NCBI GenBank assembly: GCA_025642075.2
Contig: JAODUO010000564.1
Coordinates: forward strand, 208,501-272,500
DNA from: Ridgeia piscesae
Lineage: Eukaryota; Annelida; Polychaeta; Sabellida; Siboglinidae
DNA length: 64,000 nt
Direction of reading: 5' to 3'
Shown one piece after another: positions 1 to 64,000 of this stretch. Under the pieces are notes generated by a model that saw only the letters and a program-made list of their open reading frames with translations, ran no database searches and was not told the DNA's origin. Positions within the stretch are counted from its first letter, which is position 1; each line of letters begins with the position of its first letter. The position numbers and the translations under genes were made by a program.

Positions 1-2545
1 ACACACCGGTAGAACACACTAGAGGTACTGTCATGTCACATATCTACTGTCTACACACCAGTAGAACGTGCTAGAGGTACTGTCATGTCACATACCTACT
101 GTCTACACACCAATAGAACGCACTAGAGGTACTGTCATGTCACACACCTACTGTCTACACCAGTAGAACACACTAGAGGTACTGTCATGTCACACACCTA
201 CTGTCTACACACCAGTAGAACACACTAGAGGTACTGTCATGTCACATACCTACTGTCTACACACCAATAGAACACGCTAGAGGTACTGTCATGTCACATA
301 CCTACTGTCTACACACCAATAGAACACACTAGAGGTACTGTCATGTCACATACCTACTGTCTACACACCAATAGAACACACTAGAGGTACTGTCTGTCAC
401 AACCTACTGTCTACACCAGTAGAACACACTAGAGGTACTGTCATGTCACAACCTACTGTCTACACACCAGTAGAACACACTAGAGGTACTGTCAGTCACA
501 TACCTACTGTCTACACACCATAGACACCTAGAGGTACTGTCATGTCACATACCTACTGTCTACACACCAATAGAACGACTAGAGGTACTGTCATGTCACA
601 TACCTACTGTCTACACACCATAGAACCACTAGAGGTACTGTCATGTCACATACCTATGTCTACACACCAGTAGAACACACTAGAGGTACTGTCATCACAT
701 ACCTACTGTCTACACACCAGTAGAACACACTAGAGGTACTGTCATGTCACATACCTACTGTCTACACACCAGTAGAACACCTAGAGGTACTGTATGTCAC
801 ATACCTATGTCTACACACCAATAGAACCGCTAGAGGTACTGTCTGTCACATACCTACTGTCTACACACCAATAGAACGCACTAGAGGTACTGTCTGTCAC
901 ATACCTACTGTCTACACACCATAGAACCCTAGAGGTACTGTCATGTCACATACCTACTGTCTACACACCAGTAGAACACATAGAGGTACTGTCTGTCACA
1001 CCTACTGTCTACACACCATAGAACACCTAGAGGTACTGTCATGTCACAACCTACTGTCTACACACCAATAGAACCACTAAGGTACTGTCTGTCACATACC
1101 TACTGTCTACAACCAATGAACACAGAGGTCTGTCTGTACAACCTACTGTCCACACCATGAACACTGAGGTACTGTTGTCCCCTACTGTCTACACCAGAAC
1201 ACACTAGAGGTACTGTCTTCACATACCTACTGTCTACACCCGTGAAACACTAGAGGTACTGTCTGTCACTACCTGTCTACACCGTGAACCACTAGAGGTA
1301 CTGTCATCATACTACTGTCTACACACCAGAACCTAGAGGTACTGTCTGTCACATACCTACTGTCTACACACCAATAGAACCACTAGAGGTACTGTTGTCA
1401 CAACCTATGTCTACACCATAGAACACACTAAGGTACTGTTAGAGGTACTGTCATGTCACATACCTACTGTCTACACACCAATAGAACACACTAGAGGTAC
1501 TGTCATGTCACATACCTACTGTCTACACACCAATAGAACACACTAGAGGTACTGTCATGTCACATACCTACTGTCTACACACCAGTAGAACACACTAGAG
1601 GTACTGTCATGTCACATACCTACTGTCTACACACCAGTAGAACACACTAGAGGTACTGTCATGTCACATACCTATTGTCTACACACCAGTAGAACACACT
1701 AGAGGTACTGTCATGTCACATACCTACTGTCTACACACCAGTAGAACACACTAGAGGTACTGTCATGTCACATACCTACTGTCTACACACCAGTAGAACA
1801 CACTAGAGGTACTGTGATGTCACATACCTAGTGTCTACACACCAATAGAACACGCTAGAGGTACTGTCATGTCACATACCTACTGTCTACACACCAATAG
1901 AACGCGCTAGAGGTACTGTCATGTCACATACCTACTGTCTACACACCAATAGAACACACTAGAGGTACTGTCATGTCACATACCTACTGTCTACACACCA
2001 GTAGAACACACTAGAGGTACTGTCATGTCACATACCTACTGTCTACACACCAATAGAACGCGCTAGAGGTACTGTCATGTCACATACCTACTGTCTACAC
2101 ACCAATAGAACACACTAGAGGTACTGTCGTGTCACATACCTACTGTCTACATACCAGTAGAACACACTAGAGGTACTGTCGTGTCACATACCTACTGTCT
2201 ACACACCAGTAGAACACACTAGAGGTACTGTCGTGTCACATACCTACTGTCTACACACCAGTAGAACACACTAGAGGTACTGTCATGTCACATACCTACT
2301 GTCTACACACCAGTAGAACACACTAGAGGTACTGTCGTGTCACATACCTACTGTCTACACACCGGTAGAACACACTAGAGGTACTGTCATGTCACATACC
2401 TACTGTCTACACACCAGTAGAACACACTAGAGGTACTGTCGTGTCACATACCTACTGTCTACACACCAGTAGAACACACTAGAGGTACTGTGATGTCACA
2501 TACCTAGTGTCTACACACCAGTAGAACACACTAAAGGTACTGTTA
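1..2545. repeat. 52-bp minisatellite
   Basis: About 49 head-to-tail copies of a 52-bp unit containing ctagaggtactgtcatgtca. The array continues out of the window at the left. Copies at 1-380 and 1,440-2,545 differ mainly by substitutions, but those at about 380-1,440 have many one- to three-base deletions. Presumed intron of DMXL. Confidence 0.96.
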
Positions 2546-2964
2546 TGACACGTATATTATGTAGCAACTGTTAGAAAAGCAGGGTACATTATGTTTCTGT
2601 GTTAAGTTACTTTAGTGTAATGTTTCATTTATCCATAACTGGGGATTTTGTTTAGTTTGTTTGGTCTCAGTCCATGTCGTCCATCCAACAGCAATCAGTG
2701 TCTATAGTAATACATCACAGTTAAGATCGCCCTCGAATCTGGATCACAGTGACCTTAATAATCAGGTAGTCTTATTAGCAAGACTAATTTCCAGTACTTT
2801 CCTGTTGCAGAAATCTCTGAGACTGTTGTAGGGTGACCTTAATTATGATGCGGTCGTACCACGGAGGTGACAGAGTTTGACCGTACAGTGATCAAAATTT
2901 GAATTGTTTCACACAAAATTGTATTTCTGTTGTAAGAAATTAATGTTCTTGATCTCATCTTCAG
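2546..2964 (+). other. Intron remainder before exon 1
   Basis: Unique AT-rich sequence ending in the exon 1 polypyrimidine tract; no gene or repeat seen. Confidence 0.6.
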
Positions 2965-3282
2965 GTCCAAAGGCTGCGAAGAAGGAGGACGATCATTACG
3001 AGGCTCTGTTTGAGATCGGTGGCCCCGATGATGAGTTGGACGACCCGTTTGCGAGTGACGATGAGACGAGTGCGAAATCAACTCGGGGCAGTGAAGACGG
3101 GTCCCAGCCGGTCCACCCCAACTACTTTGGTCCTCAACAGGCCCAGCTGTTGGCTGGACATCTCACCTACACACATCTGCCCGGTCTGTCACGTCTTGAC
3201 CAGATGTACCTGCTCGCAGTGGCTGACACAGTCGCCAATGCCAAACTGGACGTCACCAAGAAACACACGTCCGACAACTTAG
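2965..3282 (+). CDS. DMXL: DMXL exon 1 of window
   Basis: Acceptor catcttcag, donor AG|gtcagt. Starts in the last two bases of a codon, so a coding exon precedes it outside the window. Encodes an acidic linker ([13 protein letters not shown]) and then [14 protein letters not shown] and [19 protein letters not shown], matching the conserved FGPEHAQVLSGHL / PGLTRLEQMFLVALADTVA block of DMXL2. Confidence 0.9.
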   Translation, partial: VQRLRRRRTIITRLCLRSVAPMMSWTTRLRVTMRRVRNQLGAVKTGPSRSTPTTLVLNRPSCWLDISPTHICPVCHVLTRCTCSQWLTQSPMPNWTSPRNTRPTT

Positions 3283-6200
3283 GTCAGTAGAAAAGAAGGT
3301 GGTGTAGTGGGTGGCGCATCTGCCTGTCATTTCAGCATAGTCATAGTGAGCTGTAGTCTAGGCAGAAACTGGTAATAATTTACCATTATAAAAAATATCT
3401 TGTAAATCATAAACAGAGATTTTTAGGGATGGTCGGTGACCTGCTGGTCAGTGACCTATAAATATATAGGTCAATAAATTGATTGAAGTAATTCTAATAA
3501 AGTAGTTGAACCATCATCAAATTAAATTCTCTGCCACATTATAACTGTGTGTTCTGGGAAACTGGAATTGTAAATAAACTGTGCCCATGTTTACCCAGTG
3601 TGTCTCTTGTGTATCCGCCAGATGCGGGACGAGAGAGTGACCAAGGGGAGGCGACAGACATTGTGGACGACTGCGGACTTCGCTTCCAGCTAGCAGCCAG
3701 ACACTACATCTACATGCAGAACACCATGCCCATGAGACAGCGCGCCCAGCTGCTGCAGCAAGGCCTCAGTCCCGCCAACATTGTGTGGGCCTTCCACTCA
3801 GAGGCAGAACAGGTGGGTTCATTTCCACTCAGAGGCAGAACAGGTGGGTTCATTTCCACTCAGAGGCAGAACAGGTCAGTTCATTTCCACTTACAGGCAG
3901 AACAAGTTGGTTGATTTCCACTCAGAGGCAGAACAGGTCGGTTCATTTCCACTTACAGTCAGAGTAAGTCGGTTCGTTTCCACTCAGAGGCAGAGCAGAG
4001 CAGTTCAGTTTATTTCCACTCATAGTCATAGTAAATCAGTTCATTTCCACTCGGAGGCAGATCAGGTTGGCCCGCTTCCACTCAGAGGCAGGGCAGGTTG
4101 GATCATATCCACCACACAATTCAGTTAATTCCCACTCTGATAAAACCACACCAATTTATTTCCATTCATAGGCAGAGCGTTTCATTCCACACTCACAGGC
4201 AGAGCAGACAAATTAATTTCCACTCAGGAACGGAGCAAGTAAATTTATGTCCACTCAGGAATAGAGCAAGTAAATTAACTTCCAGTGGGTTACAGAGCAG
4301 ATCAGTTCATTTTGAACATGTTGGTTATGAACTAATGTGTCTGTTTGTCGCCAGGATCTTCTGAATGTCATTCCCAGCTACCAGCGAGGAGCGCCAATGT
4401 GGTCTGAGTTGAAACAGTTTGGAGTGGGCTGGTGGATCAAGAACATTAGCACGCTCAGACGTCTCATAGAAAAGGTAAGATATGCATTGCTACCTGCCTC
4501 TGTTTATTTTTCTAACTAACGGACTGATTCCCGAACAAATATAACATGCATGTTACTTGTTTATAATCAATAGAATCTCAAGATAGGTAATTTTAAGTAA
4601 TTTTCAGTAGGTGAAAAATATTGTAATATTTTGATGTTTAAACCTTGGTCATGAGTTCGATATTACCGATGTTATATTCAAGTTGGAGACAAAAGTTACG
4701 TGTCAACATAACCTTGCGTCATTGTCAGTTTGTCGTCTCCATTTTGTAGTTGGCAAAGTCTGCGTTCCAAGCCAAGAAGGATCCTCTGGACGCTGCTCTG
4801 TTTTACCTCGCCATGAAGAAGAAGAATGTTCTATGGGGACTGTTTAGGTAAGACGTTTACAATTTGACCGCATATTTGTTAAATGTAGTATAATAGAATA
4901 GACAGAATAATATTTGTGTGTCAACAAAGATGAACTAATATTTATCTGTTTGACAACAGGTCTGTCAGTGAAGAGAGAATGATGCAGTTCTTTAAGAATG
5001 ACTTCACCAAAGATCGCTGGAGAAAGGCCGCACTGAAGAACGCATTCTCGTTGCTTGGTAAACAGCGCTTCGAGCACGCCGCAGCATTCTTCCTGCTGGG
5101 TGGCGCTGTCGATGATGCCATCGAAGTACGTTCTTTTGTGATTAGTTGTTTTATAGTGATTCTACTTTTTGTTTATATTTATTAATTAGTATGTACCCCA
5201 GGGTGCTCCTGCTGTCATTTTCATAGGAGCATTTAATATTAAATTAAATTTAATTTAATAATTTTCTCAACAAATCTCTACCTAGTCTTACACAAACAAA
5301 TATAGTTGTGGTATATTTATCAGTGCCATTATTTACAGCTGTGGTGATCAAAATGTGATTAGTGTTTTACATCTTTGCCTAGTATACTCTAAGTGATAGT
5401 CTTGTGTCGTTTCTTTCTCTATGTTGTTTAGATTCATATAAGAAGGATGCTGGCATTCCTGTTACTAAGTCGTCATACATACATTGGCAAAACATTGCAC
5501 TGAAATCTTTGATATGTTGACACAGCAAACCTCTAGTTACTGACTGTAATCTTGTACAACAATAATTATAGTCATTCCATATTAATAACATCATAAATAT
5601 ATTATGTATACTCCTCAAACAAATGCACTAAAACTAGGACCAAGCTAAACAACACAATTCTACCTTGAAGAAGTTGACAACATCATAAATATACTATGTA
5701 TACTCCTCAAACAAATGCACTTAAACTAGGACCAAGCTAAACAACACAATTCTACCTTCAAGAGGTTGACAACATCATAAATATATTATGTATACTCCTC
5801 AAACAAATGCACTAAAACTAGGACCAAGCTAAACAACACAATTCTACCTTGAAGAGGTTGACAACATCATAAATATACTATGTATACTCCTCAAACAAAT
5901 GCACTAAAACTAGGACCAAGCTAAACAACACAATTCTACCTTGAAGAGGTTGACAACATCATAAATATACTATGTATACTCCTCAAACAAATGCACTAAA
6001 ACTAGGACCAAGCTAAACAACACAATTCTACTTTCAAGAGGGTGACAACATATAAATATACTATGTATACTCCTCAAACAAATGCACTTAAACTAGGACC
6101 AAGCTAAACAACACAATTCTACTTGAAGAGGTGACAACATCATAAATATACTATGTATACTCCTCAAACAAATGCACTTAAACTAGGACCAAGCTAAACA

Positions 6201-9200
6201 ACACAATTCTACCTTCAAGAGGTTGACAACATCATAAATATACTATGTATACTCCTCAAACAAATGCACTAAAACTAGGACCAAGCTAAACAACACAATT
6301 CTACTTTCAAGAGGTTGACAACATCATAAATATACTATGTATACTCCTCAAACAAATGCACTTAAACTAGGACCAAGCTAAACAACACAATTCTACCTTC
6401 AAGAGGTGACAACATCATAAATATATATGTATACTCCTCAAACAAATGCACTAAAACTAGGACCAAGCTAAACAACACAATTCTACCTTGAAGAGGTTGA
6501 CAACATCATAAATATACTATGTATACTCCTCAAACAAATGCACTAAAACTAGGACCAAGCTAAACAACACAATTCTACCGTGAAGAGGTTGACAACATCA
6601 TAAATATACTATGTATACTCCTCAAACAAATGCACTTAAACTAGGACCAAGCTAAACAACACAATTCTCCCTTTCAAGAGGTTGACAACATCATAAATAT
6701 ACTATGTATACTCCTCAAACAAATGCACTTAAACTAGGACCAAGCTAAACAACACAATTCTACCTTGAAGAGGTTGACAACATCATAAATATACTATGTA
6801 TACTCCTCAAACAAATGCACTAAAACTAGGACCAAGCTAAACAACACAATTCTACTTGAAGAGGTTGACAACATCATAAATATACTATGTATACTCCTCA
6901 AACAAATGCACTAAAACTAGGACCAAGCTAAACAACACAATTCTACTTTCAAGAGGTTGACAACATCATAAATATACTATGTATACTCCTCAAACAAATG
7001 CACTAAAACTAGGACCAAGCTAAACAACACAATTCTACCTTCAAGAGGTTGACAACATCATAAATATACTATGTATACTCCTCAAACAAATGCACTAAAA
7101 CTAGGACCAAGCTAAACAACACAATTCTACCTTCAAGAGGTTGACAACATCATAAATATACTATGTATACTCCTCAAACAAATGCACTAAAACTAGGACC
7201 AAGCTAAACAACACAATTCTACCGTGAAGAGGTTGACAACATCATAAATATACTATGTATACTCCTCAAACAAATGCACTAAAACTAGGACCAAGCTAAA
7301 CAACACAATTCTACCTTGAAGAGGTTGACAACATCATAAATATACTATGTATACTCCTCAAACAAATGCACTTAAACTAGGACCAAGCTAAACAACACAA
7401 TTCTACTTTCAAGAGGGTGACAACATCATAAATATACTATGTATACTCCTCAAACAAATGCACTTAAACTAGGACCAAGCTAAACAACACAATTCTACCT
7501 TCAAGAGGTTGACAACATCATAAATATATTATGTATACTCCTCAAACAAATGTACTAAAACTAGGACCAAGCTAAACAACACAATTCTACCTTCAAGAGG
7601 TTGACAACATCATAAATATACTATGTATACTCCTCAAACAAATGTACTAAAACTAGGACCAAGCTAAACAACACAATTCTACCTTCAAGAGGTTGACAAC
7701 ATCATAAATATACTATGTATACTCCTCAAACAAATGTACTAAAACTAGGACCAAGCTAAACAACACAATTCTACCTTGAAGAGGTTGACAACATCATAAA
7801 TATACTATGTATACTCCTCAAACAAATGCACTAAAACTAGGACCAAGCTAAACAACACAATTCTACTTGAAGAGGTTGACAACATCATAAATATACTATG
7901 TATACTCCTCAAACAAATGCACTTAAACTAGGACCAAGCTAAACAACACAATTCTACTTGAAGAGGTTGACAACATCATAAATATACTATGTATACTCCT
8001 CAAACAAATGCACTAAAACTAGGACCAAGCTAAACAACACAATTCTACCATGAAGAGGTTGACAACATCATAAATATACTATGTATACTCCTAAAAAATG
8101 CACTTAAACTAGGACCAAGCTAAACAACACAATTCTACCTTGAAGAGGTTGACAACATCATAAATATACTATGTATACTCCTCAAACAAATGCACTAAAA
8201 CTAGGACCAAGCTAAACAACACAATTCTACCTTCAAGAGGTTGACAACATCATAAATATACTATGTATACTCCTCAAACAAATGCACTAAAACTAGGACC
8301 AAGCTAAACAACACAATTCTACCTTCAAGAGGTTGACAACATCATAAATATACTATGTATACTCCTCAAACAAATGCACTTAAACTAGGACCAAGCTAAA
8401 CAACACAATTCTACCTTCAAGAGGTTGACAACATCATAAATATATTATGTATACTCCTCAAACAAATGCACTAAAACTAGGACCAAGCTAAACAACACAA
8501 TTCTACCGTGAAGAGGTTGACAACATCATAAATATACTATGTATACTCCTCAAACAAATGCACTTAAACTAGGACCAAGCTAAACAACACAATTCTACTT
8601 TCAAGAGGGTGACAACATCATAAATATATTATGTATACTCCTCAAACAAATGCACTTAAACTAGGACCAAGCTAAACAACACAATTCTACCTTCAAGAGG
8701 TTGACAACATCATAAATATACTATGTATACTCCTCAAACAAATGCACTAAAACTAGGACCAAGCTAAACAACACAATTCTACCTTCAAGAGGTTGACAAC
8801 ATCATAAATATACTATGTATACTCCTCAAACAAATGCACTAAAACTAGGACCAAGCTAAACAACACAATTCTACCTTCAAGAGGTTGACAACATCATAAA
8901 TATACTATGTATACTCCTCAAACAAATGCACTAAAACTAGGACCAAGCTAAACAACACAATTCTACCTTCAAGAGGTTGACAACATGATAAATATACTAT
9001 GTATACTCCTCAAACAAATGCACTAAAACTAGGACCAAGCTAAACAACACAATTCTACCTTCAAGAGGTTGACAACATCATAAATATACTATGTATACTC
9101 CTCAAACAAATGCACTTAAACTAGGACCAAGCTAAACAACACAATTCTACCTTGAAGAGGTTGACAACATGATAAATATACTATGTATACTCCTCAAACA

Positions 9201-12200
9201 AATGCACTTAAACTAGGACCAAGCTAAACAACACAATTCTACCTTGAAGAGGTTGACAACATCATAAATATACTATGTATACTCCTCAAACAAATGCACT
9301 TAAACTAGGACCAAGCTAAACAACACAATTCTACCTTGAAGAGGTTGACAACATCATAAATATACTATGTATACTCCTCAAACAAATGCACTTAAACTAG
9401 GACCAAGCTAAACAACACAATTCTACCTTCAAGAGGTTGACAACATGATAAATATACTATGTATACTCCTCAAACAAATGCACTTAAACTAGGACCAAGC
9501 TAAACAACAGCTGCCGATCTGGCCCCAGCACTGACGCATACATTTAAGTTCTCCTTTCAGATGTGTTTACAAGTTTTATTTAGACCATTGTCATTTTATT
9601 TTACTTCACATATCCAACCCTCCCACCAGTCAGCCTCCGCCAACTCCCTTTTCCCCAAGTCTTTCCCACCTTCTGTCTCTAACTGTGTCACATCTCCATC
9701 TTCAGGTGTGCATCAACAAATTAGACGACATGCAGCTGGCCATCGTTGTTGCCCGTCTCTATGGCAACGACCTCAACGAACTGGTCCCGCCGAAACTGAA
9801 ACATCTGCTTCACGAGCAGTGCCTCGGCTACGACGCATCAGGGCAGAATCCTGACATCACCAACGCCCACCCCGACCCGTTTATCCGGAGCATCGCGTGC
9901 TGGCTCCTCAAGGATTACTCTGGCGCCCTTGGCACCCTCCTCGAGACAAAGGCGGGGTCAGCCCGGGTCGATGACGAGGGCGACAAAGACGCATACCTCG
10001 CAAAGCCCAGCGTGTTCAACTTCTACAACTACCTGCGCACACATCCACTGTTGATTCGCCAGAATCTTGCGGCGTCAGCCGGTGGCAAGGCAGTGCTGCT
10101 TGCTGGGTTCTCGCAGAAGCAGCATGGCGGAGACGACATTGTGACTTTCGTTGACAAGATCAGCCCGGTGGAGCGAAGTCTGTACTTCATGACCGCACAC
10201 GCTCACTTCAAGAGCGGCTGTCCTGCGCTCGCGCTGGAGGTCCTCAGTAAGCTGCCAGCTGTTGTCGACACTGGTAATGACATCACAACGAGTCACAGCG
10301 GTGACGTGTCAGTGGAAACGTCAGGGATCAGCTCTGGCACCATCGACGATTTCGGTGCAGGAAAATCTGGCAACACTGCTGACGGTTTCGACTGGGGCGC
10401 CCCTAAGGCTGTCGAGATAACAGACAGTTTTGATTGGAGTCAACCTGTCTTGGCTCCGGTGGAAGATGAACTTGTGCTTACGTTTGACGATGACGACGAT
10501 GACAAAGATGACACGGACGAAGAGGGAGACCCTGATGATGCACAGAAGGCGACGGATGACGTCAGTGAGGACGGCAATAAGACGCTGACAGAGAGTGTTA
10601 GCGAGAGCAAGAAGCCGGAGGTCGGAGACATCATGGCGCATCAGCTAAAGTTCATCGCGTGTCTCAAGATCATGATGGAGGAGCTGGCCACACTGGCAAC
10701 TGGCTTTGAGGTGGACGGTGGTCAGCTGCGCTACCAGCTGTATGTGTGGCTCGAAAAGGAAGTGGACGTCCTCAAGAAACTCTGCAACTATGGCCAGGAC
10801 ATTGACACGGCCAATCTGCCGGGCGAGCATGACGGTCAGTATGCGTGGGTGTGTGTAACTGTGAGCATTCAAGTGAGACCACATGGGCATGATAACAACT
10901 TCATTTAAACTTATTGATGTTTGATAAGTCAGTGTTCATCAAGGGATTAGGCAGAGACCCATCTGCCTGTCTTCAAGACTGGCAGATGACCTGCCAATAT
11001 GGGTAATTACCTGTGGAATTAAGAGGGGCAAGCAGGCGCCTAGATTAACCGACAGTTCCAAGTCTACATGCTAAAATTAATAACAACGGGCACAGCTGAA
11101 ATTGAGACATCAAATGGATCAATATCAGTTAAATTAACGGCTCAAAATACACAAGTTTGCATTGAAACAAATGAACCAGCCAATAATGGCTGGTGTTTGT
11201 CAACATTTCTGATGCTACAGACATTGTTGTCCGACTTGAAATTGACTAAAAAACAGTCTCTTTCAAAACTGCTAAACGCCCTGAGTTCATTTTGACAAAC
11301 GCAACTCATCTTTCATTAAAAAAAACTCCTTTTATTTATAAACATGAACTCCAGTGGGGAGCGGTGGCCACGCGGTAGAGCGCTGGACTGTCAATCGAGG
11401 GGACGGTGGTTCAATCCCACCTACCGCCGTTTCGAAACTTAGGCAATTTCTTCACCCCACGTTTGCCTGTGTCTTTCGGAAGAGACACTAAAAGCCGGTG
11501 GTCCCTTCTGTCTGGTGTCTATGCCAGGGGAAGTAAAAGATCCCACACAGGGGGTAAATGTGTAACCTGTAGTGGACTCACAAATTCTAGAAAAGAATAA
11601 CTCCTGCGTTAGCCCAAGTTTGGGCTGTTTGGAGGTAATCCCCTAAAACCTAAGACCTTTTAGAAGAAGGTGAAACCATGTGTGTCCTTGACCTGTCTAT
11701 AGCCTAGGTCACTAGTTTCAGTTGGTTAGCTAACTCAAAAGCAGGATTTGTTCATGGTAAATGAAAGCAGTGAGTTTACCTGGCAGCTTTGACCTGTTTG
11801 TGCAGTAAAGAATCTATTGTTTGTAGGGGCGAGTTCAGACTCGATGGGGAACACGTCCCTCTTCTCGCACTCCCACACCCTCCATGAGGTCATCCTCGCT
11901 GAGAAAATGGACTTTGAGGCAAAGTTACGCAGGTAAGTCAAGTGTATTTCAGCCTCAGCTCTGTCAGACTAGAGGTGCGTCCACCCAACATTTGGAGGGG
12001 CTGAGTTTATTGTTGGTTGGATGGTGATTTTGAGGAACAAAACACTTTAATTTTGTGTACTCTCACAATTATTTATATTGTCCATTGTATAGTTAAAATG
12101 CATTGGAGCATGTTTGGACTGGATTGTGTATGTGAACATGCAGATATGTGTATCGACCAGGATATTATTAGCCCGGTAAAAATCTGATGTAAATGCCTAA

Positions 12201-12500
12201 CTTGGGTGGGTGGGTGGGTGGGTGGGTGGGTGGGTGGGTGGGTGGGTGGGTGGGTGGGTGGATGGATGGATGGATGGATGGATGGATGGATGGATGGATG
12301 GATGGATGGATGGATGGATGGATGGATGGATGGATGGATGGATGGATGGATGGGATGGATGGATGGATGGATGGATGGATGGATGGATGGATGGATGGAT
12401 GGATGGATGGATGGATGGATGGATGGATGGATGGATGGATGGATGGATGGATGGATGGATGGATGGATGGATGGATTTGTTTATTTATTTATTTGTTGGT

Positions 12501-12575
<75 letters not shown>

Positions 12576-12602
12576 TTTGTGTTTATTTGTTTGTTTGTTG
12601 GT

Positions 12603-12637
<35 letters not shown>

Positions 12638-15600
12638 TTATCACTGGAATGAAAAGTAACAAGACCCTGCCAGTGACAGATCACCCTGAGAACTTACCTT
12701 CCCTGTACCTGTGTGTGTGGTCCAGCTGAAACATTGCCGATAACGAATTGGTCCTGCGGTCCCTAGGATGGCGAAGCGGAAGCACTGGCTGAAGACCAAT
12801 CAGCAGCTGCTGAGGACCCTGCTCAGCTACAGTGTGCTCCACGGGTCCTGTGGCGGAGGTCTCGCGTCGGTCCGCATGGAGCTGATCCTGCTCCTGCAGG
12901 AGCTACAGCAGGAGAAGACGACTCAGCAGCTGCTCTCCCCGCTACCCTTCCCCACCACCCTCCCGCTACTCTCGTCAAGCATCTCCCGCGCCGTCATTGT
13001 CAATCCCATCAGGCACCTGGAGAACATGACACATGACATGCTGTATACGATCGTCAACTTCAGGTGAGTGCGGAAAGTTGGATAAGACCAGTGCAGTGTT
13101 GTTGTGTGTGTATATGTCTGTCTACACCTGTCTGTGTCAGGTACATTTATGTTAAGTACAATTGCTAGTACAAATGCATTAGTTGAAGAAACATTAACTT
13201 ATCAAGTACAATTTGTAGTGCAATTATTTTTGGTCAAATACGAGTACATTTTAAAGTCTTAGTGATTAACAATTGCATTATTCTTCTAGTGCCAGTTATA
13301 AACGTTTTAAATTCTATGTAACCAGGATGGGTATTCAGCACTGTGCAGTGTACAGGTAAAACAGTACAGAAGTGATATTTCTTTGCAAGTACTACTGACC
13401 AAGTTCTTGTTGTTTCCAAAACACATGTACCAACAACAAACAGTATAACTTGAGGGGAAAATGGACATGGGTGCATGTATTTGTCCCCTAGCCCTGATCT
13501 CTACCAACAAATTACTTTACCCTTCCAGGGTATTTCTGCACACCCCATTTACACAGCCACAACAGACACGACACATGACGGCAAAGAATGTAGATTTTAT
13601 GCAATGTAGATTCTACATCCATGTGTGTTGTGTCTACTTGCTAACACACAAGAAAGAAACTGATGAGACCAACATTTAGAATGACTGGATACAATGAACA
13701 ACCAACAACATTCAAAAAAGAAATACAAACTAATCTAACATTGAAACGTTTTATCGATTGTGTGACATATTTGAATTTGTGTTGGATATTATTTCAGAGA
13801 TCCACCAACCCTGACATACAAGCTGCATAAAGTGATGACACTGCGGAACATGAGTGCGGCGTTGTCAGCGTGTATCTACCAGTGTCTCTGTGACAGCGAC
13901 GACTTTGTCATCTCAAGAAATGAACATTACGATGTCGGCATGGAAGGCTTCACCAGGTACGTTGAGGGCGATCTAAAAAATCTACATGAAAACACTATCG
14001 TTTAAGATATTTGTGTTTGCCATGACAGCAGAATTATAACTAAGTTACTTTGAAAAGCAGTATAAAATATACAGATATATATAGATATACATGATACAAA
14101 GAAATATTTAATTGTTGAGTATACAGCAGAAATATATAAATAATTGACAAACAGATACTGTTTCGTTAGAGATTCCTACTTAGACTCAGACCACTTACAA
14201 ATGCATCATGAAAGTTTTAATAGATCGGAAGATCGGTGTACAATTTCATATCCACTAGGGGGCGCATCATAGAGAAAAAACTGCTGCATGTGCTCAATGT
14301 GAACTTTGACCCAAAAATAAATAATGTATTTTTACATCCCGTATTTCGTATCGATGATTATCTGGTGAACGTAGATAGTGTTTTCTTAATACACAGTCCA
14401 TTTCCTCTTCCTCATTTTAACTTTCGTTGAGGCAGTGTTGGATTGTCAATCACAGAAACCCAGTTTTGAATCCCGCTACCAGCCGCTGATTTTAAACTTT
14501 GGCAATTTCGTTCACCTCGTATTGCTTGAGTGTTCTGTAAGTGACACCTTTCTGGTGTCTATGCCAGGAAGTAACAGATTCCACTCGAGGCTAAATATGT
14601 AACTTGTAATGGACTCGCAAAGTCTAGATGAAGATATTCTACCTGGATTTTCCAGAGTAATGATTCTAAACCGGAACCGCGGACCTCTCAGCTGAGAGCT
14701 AGATGTTCTACAGACATGGCAGCATCCTGTTGTGCTGAAGTGTACATGTCATATGTGTACATGTCGTATGTCTCATTGCAGCACTAAGGTGGTGTACACA
14801 GACAGCTACTTGATGGCCGGTGCCCATGGCCGCCGCAGACTCAGTAGTGCCAGTAGCGGAGGTGACGACATACCCAACTCTACGCCAGGGATGTGGCCAG
14901 GTAAGTACTCCAGTCATGACACTTTGCATTGTGTCAGGTGTGGTTATTTATAAATATCACATTTTATTTTCCACCCACTGTAGGCTGTATACTGTTTGCC
15001 TGTCCAATCTGTTTTTGCTGAGAGATTTTTGCTGTTTTAATTTGTGCATGGAGGTAATGTGACATCTCCACGATGTACAGGTAAATAACATAGACTTGCT
15101 GTTTTAACATCATGACAGCCCATGTTTGCTTAAATTAACATAATTAATAAGTTCATTTAAAAATAATATATATTTTATTGTTATACTGTATTCTGAATTT
15201 GTATTTTTGAATGAATATCATGTTAAAGAAACATGTGCAGTCAAGGTGTTAATATAATATTATATAACCACATAAACTTATTTTTAAATTAAAACAGTCA
15301 TGCTTTACTTTTTTGCTGATGGATCATTCACAGTGTACCAATCCTCTCGTTCCAGGCGTGTCGTCCCTACAAGCCTTGCTGGCCCGTGAGCGGGATGAGA
15401 ACCAGCCGGAGTTGAACATGCTGCTGACTGAGGCAACTGTGGCCGTCTACACAAGTCTACTGATACATTCGCTCACGACCTATGACCCCAATCTGTTGTA
15501 CCGCCTGGTGGCGAACCCATTTGTCGAGCGCATGTGGCCGGCGTTGTTTGGTGGCGGAGTGAAGAAGCTGGTTCGACTGAATCGGACAACAGACGCACAA

Positions 15601-18600
15601 ACTAGTGAGTTTATTTTGCCACTTGATTTCTGCTCTATAGCATCATTATGTGACGAAATGCAATATATTCACACATAAACACCATGGGGGTGTTTGTTAA
15701 CTTTCTTGATTTGATTAATCTGTGAACAGTTGCTTACAATTTCATCCAATAAATTTTAATAGTATAGTTGTTTACATCACCATCATCAATATGGCACACT
15801 GCAGTCAACATGGTCTGCACTCGCTGTCAAAATATATGTCAAAAACCTGTTAGATTGTTTTTATTTGAGACATATCACTGTGTTGCCAGTTTGTAGATGG
15901 CATTTTGCTCCCAGTATCCAAAATATCTGACTAAAGATGTATTTAATACATCATGAGGACAGCGGGAAGAAGAAGGAATTGACAGAGGAGATTGGAGTGA
16001 AAAACACATAATCAGGAAAGTTGTTGGAAAGAGAATGAGGTGGGCCGGGCACATACAAAGGATGGGGGAAAGATGCTGTAAAGGTCCCAGCTAGCAGAGG
16101 AGGGTGGAAGACGAAGAAAGGGAAAGACTAAGGCTGTGATGGGAAGACAGCTTGAAGTGAGATCTACAGGGGGCTGGCATGAACAGCAATGAATTGGTGG
16201 CCGTTACAGAAGAGAGGAGAGCATGGAAGGAGATTTGAGGGAACAGAGGAGGCAATGAAGTGACATAGCCCCATCCCCCCACAACAGAGCAAGAGCAAAT
16301 AAGATGTATTTAACATGACATATAGTGATGTTATCATAAAGAGGCAGGAACTCAGATGGGGAAGAAATCATGTAGGTGCCTGTCAACAGCAGCTGAGCCA
16401 TTTACACGTGTGTTCTGCAAGTTGGCCTGAGATACTGACATTGTAAATACATGACCTGCCACGACTTAGTAGTGTTATTTATCGAGGAAACTAAACTGGA
16501 CATTGAGTGAAATGTATTTCCATCACAATCACATTGATGGGATATGATATAGATGAACAACTAGGCAACTTAACATCTGGTTCAAACTGTCATTTCACAT
16601 GTATTGAAAACGCAGTAGTAATAGAGAGTGTTTTCTGTGTTCATCAGAAGTTGCGCAGTCGAATGACGACACAGCGAAACAGCGACTGAAGCTGCACATG
16701 AAACTGCTGGAGGCGGGGGGAGGCAGCGTGGCCCTGCAGGAGAACAGACTCACCTTCAAGGAGAAGTTTGTGCCTCCCGAAGTCAGCATGCTCAGTTACT
16801 TCATGGCAAAGGTGAGAGACTTAGATCTACTTTATCGTTTGCCACAACATTTTGACAGCAGGAAGTAACCGTACCACAACATACTGTAGCTGTCCAGGCC
16901 ATAATAATTACGAGTTTAAAATATACGTACACTTTGTTTATAATGTAGCTTTATTCCTTTTTGTTTTATTTAAGGAGAGACACTTCAGTCTGAAATGTGT
17001 CAAAAATTACTTTTTGTGATAATATTTGTTTCCTTGATTGACATGTCTACTTGATAATAAATATATCTTTTTAGCATATATTCACTGCCAAGTCACTATA
17101 TTTTAGCATTAAACACAACAATTAGACCCCAAATATTAGCCAACTAATTCACACAAAATGTTTTAATTTTTAACTTATTTAGCACACGTTTCATATTTGT
17201 TGCTGATTAACTGACATGTCATGATAACTTATGGACATAGAGACTCTGCATTTGTAAAACGGAAATCGATATTTAGGGTAAAATTGCTTCCCGATCTAAT
17301 TTATGTTTCTTTATATGATAATTTAAACAAGTTTTATACAAATAGGTCTATTGAGTTTTATATGTTATCAGTATACCCGGTACATGTTACAAGTTGGCCA
17401 CAAGTCAAAATCTATGTAGGGTTAATAATATGTGAATTCACTATTAATGAAGTATTACTTGTAGAACCATTATGAAATGTTACATGCATAGCAAGGCTAT
17501 AATATATGCAGCTTATTTGCAACATGTAGTATGTGTAAAACACAATAATTAATTAGATCATACTTTAGGTGCCATTTTCTCAGTTGTCACTGTTTTGGTT
17601 ACAAAAGTGAATATAAGTCCAAAACTAACCAGCCAACAAGAGAGGTGAATATCAACATTCCTGTGCAATGAAACAGTGATCAAACATCTGGTTTATAGCC
17701 CACAGGTTTTTGAAGGTGACAGATTTAGGGATACTAAGCAATTCTGTTTCAAATCAGTTCTAAAAAAATCCAGATGACATACAAAATTGGCTATTCACAG
17801 AAAGTTAGTATAATTCATTATCTAGTTACTAGCATGTAAACTGATTAAATTACCGTAGGGGTTTCGTTTTTTTATTCATTTAAAATGTTGAGACTTTGTT
17901 TTTATTATAATCCTCCCACACTGGAGTGTTCTTTAAACAAAAAAGAAAATCATGAAACATCCTTAGTTTGCAATATAGTAAATTTATACAATACATACTT
18001 AATAACCGATTGTTGTTTGTATTTATCTTGAATAAACAAATGTATTTATTGAGAATAAAAAAATTGTAATCTGGTGATGTTATATTAATTAAGTTGTGTA
18101 TATTTATATTTTATATGTGCATTGTTTATCATTAGTGCATATGGAGCTATGTAGAACATATGTTATCAAACATTAGTGCCTATGGAGCCATGTAGAGCAA
18201 CTGTTATCAAACATTAGTGCATATGGAGCTATGTAGAACAAATGTTATCAAACATTAGTGCATATGGAGCTATGTAGAACATATGTTATCAAATATTAGT
18301 GTCTATGGAGCTATGTAGAACAAATGTTATCAAACATTAGTGCATATGGAGCTATGTAGAACATATGTTATCAAACATTAGTGCCTATGGAGCCATGTAG
18401 AGCAACTGTTATCAAACATTAGTGCACATGGAGCTATGTAGAACAAATGTTATCAAACATTAGTGTCTATGGAGCTATGTAGAACATATGTTATCAAACA
18501 TTAGTGCATATGGAGCTATGCAGAATAAATGTTATCAAACATTAGTGCATATGGAGCTATGTAGAACATATGTTATCAAACATTAGTGCATATGTAGAAT

Positions 18601-21600
18601 AAATGTTATCAAACATTAGTGCATATGGAGCTATGTAGAACAAATGTTATCAAACATTAGTGCATATTGAGCTATGTAGAACAAATGTTATCAAACATTA
18701 GTGCATATGGAGCTATGTAGAACAAATGTTATCAAACATTAGTGTATATGGAGCTATGTAGAACAAATGTTATCAAACATTAGTGCATATGGAGCTATGT
18801 AGAACAAATGTTATCAAACATTAGTGCATATGGAGCTATGTAGAACAAATGTTATCAAACATTAGTGTCTATGGAGCTATGTAGAACAAATGTTATCAAA
18901 CATTAGTGCATATGGAGCTATGTAGAACAAATTTTATCAAACATTAGTGCATATGGAGCTATGTAGAACAAATGTTATCAAACATTAGTGCATATGGAGC
19001 TATGTAGAACATATGTTATCAAACATTAGTGCATATGGAGCTATGTAGAACATATGTTATCAAACATTAGTGCCTATGGAGCTATGTAGAACAAATGTTA
19101 TCAAACATTAGTGTCTATGGAGCTATGTAGAGTCGATGTTGTCACGTTGTTCTTATGCTTGTGTTCTTCTCTTGCAGCCATTTGTGATGCCAGAGCTGCT
19201 CGGAGTTGAGTATGACTCAGGCGGAGTCCGTCTGTAGCTCTGACGAGGAGGAGGAAGAGGAGGAATTGATTGGAGCAACATCGTAAGTCTGACATTGCTG
19301 GATCTCTTTTGTATCATTTGTATTACTGAATTTCTACCACAAAGTGGCTCCCTGAGAGTGATTGCTAATCCTAGATGAGTGTCCTATATGTTATGTTATG
19401 AATCTTACATTATGCCATGTTATAAACTTGCACTTTTTAAATTATAATTTTACATGGATATATTGAATGTACCTTTTTTAAATGTCTGATTGATCAAAAA
19501 AATCTTCAATTGGCTAAGTGCTTCCCGAAGAAACTGTGACATTGTTATATCGCCAGGGAATACAGTGTAAAACACACAGTAACCTTGTAAAGTGTACAAT
19601 AATTCCCAAATGGGAAATTCATGTGGAATAAATTCTACTACGTGTAAGAACCGAGGGTTGTGTTGTGCGTTCAGGACCAGGAACTCGAAGCAGGAGCACC
19701 TGGACCCCCGATCCTACAGCTGGTGCCTCATGCGCTACGCCATTGTCAAGTTCATCCACTACCGCCTCCTCACCTTCCTGCCTCACATTGGCATAGAGCT
19801 GTCAGGTGAGTCGACCGGAGTGACCACAATAAAGGACTGTCTTTTGTGCAGGATCAAATTTGCAACGGTTCGAAATGTTCCCGTCGATATGTGTGTTTGT
19901 ACATGCGTGTGCAGAATCCAGTCCCATTTTATCTAAAAATTTCTACTAGTTCAATAAAAATTACCTGGCTGTAGACAGCGGTGGATAGTTGTGTATGAAT
20001 AGTCTTTGCACGTTAATTGCTGCATGGCTGAATGCTTCCATAAGTAGTCGAGATGGTTTTTGATTGAACATGTCTGCCAGGAGTAAAGTGTATAGTTACT
20101 TGGTCAGTAAGGCCTGTAGACTGGACACTGTGCTTCATAAGATCTTAACATTACCATTACCATTTGGGTTATTGTCCTGTGTCTTGTCCAGATCTGCCAG
20201 TGCGTTCCCCCCTGCTACAAGACGTACTGACCACACTTGACCGGTGGAGACTACTGCTGAGGGGACGGTTGGAGCTGTTTGCCGGACCGCCGGAGGACTA
20301 CATTCCCGGGCTGTATGTGGACAACATGACCACTGGACCGGCCATGCTCAAGTACAAGGCCCTGCTCGAAGCCTCCAACACTCCATTCTTGTAAGGACTG
20401 TTTTCTAACACATCTGCTTCTTCGCTTAATCGTAAATCTTTTAAACTGTTTTATTTTGTAAAATAACCTTGCTATGTCAGAATTGTTCCTCAGCAGTGCA
20501 TGTATATAAAAATACACAGTAGTGGGCTCCACCAGGAATCATGATGCTAAGAATTATGGGAAGGCTATCCAGAGAGATGACATGAACCTAGCAGTTCATT
20601 ATCGCAAAAGTTACAGTTGTTGACCGCACAGTTTTGTCAAGATATAATATTATTGTAATCATCATCGATGCCCTGAAATTTTACAGAATGTATCTCGTCA
20701 AGGGAGGGCAGTTATTGGTCAGTAAAATGTTCAACAGCATCACTTAATAATTGTGTCTTGTGTATAACGGATGCTAATAAAATTCCCTTTGTCTTGGCAT
20801 TGGCATAGCTGGGTACATGTATAGGGAGCACCAAAGCTGGAAAAGTTACCCTGGTCACAGCTTTTAACAAAACCATGACCTATCATGTGACAACGGTATC
20901 TTTAGCTTACTTGTGTCAACAGTTTCCCTTTGAACACTGCGGAAGGAGTGTTCCCTTCAGTTTCCCTTTGAACACTGCGGAGGGAGTGTTCCCTTCAGTT
21001 TCCCTTTGAACACTGCGGAGGGAGTGTTCCCTTCAGTTTCCCTTTGAACACTGCGGAGGGAGTGTTCCCTTCAGTTTCCCTTTGAACACTGCGGAGGGAG
21101 TGTTCCCTTCAGTTTCCCTTTGAACACTGCGGAGGGAGTGTTCCCTTCAGTTTCCCTTTGAACACTGCGGAGGGAGTGTTCCCTTCAGTTTCCCTTTGAA
21201 CACTGCGGAGGGAGTGTTCCCTTCAGTTTCCCTTTGAACACTGCGGAGGGAGTGTTCCCTTCAGTTTCCCTTTGAACACTGCGGAGGGAGTGTTCCCTTC
21301 AGTTTCCCTTTGAACACTGCGGAGGGAGTGTTCCCTTCAGTTTCCCTTTGAACACTGCGGAGGGAGTGTTCCCTTCAGTTTCCCTTTGAACACTGCGGAG
21401 GGAGTGTTCCCTTCAGTTTCCCTTTGAACACTGCGGAGGCAGTGTTCCCTTCAGTTTCCCTTTGAACACTGCGGAGGGAGTGTTCCCTTCAGTTTCTTTG
21501 TCAACCTTCAGTTTCCCTTTGGACACTGCGGAGGGAGTGTTCCCTTCAGTTTCCCTTTGAACACTGCGGAGGGAGTGTTCCCTTCAGTTTCCCTTTGAAC

Positions 21601-24600
21601 ACTGCGGAGGGAAGTGATTCCCTTCAGTTTCCCTTTGAACACTGCGGAGGGAGTGTTCCCTTCAGTTTCCCTTTGAACACTGCGGAGGGAGTGTTCCCTT
21701 CAGTTTCCCTTTGAACACTGCGGAGGGAGTGTTCCCTTCAGTTTCCCTTTGAACACTGCGGAGGGAGTGTTCCCTTCAGTTTCCCTTTGAACACTGCGGA
21801 GGGAGTGTTCCCTTCAGTTTTCCTTTGAACACTGCGGAGGGAGTGTTCCCTTCAGTTTCCCTTTGAACACTGCGGAGGGAGTGTTCCCTTCAGTTTCCCT
21901 TTGAACACTGCGGAGGGAGTGTTCCCTTCAGTTTCCCTTTGAACACTGCGGAGGGAGTGTTCCCTTCAGTTTCCCTTTGAAAAACTAGGGATTCCCCTTA
22001 TTTCCTGTCGATTACAAGTGCTTATTATTATGACATGTCACTGCGGACGCTGATCATTGTTTCACTGTGAACATTGTTCGGTAGGTGACACACTATTTCC
22101 ACTGCCTCCCAAGCGTCGTGTTCCCTTCAGTTTCCTTTGAACACTGCGGAGGGAGTGTTCCCTTCAGTTTCCCTTTGAACACTGCGGAGGGAGTGTTCCC
22201 TTCAGTTTCCCTTTGAACACTGCGGAGGGAGTGTTCCCTTCAGTTTCCCTTTGAACACTGCGGAGGGAGTGTTCCCTTCAGTTTCCCTTTGAACACTGCG
22301 GAGGGAGTGTTCCCTTCAGTTTCCCTTTGAACACTGCGGAGGGAGTGTTCCCTTCAGTTTCCCTTTGAACACTGCGGAGGGAGTGTTCCCTTCAGTTTCC
22401 CTTTGAACACTGCGGAGGGAGTGTTCCCTTCAGTTTTCCTTTGAACACTGCGGAGGGAGTGTTCCCTTCAGTTTCCCTTTGAACACTGCGGAGGGAGTGT
22501 TACCTTCAGTTTCCCTTTGAACACTGCGGAGGGAGTGTTCCCTTCAGTTTCCCTTTGAACACTGCGGAGGGAGTGTTCCCTTCAGTTTCCCTTTGAACAC
22601 TGCGGAGGGAGTGTTCCCTTCAGTTTCCCTTTGAACACTGCGGAGGGAGTGTTCCCTTCAGTTTACTTCATGTAGACAATAGTCATTACTGTATTTCCTG
22701 TCGATTTACAAGTGCTATATTATATGACATGTCACTGCTACGCTGACTCATTGTGTCACTGTGTCATTGTGTCGGTAGGTCGACACACTATTCGGCACTG
22801 CCTGCCAAGCGTCTGTGGCACTACTTGGTACAACAGCAGCCAATACAGGAAGTGTTCATCAGATACATCTTCAAGAAACGACAGCCACAGGTAAGTCTCA
22901 TACTTCTTTCACTTTCACTTTCAAACTTACAGCACTAGTCACTCTTGCTCCATCTATACAGTGTTTTTAACACAAGATGGTGAAACAGTTACAAATGTTA
23001 AGTTTCAGACATTCCAGTGCTGGCCATGCATATAAATACAAGTGTCTCAGAATATCAGAGAATTCCACGTAAATTGGAATATTTCACATTTTCTCCATTT
23101 ATGAAAGTTATTAATAGACCATCTTAATTTTGAAATATATTGCACATGTGCTCTTAATCGGCACTTGTTTGTCTTTGTATATTGGACTAGTGAAATGTGT
23201 TGGTTGTAAGAGCCAGATAGGATAGCAAGAGGATACCTGGGTAAATAAATCAGTAGATAAAATGATTACTAGTCTGATGTTTTAGACATAACAATCACAC
23301 ATTTTGTAAAACTGTAGTATGGCACAAAATGTCCTTTGCACGACAAGCTGTAGCAACATCATATTTTATTACACACAACTGTCATTATATTCATAAGAAG
23401 GTCTAGATGTTAGTATTGTCCATTGCCTTCAGAGTTTGTGGCATTTTTATGATAGAGTTAGTTATGAATTTAACGATTTGTGAGCCTTTTTCATGGAGGC
23501 ATTTGATGACAAATATGCTTTTAAATACATTACTTTGCTTATGATACGTAACAAACAGTACTGTGATTGTAAATACCCTCGAACAAAGTACTACTCTGGA
23601 AATGAGTATAACAATTAAGTGTATTATTACAGCATGTTGGCCAGTGATGACCCAGACACATTGGTACAAATGGGACAACAACACAATGAATTATTCCCTA
23701 ACTTCAACAGTAGTGACACCTAAGATGACATCGTTGGAAGTGGGAAAATGCCAGCTTCAAGATGATGTCAAATTTATTAGCCACATGACAATATACTGGA
23801 CCCACTGAGTTGTTTCATGAAGATGGAATTGATTTATTATTATTAAAAGTGTTTTCCACAGTCGCGGCAGACAGGTGTCCATTATGGGCAGGTGTCCATT
23901 ATGACAGGTTAAGATAGTTGATGTTTTGTGCACAGAATGACAACTACAGGAAGGAGACTCAATCAACGTCCCCAGATGACCCCATCAAGATAGTACACAA
24001 GGAACAGGACGTCATCGCAGCATTCTGCCTCAACCAGGTCAGTCTCTAGACACTTCACGCGGCATTCTGTCTCAATCTGGTCAGTCTCTAGACAGTCCAC
24101 GCGGCATTCTGTCTCAACCGGGTCAGTCTCTAAGACAATCCACGCGGCATTCTGTCTCAACCGGGTCAGTCTCTAGACAGTCCACGCGGCATTCTGTCTC
24201 AACCGGGTCAGTCTCTAGACAGTCCACGCGGCATTCTGTCTCAACCGGGTCAGTCTCTAAGACAGTCCACGCGGCATTCTGTCTCAACCGGGTCAGTCTC
24301 TAGACAGTCCACGCGGCATTCTGTCTCAACCGGGTCAGTCTCTAGACAGTCCACGCGGCATTCTGTCTCAACCGGGTCAGTCTCTAGACAGTCCACGCGG
24401 CATTCTGTCTCAACCGGGTCAGTCTCTAGACAGTCCACGCGGCATTCTTCCTCAACCGGGTCAGTCTCTAGACAGTCCACGCGGCATTCTGTCTCAACCG
24501 GGTCAGTCTCTAGACAGTCCATGTGGCATTCTGTCTCAACCGGGTCAGTCTCTAGACAGTCCACGTGGCATTCTGTCTCAACCGGGTCAGTCTCTAGACA

Positions 24601-27600
24601 GTCCACGCGGCATTCTGTCTCAACCGGGTCAGTCTCTAGACAGTCCACGCGGCATTCTGCCTCAACCGGGTCAGTCTCTAGACAGTCCACGCGGCATTCT
24701 GTCTCAACCGGGTCAGTCTCTAGACAGTCCACGCAGCATTCTGTCTCAACCGGGTCAGTCTCTAGACAGTCCACGCGGCATTCTGTCTCAACCGGGTCAG
24801 TCTCTAGACAGTCCACGCGGCATTCTGTCTCAACCGGGTCAGTCTCTAGACAGTCCACGCGGCATTCTGTCTCAACCGGGTCAGTCTCTAGACAGTCCAC
24901 GCGGCATTCTGTCTCAACCGGGTCAGTCTCTAGACAGTCCACGCGGCATTCTGTCTCAACCGGGTCAGTCTCTAGACAGTCCACGCGGCATTCTGTCTCA
25001 ACCGGGTCAGTCTCTAGACAGTCCACGCGGCATTCTGTCTCAACCGGGTCAGTCTCTAGACAGTCCACGCGGCATTCTGTCTCAACCGGGTCAGTCTCTA
25101 GACAGTCCACGCAGCATTCTGTCTCAACCGGGTCAGTCTCTAGACAGTCCACGCGGCATTCTGTCTCAACCAGGTCAGTCTCTAGACAGTCCACGCAGCA
25201 TTCTGTCTCAACCAGGCCAGCCACGTCTCGTGTATCCAGTCTTTAATAATCTGGTTGTTTCATGATTCTTACCTTTTGGGTGGGACAATATTGTTACCAC
25301 ATATAATAAGGTGTTTTTTTAATCAATATGTTTCATTTATCCGACTAAAAACCTTGGGAACCAAAGTGAGTGGATAAACAACACATGACTGCAGCAGTAT
25401 TTTAATAAACAGTTAAAATTAGTCAGATAATAAAAGAAAGGAAAATAGATCATTTTGTAAGCAAACAGACTGACTGGGGTGTTTGTTGTAGGCCAACACC
25501 AACGTCATGGCTCTGTCAACCCACAAGGAACTAATAGAGATGGACGTCTCGGGCATCATCACCCCGCCCATGTGGCTGCAGGACGAGACTGAGTACGACA
25601 TAGAGACCATCAAGAGGTAGGCTGATTATTAGTCTCATTCATTCATATTCATTCATAGAGACCATCAAGAGGTGGGCTGACACTAGTCTCATTCATTCAT
25701 ATTCATTCATAGAGACCATCAAGAGGTGGGCTGATTATTAGTCTCATTCATTCATATTCATTCATAGAGACCATCAAGAGGTGGGCTGACACTAGTCTCA
25801 TTCATTCATATTCATTCATAGAGACCATCAAGAGGTGGGCTGACACTAGTCTCATTCATTCATAGAGACCATCAAGAGGTGGGCTGACACTAGTCTCATT
25901 CATTCATAGAGACCATCAAGAGGTGGGCTGACACTAGTCTCATTCATTCATAGAGACCATCAAGAGGTGGGCTGACACTAGTCTCATTCATTCATAGAGA
26001 CCATCAAGAGGTGGGCTGACACTAGTCTCATTCATTCATATTCATTCTAGAGACCATCAAGAGATCGGCTGACACTAGTCTCATTCATTCATATTCATTC
26101 ATAGAGACCATCAAGAGGTGGGCTGACACTAGTCTCATTCATTCATATTCATTCATAGAGACCATCAAGAGGTAGGCTGATTATTAGTCTCATTCATTCA
26201 TATTCATTCATAGAGACCATCAAGAGGTGGGCTGACACTAGTCTCATTCATTCATAGAGACCATCAAGAGGTGGGCTGACACTAGTCTCATTCATTCATA
26301 GAGACCATCAAGAGGTGGGCTGACACTAGTCTCATTCATTCATATTCATTCATAGAGAACATCAAGAGATCGGCTGACACTAGTCTCATTCATTCATATT
26401 CATTCATAGAGACCATCAAGAGGTGGGCTGACACTAGTCTCATTCATTCAGAGACCATCAAGAGATGAGCATACACTAGTCTCATTCATTCATATTCATT
26501 CATAGAGACCATCAAGAGGTGGGCTGACACTAGTCTCATTCATTCATAGAGACCATCAAGAGGTGGGCTGACACTAGTCTCATTCATTCATAGAGACCAT
26601 CAAGAGGTGGGCTGACACTAGTCTCATTCATTCATAGAGACCATCAAGAGGTGGGCTGACACTAGTCTCATTCATTCATATTCATTCATAGAGACCATCA
26701 AGAGATCGGCTGACACTAGTCTCATTCATTCATATTCATTCATAGAGACCATCAAGAGGTGGGCTGACACTAGTCTCATTCATTCATATTCATTCATAGA
26801 GACCATCAAGAGGTAGGCTGATTATTAGTCTCATTCATTCATATTCATTCATAGAGACCATCAAGAGGTGGGCTGACACTAGTCTCATTCATTCATAGAG
26901 ACCATCAAGAGGTGGGCTGACACTAGTCTCATTCATTCATATTCATTCATAGAGAACATCAAGAGATCGGCTGACACTAGTCTCATTCATTCATATTCAT
27001 TCATAGAGACCATCAAGAGGTGGGCTGACACTAGTCTCATTCATTCAGAGACCATCAAGAGATGAGCATACACTAGTCTCATTCATTCATATTCATTCAT
27101 AGAGACCATCAAGAGGTGGGCTGACACTAGTCTCATTCATTCATATAACCATCAGTTCTGACATACGCAGCATTCTGACATCAAGAGGTAGGGCTGAACT
27201 AGTCTCATTCATTCATAGAGACCATCAAGAGGTGAGCGCTGAACTAGTCTCATTCATTCATAGAGACCATCAAGAGATCGGCTGACACTAGTCTCATTTC
27301 TTTCATTCATAGAGACCATCAAGAGATGGGCTACACTAGTCTCATTCATTCATAGAGACCATCAAGAGGTGAGCGGCTGATACTAGTCTCATTCATTCAT
27401 AGAGACCATCAAGAGATCGGCTGACACTAGTCTCATTCATTCATAGAGACCATCAAGAGATGGGCTTACACTAGTCTCATTCATTCATATTCATTCATTG
27501 AGACCATCAAGAGATGGGCTGACACTAGTCTCATTCATTCATATTCATTCATAGAGACCATCAAGAGATCGGCTGACACTAGTCTCATTCATATTCATTC

Positions 27601-30600
27601 ATAGAGACCATCAAGAGATCGGCTGACACTAGTCTCATTCATTCATATTCATTCATAGAGACCATCAAGAGATCGGCTGACACTAGTCTCATTCATTCAT
27701 ATTCATTCATAGAGACCATCAAGAGGTGGGCTGACACTAGTCTCATTCATTCATATTCATTCATAGAGACCATCAAGAGATGGGCTGACACTAGTCTCAT
27801 TCATTCATATTCATTCATAGAGACCATCAAGAGGTGGGCTGACACTAGTCTCATTCATTCATATTCATTCATAGAGACCATCAAGAGGTGGGCTGACACT
27901 AGTCTCATTCATTCAGAGACCATCAAGAGGTGGGCTGACACTAGTCTCATTCATTCATATTCATTCATAGAGACCATCAAGAGGTGGGCTGACACTAGTC
28001 TCATTCATTCATATTCATTCATAGAGACCATCAAGAGGTGGGCTGACACTAGTCTCATTCATTCATATTCATTCATAGAGACCATCAAGAGATGGGCTGA
28101 CACTAGTCTCATTCATTCAGAGACCATCAAGAGGTGGGCTGACACTAGTCTCATTCATTCATATTCATTCATAGAGACCATCAAGAGGTGGGCTGACACT
28201 AGTCTCATTCATTCATATTCATTCATAGAGACCATCAAGAGGTGGGCTGACACTAGTCTCATTCATTCATATTCATTCATAGAGACCATCAAGAGGTGGG
28301 CTGACACTAGTCTCATTCATTCATAGAGACCATCAAGACGTGGGCTGACACTAGTCTCATTCATTCATAGAGACCATCAAGAGATCGGCTGACACTAGTC
28401 TCATTCATTCATATTCATTCATAGAGACCATCAAGAGGTGGGCTGACACTAGTCTCATTCATTCATATTCATTCATAGAGACCATCAAGAGGTGGGCTGA
28501 CACTAGTCTCATTCATTTATAGAGACCATCAAGAGGTGGGCTGACACTAGTCTCATTCATTCATAGAGACCATCAAGAGGTGGGCTGACACTAGTCTCAT
28601 TCATTCATATTCATTCATAGAGACCATCAAGAGGTGGGCTGACACTAGTCTCATTCATTCATATTCATTCATAGAGACCATCAAGAGGTTGGCTGACACT
28701 AGTCTCATTCATTCATAGAGACCATCAAGAGGTGGGCTGACACTAGTCTCATTCATTCATAGAGACCATCAAGAGGTGGGCTGACAGTAGTCTCATTCAT
28801 ACATTCTTTCATAGAGACTATAAAGAGGTGGGCTGATATGGGTCTCATTTGTTCAGGAAGCAACATTAGTCCTGCTGTCACACTGCACGTGTACAGGTGG
28901 TCTGTCTTAATGCAGTAGCACCGCAGCATCATTCAAACAAATCCAACGAACAGAGTTAAAATTCCCTCTACCCTGGGTAATTGTCATATAGCTCAGGGCT
29001 CAGAAGTGACAGTGATGAGTGAGTGACTGGGAAGTGACAGGACAGACAGACGTTGTGACAGGGAGTCACTGACAGAAGTGACAGTAGTGAATATGAGAAG
29101 TGACTGGTTGACGTAGAAATTATAATAATTGACTGAGATAAATAACTTTGATGGTGGAGGGTGACTGAGAAGTGACAGTGATGAGTGAATGACTAGAAGT
29201 AACGGTGACTGAGAAGTGACAGTGATGAGTGAATGACTAGAAGTAATGGTGACTGAGTGTCAGAAATTGACTGTGAGAAATTACCGTGACGCAGAAATGA
29301 CACACAAGTGACAGTGAGTAAGTGATGTGATGTGACAGCGCTCCTGGTGATGTTGTAGACCAAGTAACCGGTCTCTGGACACGAGTGACTTCCTGGTGGT
29401 GCAGACGGCGGCAGACAAACACGTCATGTCGAACGGGTTCTCTCACTCCAGTGGCTCCATGACGTCTGCCTACAGCAGCAGCCGCCTCGACCACGACAGG
29501 GGCAGCAGCATGGTGAGTAGGGGCACTTCTCTACTAGGGTCACTTTTTGGACAGGAGGCAGAATGGGGAGTAGGGGAACCTCTCTACTAGGGTCACTTTT
29601 TGGACAGGAGGCAGCTTTGGGAGTAGGGGAACCTCTCTACTAGGGTCACTTTTTGGACAGGAGGCAGAATGGGGAGTAGGGGCACTTCTCTACTAGGGTC
29701 ACTTTTTGGACAGGAGGCAGAATGGGGAGTAGGGGCACTTCTCTACTAGGGTCACTTTTTGGACAGGAGGCAGCATGGTGAGTAGGGGCACTTCTCTACT
29801 AGGGTCACTTTTTGGACAGGAGGCAGAATGGGGAGTAGGGGCACTTCTCTACTAGGGTCACTTTTTGGACAGGAGGCAGAATGGGGAGTAGGGGCACTTC
29901 TCTACTAGGGTCACTTTTTGGACAGGAGGCAGAATGGGGAGTAGGGGAACCTCTCTACTAGGGTCACTTTTTGGACAGGAGGCAGCTTTGGGAGTAGGGG
30001 AACCTCTCTACTAGGGTCACTTTTTGGACAGGAGGCAGCTTTGGGAGTAGGGGAACCTCTCTACTAAGGTCACTTTTTGGACAGGAGGCAGCATGGTGAG
30101 TAGGGGAACCTCTCTACTAGGGTCACTTTTTGGACAGGAGGCAGCATGGGGAGTAGGGGAACCTCTCTACTAGGGTCACATTTTGGACAGGAGGCAGCAT
30201 GGGGAGTAGGGGAACCTCTCTACTAGGGTCACATTTTGGACAGGAGGCAGCATGGGGTGGGTAGGGAGGGGGGGGGAACCTCTCTACTAGGGTCACTTTT
30301 TGGACAGGAGGCAGCATGGGGAGTAGGGGAACCTCTCTACTAGGGTCACATTTTGGACAGGAGGCAGCATGGGGAGTAGGGGAACCTCTCTACTAGGGTC
30401 ACTTTTTGGACAGGAGGCAGCATGGGGAGTAGGGGAACCTCTCTACTAGGGTCACTTTTTGGACAGGAGGCAGCATGGGGAGTATGGGGAACCTCTCTAC
30501 TAGGGTCACTTTTTGGACAGGAGGCAGCATGGGGAGTAGGGGAACCTCTCTACTAGGGTCACTTTTTGGACAGGAGGCAGCATGGGGAGTAGGGGAACCT

Positions 30601-33600
30601 CTCTACTAGGGTCACTTTTTGGACAGGAGGCAGCATGGGGAGTAGGGGAACCTCTCTACTAGGGTCACATTTTGGACAGGAGGCAGCATGGGTGGTAGGG
30701 GAACCTCTCTACTAAGGTCACTTTTTGGACAGGAGGCAGCATGGGGAGTAGGGGAACCTCTCTACTAGGGTCACTTTGGACAGGAGGCAGAATGGGGAGT
30801 AGGGGCACCTCTCTACTAGGGTCACTTTTTGGACAGGAGGCAGCATGGGGAGTAGGGGAACCTCTCTACTAGGGTCACATTTTGGACAGGAGGCAGCATG
30901 GGGAGTAGGGGAACCTCTCTACTAGGGTCACTTTTTGGACAGGAGGCAGCATGGGGAGTAGGGGAACCTCTCTACTAGGGTCACATTTTGGACAGGAGGC
31001 AGCATGGGGAGTAGGGGAACCTCTCTACTAGGGTCACATTTTGGACAGGAGGCAGCATGGGTGGTAGGGGAACCTCTCTACTAGGGTCACTTTTTGGACA
31101 GAAGGCAGCATGGGTGGTAGGGGAACCTCTCTACTAGGGTCACTTTTTGGACAGGAGGCAGCATGGGGAGTAGGGGAACCTCTCTGTTATGATCGTTTTG
31201 TGAGCAAGTGACAGCATGACAGATACTGGAAACCTCTATATTAAGGTCACCTGGCTGGGTCATAAAGGCTGTATCCCTCTACACTCTAGCGGTCAGCAGC
31301 CAGCTGATTGGTCAAGCTGCCTAGTCATATATAACTACCTACTGGGTAACAAGTCTTTAATGACTTTAAAATGACACTGTGTTGAATGTACACAGGTGTT
31401 GTGGGGAATGAGCAGGCATGTCATCACAACGTCACATGGTCACAGGTTAGCAGCGGGTTGAGTGATGCGACAGGACTAACATTCTGTAATTTAGTATTTA
31501 CAAATATATTTTTAGACTCATGTGTAACCATAATTGTGACTCTCTGAAGTGACTTTAAAGCAGGGGTAGACTTCCTAATAATCTGTTAAACTGCACCAAT
31601 TCAACCTGGTTTAACCAGTAGACGTGAAGCATCACTACTCACTACTCCACCCATTGTCACCAGTAGAACCAGCATGTAATACACTCACTATGTCTACATA
31701 GGGTCTAGATCTCTATGGGGAGAACATTACCATTCTAAGATTAAATGTACATCTTGCAGAAGAGAAACCAACACATTGCTTCTATGAGACATTGACTAAA
31801 GGTGTTGTAGTTGGGTTAACATAGAGAGGCTGTGGGCTTCTTGTACTGGTGATTGGTGATTGGACACAGGGCTCAACGTTCCACTGTTTATCTACATGTC
31901 CGTGGATCTGAGTGGAAATAGAGTTGTGTTCAACCGTTAGTTCATTTATTACAGACAACAGGATAAGCAGGAATTTTGAGCCCAGAAAAATAGCAACTTT
32001 TGCCATTCTGTTGTGAACTGATCTTCATGTTAAGTGTGATTGTGTCTGGGAGCACAGCTAAAGCTGCCTCCTCAATTGATTTAGGTCATTGCAATCAGTA
32101 ATATACACAGTCGGAGTGTATATAAACTGTGTGTATATCTGTTAAAATAATTGAAACAATTTACAATGATCAAAATATATAGAATAACTTGTGGTAATGT
32201 GGATGTGGTGAGTTATAGTGTATATATCTCCTACATTTTGGTTCATCCAATCAAAAACTAAATTAATAGGTTTTCTAATACTTTCATCAAATATAAATAT
32301 AAAAAACTAGCCCATCTTAGCCAATACTAGATGGGTTAGATTTTTGCGAAATTCAACTGAAACTAAGTGGGTGAACCGTGTAATTGCGGAGGCAGCGTTG
32401 TGTGGTAAACGGTAACACGGCTGCTAACACAGCTGCTAACACATTTCCTTCTCTCCCGCTGCGTTGTGCCAGATAAAGGGGTTAAGTAAACACGCAGTAG
32501 TTTACCCCGACCTCTGTCCACTCTACATAGTGGACAGGAGCAGGCGAATGCTGCAAGTGGTGAGTGGACGCACGCTGCACGTGTCACCCCCGTGTCACCC
32601 TGAATGTCACCCTCTCTCAGAGGTGTCACCCTCCCATCTGTTACCCCTCACGTCATTGTTGTGTAGCAGTGTCAAACTTTTGTTTGTGTTTATAATTTAA
32701 ATTGTTGTGTTACCACTGCGAGAAACTTGATGGCTGAAAAAATGACAGAATATTTCAAAGTTTCTTGTTAAGGTAATTAAGTTGTGTGTGACGATTTTGT
32801 GAAGGTGTACTCTTGTGATTTAACCCTTTACACCTCAAATCACCCCAAACTAACACCATAAAGCAGAATTATGCGGTAACAACTTCTGATGGATAGTTGT
32901 GAAGAGAAACTAAAAATGATGTTTGAACATGTTTTTTTTTTCTGGTCAAATAAGTAGGAAAAGAGGGACATTAAAAATGTCTGAGGTCTGAAGGGTTAAA
33001 CAAGTTTGGCACCATTTGTAGCATCCAGCACAAGTGGCTACATATGTTGTTACATGCATGACTTATTCAGTTGTTTTATTTCTGAAAATCGTGCTATCTG
33101 TTTAGTTGCTGTCGTACACTGTTGTTGATCTTCCGCAGCTGTTTACAGTCAGATGTAGGGTGTTGTGTGGTTGGATGTTTGTTTGCTGTAGGTAGTGGGC
33201 CTGCTGCCACAGACCCTGGCGTCACGCCCACTGCTGTATCTGTGACCACTTACAGCACTGCCACAATGGCCACTCCCACTACCACAAAGGACACACACCA
33301 GTACTGCAAGGGTCACTTCCAACACTACCACAAAGACCACACCAACACTACCACAAAGACCACACTAACATTACCAAAAACACCACTTCCAACATTATCA
33401 CAAAGACCACTCCCAAAACTACCACAAAACCACACCAACACTACAACAAAGACCACACCAACACTACCACAATGACCACTTCCAACACTACCACAAAGCA
33501 ATTCCCAACACCACCACCACAAGGCCATTTGTAACACCACTACTATCACAATGAACACATCCAAAAGTGTCACAAAAGCAATTCCCAGCACCATCACTTA

Positions 33601-35632
33601 TATCATGGTCACCACTCTGAACACCACCAAAGGCCACATTCAACACCACCACACAGGCCACATTCAACACCACCACACAGGCCACATTCAACACCACCAC
33701 ACAGGCCACATTCAACACCACCACAAATGCCACATTCAACACCACCACACAGGCCACATTCAACACCACCACACAGGCCACATTCAACACCACCACACAG
33801 GCCACATTCAACACCACCACACAGGCCACATTCAACACCACCACACAGGCCACATTCAACACCACCACAAATGCCACATTCAACACCACCACACAGGCCA
33901 CATTCAACACCACCACACAGGCCACATTCAACACCACCACACAGGCCACATTCAACACCACCACACAGGCCACATTCAACACCACCACACAGGCCACATT
34001 CAACACCACCACACAGGCCACATTCAACACCACCACACAGGCCACATTCAACACCACCACAAATGCCACATTCAACACCACCACACAGGCCACATTCAAC
34101 ACCACCACACAGGCCACATTCAACACCACCACACAGGCCACATTCAACACCACCACACAGGCCACATTCAACACCACCACACAGGCCACATTCAACACCA
34201 CCACACAGGCCACATTCAACACCACCACAAATGCCACATTCAACACCACCACACAGGCCACATTCAACACCACCACACAGGCCACATTCAACACCACCAC
34301 ACAGGCCACATTCAACACCACCACACAGGCCACATTCAACACCACCACAAAAGCCACATTTAACACCACCACAAAGGCCACATTCAACACCACCACAAAG
34401 GCCACATTCAACACAACCACAAAAGCCACAATCAACACCACCAAAACTATTAAGGGCAGTGTGAACATGACCACACCCACCATGTCCAACACTTACACCT
34501 CCATTACAATGGTAATACTGACATTGGGAGTCAACATCACTACAGTGTATTACCATGTACAATGGTGACTGTTACAACACCAAAACCACTTCCAGCACTA
34601 ATAGTTACTTCCACCACCATCACCATCACTTCAGCCATTCTCCAGCACTAATAGTTACTTCCACCACCATCACCATCACTTCAGCCATTCTCCAGCACTA
34701 ATAGTTACTTCCACCACCATCACCATCACTTCAGCCATTCTCCAGCACTAATAGTTACTTCCACCACCATCACCATCACTTCAGCCCTTCTCCAGCACTA
34801 ATAGTTACTTCCACCACCATCACCATCACTTCAGCCATTCTCCAGCCACCATTACAGTGACTGGTGCATTCACTGGAGCTGCTGTGTGCACATTTATATG
34901 TATAGCGTAAGCAAACAGTAGTCTAAAAACTGTAACTTAATGTAGCTTAGAAAACACCAACAAAAGGCCTATTTATGGAAACATTCTTGGTGGCTAGTTG
35001 GCAAAAAAATTTGATGTATCAGTATTAGACATTAAAAATATATATATATATATATACACAAGATATATAATATAATGTATTAATATATATATATAATATA
35101 ATATATATATATATAATTTATGTTATTAACAAAATTTATTATAATAACAAATAAAAAAATTATAAATTTTTTTGATAACATATTTCCTTCGTGATATCCA
35201 TAGAAGCAATTGTAGGATTTCAGAACCATGCTTCTGTTGCTGTTGTAATAATATTTGAATTGTTATATACAGTAGTAGAAAATGTGAACATGGAAAATGA
35301 AATAATGACCTCTCCCTGACTAATGACCTGTCCCTGTGGTTGTGGCTGCGTGTGTATGCGTACCCATGGTAACGTGTGTTGTGTTGTGTTGTCACAGACG
35401 ATGAAGAGACAAGTGGCCGGAGTGAGGAGGATGGGAGCCCACCCCACACTGCCCTACTGTGAGTACCCGAGTAACCTCAGTCAGTGGCTGTCACCACTCT
35501 TGTGTCTTCACATGTAGTCCCCTCACTCCACCTGGACACATGACACCTTTTACTGCTCTGTCTTCTCGCGGGTGTGTCTTCTGCCAATTGTCATGTTGCA
35601 CACTTTCACGCACACTCGCTTACACACATGTT

Positions 35633-35667
<35 letters not shown>

Positions 35668-38600
35668 TTATATAAATATAATTACATAATTTTGAAAACA
35701 TGAACACTACCAACGCAATCATGTACACACACATGTGCACATACACATGCACACTCGTGCACATGCACGCATGCACACACACACACAGACTATACATAAA
35801 ATACTATCATTGTGTTATGACTAATAAATATTAAATTAATTTTAATGGTAACAGTAATAAATAATACACGTATATGATAACAAAATTGTGCATGAACCTA
35901 AGATTTTTAGTAAGTCAAAAGGAATTTCAGCAAAAAGGAAATTTTACTTATTGTGTTTCTTCACAATTGTTTTACCTTGTTCGTACAAAGTATATAATTA
36001 AAAGGGTTTATACCCATATACTACAGTAATTCTAAAAATGTTGGTTTTATATGAATTGCATAGCCATACCAATGTCAAATAAATATTTGTAGACACTGTT
36101 ATGATAGTTACTATATTACATGTCCGTTCCGTGCATTTATAACAGTTTCAGTGTGGACTTATCAATGTTTTAAAGTAATATTTCAGGGAGGGGATTGACT
36201 TTTAGTACCCTCTGTGCAAATAATCAAAGTTGACAAGCACCAAGTTAAAACATTGTATGTGGTCAGTGCAATGTTGACCTGTGTCCACTAGACTTGACCG
36301 GCTCCCAGGACGGCAGTGTACGGCTGTGGGAATGGTCACAGCAGCACTGTATCGGTGTTGCGAGGCAACCAGGATCCTTCCCGAAAGTAGCCAAAGTCGC
36401 CTTCAGCACCCAGGGAAACAAGGTAGGCATAGACTGTTATCATGTCACCAAAGTGTCGTTAGCATATCTGGTGTTATTTCAAAGTAGCACTCTGTGATAT
36501 TAACTAGAGTTGGTTTCATGTGTCACTTTTCTGCTCAACTCTTAATTAATCATTTTGCTGCATTTTTCTGATGTCCGCAGGATGCTTAGATCATACGTTT
36601 CCCAACAATGTTTTGTCCCTAAAAACTAAGTACAATATTCAGTTTAATGTATTAGCAAAGATGCTTTCCCTGTAGCTGCATAAATAATCTGGAATCAACT
36701 ACCAGTCACTATAAAATAATCTGAAACTAGTCATCTTTTGAAAGAAAATCAAGACTTATTTGTTTGAAATTGCATTCCTTCCCTGCTACAATTAATGCAC
36801 GAAGGCTGCTCATACACATATCCACCTCTGTCTACAGCCAGGTACTCATTTAAACTGCTGAGTGAACCAGAGCAATGTAAAGTGAAAAAACTTGCCCACG
36901 ATTTTAACACCGCAGCACAGGATTCGAACCCGGGTCCTCTTAGTGGAGAGTCCGTAACTCTACATCTGAGTCACTGTGCTCAACTATGTTGTGTACATTT
37001 CATGTTTCAGTTTGGAGTTGGAGACAGCGAAGGTTCTGTCTGTCTCTGGCAAGTTGGAATTGGACGCAGCATGACCAAACCTTTCCTTGTAAGTGAAATG
37101 TTAAGTCTACCCTTTGACTTTATGTCACCGGTCAACAGCACCTTCCATCAAACTTCAAATAGGGATTGCCTTGAGTCAGTATCTAAGTTGTAGCACTTTG
37201 GAACTTTAATATGTCAATGCATTTGCAATTTAGGTGTGCACTGTTACACATTACAGCAATGCCAAATAAGCTGGGCCACAAATTGTGTGTTTTCAGTGCC
37301 TGCAGTGACTGAGGAGTGTGTTTGTGTGTTTTCAGTGCCTGCAGTGACTGAGGAGTGTGTTTGTGTGTTTTCAGCGCCTGCAGTGACTGAGGAGTGTGTT
37401 TGTGTGTTTTCAGCGCCTGCAGTGACTGAGAAGTGTGTTTGTGTGTTTTCAGCGCCTGCAGTGACTGAGGAGTGTGTTTGTGTGTTTTCATTGCCTGCAG
37501 TGTTTGAGGAGTGTGTTTGTGTTTTCAGCGCCTGCAGTGCCTGAGAAGTGTGTTTGTGTGTTTTCAGCGCCTGCAGTGCCACAACAAGAGTCTCAGTGAC
37601 TTTGTGTTCATGGGGTCTTCCAGTGTACTCGCCACAGCCGGCCACTCGCTCGAGAACAGGAACGTCTGTATCTGGGACACCCTGCTACCCCACCGTAGCG
37701 CCCTTGTCCAGGGTAAGCGGCAACCTCATACGTTTGTAAAATAAAAAACGTTTTGAGTTCAGCATTGGTTCAACTCCCACACCCTAAAATACATGGTAGG
37801 AGATGTGCGATTCATTTTCCATTGATATATGTCCCATGACCAGGTAAGCAATGACAATATTTGCGAAGTTTGCAAGTTAAGTAAGGCATCGCATGCCGCT
37901 GATAATGATTTATTAGTACATCAAACATAACAACGTCTTACGGAATATGTCTCCCCAACTTAAACACTACTTTTGTGACTTTGATACACCATTAGTTCAT
38001 AGGTAAGAGGTCGAAGGAAGCTAATGACCATCGAAAGAAGAGACTGGACCTGGGCACCTGGGAGGATTCACTTAAAGTGACCCAAAGTTAGCATATTAAC
38101 ACACAGATAGTAGTAATAGTAACACTTCTTTAGCACCTATATCAGTGAATATTCAAGCTCAGAGGAGCAACCAGCAAAATCATTAGGTTTAATCCTAAAT
38201 GGGGGCAGCCAAGAGTCATCATTGGAGAGTTGGACCACCAAAAATGTACAGTTGTATGTTTTGAGTTTTTTATGAAAGGTGATTTTATTGTGCTAGGCAG
38301 TCGATTCCAGATTTTAATCACAACTACAGAGACTCATTTGCCAGTTTTTAACTTACGTTTAGGAACAAATAATTGTTTGGAAATGGATGATCTAAGAATT
38401 CTAGGGATATCAGAAAAATGTAGAATAATAAAGTTGGTGGTTGAGTAGAAAGACACGGTGTGTAATCGTAGCCAATTAGATAACGTTGCCTTGCAGCATT
38501 CTCGTGCCACCATGATGGCAGTGCGGCGGTGGTGTACGCCCCCCAGCACCAGGCCCTCATCAGCGCGGGAAAGAAGGGCGACATCTGTATCTTTGACGTG

Positions 38601-39511
38601 CGACAACGACAGCTGCGTCACTCCTTCCAGGCCCACGACGTGGCCATCCGCTCAATGACACTGCAACCGTCAGAGAGCATCTTTGCCACAGCGTCAGTCG
38701 ACGGAGATATCAAGGTACAGCTTCTGGTCATACAGGGTTAATATTATGCTAAGACAAAGCAGGTTTCTTGACCCAACCTAATTCCCCTGTGATCACATCC
38801 TGTTTTAATTACTGAGAAACAAAATACTGCAAAGAAATCTTGGTTAAAATTTTGTCTTGCAGAGTGTTATTAGGCTCTTTCAATTGTTATATTTATGGCA
38901 CAAGATTGTCACAATAATAAGGGTTTAAAAATAGTATCCACTTATATGTGTAAGAATACTTTCAAGCTAGAATGAGGAAATCTATTAGATGTTATTCTGG
39001 TTAAATCATATTACTGTGGTGAACAATATTAAAAGTTACTGCCAATCCAGAAGCCAGACTCCAGTTTTCAGTTATATTGACAACCCTAAATATTAACAAA
39101 ATGCCAATCAACATAATTATCATCCTTACAAAAAATAAGAAATTTGCATTTCGAAATGCTGTGTTAATATGTGGAACAGTATCTTCAAAATGGAACCACC
39201 AACTTGTGGAGTCGAATGTCCAGCTGACTAATAACTTTCATTCCATGTGGAGAATTCCATCTGGTTTCTAAAATTCTAGAGATGCAAATCAGTGCTCTTC
39301 CTGTTGCAGGTAGGGGGGTTTGGCTGTTCACAATCTCATGTTCTCGTTTGCGGGCAAACATTCCAAGGGGTCGATCTTCCGCAACAACGGCTCTGGACCG
39401 GTCCAGCTGTACCTTGGAGGTCAAGGTCACCTGTTCTCTTGCGGCGCAGATGGATCTATGAAGATCCGTCACCTGCCAGACAAACTGCTGCTGCAGCAGT
39501 CTGTCAGCTGA
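2965..39511 (+). CDS. DMXL: DmX-like protein / Rabconnectin-3 alpha, C-terminal half (26 exons)
   Basis: Partial multi-exon gene; the 5' half lies upstream of the window. Exons: 2965-3282, 3622-3812, 4355-4474, 4750-4847, 4960-5125, 9706-10834, 11827-11932, 12767-13063, 13798-13956, 14782-14900, 15356-15604, 16648-16811, 19178-19282, 19675-19805, 20192-20390, 22779-22890, 23936-24037, 25492-25616, 29359-29512, 32473-32559, 35398-35458, 36292-36422, 37011-37088, 37568-37712, 38497-38714, 39314-39511. All junctions are GT-AG and their phases agree except in exon 13. The family acts with WDR7 as the animal counterpart of yeast RAVE, promoting V-ATPase assembly on endosomes and synaptic vesicles. 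Seen here: the Rav1-C-like region ([13 protein letters not shown], [39 protein letters not shown]) and C-terminal WD40 blades ([59 protein letters not shown]). About 1,650 codons against roughly 3,000 for the vertebrate protein. Oddities: a one-base frame break in exon 13 and an ambiguous acceptor in the last exon. Confidence 0.95.
3622..3812 (+). CDS. DMXL: DMXL exon 2
   Basis: Encodes [17 protein letters not shown] and ends in WAFHSEAEQ, the Rav1-C signature (vertebrate LDECGLRYLLAMRLHT and [11 protein letters not shown]). Ends in phase 0 at CAG|gtgggt. The last 20 bases and the donor are repeated as a 31-bp minisatellite in the next intron. Confidence 0.92.
3813..4310 (+). repeat. 31-bp minisatellite seeded by exon 2 donor
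   Basis: Units of about 31 bp (ttccactcagaggcagaaca plus gtgggttcat) begin directly at the exon 2 donor and repeat both the exon end and the splice site. The first three copies are nearly perfect; later copies decay and are hard to follow past about 4,300. Confidence 0.92.
4355..4474 (+). CDS. DMXL: DMXL exon 3
   Basis: Forty codons, phase 0 at both ends. Encodes [16 protein letters not shown] then [18 protein letters not shown], almost identical to the vertebrate block PAIQRGDPQWSEL and GVGWWVRNINTLRRCIEK. Confidence 0.93.
4750..4847 (+). CDS. DMXL: DMXL exon 4
   Basis: Encodes [20 protein letters not shown], matching PLDAAIFYLSMKKKAVVWG of the family. Acceptor ttttgtag, donor AG|gtaaga; the final Arg codon is split with exon 5. 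Confidence 0.93.
4960..5125 (+). CDS. DMXL: DMXL exon 5
   Basis: Encodes [20 protein letters not shown] and [16 protein letters not shown], one of the most conserved blocks of the family. Donor GAA|gtacgt. The intron after it carries the 3.9-kb array of 92-bp units. Confidence 0.94.
5126..5574 (+). other. Intron sequence, no gene
   Basis: AT-rich intron with no coding potential supported by homology; leads into the 92-bp array. Confidence 0.6.
5575..9509. repeat. 92-bp minisatellite array
   Basis: About 43 copies of a 92-bp unit (contains gtatactcctcaaacaaatg and aggaccaagctaaacaacac). The units are very homogeneous, differing mainly at a few positions such as actaaaac/acttaaac and taccttgaag/taccttcaag. 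It fills most of the intron between exons 5 and 6. Confidence 0.97.
9706..10834 (+). CDS. DMXL: DMXL exon 6 (large)
   Basis: The largest exon, 376 codons. Starts [20 protein letters not shown], then [45 protein letters not shown] and [13 protein letters not shown]. The middle is low in conservation but keeps two FDW motifs (FDWGAP, FDWSQP) and a strongly acidic stretch near 10,485-10,540. It ends with EQLKF-like [16 protein letters not shown] and [20 protein letters not shown]. Donor G|gtcagt. Confidence 0.94.
10835..11355 (+). other. Intron sequence with short hairpins
   Basis: No gene. Two small self-complementary spots are visible, around 10,960-11,005 (atctgcc / ggcagat) and 11,176-11,200 (accagcc / ggctggt). 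They may be relics of mobile elements but cannot be assigned. Confidence 0.4.
11356..11600 (+). mobile_element. tRNA-derived SINE, family 1
   Basis: A tRNA-like head carries an A-box-like ggccacgcggtagagcg and a B-box ggttcaatccc (11,408-11,418). The body includes ctggtgtctatgccagggga and gtaacctgtagtggactcac. The same body recurs in decayed form at 14,425 and 53,110. Confidence 0.85.
11827..11932 (+). CDS. DMXL: DMXL exon 7
   Basis: Weakly conserved linker exon. Frame is fixed by the flanking exons (phase 1 in, phase 2 out). Encodes [20 protein letters not shown] and a basic end that leads into the RRKSW-like start of exon 8. Acceptor gtttgtag, donor AG|gtaagt. Confidence 0.8.
12206..12640. 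repeat. Compound microsatellite GGGT-GGAT-TTAT
   Basis: Three tetranucleotide tracts lie end to end: (GGGT)n to about 12,258, (GGAT)n to about 12,475 with one one-base slip near 12,351, then (TTAT)n. The long WMDG and LFIY open frames across it are artefacts of the repeat. Confidence 0.97.
12767..13063 (+). CDS. DMXL: DMXL exon 8
   Basis: Encodes [17 protein letters not shown], then [20 protein letters not shown] and [16 protein letters not shown], matching [20 protein letters not shown] and [16 protein letters not shown] of DMXL2. Sits just after a compound tetranucleotide microsatellite. Donor AG|gtgagt. Confidence 0.95.
13064..13797 (+). other. Intron, nothing recognised
   Basis: Unique AT-rich intron between exons 8 and 9; no repeat family, RNA gene or conserved frame seen. 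Confidence 0.5.
13798..13956 (+). CDS. DMXL: DMXL exon 9
   Basis: Encodes [20 protein letters not shown] then [15 protein letters not shown], corresponding to LHSLAASLSASIYQALCDS of vertebrate DMXL2. Acceptor ttatttcag, donor AG|gtacgt. Confidence 0.92.
14425..14640 (+). mobile_element. Decayed SINE, family 1
   Basis: Shares with the 11,356 copy the order B-box-like (ttttgaatcccgctacc), ggcaatttcgttcacc, ctggtgtctatgccagg, aagtaacagattccac and gtaatggactcgcaaagtct. The A-box region is degraded. Confidence 0.75.
14782..14900 (+). CDS. DMXL: DMXL exon 10
   Basis: Encodes a Ser-rich stretch ending NSTPGMWPG, matching NSSPAQWPGVSSL across the exon 10/11 junction. Acceptor cattgcag, donor G|gtaagt. 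Confidence 0.9.
15356..15604 (+). CDS. DMXL: DMXL exon 11
   Basis: Encodes [20 protein letters not shown], then [18 protein letters not shown] and [15 protein letters not shown], matching the family block that ends RMWAAVFGGGVKLVV. Donor A|gtgagt. Confidence 0.95.
15955..16290 (+). mobile_element. Non-LTR retrotransposon fragment (RT C-terminus)
   Basis: Reads [14 protein letters not shown] around 16,030-16,080, the end of many LINE reverse transcriptases (RLRWLGHVxRM). After frameshifts come a GRRRKG-like piece, a DLQGAG-like piece and ERRAWKEI, as in the usual DRxxWRxL ending. Clearly dead: stops and frameshifts throughout. Confidence 0.75.
16648..16811 (+). CDS. DMXL: DMXL exon 12
   Basis: Encodes a Gln/Lys-rich helix, then [19 protein letters not shown], matching YKEKFIPPELSMWDYFVAK of DMXL2. 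Phase 0 end at AAG|gtgaga. Confidence 0.94.
16812..18120 (+). other. Intron, nothing recognised
   Basis: Very AT-rich intron before the 41-bp array; no gene, TIR or SINE head seen. Confidence 0.5.
18121..19135. repeat. 41-bp minisatellite
   Basis: About 25 copies of a 41-bp unit (atggagctatgtagaac and tgttatcaaacattagtg). Ends about 40 bp before the exon 13 acceptor but does not contain exon 13 sequence. Confidence 0.96.
19178..19282 (+). CDS. DMXL: DMXL exon 13, carries a one-base frame break
   Basis: Starts in frame with [14 protein letters not shown] (vertebrate PFLPLSDSGVIYDS), but that frame meets TAG at 19,235-19,237. The acidic run that follows ([16 protein letters not shown]) is in the frame one base on, and that frame joins exon 14 correctly. 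One extra base, most simply a G at 19,220/19,221, explains this. It could be a sequencing error, an allelic lesion or a true gene defect; open frames in the 13 downstream exons favour an error. Confidence 0.85.
19675..19805 (+). CDS. DMXL: DMXL exon 14
   Basis: Encodes [20 protein letters not shown] then [11 protein letters not shown], matching QEHQDPNSYSWALIRLIMVK and FFPIAGLEFSD. Acceptor cgttcag, donor G|gtgagt. Confidence 0.94.
19960..20055 (+). mobile_element. SINE family 2, 3' fragment
   Basis: Contains acctggctgtagacag, ggtggata and gtgtatga, then a decayed gcacgttaattgctgcatgg. This is the same order as the tail of the complete copy at 36,781-36,990 on the other strand. Confidence 0.65.
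20192..20390 (+). CDS. DMXL: DMXL exon 15
   Basis: Encodes [34 protein letters not shown] and [18 protein letters not shown], matching DLPVTSPL, FEGPPPNYINTY and GPAILRNKAMLEPENTPF. Donor TT|gtaagg. Confidence 0.95.
20391..20917 (+). other. Intron, nothing recognised
   Basis: Unique sequence between exon 15 and the 38-bp array. Confidence 0.5.
20918..21982. repeat. 38-bp minisatellite, first block
   Basis: About 28 highly uniform copies of a 38-bp unit (tttgaacactgcggaggg and agtgttcccttcagtttccc). Each unit has a 7-bp inverted repeat gaacact / agtgttc around an 8-base loop and carries a ttcccttcag acceptor-like string. Disturbed near 21,496 and 21,610. Confidence 0.96.
21983..22125 (+). 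repeat. Degenerate second copy of exon 16 acceptor region
   Basis: Matches 22,680-22,815 with small indels: atttcctgtcgat, acaagtgct, gacatgtcactgc, tcggtagg, acacactatt, cactgcct and ccaagcgtc occur in the same order. It thus copies the intron end, the acceptor and about 35 bp of exon 16, between two blocks of the 38-bp array. Confidence 0.85.
22117..22664. repeat. 38-bp minisatellite, second block
   Basis: About 14 further copies of the same 38-bp unit, resuming after the degenerate exon 16 copy and stopping about 110 bp before the true exon. Confidence 0.96.
22779..22890 (+). CDS. DMXL: DMXL exon 16
   Basis: Encodes [20 protein letters not shown] then [12 protein letters not shown], matching SAFPVKRLWHFLVKQEVLQE and FIRYIFTKKRK. 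Acceptor gtcggtag, donor CAG|gtaagt. A degenerate copy of its acceptor region and first 35 bases lies upstream near 22,000-22,125. Confidence 0.95.
22891..23935 (+). other. Intron, nothing recognised
   Basis: AT-rich intron between exons 16 and 17; a short duplicated phrase (caggtgtccattatg) occurs at about 23,872-23,905. No gene seen. Confidence 0.5.
23936..24037 (+). CDS. DMXL: DMXL exon 17
   Basis: Encodes [20 protein letters not shown], corresponding to KARVIHKESDMIMAFSIN of DMXL2. Thirty-four codons, phase 0 at both ends, donor CAG|gtcagt. Its last 18 bases and donor are the seed of the 42-bp array that follows. Confidence 0.93.
24038..25218 (+). repeat. 42-bp minisatellite seeded by exon 17 donor
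   Basis: About 28 copies of a 42-bp unit that starts at the exon 17 donor. The unit repeats the exon end (gcattctgtctcaaccgg, exon: gcattctgcctcaaccag), the donor gtcagtctctagaca and a short spacer gtccacgcg. The length is a multiple of three, so both strands show long meaningless frames. Confidence 0.97.
25492..25616 (+). CDS. DMXL: DMXL exon 18
   Basis: Encodes [16 protein letters not shown] then [17 protein letters not shown], corresponding to LASTHDVQELDVTSLL and the acidic IGEEYD segment. Donor AG|gtaggc. Its last 18 bases and donor seed the 3.2-kb array that follows. Confidence 0.93.
25617..28850 (+). repeat. 44/54-bp minisatellite seeded by exon 18 donor
   Basis: Roughly 65 copies in two length classes, about 44 and 54 bp (with or without an extra catattcatt). 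Each holds the exon 18 end catagagaccatcaagag, a donor-like gtgggc or gtaggc, ctgacactagtctcattcat, and so on. A degenerate patch lies near 27,145-27,300. Confidence 0.97.
28985..29340. repeat. Degenerate GTGAC-rich repeat
   Basis: Irregular repetition of phrases such as gactgagaagtgacagtgat and gagtgaatgactagaagtaa just before exon 19. No clean period. Confidence 0.7.
29359..29512 (+). CDS. DMXL: DMXL exon 19
   Basis: Ser-rich, poorly conserved linker ahead of the WD40 domain. Frame is fixed by exon 18 (AG|A). Acceptor atgttgtag, donor ATG|gtgagt. Its 3' end and donor seed the 53-bp array that follows. Confidence 0.87.
29513..31190 (+). repeat. 53-bp minisatellite seeded by exon 19 donor
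   Basis: About 32 copies of a 53-bp unit that starts at the exon 19 donor. It repeats the exon end and donor (gacaggaggcagcatgg, tgagtagggg) plus ctctctactagggtcacttt. Most copies have the GT of the donor changed to GG (catggggagt); a few, as near 29,775 and 30,090, keep catggtgagt. Confidence 0.96.
31191..32472 (+). other. Intron, nothing recognised
   Basis: Unique intron between the 53-bp array and exon 20; no gene or element ends seen. Confidence 0.5.
32473..32559 (+). CDS. DMXL: DMXL exon 20 (predicted)
   Basis: Twenty-nine codons between a good acceptor (gttgtgccag) and a strong donor (GTG|gtgagt), phase 0 at both ends. Encodes [20 protein letters not shown] followed by LQV. Joined to exon 21 it reads [13 protein letters not shown], similar to vertebrate VLMKRNLHNVKRM. 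I know no strong family match for the first part, so it could be lineage-specific or alternatively used. Confidence 0.7.
32560..33253 (+). other. Intron, nothing recognised
   Basis: Short GTGTCACCC phrases follow exon 20; the rest is AT-rich and unremarkable. Confidence 0.5.
33254..34445. repeat. 24-bp minisatellite with degenerate leader
   Basis: From about 33,620 some 34 near-identical 24-bp units (caccaccacacaggccacat type) run to about 34,440; 33,254-33,620 is an older, irregular CCACAAAGACCAC-rich version. Since 24 is a multiple of three and the unit has no stop in most frames, ORFs of 245-334 codons appear on both strands. None has protein-like features. Confidence 0.96.
34586..34845. 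repeat. 50-bp tandem repeat, five copies
   Basis: Five copies of a 50-bp unit (ccagcactaatagttacttc then caccaccatcaccatcactt), nearly identical. Confidence 0.95.
35037..35117. repeat. TA-rich simple repeat
   Basis: Interrupted (TA)n; the AT-rich stretch continues to about 35,180. Confidence 0.9.
35398..35458 (+). CDS. DMXL: DMXL exon 21
   Basis: Short exon encoding [19 protein letters not shown], the lead-in to the C-terminal WD40 domain (compare MKRNLHNVKRMTSHP). Acceptor gttgtcacag, donor T|gtgagt; the split Tyr codon joins LTGSQDGSV in exon 22. Confidence 0.92.
35633..35790. repeat. (TA)n followed by CA-rich tract
   Basis: (TA)n at about 35,633-35,655, then AT-rich sequence and an acacatgcaca-rich stretch to 35,790. 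Confidence 0.85.
36292..36422 (+). CDS. DMXL: DMXL exon 22 (WD40 blade)
   Basis: Encodes [17 protein letters not shown] and then [12 protein letters not shown], a complete WD-repeat signature closely matching fly and human family members. Acceptor tccactag, donor AAG|gtaggc. Confidence 0.96.
36640..36785 (+). mobile_element. LINE reverse transcriptase tail (relic)
   Basis: With stops and shifts it reads DAFPVAA..., an SGINYQSL piece and KIKTYLFE, resembling the usual non-LTR ending RSFSVAAPxLWNSLP...FKxxLKTYLF. Short and decayed. Confidence 0.5.
36781..36990 (-). mobile_element. tRNA-derived SINE, family 2
   Basis: On the minus strand an A-box-like tgactcagatgtagag (36,961-36,980) is followed by an exact B-box ggttcgaatcc (36,920-36,930), then a body with tttttcactttacattgctc and a tail ctggctgtagacagaggtgg. 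Not a true tRNA: no acceptor stem pairing with a 3' partner was seen. Lies directly upstream of exon 23. Confidence 0.8.
37011..37088 (+). CDS. DMXL: DMXL exon 23 (WD40 blade)
   Basis: Twenty-six codons, phase 0 at both ends: [19 protein letters not shown] tRNA-derived SINE ends about 30 bp upstream of its acceptor (catgtttcag). Confidence 0.95.
37282..37567 (+). repeat. 39-bp minisatellite copying the exon 24 acceptor
   Basis: About seven copies of a 39-bp unit (gtgtgttttcagcgcctgca then gtgactgaggagtgtgttt). Each contains the exon 24 acceptor tttcag plus the first exon bases CGCCTGCAGTG. In most copies the exon frame meets TGA at once; the last copy (exon start 37,529) is open into exon 24. 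Confidence 0.95.
37568..37712 (+). CDS. DMXL: DMXL exon 24 (WD40 blade)
   Basis: Encodes [38 protein letters not shown]. The start is set by homology to FLGSCSLLATAGHSSENRN-type fly sequence. Several copies of the same acceptor lie upstream; the nearest, with exon start 37,529, would add 13 in-frame codons. Confidence 0.95.
37713..38496 (+). other. Intron, nothing firmly recognised
   Basis: Unique sequence; around 38,100-38,160 a phrase like cttctttagcacctatatca recalls repeat tails found in aquatic animals, but I cannot assign it. Confidence 0.4.
38497..38714 (+). CDS. DMXL: DMXL exon 25 (WD40 blades)
   Basis: Encodes [40 protein letters not shown] and [10 protein letters not shown]. Acceptor gccttgcag, donor AAG|gtacag. 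The next residues in the family are V-W, which the final exon does not supply cleanly. Confidence 0.96.
38715..39309 (+). other. Intron, possible LINE relic
   Basis: The frame 39,077-39,268 reads [18 protein letters not shown], slightly like the FRxxxxxLWNSLP end of non-LTR transcriptases. Too weak for a mobile-element call. Confidence 0.3.
39314..39511 (+). CDS. DMXL: DMXL exon 26 (last coding exon)
   Basis: Encodes [40 protein letters not shown] and ends QQSVS-stop (TGA 39,509-39,511). Two acceptors sit 4 bp apart: AG at 39,313 keeps the conserved frame but loses the usual V-W; AG at 39,309 gives a frame that leaves the family sequence and runs to 39,639. The first was chosen by homology. 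Confidence 0.88.
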   Translation, partial: GGLAVHNLMFSFAGKHSKGSIFRNNGSGPVQLYLGGQGHLFSCGADGSMKIRHLPDKLLLQQSVS

Positions 39512-41086
39512 GTGCCACTCTGGGCGTGTTATGCCACTCAGTTAAAGTACAGTGCTTTAAAATTTTTTCTCCTTTCCAGAGTAGTGTATTTGGCCGAGAA
39601 GCCGCAAATTGTCATCAATGGCTGGGTCATTGCATGTGACACGATAATGATTGGTGTATTGTATAGCAGAATACGCGCAATTCATGTAGACATCATTGTG
39701 ATCACGGAGTGGTTTCTTGATGTGAGTGCATGACCATAGTAAATATGTTTCGAATTGTCTTTTTGCACACAAGAAACAAGTATCGTCGCGTGGCAGCCAG
39801 CATCAGTTGCACATCCCATGTTTACCAGTACCGATTGTTCAGTTATTGGCAACACTCCCAAGATTATTGCACATATAGTGCTAATTACATACTAATTAAA
39901 GGGTATTGATGTTTGATGTATACCAGTCTGATAAAGGCAACTCACAACCATATTAGCACTGTATACAAATACACCTAAAGTTGGTGAGCGTAGCAGTGCA
40001 GAGATCTGAATCAGGCCAAGATACTGCCATTAGTCCAGATGAGATATTCCACTGTGTGATGTCTAATTACTTTATTTGCATTTATTGTCTGTACAAATGT
40101 AATTGAAATGGTGCAGCGTAAGTACTAATCAATTGTGATGCTGTGAATAATTCAGAGGTTGTATATGATGACTAATATGTATATACACAGCCAACAGGGC
40201 TTTCGCTACTCTAACCAGTCATAGGCATTTGGTGTTTTTAATCATGTTGTAATTGTCGTTTCGTTTGTGTCTGTACATTTAGGTTCATGTTTCAGTTATT
40301 TAATTGCAACTGCTGCCGTGTTAGTGTCATATTTGTAAATGGAAGAAGTTATATATTGCGCCATCCTTGTGTAATGCCAACACAACGATTGCCTGACAAA
40401 GATCATGTGTACTATTGCCACTGTGGTGGCAACTGAACCGAGCAGTTTAAATTAACATGGAGTAAAATTTTACATGAAGATGTGTGTTGATATAATATGT
40501 GTGTTATCTATCAAAAGTGTTCAGATGTTTCAGATTAGATAACTGAATTCATATGGTTGTTTCCATTCCTACTAGTGTTGTAGTCATGTATACCTCAGTG
40601 TTAGTCCCGAGTGGTCGAGTGTCTCACGAACAACGAAACTGTTTTTTGCACCTTTACTTTCACTCACTAACACCTGGTGAAGGCTGCACAGGTATCGACT
40701 GTAGTTAATGTACAGCTTAGTTCTGTAATGATTCCATTCAGTGTACCAGCGAGGTGAATATGTTTGGCCACAGTTTGGATATATGCATGTTTCAAATGTA
40801 CATTGTCTTGCATAAATACCATGTCAAGTTATTTTGTGTAGATATAAGACAGCAATTTTAGCAGTCTTGATCTCTTGCTGGTTATGCATATACTCAACGT
40901 GTCGGTGGTACGCTCCAGTGCTGTGTTACTGTTAGATAGACCGTGAGACGATTCATAAAACGAGTAACAACATAGTAGAAATGATGCACTTTATTACGAT
41001 TTTAACAAGACTCAAACAGTGTGACATTGTTCTGTGCTAACACATGTAATAAAAACTATCCACCTCATAACTTCAACACTAATAAA
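39512..41086 (+). other. DMXL: Probable DMXL 3' UTR
   Basis: No frame of interest follows the DMXL stop. The first candidate signals on the + strand are ATTAAA at 39,895-39,900 and AATAAA at 41,048-41,053 and 41,081-41,086. The later ones would make the DMXL and SSR2 3' UTRs overlap tail to tail. Confidence 0.5.
40990..40995 (-). terminator. SSR2: SSR2 polyadenylation signal
   Basis: AATAAA on the minus strand, 421 bp beyond the SSR2 stop codon; the best-placed signal for this gene. Confidence 0.6.
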
Positions 41087-41415
41087 ATGCAGTAAATTTA
41101 AAATATGGTGTTCCCATTCTTGACTAACTAGCTGTGCATGCCTTCTTTCTTGTTGACAAAGTGTTCGGAATGTTGTGTTCTTTGCACCACGACTCGCACA
41201 ACAAGCATTACATAACATTAAAAATACTCAGATTTATTTCAGCCCAGGTGCACGTGATCTTTGGATAATTTCACGCAAACACAAGACCTTACATTGGAGA
41301 ATATAAGCCAGACTTTGGCCAGTGAATATCAGATACACGTGTACAAAATGCAGGTACTTCAGGTGCTAAATGAGATGGAATCTTTAATTGCAAGAACTGA
41401 TGAATGAGCATAGGT

Positions 41416-41526
41416 TCAGCCAGACTTTGTCTTGATCTGTTCATACTTGGACTTGCTGCTGTACCAGAGCAGGAAAGGGATGCCTAGAGACGGAAGTGTC
41501 ATCACGCCAAATGCTGCCCAGTCCAA
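41416..41526 (-). CDS. SSR2: SSR2 exon 5 (membrane span and stop)
   Basis: Encodes [20 protein letters not shown] then [20 protein letters not shown], almost identical to the human C-terminus. Confidence 0.97.
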
Positions 41527-43144
41527 CTGCAACAGACAATTTGATTGTTTTATATATACCGTATATTTCAATGTTTTTAAATGCATAATAAATCCAAACA
41601 AAACCTAATACAGTCCAGGGGCTTTCCAGAGAATGCTAAGAAAATATTGCACTCCTATTAACAGCTGTGGGATAACTGGATGATTAATCATCAGGCTTAT
41701 TGTGATGCAATTATATTGTGTACTGTGAATTTTTATACAGTTAACGGATCACTGAAGAAAAAAAAAAGTGTCAGCATATTTCTTTGGACGTGAGAAACAT
41801 AATAATTATGGCCATGTGCAACAATGGAAACTTACAACATGAGGTGAGAATTTCCTGTCATAATCTTTGTAGTTCATAATGCCTCCTTCACCCGGTGAAC
41901 TTGTGTACGCCATCTAAAAAAGAAAAATTGCATAATGCACACACACACAGATACAGTTTCTTACAGGTCTTTGATAGGGTGTAATGTGTATTTTCCCACC
42001 ATGTTCTACTCCAGAAATTACCCACCATCGCTTCAAACAATCTGTCAGTAGTGTGGAAATCTACAATTAAGCACAACAATCTGGGATTCTGCTGTACAGC
42101 GTCGTGTATGAATGAACTGACCTGAGGTTCTTCGCTCTGCTCTGATGCCACATAGCTGATGTCTGCCGATGTGAAATTGAAGTAGCCAGACTTTAGTGGT
42201 CTCAACACGACGATGTGTGATACATTGCTGCCACTGTGTCCATGGTTAAGTCAACACACTACACACATTAGAATATACACCACCTACTGGTAACAGACAG
42301 GCATCTAGCCACAACAGTTTGTTCTTAGACGTGTTACTTGCATTAATATATTTATTTAGTGACATATGACTATAAAGCCAACTAAAATAGTTTAAAATGA
42401 CCAATTGACACTTGCTGGTTAGTACACTGTTATTCATACTGGTGCACTTTTTATAGTCTTAAAAAAATGCGAAAGACATATAATGAAAAGCTTTCTAAAT
42501 GCTCTGCAACTGTGTGACGTGACAGACATTCAGTAACACATATTCATTCACTGTGGGGTTAATTGGCCACCAGAGAAAGGATACGGTGCAATGCGGGCCC
42601 ACTTCACGTTTGTATTTCCACGAACCACTTCAAAATCTGTTTCTGGAAAGCTGGCGTCAGCAAGTTGGACACTAATGGCAGCACTGGAAAAAATACAATG
42701 CAAAATTAGTTTACGTAAACAAAAATGTGTTCTGCGCCTTGTTACTGCTTCTAATTAGTAAACTTTCACAGCATTCCATGCAGTGTGACAAAATACCAGC
42801 TCAGACATGTATGCATGTTTGAGTGTAAATATAATGTTCATATTGAATGAGGCATTTTACCCACGTTTTCAAGTACATTTAGAAATGTTCACAATTATTT
42901 ACTGTTACCAATGATACATAATATGGTAAACCGTGTGGCATGCTAAATCAATAAAAATCTGATAAGAATTTACCAACCTTCCTCCGACATTGTATATGTT
43001 GTATTCAACAGTCAGGTCTTTGCCTTCCACCAGGAAGTTATTCAAGATAGTTTTTGATGCGAGCAGCCTGGCGTTCTCATTGCCTGCACTTGCTACGAAG
43101 CAGACGAGTCCCAATAACACAGCTAGACATGCTGTAGACTGCAT
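41416..43144 (-). CDS. SSR2: Translocon-associated protein subunit beta (TRAP-beta)
   Basis: Complete coding sequence on the minus strand, 188 aa (human 183). Exons in reading order: 43144-42978, 42683-42585, 42233-42122, 41913-41836, 41526-41416; all GT-AG and phases agree. SSR2 is a single-pass ER membrane protein of the TRAP complex beside the Sec61 channel. Seen: a signal peptide at 1-20 (hydrophobic [14 protein letters not shown]), the lumenal block [13 protein letters not shown] and [18 protein letters not shown], two N-glycosylation sites shared with vertebrates (NVS at 92, NFT at 108), [34 protein letters not shown] and a membrane span at about 156-174, then a short basic cytosolic tail. 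The ATG follows a pyrimidine-rich tttag, so the 5' UTR probably has an intron ending exactly at the start codon. Confidence 0.97.
41836..41913 (-). CDS. SSR2: SSR2 exon 4
   Basis: Twenty-six codons, phase 0: [20 protein letters not shown], matching [20 protein letters not shown]. Donor GTT|gtaagt. Confidence 0.95.
42122..42233 (-). CDS. SSR2: SSR2 exon 3
   Basis: Encodes [20 protein letters not shown] and [17 protein letters not shown], including both glycosylation sites. Donor CAG|gtcagt. Confidence 0.96.
42585..42683 (-). CDS. SSR2: SSR2 exon 2
   Basis: Encodes [20 protein letters not shown] and NVKWARIAP, matching LDVELSDDSFPPEDFGIV and NVKWDRIAP in human. Acceptor ttttccag, donor CC|gtatcc. 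Confidence 0.95.
42978..43144 (-). CDS. SSR2: SSR2 exon 1 (coding)
   Basis: Signal peptide plus [20 protein letters not shown] and [10 protein letters not shown]. The donor must be AG|gttggt: the better-looking gtaaat 3 bp on gives a stop in exon 2. Confidence 0.95.
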
Positions 43145-44020
43145 CTAAACACAGACAACCATAAATCAAACATACAATACTTATAATTATTACAAGATAC
43201 ATTATTAATTATCATACTGCCAATCTTTGGCAAATATAAATAAGGCCATTGCTATTGGTCGGGACCCGAACGTATGTTAAAGTAGCTATAGGGCAATTCC
43301 ACGGTAACGGACTTACAATTCACATATTTTGGTATATAATGGTTATATTTTCCTATTCAGCATGTGCCTAGAACAGAATTTTAAACATGGTTTGAAGTAC
43401 ACACTACTCCCTATAAGAACCAGTGGTACCTAAATATAGCTCCGGCACTTCATCAGCAGTGTGAATCTACCGACACAGCAGTGCCTCCGACAGAGTGTGG
43501 ATGCCGAACAAATCTACTACCCCGGTACACCCCGGTGTTTGGTGTGCATGTTTTTATATCTAATTGTTAATGCTGATATTATATATTATTTGAAGACTTG
43601 TGCACTTGACCCACTTAGGCGCCCTGCTGTGCACATTGTCCACGTGTGCTATTGTGTCAGTTGAATATTGTTGTCCCGTTTGTTACGAGTTATAGACGTT
43701 ATGGTCTAAGTCGCTTATAACCAAAATATTGTGGACATGTCCCAAAAATAAGATGCTAAGTATCAGTTCAAATATGCAATTGACTTGAAATGTTCTACAA
43801 AGAGTTCCAGCATTAATAAATAATGAATCAGAGAACATCTCAGATGATTCGGTTCACATCACAAGAATACAGGGATGGAGTGCTAGATGTTTCAGAGTAT
43901 ATGCTGTTAAAAGCACATGGTTTTGACTATTGTGCTATATGAAAAGACCACATTAATACAAGCCGGTTAGTCTTGTTTTTGCAGCTATTACTTGTTTTTT
44001 TATATTGAAATGCAATCAAT
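43145..44020 (-). other. Probable SSR2 5' UTR intron
   Basis: Unique AT-rich sequence with no gene recognised. Confidence 0.4.
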
Positions 44021-44029
44021 TTAAAGACA

Positions 44030-44400
44030 GGACTTTACAAATATTGCGAGATAATATACAAAATTGAGGTGTTTAAAATATTGAATGGGTATGAAAATAT
44101 TGAGAAATATTTTTTTTCACAGTCAAGGAAGAGAGGACATGGAGTTACATTAGCAAAGAAGCAGTGTAGACTAGATATTAGAAAATTTTCAGTAATCGAA
44201 TGGAACAGATTATCAGCTGATTGTGTAGGTGCTAGTAGTGTTAATATATTTTAAAATAAAATTGACATATATTTAAAAATAAAATTGACATATACCTAAG
44301 ACGGGCAGAGTATACTTAGATAGATAGGTTGGACTCTCGATAAGCCAAATGGCTTCCTAGTCCACCTGCCATCTAGAGTTGAATCTCTAGGTGGCAATCT
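44030..44400 (+). mobile_element. Non-LTR retrotransposon 3' fragment
   Basis: Reads MFKILNGYENIEKYFFSQSR, RGHGVTLAKKQCRLDIRKFS and EWNRLSADCVGASSVNIF, then, after a stop, RRAEYT. This is the C-terminus of a LINE reverse transcriptase of the kind ending in DIRKYSFSxRVxxxWNxLSxxCVxAxSVNxFK. It is 5'-truncated, followed by the usual actctcgataagccaaatgg tail, and lies inside the presumed SSR2 5' UTR intron. Confidence 0.85.
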
Positions 44401-44937
44401 TGTTAAATCTTGTTAAAATATGGGTAAAATAAATAAGACCATTCACAATAAATGAATACTGTATTGTCCAGTTCAGTAAGAATGTAGGGCCTACACTTAC
44501 AGTACTGGATATATTGAACTTGGCTCAGTAAATAATTATGGTGTTATGGAATATTTTATTGCTGATGGATTTAAGATTTTGTTATTTTGTAAGAAAGTAA
44601 CTTACAAAATAATTATGATGTTGCCACTTAAAACAAAATATGTCAAGATTTATCTGGTAAGTTTTGTATGAGTATTAGTCCCAGGATAGGCAATACCCAA
44701 TATGGGACGATCACAATGCCTTGATTGTCCATGTTCCACGTTGCACTGCTTGAGCCACGATTGACACGGAATTACAGCTGACAAAATTTATGAAAACACC
44801 ATGCTAAACTTCATAATAGCACAAATATTCGAAAACGAAATAGTACGAGATTGTGAACTAGTTTCAATCGATTCCACGTAACTTTCCAAAAAGCCACTAA
44901 TAACGCTGAAACATAATTTTATTAGGAAGGTACATAC

Positions 44938-44980
44938 CCTGCCGAACCAAAGTTTGGTTTCGAGCGACCGGAAAGAAAGG
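44938..44980 (-). other. SSR2: Candidate SSR2 non-coding first exon
   Basis: On the minus strand a pyrimidine-rich start (cctttctttccggtcgctcg) resembles a terminal oligopyrimidine 5' end and leads to a good donor AGG|gtatgt at 44,937. It would splice to the tttag just before the SSR2 ATG. Placement is inference; no transcript evidence. Confidence 0.45.
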
Positions 44981-45867
44981 TGCGGTGTTTGCGCATGTGC
45001 ATCCACGATGTTAATTTTTCTTTTGGTCGCTATGGGCGCTGCTATGAATTGATATGGACAAACAAAAAGGCGGACAAGTGTACAATTTTTAAAAATCGGA
45101 TATAATGTTATTTTTTCCGTATTTCCCGCCTGTATTATTCCAGGTTGTGTCCATTGTTAGATTAAAAAAATAGGAATATGCTTGATGATTTCAGCTAATA
45201 TTTACATACAGACCTATTAATTAGAATTAACAAACTTATAGAATCAATTCCAATGATTTAGCAAAATTGACATATACTTGAGATAAAAACTAAGTAAAAT
45301 ATGATATCTAGCTCGATCGCGACACATATTGACCATACATTATTATTATTAGATGATATAATTTCTAAAAAAATTATAATAATGGTGATCGATGATGGTT
45401 GATTAATATTATAATGTTAGGTATAATTAATACGTAAATATATTATTATTGTTACAAAGGAAACAAAATGTTTTAGAAGTGAGAACCGATATATACCCAT
45501 AAACAGTGTAGTGTTGTTTATTATGTTTATACGTACAATAAATAAATACAACACATTTTTATTGAATGAAGATAATTGCCGCGTGAATGAGAGTGCATGT
45601 GATGTAGGCCCTATATCGTACATTAATTATTGACTTAATATGGGTTACTCTCAACGATTGACTTATATTCATATTAATTCGTGAGAAACGCACCACGTAT
45701 TTTTAAAACACAACCCGTCATATCAAGGTATTCTTGATGTAATCTGATAGAAATTTCTATCATATAGCAGTTTCTTTGCCAATGCATTTGACCTCAGATC
45801 CAGACGACCCACTGGAACTTCGTCACCGCGAAGGGGATTGTGGGATATCGCATAACCAACAGCAAAC
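44981..45867. promoter_or_regulatory. Shared SSR2 / CCT3 upstream region
   Basis: About 0.9 kb separates the candidate SSR2 first exon (minus) from the CCT3 start (plus), so both promoters probably lie here. No TATA box is convincing. A TCCCACAATCC-type element (minus strand of 45,835-45,845), similar to the ZNF143 site, lies 23 bp before the CCT3 ATG; this is a weak suggestion only. Confidence 0.4.
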
Positions 45868-45901
45868 ATGATGAGCGGTGGGCAGCAAGTGATTGTACTC
45901 A
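45868..45901 (+). CDS. CCT3: CCT3 exon 1
   Basis: [11 protein letters not shown] plus one base; donor A|gtaagt. Context agcaaacATG is acceptable for initiation. Confidence 0.95.
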
Positions 45902-48900
45902 GTAAGTAATGTTTTATCAAATATGTTCGTACTTATGGGTTTCATTTAAACACACATTCTAATATGTTTATTATCTTGCAGATCAAAACACGAAACGAGA
46001 GTCGGGTAGGAAGGTCCAACTTGGAAATGCAGCCGCCGCAAAGGTGAGCCCAAACAAACGGCATGCTAAAATGACATGTCATGCGGCTTTCTGTGTCTAA
46101 ACACGTGTTTCGAGAAAGTTCTACAGACGAATTCTAGTTGTTTCTTAATTATGTTTGTCGATATGTTATAAATTTGGTTTATGTTTTAGTCTTTAAATGC
46201 GCATGCTTTTTAGTAGCCATTAATGCGGGTTTTTTATTAGTTATATTTTATATTAAATAATAAATGCGCCATTTTATCGCCCACTAGCTGCTTAACGACT
46301 GCATTAAATTTGGTTGACAACTATAGCGGTGTGTAAGTATATAATGGAGGTTGGTTATAATTAAATTAAAAAAGTTTTATAGATAATATTCGGCACTTAT
46401 GTAGAATTCGGAACCCACCCAAAGTCCTAAGTGTGGCGTTATAACTGTATATTGGATACCTCACATTAACTATAATCCTAACCCTAATAAATCAGCATTC
46501 CCAGGTATATTTATGTCTTACAAGAGAGAGACCCAAATAACGCTCTGATTTGGCTCCGATTTGTGCCAGCTGCAAGCACATTGGCCATGTGTTACTGCGC
46601 CATGGACATGGAATGAGCGATAAACAGTTTGTTCAAGCCAACCACACCGTCTTTTCGACTTCAAAAGTCTACTAAAACGTGCTGTTTATAAAGCACAAAT
46701 AAGCGTGAGATTATGTTGAATGATTTAATTAACAAACTGAAGTATCAAATGTTGGCAAAGATACAGTTGTAACGACAAAATTGAGGTGGGTCCGAAATCT
46801 ACTAAGTGCATAATATTCACCTTAATGTTTCCATTTAAACAAATCCGATCTGGTCAGACGAATAATATTGGTTGTTTTTCAAAACATTTCTCAGTATGGC
46901 TGTGCTGCAAGGTCTTTTTTAATTTAATATATTTTGTATTTTCTAAAAATGCACTTATTTATGTTCTTCCTTATTGTGTTAATTATGTTAAGATAGTGAA
47001 CATATAAAGTACACATATATTTGGCATGAGATTGTACGGAAATATTTATGCAAAATGTGATCATTGTTAAAATTAAGTGATTTAGTTGATTTTACAATAA
47101 GCATGTATTTAATTGGATTATATAGCCAATTCAGCTACATATGAAATTGTAATCACGTCAGTCAATTGTTTTGACCATGACATTGTTGTAGATAATTAAA
47201 ATATTAGTCAGGTTTCCTTGAAAAGTTGTGTATTTAAAGAAACATGTCTTCGATATGACGATATCACACCCATCCAATTTATATGACTCCTCTCCACAGA
47301 ACATATACAGCTGTATGTTGCGTTCATTTGGATTTCAGACAGCACTTTGTAATCCAGCTTGCCATGGTAACACAGATAATTACCTACACCTTTATGGTAT
47401 CTTAGAATGTGCCTATTTTTGTTTTTCAATATAAAGATGTATAATTTTCAGGCTATTGCTGACGTCATCCGGACATGTCTAGGTCCAAGGTCTATGCTCA
47501 AGGTAAGTTTGACAAATAGAATTGCCTTCTCATGTAGTCATGTATATAAGCTAACAATAACAGTTTAAAAAGTATTAGCTGTCTATATTTGCAATGTTGA
47601 GAAATAGTAAAATATTTGAAATATTGATAGTTTAAGATAATCCTTTTTTACAAATAAATATAGTAAATATTTGTTAAACAAAGATGTGCCATGATTTCTG
47701 TTCCATGATTCATTAGCATATATCGGTAATTGCCATTATAAAGTGATCCTAAAACTTTTCCAAAACTCGGCATTGTACCTGTGATTTATGTCAATTTATT
47801 GAGGTCTTAGTCATAAATATGCAATATAACATTATTGATTTAGGTGTAGTTTGAACAATTTTTTAATGAAAATTACTGTATTTCATTCTATAAAACTCCA
47901 ACGAGTGGAAAATTAATTGACCCATATTTGTGAGCTGAATATTTAAGTGATGCAATTTGTGTTTGTAGATGCTCATGGATCCTATGGGAGGGATTGTCAT
48001 GACAAATGATGGCAATGCCATCTTGAGGGAGGTAAGTTAACAAGTCCATGATTGAAGTGTGTTTGTTTTAGATCATGGTAGACCACCCTGATTTCAAATC
48101 TGTAATTGAAATATGTTTGTTTTAGATTATGGTAGACCATCCTGCTTTCGAATCTATGATTAAAATATGTTTGTTTTAGATTATGGTAGAACATCCAGCA
48201 GCCAAATCCATGATTGAGATCGCTCGAACACAAGATGAAGAAGTTGGAGATGGAACAACCTCAGTCATCATCCTTGGTACTTGTTTACCATTTCTAGACA
48301 TGCCTTTATGTAGGATAATTTGTTTGCTATTCGAAATAGTTTGTCGCCACAGGCATACTAAATGTTAACCGTGTGACCGGCCAGCGAAAATCCTCTGTTG
48401 CATACTGTTATCATAAAAAATATGAATGAAGCATAATTTTATTGCCAAATGAACTCTTTATCATAATACAATTATACTATCTCTGTTATGTCAGATAATC
48501 ATGGTGATATTATTAGTTGAACGTCATCCAAAAAATATGAACAAACAAATGCACTGTTGTGCTCCCAAATAATTACTGAACGGACAAATGTCCTACTTCC
48601 TGCGAGACAAATGTAGCCATACATTTTAGTTAGCTGCCTAATAACATAAAAATGATTCAAATCCGTTGAGAACTTATTTTTATGATTTTTTTCAACATCG
48701 GGGTAGGGTATTTTAGGCCACCCGAAATATTGCCCTGACAAATGGTCGATTTTTGAGACCAAAAGGCATCATTCTAAGTATTTCAACTAGTATAATAGTC
48801 ATATTCTTGAATACTGTCAGTTGTTTTGTCGAAACATAGATGCAGTAACATTAGATAATCCAAAGTAAATATTTGAATCGAGAAAGTTCTTCGACACGAA

Positions 48901-51900
48901 TGTCCGCCATCTTGTTGTTTTTTACTTCTGCTCCGGCGGGAAAATGACGCTGTGTTTGAAAGCTTGGTTCTGATTCGCTGGACCAGCCCCACCCACTGGC
49001 TTATTTTTCCCCAGATTGGGCAAGAACAGCTCTCTACTAGGGGTCGGACGTAAATTCGTCACGGCAAGGCATAATAAACCAGTCGCAGGGTTAATTGACA
49101 TATACAAACCCCTGAAGATGTGTATTATGCACTGAAATAAACAAACAAAAACACACGTGTGACATCCCTTTTAAAAGTGTAATTGACAATATATATGATT
49201 ATATCTGGAGACCTTTTTGCTCGTAATTTTTACCAGTTAATTTCCTACCCGTCCATAACATATTTTACCCATCCTAAAGATGGGTGGACGGATCTCTAAG
49301 TAAAGCTGTTTCTATATCCACTGAGCCTATTACAAGCGCAATATCTGAGGAATAGTTGTGACAAAATTGTACAAATTAACTATTTGATCTCATCGGTTGG
49401 AAACATGCTTCTTTCACATCAGACTGCCCTTTATCCTTGACGATTTTAGTGAAACTGTATCTCTTTTCTTCCTTTGATATGGTTAATTATGCAGATTATA
49501 CTAAACTCCCTTTTATGTCTTTCAGCTGGTGAAATGTTGGCGGTGGCTGCCCCATTCTTGGAGCAGCAGGTTCACCCCACGGTCGTGATCGGGGCGTTTA
49601 GACAGGCCCTCGAGGACCTGCTTGATGTGTTGCGAGACAAAGTCAGGTACTTATAAGTTATAATAGTTGATGCACATCTCTTGACATTACATAAGCCACC
49701 CCTGTTTGCAGGGGATCTGTGGCAGGGGAATTCAACTGTAAGTCAAGCGGAATGTATTCAGCTCTTCGTACCACTGTTTCAGGTCATGGACGCAATGTCA
49801 GTCATTCCTATGGATTTGTAGGAGATCACTAGTAGTCAAATCCCTGGTCCGTACTAACTGGTCCCTAGAAAAGGGAAAGTAAAAGAACGGAAAACCTGTT
49901 GTACGGAAAACCTGTTGTACGGAAAACCTGTTGTACGGAAAACCTGTTGTGGCCTCACAAAGCCAAAACACATACATGTGCTGTGTTAGTGCTAGTGAAA
50001 AAACTTTTGTAATATAATAAACCAAGGCGCATACTGGTTCTGCATGGAAACAAACATTACTACTACTGACTAAATGGTAACGTTCTGTGGTGAATACTGT
50101 AGTGTGTAGACACTGGCATGTCGTTTGTCTGTGTACAGTGTGAAGGTTGACGTGACCAACAGAGACGAGATGTTGAAGATCATCAAGAGTTGTGTCGGTA
50201 CAAAGTTCATCAAGAAGTGGTAAGTGTGTTACTAGATCGAACAGTGATAACGTCTTGGCGTGTGTGTGTGTGTGTGTGTGTGTGTTGTGTGTGTGTGTGT
50301 ATGCCATCGCTGTATCACTCATTGCTGTCTCATTGTAATTCAAGGTATGTCACCAATATTCCAATAGAACATAGCAGTAGAGACCTTGGAATGTTAATTA
50401 GGCTGTTTTCAGCACTCTGGCAGGCTTTTTCTGATGCTGGTTGGTGTTGTTTTAAATGACATTTTAGACATAATATTTATTTATTTATTATTAAGTTAAC
50501 ATATTGACTTTTAAATAGATAATTTATAATTTCAAAGGATATTTGAGATTTATTTACTAGCTTAAAATAATTATTTAAAAAAGACAACCTACATTTTAAT
50601 GAACATCTGAGATATTTATTAGATCAAAATAATAAAGAACATTTCATATTTATTTGTCATATTTTACTCTATATTGGCACTACATGACTCAACTCCAGAA
50701 CACATTCCTATTTAACTTAAATGTACTTGCCTGTTGAAAATGGCAAATAAATCTTTATTATTATATCTCACCGTATGTGTTGTTTGGTATGTTCTTTCTT
50801 GGTAACTGCTCTCCCAAATGGAGACGTATGTAGTTTGGGATTAATTAAGCTCAGTTTTCATGTGTATCTCTGTCTATACTTTGGGTGACGAATAAGTAAT
50901 TAATAACTACATTTATAATAATAAGCTTTTTGCATTGCTGTTTCTGTGCCTAATCTAACAGTTGTCCTCGTGTTGTAGGTCTGACCTTGCCTGCCAGATT
51001 GCCCTGGATGCAACAGCGACTGTCTCTCTAGAAGACGGAGACAGGCGTGAAATTGACATCAAGCGATATGCTAAAGTAGAGAAGGTACATTTTACATGAC
51101 TATATCGTGTAAAGTAACCACATTTTTGTATGTGGATTTTCAAAAGTTCATTGTACACCAATTTGGTAAATTACAAACTCTTGAACGGACACCATTTGCA
51201 CTTTTATAGTTTCATGGTAGTCTAAACATCTAGTTCACTTGTAACAGACACTCGATTAAGATGCTTATTGGTTTTCATATTTCATTTGAAGATCATGTGG
51301 TATGTTTCTGACACGTAGAGGAGATAGGAGCGATGTTTTACATTTTTCTACCTGTTGTAGATCCCAGGTGGTGCCATTGAGGACTCGGAAGTACTGAAGG
51401 GCGTCATGTTCAACAAGGACGTCACACATCCAAAGATGAAGAGGTCAGCTTCTTTATTAAGTTAATTTTTTAATATTTCACCATGAAGTCGTCATCATGT
51501 CAAAAATTATTAATTTTTTGCTTTAAATGATCTCCAAAACAAAAGCTGTAGTTGAATTATGTAATTATAAAATCTTAATTTGTTTATGATACTGCAGTGT
51601 TATACTTTGGCTGTGTAATGTAATATATCAAACATGGTTACAAACAGTAATAAATGGTTCTGTGTCATTAATATAATAAGTGAGTACCGTAGTAAGTTAA
51701 TAGTGCAGCTTACGGCTCAGTTAGTGTATACATTGTTTGTTGTTGTTTAGACGCATTGAAAGTCCTCGTATCCTGCTGTTGGACTGTTCTCTTGAGTACA
51801 AGAAAGGTGAAAGTCAGGTGAGTCTGTGACAGCAGATGGCAGGATATAAACAGGCGCAGGAGACCACGTACCAGAGTACTTCACATTTTTTGTCATGTAA

Positions 51901-53763
51901 ACATAGAAACATTTACGTAGTCTTTCCTAAGGCTTTGAAAATTATATTAAAATTTATAAACAATCTATGTAATATCCAGTATCCTTGCAAGCCAGGGACC
52001 ATTGTGCTGCCTATAGTACCCCTGGCTGATCGTCTCTGCAAACTGTTGGAGTGAGCAGTTGACTTTGTCAGTTACCACCATCAGCCATGGGAACAGTGCA
52101 AGTATCCACCCTAATTTGAAGGCGAATACACGACTGGTGGAATCCCAATATACTGAGCCAGTCACATCCTAAACATTGCACTTAACACAAACAGTATGGC
52201 TGAAATCACCCAAAATTAGATCACGACTGGAAACCAGCCACATTCCTCATTGGGGATTTCATTGGGTGACGGTAAGAGTATTTTTTCAGTGGAGGAGTGA
52301 AGGCTGCCACCGAAGGAGGACATCCAGTACTATTGCAAAACCCTTGACCATAAGCATACATGTGATTTTGGCATTTTTTAACAGAAGTTCATGTCTATGA
52401 ATAGAGACTTAATTTTGAAAGAATTCAAGATGCATTCTTAACAACTTGACTCCAACATCACATTATATTTTGATTGATGTAATTTTACCAACATTTTATT
52501 GCAGCAGAACCTTTTCAAGGGCATGTTTTTATACATTCCTTTCTGTGTACAATGTAGTTAATTTCATGCATTGGTTGTCAAGACAATCTAATGTTTGTTA
52601 ATGAGTTTCACACAACATTAGTTCATGGTTGGCCGCTATCTTCATCTGTCTTCAGAAAAGTGTAAAATATGAAGGCTGTCTGCCCAGTAAAGAGGTAATT
52701 TCTTGCCTCTTAAAACCTCTGTCAGCCACATGTTATATCTTCCTTGTTTTTTCTTACAGACGAATATAGAGATCTCAAAGGAAGAAGATTTTGGGTAGGT
52801 GCATGTCATGCCTTGACATAAAATAAATATTTTAGTTAGTAATTTTAGTTTAAAAAAACAGATACATATATATCTATACAATGTCGAAACATAATCAATT
52901 TAAAAATTATGCATAGGAGTTTTTAAGTGATAAAGAAAATATAGCTGCATCCACTGCAAAAGTATTATCTCAGGCAGTCGTAGAACTTGTGAAGTGTGAC
53001 GTTTGGCTGCCCTTTTGTAACTTCTTCCCTTTTACTTCAGTAGAAATTTGGCTAAACATTTGTAAGTGGGTTTTATCCACAAGTTTTAGGCTAAATGTTC
53101 ATGGCATGGATAGGTAGTGGTAGAGACTGAGTGAACTGGGTTTTGAATTTCACTACAAACCGCCATTTTTAAACTTTAGTGATTGCAGTCACTTCTCTTC
53201 ACCTGTGACATCTGAATGCGTAACCTGCAATGGACTCTCTAGACATAGAAAAGGAAAACTGTTAAAACTATGCTCAGCATTATTCCAGCCACGTACATGT
53301 GGTTGACCAGCGTGATTGCTAACAACCTACTGGTTGTGTTGGCAGACAAATTCTGGCGATGGAAGAGGAGTACATCCAACAGATTTGCTCTGACATCATA
53401 GCGGTCAAGCCCGACCTGGTCATCACAGAGAAGGGCGTGTCTGACCTTGCCCAGCACTTCCTTGTCAAGGCGGGTATATCGGTGATCCGCCGCGTCCGCA
53501 AGACCGACAATAACAGAATCGCCAGGTGAGTCTGAACTGAAGGATTGGTTGGTGACATGATCAGGGATCAGATCACTAGATTATGACATGGTACCTAGTT
53601 ACTGAGTTATGTATTCTCTAAAGAAAATTTCCGGGATTGGAATTTCATTCAAATCGTGAAGTTTGAATCGGAAGTGTTTATTCTAACAATCGAATGTAAT
53701 GATAAAAAATTAAGTGATAAAATTTGTCAGCTCAGTTATTAAATATGTGTCGAAGAGCAGGCA

Positions 53764-53817
<54 letters not shown>

Positions 53818-56800
53818 TATTTTTAAATGATACAAAATAGAAACAATCGGTTAACAATAAACAGTTCATGAACTGTCAGGTTACTGTAGATGAACAAAAC
53901 CATGGTTAGACTACCACTAAAACCATTTGCATATGTGGTGTGTTATTTCACACATTGCAGAATATTTTCGAAACCAATTAAAGCAACAATAATTTAGCAT
54001 GATAACAAAATAGTTTTAAGTTCTGGAAATATGCCTCTGGTTGAAGAAACTGATCTGCATTCTGGAACGAAGCGTAATAAATATATTAATTTCAGTAATG
54101 GTGTCTCTTGCTTCAGGGGACTAATTCTTCACATGTATATGTCAAATAGAACAGTAATGAAATTTAATTTTAGAAATGGGATGGGACAATCCTGTTTGGT
54201 CTAGTTTCATGTCATTTGTATTTTTCCTTGCCAACACGAAGCACCGTAGAACAGTGGGTAAAGAACATGCTAGGTCGTTATTATGTCTTTGTTAATGTCG
54301 TCAGTTAAGTATTGTAATTGAGCCTGATGTTGTTTTGTAACTGCCCACTGTGATTGTGCCAGTGACGTCTACAGAAATGTTATTGTCATTGTGTCGTCAG
54401 AGCCGTGGGAGCAACCGTCATAAACCGAACTGACGAGATAAAGGACGAGGACATTGGCAACGGATGTGGCCTCTTCGAGATCCGCAAGTTTGGTGACGAG
54501 TAAGTGTCTTCTCACTTGTCTGTCCTTGTTAGCGTCTTAACAAGATTTCTATTGTTGTGTTGTGCCACTGAGCTCACTTACCAGGGATGTTTGAGGTAAA
54601 GGTGTCACTTCAGTTTCTTATGCAACACTGTAATGCTCTTCTCTTTGATTAATGCTAATTTAACCCATTTTATCCGGAATACAATTCTAGTCGTAGTTAC
54701 CCTTTTTATCCAGAATACGATTCTAGTCGTAGTTTGCACTTGACACGGCTTCCCTGCACTCTGACGTTTTGGAATCCCATTGGCTGGTTAACACCGAATG
54801 ACGTCAGTATATCGGGATCACTAGGAAACTCATATTTTTCAACCAATCAGCGCCGTTCTGTGGGTATTTGCAGTTCAAAGCGGGTACCCCCAAGCTAAAG
54901 TGAAATCAAAGATGGCGTCGAGTCGCAAAGATCGTTAAATGTTGACGTATTTTGAAGGATAACTCCGCTAATTTACTTCATACTGGTGATGACAAGAAGG
55001 CAGACAAGTGGATAGACGATATAAGATGGACGGTTATGGTATTTGATGCGACATTTGTCCGTGAAGACATACTTTGAAGCCATCGAAGTGGGTCAACCGA
55101 CAACGGCATCCATTTCCGCCCATCTCGCTCCACGCCGTATTTTTGGCGCCAAACAAAGTTAAGAATATTTCCAACGACGGTAACTACTTCATAAATAAAG
55201 TGATGTTGAAATGTTGAACAAAGTTGTTACTTTATAGTACTTCTTTATAGGTTATAAGAAATGAGCCACAGAATTATATATCGTTGACAGAAAATATTTC
55301 AAAAATTTGCATAATTCCGCTCAGCGGCGCCACACGTTGGCGATTCAGTCGACTGACGTGGGGGTATTACAAACAATTTTACATTATGAGATTATTATCC
55401 AAGATATGTGGACAAGTTGTATACCTTTATTTTCAGCAAAGATTAATGCATAAAATAAACTCAACTTGCTCATTGACATGTTGCTTCCTTCATGGCGAAA
55501 ATGTCGGGTGAAAAGTAATGTGACAAACCTCAACATAGGTTTGAATTTATTAGACATGTTTTGCCATATGCCACATATAATATATATGATAAAACTATGA
55601 GTTTATCGATGCGACTGTATAGTTTATTTTATCTACTTTCTAAAGGTATATCACATTTAAAAATTGATTGAGAAATAATCAAGTTATGTCCATTTTAAAT
55701 GAAGGCCTGTCATTTTTTAATGCTGACAGTTTGGTTTGAGGAAATGATCAGGAACTGGCTGCAACTCGTCGTCACTAGCTTCAGGATAAAATGGGTTAAC
55801 TCTGTAATATATTTTATATTGTTGACTAGTAAGAGTTATTGTTGTGTTGACTCAGTATATTTAAATTTGTTGCTATTGAGAAATATCCTTACCTCTTTGG
55901 ATCGACATCAACCTTCTTCAGTTTGTGTGACATTTGTACGTTGCCTGTTTGTGACTTGACATTTGTACATTGCCTGTATGTGACTTGACATTTGTACATT
56001 GCCTGTTTGTGACTGGACATTTGTATGTTGCCTGTTTATGACTTGACATTAACGTGTATGTCACCGTACCAGATACTTCACGTTCCTGGAGAAGTGCACG
56101 GACCCGAAGGCATGCACCATCCTGCTGCGGGGTGCCAGCAAGGACATCCTCAATGAGGTCGAACGCAACCTCCAGGACGCCATGAATGTCGCCCGCAATG
56201 TCATGATAGACGGCCGCCTGGTGGCCGGTGGTGGCGCCTGCGAAATGGCACTCGCTCAGGTCAGTTGAGCCCGGTTACTTTGCTATTACTTGCTAGAATC
56301 TTTCAGAATAATTATTTTATTTGTTAAATTCATTTTTTTCACATTCAGTTGACACTGGCACGTATGACTAATCAATGTTTTTTTCAAATTAGTTTACTTC
56401 AGAGTCGTTGACGTAAATTTAACTAAAACAGGTTAAAATGACAATTTTTTAACGACATGATTGAACATGAATAAAGAGATGTGTGTTTACACAATACAAA
56501 ATAATGTAGATGAAACATTTACCATGTTTGTATGCGATCTTTGAAGGACTTACATACAAATGTGGTTTATATAATTGTGTTAACACATTGATAAGACTAC
56601 TCGTAATGTTGAGTGGTGGTGTTGTCTGTTCTAGGCACTCAACGAGAAGGCCAAGAGTATCACTGGAGTCCAGCAGTGGCCCTACAGGGCTGTGGCCCGC
56701 GCCCTCGAGGTCATACCCCGCACCCTCATACAGAACTGTGGCGCCAGCATCATCCGCACCCTCACTGCCCTACGTGTATGTATCACCCTCACTGAGTGTA

Positions 56801-58417
56801 TCACCCTCACTGAGCGTATCGCCCTCATTGCCCTATGTGTATCTGTCACCCTCACTTCCCTACGTGTATGTATCACCCTCACTGAGTGTATCGCCCTCAT
56901 TGCCCTACGTGTATCTGTCACCCTCACTGCCCTACGTGTATGTATCACCCTCACTGAGTGTATCGCCCTCATTGCCCTACGTGTATCTGTCACCCTCACT
57001 GCCCTACGTGTATGTATCACCCTCACTGAGTGTATCGCCCTCACTGCCCTACGTGTATGTATCACACTCACTGAGTGTATCACCCTCACTGCCCTTTGTA
57101 TATGTATCACCCTCACTGCCCTTTGTATATGTATCACCCTCACTGCCCTTTGTATATGTATCACCATCACTGCCCTGCATGTATGTATCACCCTCACTGT
57201 GTGTCACCCTCAGTACTGTGTGTGTATCACCCTCACTGGGAGGGTGATCTATTAGTTAATAATTACTACTTAAAACCAAATGGGGAGAAGCTTGAGTGAA
57301 ACTTCACCAGGGCAGTTTGCAGCTTAAAGACAACTTAGAAACATTTGATAAAGGCTTTCATTTATGAATTGTTGAATATTTTATATTATTGTATCAATGT
57401 TCTTGGTCAATAATTAACAAATGGACAGAGGCCTGAGTGGAACTTCACCAGGGCAATTTGCCAGTGTGAATGACTTAAAACAAGCAATATTGTGTTGATA
57501 TGTTGACATGTTGTCATTTTTTTCGTGGCAGGCGAAACATGCCGTAGAAAACAACCTGACCTGGGGTATAGATGGCGACACCGGTAGCATCGTGGACATG
57601 AATGAGTATGGGGTGTGGGAGGCATTCTCCGTCAAAGCTCAGACCTTCAAGACAGCCATTGAAGTGAGTGACACACGTGCACATACACACACAACGCTGC
57701 ATGCTGCACATGTAAACACTGCCGTTGTTATGTTGTAAGAAATTAACTTACTTTGGAGCAAATCTTTTGAAAAGTACAACGTTTCGACCCATAATCTACA
57801 GGTCTTGGTCGTGTGCTGGTGTCACATGACGAAGACCTGTAGATTATGGGTCAAAATGTTGTACGTGTCAAAAGATTTGCTCCAAAGTAAGTTCATTTCT
57901 TACAACGTTATCTTGGAGCCATGAACAATATATTCCATAATGCCATTGTTGTAGGGGTTTTAATAAGTGTTATGTTCTTTTGTGTAAGTTAAATAATTGT
58001 GGATGGATCTTGTAACAGTGACTAATTGTAGTATTAGGGGGCAGTCTGCCATCCCACAATTTACAACGGGCTCATTAACCCTACATAAACTATCAAGACA
58101 CTCCACGTAAGGACGGCATGGGAAAGTGCAGCACTGTTTTCATTGTGGTCCACAAACAAATATATGACACTGATATTAATTGATTATGAAAAATAACAAA
58201 CACAAAGACTAAAACAACAGTAATAAGTACCAGCTAGTATGCACACAAGTACTGCAGATGTAAAACATGTGACACAGATTTGTTGGTGGTCATTGTAACA
58301 ATTTCCATTTGTGTTTTGTAGACGGCGATTCTACTTCTAAAGATCGACGACATCGTTTCGGGCACAAAGAAACAAGGTGGTGGCGGTGGCGGCGGTCAAG
58401 AGGGTGGTGACCAATGA
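45868..58417 (+). CDS. CCT3: T-complex protein 1 subunit gamma (CCT3)
   Basis: Complete gene, 17 coding exons, 544 aa (human 545): 45868-45901, 45982-46043, 47452-47502, 47969-48031, 48180-48276, 49526-49646, 50139-50219, 50979-51084, 51361-51443, 51751-51817, 52760-52794, 53346-53525, 54401-54499, 56073-56259, 56635-56775, 57532-57663, 58322-58417. All GT-AG, phases agree. The product is one of eight subunits of the cytosolic chaperonin TRiC/CCT, which folds actin, tubulin and WD40 proteins using ATP. Seen: [37 protein letters not shown] (Asp 63), the nucleotide-binding GDGTT at 93-97, apical-domain [71 protein letters not shown] at 412-414, [20 protein letters not shown] and [10 protein letters not shown]. 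The end is Gly-rich. Two ATGs in a row (45,868 and 45,871); the first is used as in the MM start of human. Head-to-head with SSR2. Confidence 0.98.
45982..46043 (+). CDS. CCT3: CCT3 exon 2
   Basis: [21 protein letters not shown]; acceptor atcttgcag, donor AAG|gtgagc. Confidence 0.97.
46044..46391 (+). other. CCT3 intron 2, left part
   Basis: Unique AT-rich sequence up to the MITE target site. Confidence 0.5.
46392..46810. mobile_element. 419-bp MITE with 8-bp target duplication
   Basis: Imperfect terminal inverted repeats: left ggcacttatgtagaattcgg plus aacccacc; the right end read in reverse is tgcacttagtagatttcgg plus acccacc. Both sides are flanked by TAATATTC (46,384-46,391 and 46,811-46,818). 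There is no transposase frame. An 8-bp duplication points to hAT or P-like mobilisation, but the ends are not a textbook hAT start. Confidence 0.85.
47452..47502 (+). CDS. CCT3: CCT3 exon 3
   Basis: [17 protein letters not shown]; acceptor attttcag, donor AAG|gtaagt. Confidence 0.97.
47969..48031 (+). CDS. CCT3: CCT3 exon 4
   Basis: [21 protein letters not shown], with the NDGN nucleotide-site motif; acceptor gtttgtag, donor GAG|gtaagt. Confidence 0.98.
48072..48179 (+). repeat. Two 54-bp decoy copies of the exon 5 acceptor
   Basis: Two upstream copies (starts 48,072 and 48,126) repeat ttgttttag plus the first 40 or so bases of exon 5 at exactly 54-bp spacing; the true exon starts at 48,180. 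Each copy would translate as IMVDHP... and end in TAG, because the next copy's acceptor TAG falls in frame. Part of a still earlier copy is at 48,041-48,060. Confidence 0.92.
48180..48276 (+). CDS. CCT3: CCT3 exon 5
   Basis: [20 protein letters not shown] then [12 protein letters not shown]; the best match to human of the three candidate starts ([18 protein letters not shown]). Donor G|gtactt. Confidence 0.97.
48277..49525 (+). other. CCT3 intron 5, no gene
   Basis: No conserved frame. Around 49,050-49,140 cccctgaagatgtgtattat and gaaataaacaaacaaaaaca look like the 3' end of an old retroelement, orientation +; family not assigned. Confidence 0.4.
49526..49646 (+). CDS. CCT3: CCT3 exon 6
   Basis: [20 protein letters not shown] then [16 protein letters not shown]; donor AG|gtactt. 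Confidence 0.97.
49895..49950. repeat. 16-bp tandem repeat
   Basis: Four copies of ggaaaacctgttgtac in CCT3 intron 6. Confidence 0.9.
50139..50219 (+). CDS. CCT3: CCT3 exon 7
   Basis: [27 protein letters not shown]; donor TG|gtaagt, with a (GT)n tract about 40 bp downstream. Confidence 0.96.
50220..50978 (+). other. CCT3 intron 7
   Basis: Holds a (GT)n microsatellite at about 50,261-50,300; otherwise AT-rich with nothing recognised. Confidence 0.6.
50979..51084 (+). CDS. CCT3: CCT3 exon 8
   Basis: [20 protein letters not shown] then [13 protein letters not shown], matching EIDIKKYARVEK; donor AAG|gtacat. Confidence 0.97.
51361..51443 (+). CDS. CCT3: CCT3 exon 9
   Basis: [27 protein letters not shown]; start of the apical domain. 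Donor AG|gtcagc. Confidence 0.97.
51751..51817 (+). CDS. CCT3: CCT3 exon 10
   Basis: [22 protein letters not shown]; donor CAG|gtgagt. Confidence 0.97.
51818..52759 (+). other. CCT3 intron 10, nothing recognised
   Basis: Unique sequence. A small AG-to-GT window at 52,656-52,695 has no family match. Confidence 0.5.
52760..52794 (+). CDS. CCT3: CCT3 exon 11
   Basis: Short exon: [11 protein letters not shown]; donor GG|gtaggt. Found by homology to TDIEITREEDF. Confidence 0.95.
53105..53260 (+). mobile_element. Decayed SINE, family 1
   Basis: tagtggtagagac, a worn B-box (ggttttgaatttc), accgccatttttaaacttta and gtaacctgcaatggactctc keep the order of the 11,356 copy. Lies about 90 bp before CCT3 exon 12. 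Confidence 0.65.
53346..53525 (+). CDS. CCT3: CCT3 exon 12
   Basis: [40 protein letters not shown] and [14 protein letters not shown]; donor AG|gtgagt. Confidence 0.98.
53526..54400 (+). other. CCT3 intron 12
   Basis: A (TA)n microsatellite at about 53,766-53,812; the rest is AT-rich with nothing recognised. Confidence 0.6.
54401..54499 (+). CDS. CCT3: CCT3 exon 13
   Basis: [20 protein letters not shown] then [11 protein letters not shown]; donor GA|gtaagt. Confidence 0.97.
54664..55795. mobile_element. Non-autonomous piggyBac-like element
   Basis: 1,132 bp flanked on both sides by TTAA (54,660-54,663 and 55,796-55,799). The terminal inverted repeats are cccattttatccggaa at the left and, read in reverse, cccattttatcctgaa at the right. 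Near the left end a stretch containing ttctagtcgtag is duplicated (about 54,690 and 54,720). No long transposase frame and no DDD-type catalytic region, so it needs a transposase from elsewhere. Sits in CCT3 intron 13. Confidence 0.88.
56073..56259 (+). CDS. CCT3: CCT3 exon 14
   Basis: [40 protein letters not shown] and [14 protein letters not shown]. The GGG loop closes the nucleotide site. Donor CAG|gtcagt. Confidence 0.98.
56635..56775 (+). CDS. CCT3: CCT3 exon 15
   Basis: [40 protein letters not shown] and LTALR; donor CGT|gtatgt. Its end and donor are the seed of the repeat that follows. Confidence 0.97.
56776..57240 (+). repeat. 18/27-bp minisatellite seeded by CCT3 exon 15 donor
   Basis: Units of about 27 (tgccctacgtgtatgtatca then ccctcac) and 18 bp (tgagtgtatcgccctcat) form a 72-bp higher-order pattern. 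Each 27-bp unit copies the exon end ccctcactgccctacgt and the donor gtatgt. All units are multiples of three, so the CCT3 frame stays open to 57,255. Confidence 0.95.
57270..57470. repeat. Duplicated 50-bp segment
   Basis: Two diverged direct copies about 140 bp apart share aaatgg, gag, ctgagtg and aacttcaccagggcagtttg (57,280-57,330 and 57,418-57,470), just before exon 16. Confidence 0.7.
57532..57663 (+). CDS. CCT3: CCT3 exon 16
   Basis: [20 protein letters not shown] and [24 protein letters not shown]; donor GAA|gtgagt. Confidence 0.97.
57732..57906. mobile_element. Fold-back element, 175 bp
   Basis: Two arms of about 75 bp (57,732-57,806 and 57,832-57,906) are inverted copies with few mismatches: gttgtaagaaattaacttac at the left pairs with gtaagttcatttcttacaac at the right. 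The loop is about 25 bp. GTTAT stands on both sides (57,727-57,731 and 57,907-57,911) as a possible 5-bp target duplication. In CCT3 intron 16. Confidence 0.85.
58322..58417 (+). CDS. CCT3: CCT3 exon 17 (last)
   Basis: [18 protein letters not shown] followed by a Gly-rich tail and a TGA stop at 58,415-58,417. The Gly-rich end replaces the Gln/Gly-containing tail of vertebrates. Confidence 0.97.
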   Translation, partial: TAILLLKIDDIVSGTKKQGGGGGGGQEGGDQ

Positions 58418-58637
58418 ACTGGACACTTGTAGCCATCATTCACCCTCCCCGTGATTCTGCTCTGGCTTTAGCAGAATGGACGTGCGAATTGACTCGTCCA
58501 AGTTTCACCTTTCACTCTCTGGAGACTGAAGAATTATTTCATAGTCTTGTTATTTTGTAGTCTTGTATGTTTATTTAAGTGCTGATAACTGTTTTTTGTA
58601 AGTTCTTTCTGGGCCTCTAAAGTGTATGCACAGGTTC

Positions 58638-58643
58638 AATAAA
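58638..58643 (+). terminator. CCT3: CCT3 polyadenylation signal
   Basis: AATAAA 221 bp after the CCT3 stop, followed within about 30 bp by a T/G-rich stretch (ctgtttgtttg). Confidence 0.8.
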
Positions 58644-58689
58644 AATGCTTTGCCATACTGTTTGTTTGAACCTGAATGTGTGGGAGAAT

Positions 58690-59123
58690 TGTGTGAAATG
58701 TGTGTTTTCGAATTAATATCCTGAGTCATGGGATATGAGTTGGAGTAGGACTGGTGGGAACTTCTGGGCATTGATTGCAAAACTTCTCCCTCAACTTTCT
58801 CTCTTTCTAGTGTTACTTGTACATCACTTGAGCATAATTATTTTCTAGTTCTGTTTTCTACTCGCATGTACATCATGACATTTGAAAATCAGCCAACACT
58901 TAATAATTATGCACGCACCTTATAATTGTGCAGTTGGATAGATTTACCTGAGTAACATATATTAATGTAATTTCATCATACTTACACTACATAAAGTCGA
59001 GTTCTGATTCTTCATATTTGAGACGTGGTAGCTTCAATTTCGAAAAACAAAATGTGCAATTTGTTATATTAATAGAAAGATACGGCAGATTGAAAAGCAA
59101 AGGTTGAGAGACTGAAATGGGGC
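58690..59123. other. Intergenic, nothing recognised
   Basis: AT-rich spacer between the CCT3 end and the 29-bp array. Confidence 0.5.
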
Positions 59124-60144
59124 AACCGTGACTTACCGCTGTCATACTGGGTGCCCGTGACTTAACGCCGTCATACTGGGTGCCCGTGACTTAACGCCGT
59201 CATACTGGGCACCCGTGACTTAACGCCGTCATACTGGGTGCCCGTGACTTAACGCCGTCATACTGGGTGCCCGTGACTTAACGCCGTCATACTGGGTGCC
59301 CGTGACTTAACGCCGTCATACTGGGCACTCGTGACTAACGCCGTCATACTGGGTACCCGTGACTTAACGCCGTCATACTGGGCACCCGTGACTTAACGCC
59401 GTCATATTGGGCACCCGTGACTTAACGCCGTCATACTGGGCACCCGTGACTTAACGCCGTCATACTGGGTGCCCGTGACATAACGCCGTCATATTGGGCA
59501 CCCGTGACTTAACGCCGTCATACTGGGCACCCGTGATTTAACGCCGTCATACTGGGCACCCGTGACTTAATGCCGTCATATTGGGCACCCGTGACTTAAC
59601 GCCGTCATACTGGGTGCCCGTGACATAACGCCGTCATATTGGGCACCCGTGACTTAACGCCGTCATACTGGGCACCCGTGATTTAACGCCGTCATACTGG
59701 GCACCCGTGACTTAATGCCGTCATACTGGGCACCCGTGATTTAACGCCGTCATACTGGGCACCCGTGACTTAATGCCGTCATATTGGGCACCCGTGACTT
59801 AACGCCGTCATACTGGGCACCCGTGACTTAACGCCGTCATACTTGGCACCCGTGACTTAATGCCGTCACACTGGGCACCCGTGACTTAACGCCGTCACAC
59901 TGGGCATCCGTGACTTAACGCCGTCACACTGGGTGCCCGTGACTTAACGCCGTCACACTGGGTGCCCGTGACTTAACGCCGTCATACTGGGTGCCCGTGA
60001 CTTAACGCCGTCATACTGGGCACTCGTGACTTAACGCCGTCATACTGGGTGCCCGTGACTTAACGCCGTCATACTGGGTGCCCGTGACTTAACGCCGTCA
60101 TACTGGGTGCCCGTGACTTAACGCCGTCATACTGGGTGCCCGTG
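59124..60144. repeat. 29-bp minisatellite
   Basis: About 35 copies of a 29-bp unit (cccgtgacttaacgccgtca then tactgggtg or tactgggca). Two main variants (gggtgcc and gggcacc) occur in runs. It is not derived from CCT3 exon sequence. Confidence 0.97.
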
Positions 60145-60420
60145 CTTCCGTCAATGTGCACTAATACCGTCATATATGTTAATCATGGTATTTTCTGACG
60201 TACGCATTGATAATATAACGAATAAAAATGACTTGATAATAGTTACACACTGTATTAGCTAATAATAAATATGGTTACTTGACGTGACGAATCATCTCCA
60301 GCCTCTACGCTTGTGTACTTTAGGTGTGTAGAATTCTCCGCAGTCCAGATACGACAATACATTTTATACATAACATATTATACTTAACTTGCATTTATTT
60401 GTCAGCTGCTAATTAGACTA

Positions 60421-61300
60421 CTCTTCTCCCGTCGCGTCTCCCTCACAAGGTCAGTGTGAAGTCGTCGCCAGTTGTTCCGGTCTTGCGCTGTCTTCTTTCA
60501 GCTCCACGTGCTTCTTCACATTATTGCTGGACTCCATGTTTTCTTCTACACCGGATGTGGCAAGTCTGCTGCTATTCTCGTGGAAGTGCTCTCTCTGGAT
60601 GTGGCTACAACAGCGATGTCGGACATCTGTCAATGTCTCACCTGTGCCTTCGATCAGCTGTCGCATCTCCTTATTTAATTTCTGTTCCCTGAGTGAGATG
60701 TGCATCTCCCACGTGATCATCATCTCCCACGTGATCATCATCACCTCAGTTCATATATCGCCCTCTGTATTTTGCCTCTCTTCTTGGTATCTTTGTCTCG
60801 TCTCTTCGGATGTAATTTCTTGCCATCTTTCGAAGACCAATTTGTTCTGTTCATGGCGACCTGATTCTCTCCTGTCACCGCCGTGTCTCCTTTCTCTCAC
60901 ACTATACACCTCGACCTTCGTTACCCTGTACTTGTCCACTTGTGTGGTTATTTCCTTCGCACACTCCTCCTTCTGTCCTTCTTGTTTCTATATTTTGATC
61001 TTTGGAGCTTCTTTGGTCTGCTACATCTTTCTTGTCTTCTTCAACGTCATGTCCATGATAACCAGCTGTGCTGAAGCGCAACTGCTTCGCCTGATGTTGG
61101 TAGGCAATTTGTATTTTTTATATCTACGTCCCTCTTGTAGGTGGTGTTCCGTTCACTTCTGTAAGCCCGTGTTGGAAATGCACAACTGCAGGCGCTCTGT
61201 CGAATCCGCAATTGTTTCACATTCTGTGTTTCTGGTCCATATCCACATTAGGCGAGCGGCAGAACCACCTAACCGATTTAAATGCCCCCCACACACACAA
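60421..61300 (-). mobile_element. Unassigned block with LINE-like 3' end
   Basis: On the minus strand the end of the block reads AQDRNNWRRLHTDLVRETRR then EKSSLISS-stop (about 60,510 to 60,405), like the DRxxWRxLxxDL ending of some non-LTR transcriptases. Upstream frames (60,451-60,744 and 60,751-60,939) are Glu/Arg-rich and unrecognised. Could be a decayed retroelement or unrelated sequence. Confidence 0.4.
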
Positions 61301-61566
61301 ATGTTATATCATTGGAAAGCCCTGCATCTCCCCGTCACGATTAGCCCTGTCGTAGAGTTGTCAAGTGGTGCAGTAAGTGTTAAACCGAGGTCATACAAGG
61401 TCACCAGAAAACACCCTCCATGGCTGCCATAGCCCTATTCGGCTCTTTGACATGGCCATTTAGGTCTGCTCCTAGTCTTCTGGTGAGGTCCTACAGTTTC
61501 ACTGTGAAACGGTTGTTCTCTACTTCATCATATCATAAAAAAATATTATACAACCTGTATATCAGT

Positions 61567-61567
61567 G

Positions 61568-61641
<74 letters not shown>
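61567..61641. repeat. (GTGC)n microsatellite
   Basis: About 18 copies of GCGT/GTGC. Confidence 0.97.
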
Positions 61642-61642
<1 letters not shown>

Positions 61643-61944
61643 ATGTTGGTGTGTGTGACTTAACCGCATGGGCCAATCTGACCGTTCGCTGTCCTCCTGA
61701 ATGACACTCCCCTTATTTGCTCCTATCTAGAGCACTGCTGTTAGCAGCTGGGGTCCAGTATATGTCTGACTTGATCGCTTATCGTTTACGTGGTCCTCTG
61801 ATATATTCGTGGTACATGCTGTTTTAATAAAGCTTTCACTTGGCATACGACAGACGTGTCTAAACTACCGGAGTCTTTTATATCCTGTGAGATCTTATAC
61901 AGATGCAGAAGTGAACGTCTCGTCTCTGACTGTGTGGATGTGCT

Positions 61945-61971
61945 TGCGTGCGTGCGTGCGTGCGTGCGTGC

Positions 61972-62030
<59 letters not shown>
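61945..62030. repeat. (GCGT)n-(TA)n microsatellite
   Basis: Some seven copies of GCGT pass directly into about 27 copies of TA. Confidence 0.97.
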
Positions 62031-62033
<3 letters not shown>

Positions 62034-62939
62034 GAGAATGCTCAATAAATGCAGTCATAATAGGCTAATAGTATTCCAGTTGCTGAATAGCGGCAGCTAC
62101 GTCGGAATAGGGCCAAATTGTCGGCAGTGTTGCCGTAGGTACAGTAGACCATACTACTCTGACAACAAGAAAGTCCAAATATAAATTAATTGTCCATAGA
62201 TTAAGAGTTGTTAAACTCACATTTTAGTACCTTTACCATATTATAATAAAATTACAGACAAGCTGCTGCATTCATAACGTAGGCGTAGCCGTAGGTTGCA
62301 CGTGCATAGGAAACATACGACCCCATTAGTGAGGTGATTGAGAAATGAACCTCAACTTCATCTCGTCGATTCCACTTCATGCTGATTTAAAACGTATCCC
62401 TGTTTCTAGTTTCTCTGGACGACGAAAACTAAACGACTAAATCGCCTAAATCGTTGTGAGACAGAATGTTTCAATGGCGTTATAAATGAAAGGATCATTC
62501 GACGCAGTGCATACTGGGGGGTGATGACGTCAGCGACAATGCGTTTTGACGCGCATTCGCTTGTGCACCGGTTTCCCAACACTTTTAAGGACGGGATGAA
62601 AATGTGTTGGGGAGGAACGGGTAAGCGTAGCGACAGAGACCCCACCAGTCCGACGTGGGCACTCACCCGTAACGTGTATAAACGTGTTCCTGCACACCGC
62701 GACTGTTTCCTTTTACGTTCGCGTCGTGATGCGTTTGGTGCGCACTGTTAAACTTAGGGTCTACGTCACTGCTTATTGATTTGGGGGAATTAATTAAATT
62801 TTTCAAATTTTCATTTTGTTTTTCTCTCCATGGGGAGATATATTTTTATAGCCAAAATATATGTTTGCAATTGTTACAATGAATTCACTATCAAAAGCTA
62901 AGTATTACTGAATATACACCTATATCGTCTGCTGGTCAC
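62031..62939. other. Intergenic, nothing recognised
   Basis: The stretch 62,400-62,760 is richer in CpG than its surroundings and open for 76-86 codons on both strands, but no family is recognised and no splice-linked exon follows. Confidence 0.4.
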
Positions 62940-63500
62940 ACATTCCGACAAAGTTATGTTCTTGATCTGTGTAGTGTGCGCTTGAGCAATGGTACTGTAC
63001 AGTAGGAGATCGACTGCGTATTGACAACGATACGTTCTTTGCTAGTGTTAGACACTCTATGTGCCGTTGCTGTGGTGTTTTAGAATCGGATATCGGCCGC
63101 GTAACGATAACTAGGCTAGACAGGTTCTTGATGACGGTAGTGTGCGTTTGTTCAATGGTATTTTAGAGTAGGCCTATATTATTTTTATAGGATCGACCGC
63201 GTAGCAATATATTCTCGACTCGTTTTCTGTATGTTTGCTCAATTGTAATTTAAAATAGGATATTTACCGCATAATGATAACAATATATTCTTGACGAGTG
63301 TTGTGTGCGATTGTTCATTGGTAGGATATTGTCCGCATAATGATAATGACCTTGACGAGTGTTGTGTGCGACTGATCAATTGGATTTTAAATAGGATGTC
63401 GACAGCATAGTGGTAAAGACGATACATTCTTGACGAGTGTTGTGTGCGATTGAATTGCTCAATGGTATTTTAGAATAGGAAATCGACCGCACTGACCACG
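62940..63500. repeat. Degenerate tandem repeat, about 80 bp
   Basis: Around seven diverged copies share ttcttgacgagtgttgtgtg, cgattg, tcaatggtattttagaatag and gatatcgaccgc. Unit length varies from about 65 to 90 bp, so the array is old. Confidence 0.75.
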
Positions 63501-63570
63501 GATACTTCGGGAGGTCGATCGGTGTTGGTCAAGAAGCCGGCTGCGGACCACAGCGAAGAGATATTCCGCG

Positions 63571-63622
63571 ATGGATACGTTCCACGAGATCGGTGTCAGA
63601 TACGTCAGACTGTTATATAACT
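63571..63622 (+). CDS. Candidate first coding exon, unknown gene
   Basis: An ATG in good context (ccgcgATGG) opens MDTFHEIGVRYVRLLYN and meets a strong donor T|gtaagt at 63,623. The rest of the gene would lie beyond the window. No family recognised; could be chance. Confidence 0.25.
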
Positions 63623-64000
63623 GTAAGTGCGCACTAAATATGGGGATTCTTTTATAACGTTAACCACATGATCAGCACGCAATTTGTAACTGATCATGGT
63701 AACATAGTTATTTCATGTAATTCTATGCCTTCATTTCATTACAATTTTAGTCACTAATAACACTAATAACTCTGACAACATATTGTTATGAAAATTCAGC
63801 GTACGCGGAGTTTCAGGTTTGGGATATCTGTATGAAGCTTGGTCATGAATATTTGGTTCAATTCGACATACGTCGGTTTTTATTCGACAAATTCACAGTG
63901 TGTAAAGTCAATGGTCATTGTGTGGTTCACTGCGCATGCACAACATTAATATTCATTATAATTGGGCTGCTAATCACCCACATGCAGCCAGTTGTTCGCA

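Follow-up and report, generated by a model that had tools for sequence, protein, structure and literature searches.

Why minisatellites should adjoin exon–intron junctions again and again in two neighbouring genes is the question raised by a 64-kb stretch of the genome assembly of the tubeworm Ridgeia piscesae (the window). The preliminary description of this DNA reported seven tandem arrays that repeat an exon edge together with its splice site, and proposed either a mechanism acting at exon–intron borders or selection that tolerates expansion only where the true site stays intact.

The window contains the 3' part of DMXL and the gene CCT3 (Table 1). DMXL was modelled by spliced protein alignment to Owenia P0121 and to P0122, and the two references give identical boundaries at all five array junctions. 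Manual curation of the exons followed, in which forced small ones were removed and a few outer boundaries moved; the five array junctions stayed as they were. Upstream exons lie outside the window, and several outer boundaries of the model are weak or uncertain. No same-species DMXL transcript occurs among the matches listed (34 matches, best 61% identity) or, in a homologue search, among the best 120 of 574 (top 56% identity).

The translation of the CCT3 model equals protein P0001 residue for residue. P0001 is listed with a contig of 1822 bases and the gene covers 12.5 kb, so the contig must be spliced. P0001 uses the exon-side splice site at both CCT3 arrays and carries no in-frame repeat extension at exon 15. 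Unaltered splicing at the array junctions is therefore supported by a protein for the CCT3 arrays, and the DMXL junctions are based on homologues. CCT3 is 96% identical to the protein of Lamellibrachia satsuma, 81% to that of Paralvinella and 76% to that of Branchiostoma floridae. In the CCT3 tree, the window, P0001 and Lamellibrachia satsuma group together with support of 100/100; Lamellibrachia belongs to Siboglinidae, Annelida. The identities and the tree rule out a cephalochordate (lancelet) origin of the window. The searches also returned P0003, a 739-residue CCT3 attributed to the yeast Rhodotorula toruloides, which outscores molluscan proteins despite 65% identity; this record is possibly chimeric or mislabelled.

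Table 1. Gene models and junction arrays in the window. Junctions were placed by spliced protein alignment.
Feature	Position	Strand	Junction	Exonic part of unit, or basis of model
DMXL (DmX-like / Rav1 family), 3' part, 25 modelled exons	2965..39505	+		spliced alignment, hand curation, homologues, yeast Rav1 match
31-bp array, DMXL exon 2	3792..4340	+	donor 3812 (3812/3813)	21 nt
42-bp array, DMXL exon 17	24016..25220	+	donor 24037 (24037/24038)	22 nt
44/54-bp array, DMXL exon 18	25599..28849	+	donor 25616 (25616/25617)	18 nt
53-bp array, DMXL exon 19	29505..31185	+	donor 29512 (29512/29513)	8 nt, ungapped
39-bp array, DMXL exon 23	37283..37578	+	acceptor 37568 (37567/37568)	11-13 nt
CCT3 (TCP-1 gamma), 17 coding exons, 544 aa	45868..58414	+		spliced aligner written for this analysis
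54-bp array, CCT3 exon 5	48041..48217	+	acceptor 48180 (48179/48180)	36-41 nt
18/27-bp (45/72 composite) array, CCT3 exon 15	56759..57199	+	donor 56775 (56775/56776)	17-19 nt

Tandem Repeats Finder (TRF) gives 56 rows for the window. Together with the spliced gene models, it confirms the seven junction arrays and their unit lengths. Five arrays are at donors and start inside a coding exon; two are at acceptors and finish inside one. In each case the unit consists of the exon edge plus the splice site, and the array sits in an intron whose second splice site is outside it. The largest array has about 64 copies by TRF, and three are shorter than 450 bp. The array of DMXL exon 2 is covered by TRF rows 3792–4112 and 4210–4284, and its end at 4340 was set by eye. 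Two details of the preliminary description have to be corrected. The arrays do not begin exactly at the exon edge, as the sequence copied without gaps reaches 8 to 41 nt into the exon, and the acceptor assigned there to DMXL exon 24 belongs to exon 23 in the present model.

The junction units are mutually unrelated. In a unit-to-unit comparison at E 0.1 none matches another, and the sole match, 14 bp long, links the 39-bp junction unit to a 44-bp unit away from junctions. Judged by their units, the seven arrays look like independent events, which upholds the independent origin first proposed. A fixed exonic length of the donor units was considered as a mechanistic signature and rejected: it is 17–22 nt in four of the five, and 8 nt ungapped in the fifth. 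A test of clustering of the donor lengths (range ≤4, P 0.0006–0.0018) is not relied on because it was chosen post hoc and takes for the fifth donor a value of 18 nt from a gapped alignment made by eye.

Among the other repeats in the introns of these genes, three were noted. A 92-bp unit in about 43 copies with 97% match (5587–9509) fills most of a DMXL intron and leaves the exons untouched. The window edge truncates a 52-bp array at 1–2551, in the DMXL intron before modelled exon 1; its unit has the word AGGT, and the array might be one more of the junction type, the eighth, with its exon beyond the window. In CCT3 intron 16, an inverted repeat was noticed by eye around 'gacctgtagattatgggtc' (57760–57910), perhaps a small inverted-repeat element.

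The pattern was said to have no standard name. In amphioxus, however, minisatellite-like duplications of intron/exon boundaries are called 'mirages' in the cited passages of two papers (PMC3087553, PMC3902484). These passages place mirages in Adh3, troponin C and the globins BflGb6 and BflGb9 and liken repeats in PGBD5 to them, the PGBD5 and troponin C cases being those of PMC3902484. As described there, a 5' or 3' exon boundary is tandemly duplicated with its splice site, and the unit length varies by locus. The tubeworm arrays likewise span the boundary, occur at both kinds of boundary and have units that differ between loci. Regular splicing is reported to be kept in amphioxus; the tubeworm counterpart is supported for CCT3. 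The mirage description further includes length polymorphism and somatic instability, while the tubeworm data come from a single assembly. Two differences are evident. First, the range given for mirages in the cited passages, which is no defining property, is cephalochordates, whereas the present arrays are from an annelid. Second, the window holds seven arrays in two neighbouring genes, with up to about 64 copies, whereas the BflGb6 mirage is described with 6 and 3 copies in its two haplotypes (PMC3087553).

Other known systems are less alike. Human segmental duplications are described as containing internal tandem repeats with units averaging 30 bp, some of them at exon–intron boundaries (PMC2812944); according to that account they alter gene structure through new introns and alternative splicing, whereas the true junction is kept in the tubeworm, as supported for CCT3. 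Intron gain by tandem duplication, in which both splice sites of the new intron come from the duplication, as in the potato case described in PMC4974935, also duplicates sequence with splice signals, but the tubeworm copies lie within an existing intron and no new intron is seen. Earthworm metallothionein genes carry minisatellites in their first intron (PMC12783039), which are annelid and intronic as here; exon edges within the units are not described in the cited passages. In the cited parts of the Ridgeia genome paper, tandem repeats appear as a method only. No report of mirages in a tubeworm or other annelid was found in the open-licence literature searched, and one may exist elsewhere. 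Within that literature, the presence and density of mirage-type arrays in an annelid appear to be new.

The frequency of junction copies was compared with chance. A 20-mer spanning each junction was searched for copies within 4 kb, with up to 4 mismatches. Copies were found at 7 of 81 modelled junctions, exactly the seven first reported. In a test by gapped alignment, 7 of 80 junctions reached P≤0.005, versus none of 300 intron positions outside arrays. The gapped alignment revealed no hidden junction copies: one further junction, DMXL acceptor 22, came only to P 0.02, a level equalled by 2 of the 300 controls. The idea that interior arrays are decayed junction arrays was rejected on this result and on their units, which share only words of 9–12 nt with exons, at chance level. 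Nearby copies were present for 579 of 1500 random intronic 20-mers and for 22 of 1500 from exon interiors. Because the introns are so dense in repeats, a per-base count gives junctions no excess over introns. The excess is visible only when every array counts once, as a seed.

For the seed test, each array in the sequence was reduced to a single unit, and seeds wholly within exons were barred. The set comprised the 16 intronic arrays of DMXL and CCT3 that have units of 15 bp or more and score 100 or higher; it omitted the edge-cut array at 1–2551, units below 15 bp, arrays outside both genes and low-score arrays of two copies. Uniform seeding predicts 1.42 of the 16 at junctions and 7 are observed (P about 2e-4 to 3e-4). 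The result is similar for the 13 large arrays only (P 5e-5) and for 19 arrays, with three two-copy arrays added (P 4e-4). In the window, arrays are commoner at junctions than uniform seeding predicts, in line with the earlier statement that random seeding should rarely hit one. The mean G+C content is 0.47 for the junction arrays, 0.42 for the other arrays and 0.37 for the gene background that is not wholly exonic. With GC-matched seeding and at least 8 exonic nt, 7 arrays are observed versus 1.8–2.8 expected (P 0.0009–0.011). With at least 11 exonic nt, a rule that excludes the DMXL exon 19 array with its 8 ungapped nt, 6 are observed versus 1.65–2.6 expected (P 0.003–0.03). Because the pattern was the reason for choosing the window, these P values are too favourable. 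Composition can account for some of the excess.

An unselected sample of 210 kb was taken from another contig of the same assembly (C1), and its genes were modelled by an exon finder trained on the present window. On the window itself, the finder recovers 24 of 42 exons exactly and overlaps 7, with 5 false calls on the plus strand and 21 calls on the minus strand, some of which are arrays. A total of 134 + 16 predicted edges were tested on C1, and only the 24 inside four Pfam-supported genes (TRIM-NHL, PX-LRR, Rpn2/PSMD1 and a lipase) were counted. The Pfam query lacked one exon of PX-LRR and two of PSMD1, the union of the PX and LRR pieces into a single gene is a judgement, and one lipase exon was omitted because it was predicted to extend into a microsatellite. 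Six predicted exons with copies were dropped as arrays or low complexity, as part of a retroelement frame recognised by eye, or, in one case, as a repeat-rich predicted exon. None of the 24 predicted junctions of the four genes has copies, and all three arrays within these genes lie away from junctions. The difference between 7/81 in the window and 0/24 on C1 is not significant (Fisher P 0.35). Weak as it is, the C1 sample lends no support to a genome-wide rate as high as that of the window. Two further features were seen. A lipase exon (L016, 230–841, minus strand) appears by eye to abut a 5-bp microsatellite at its donor, with a unit that contains no exon sequence, and a 31-bp array of 6.5 copies (L010, 5293–5753, on C1) lies within a retroelement polymerase frame recognised by eye.

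We consider it probable that the arrays are mirage-type minisatellites in an annelid, in which a duplication crossing the junction was tolerated and then expanded in the intron. A short tandem duplication would cross an exon–intron junction by chance. It would be tolerated where the exon-side copy preserves the true splice site and the coding sequence, as protein P0001 supports for CCT3 and as may hold for DMXL. The intronic copies would then multiply and homogenise through slippage or unequal exchange at the DNA level, as their shared variants suggest. The excess at junctions in the window would be partly a matter of composition and may include junction-linked fragility, the two being inseparable in the present data. 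Against this explanation, uniform seeding (1.4 of 16) and GC-matched seeding (1.8–2.8) both fall short of the observed number in the window, and the distance gradients at DMXL exons 2 and 18, given below, would be consistent with successive copies taken from the end of the exon. Selective tolerance, as first proposed, has a place in this explanation; it does not account for the excess, as the null already bars units that are wholly exonic and yields 1.4, not 7.

A mechanism at exon–intron borders, acting through structures formed during transcription or through splicing-linked breaks, with R-loops as an example, would make junction DNA prone to tandem duplication, so that minisatellites are born there. 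It would account for the excess over both uniform and GC-matched seeding, and the cited amphioxus genes show the same pattern at both kinds of boundary (PMC3087553, PMC3902484). The exonic parts of four of the five donor arrays are also alike in length, but the fifth differs, the acceptors have 11–13 and 36–41 nt, and the clustering test is post hoc. The C1 junctions are free of copies and the C1 arrays lie off junctions, which argues weakly against such a mechanism. We regard it as rather unlikely. The excess on which the preliminary description based its border mechanism is present in the window; the mechanism itself is only possible, given that the excess may be partly compositional and the window was picked for the pattern.

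It is unlikely that chance and tolerance suffice, with seeds falling anywhere, those that cross junctions surviving and the window being noticed for having many. The choice of the window for its pattern, the repeat density of the introns and the lack of a junction array in the unselected sample are consistent with this account, but the numbers under uniform seeding speak against it for all three sets of arrays.

The splice dinucleotide is intact in 99 of 154 ungapped copies, a warning to gene predictors. The score of the commonest copy is below that of the true donor at DMXL exon 17 (10.1 versus 12.2), exon 18 (7.0 versus 7.5) and exon 19 (4.3 versus 9.7) and equals that of the true site at DMXL exon 23 and CCT3 exon 15. 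A few single copies outscore the true site, as at DMXL exon 2 (12.2 versus 10.3). The reading frame was examined with a slightly different copy search (143 copies). If used, intact copies would lead to stops at DMXL exon 17 (27/27), exon 18 (44/44) and exon 19 (2/2), and so would the two upstream copies of CCT3 exon 5 with an intact AG (2/2). The eight intact copies of DMXL exon 2 would give 5 stops, 2 frameshifts and 1 in-frame extension, and those of DMXL exon 23 would give stops in 5 or 6 of 6, depending on the exon frame. At CCT3 exon 15, 8 of 9 would give an open in-frame extension. In the segment 56635–57252, the frame of this exon is open throughout the 18/27-bp array, and use of a decoy donor would lengthen the chaperonin subunit by in-frame repeats. 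The many intact dinucleotides would be expected if decoy sites were retained because they are functional, for instance if arrays of extra donors regulated splicing. This is very unlikely, considering that most intact copies would cause a stop or a frameshift if used, that 29 of the 31 copies of DMXL exon 19 lack GT, and that the units are unrelated between junctions.

The variants within the arrays bear on how they grew. Among the differences between copies and exon, 1136 of 1232 are common to at least two copies, a count inflated by an indel in the DMXL exon 18 array; without that array the figure is 420 of 492. In six of the seven arrays, a difference from the exon is present in half or more of the copies at some columns; the array of CCT3 exon 5 has just 2 copies. 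Divergence rises with distance from the exon at DMXL exon 2 (rho 0.82, P 0.001) and exon 18 (rho 0.40, P 0.003), with a similar tendency at exon 19 (rho 0.34, P 0.064). The gradient is reversed at DMXL exon 17 (rho −0.55, P 0.003), and no distance trend is found in the copies of DMXL exon 23 and CCT3 exon 15. The shared variants fit an origin from one seed whose intronic copies then multiplied, although concerted evolution could mask several rounds of seeding. The gradients at DMXL exons 2 and 18 would be explained if the exon edge was copied again and again, from pre-mRNA, as first suggested, or from the exon itself. Such re-copying predicts star-like variation instead of derived variants that are common to copies and absent from the exon. 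In addition, the units carry exon and intron sequence unspliced and ordered as in the genome, with no sign of an RNA step. Re-copying is thus disfavoured and, in our view, highly improbable, despite the two gradients.

The least credible account is an assembly artefact: long arrays are hard to assemble, the evidence here is one assembly, and the cited lancelet passages report an aberrantly assembled BflGb6 mirage in the genome draft and a PGBD5 repeat whose copy number differs between two sequence sources, but the tubeworm copies carry distinct variants, three arrays are below 450 bp, the CCT3 model is exact, and re-sequencing of lancelet PGBD5 is said to argue against assembly error.

Duplication across a junction followed by expansion in the intron is thus our preferred reading of the seven arrays. 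Mirages have so far come from a handful of lancelet genes in the cited passages, and the annelid set suggests a pattern that extends beyond cephalochordates. The analysis also provides a first estimate, from one window, of the junction excess over random seeding. A bolder reading, which we hold to be doubtful, is that junctions are true hot spots of minisatellite birth from tubeworms to lancelets, through a conserved duplication process linked to transcription or splicing, and form a standing source of introns and exon variants. The array of CCT3 exon 15 already offers an open in-frame extension. Arrays of junction copies are a clue to the birth of repeats, and perhaps of new introns, and intron birth by boundary duplication becomes testable in tubeworm genomes.
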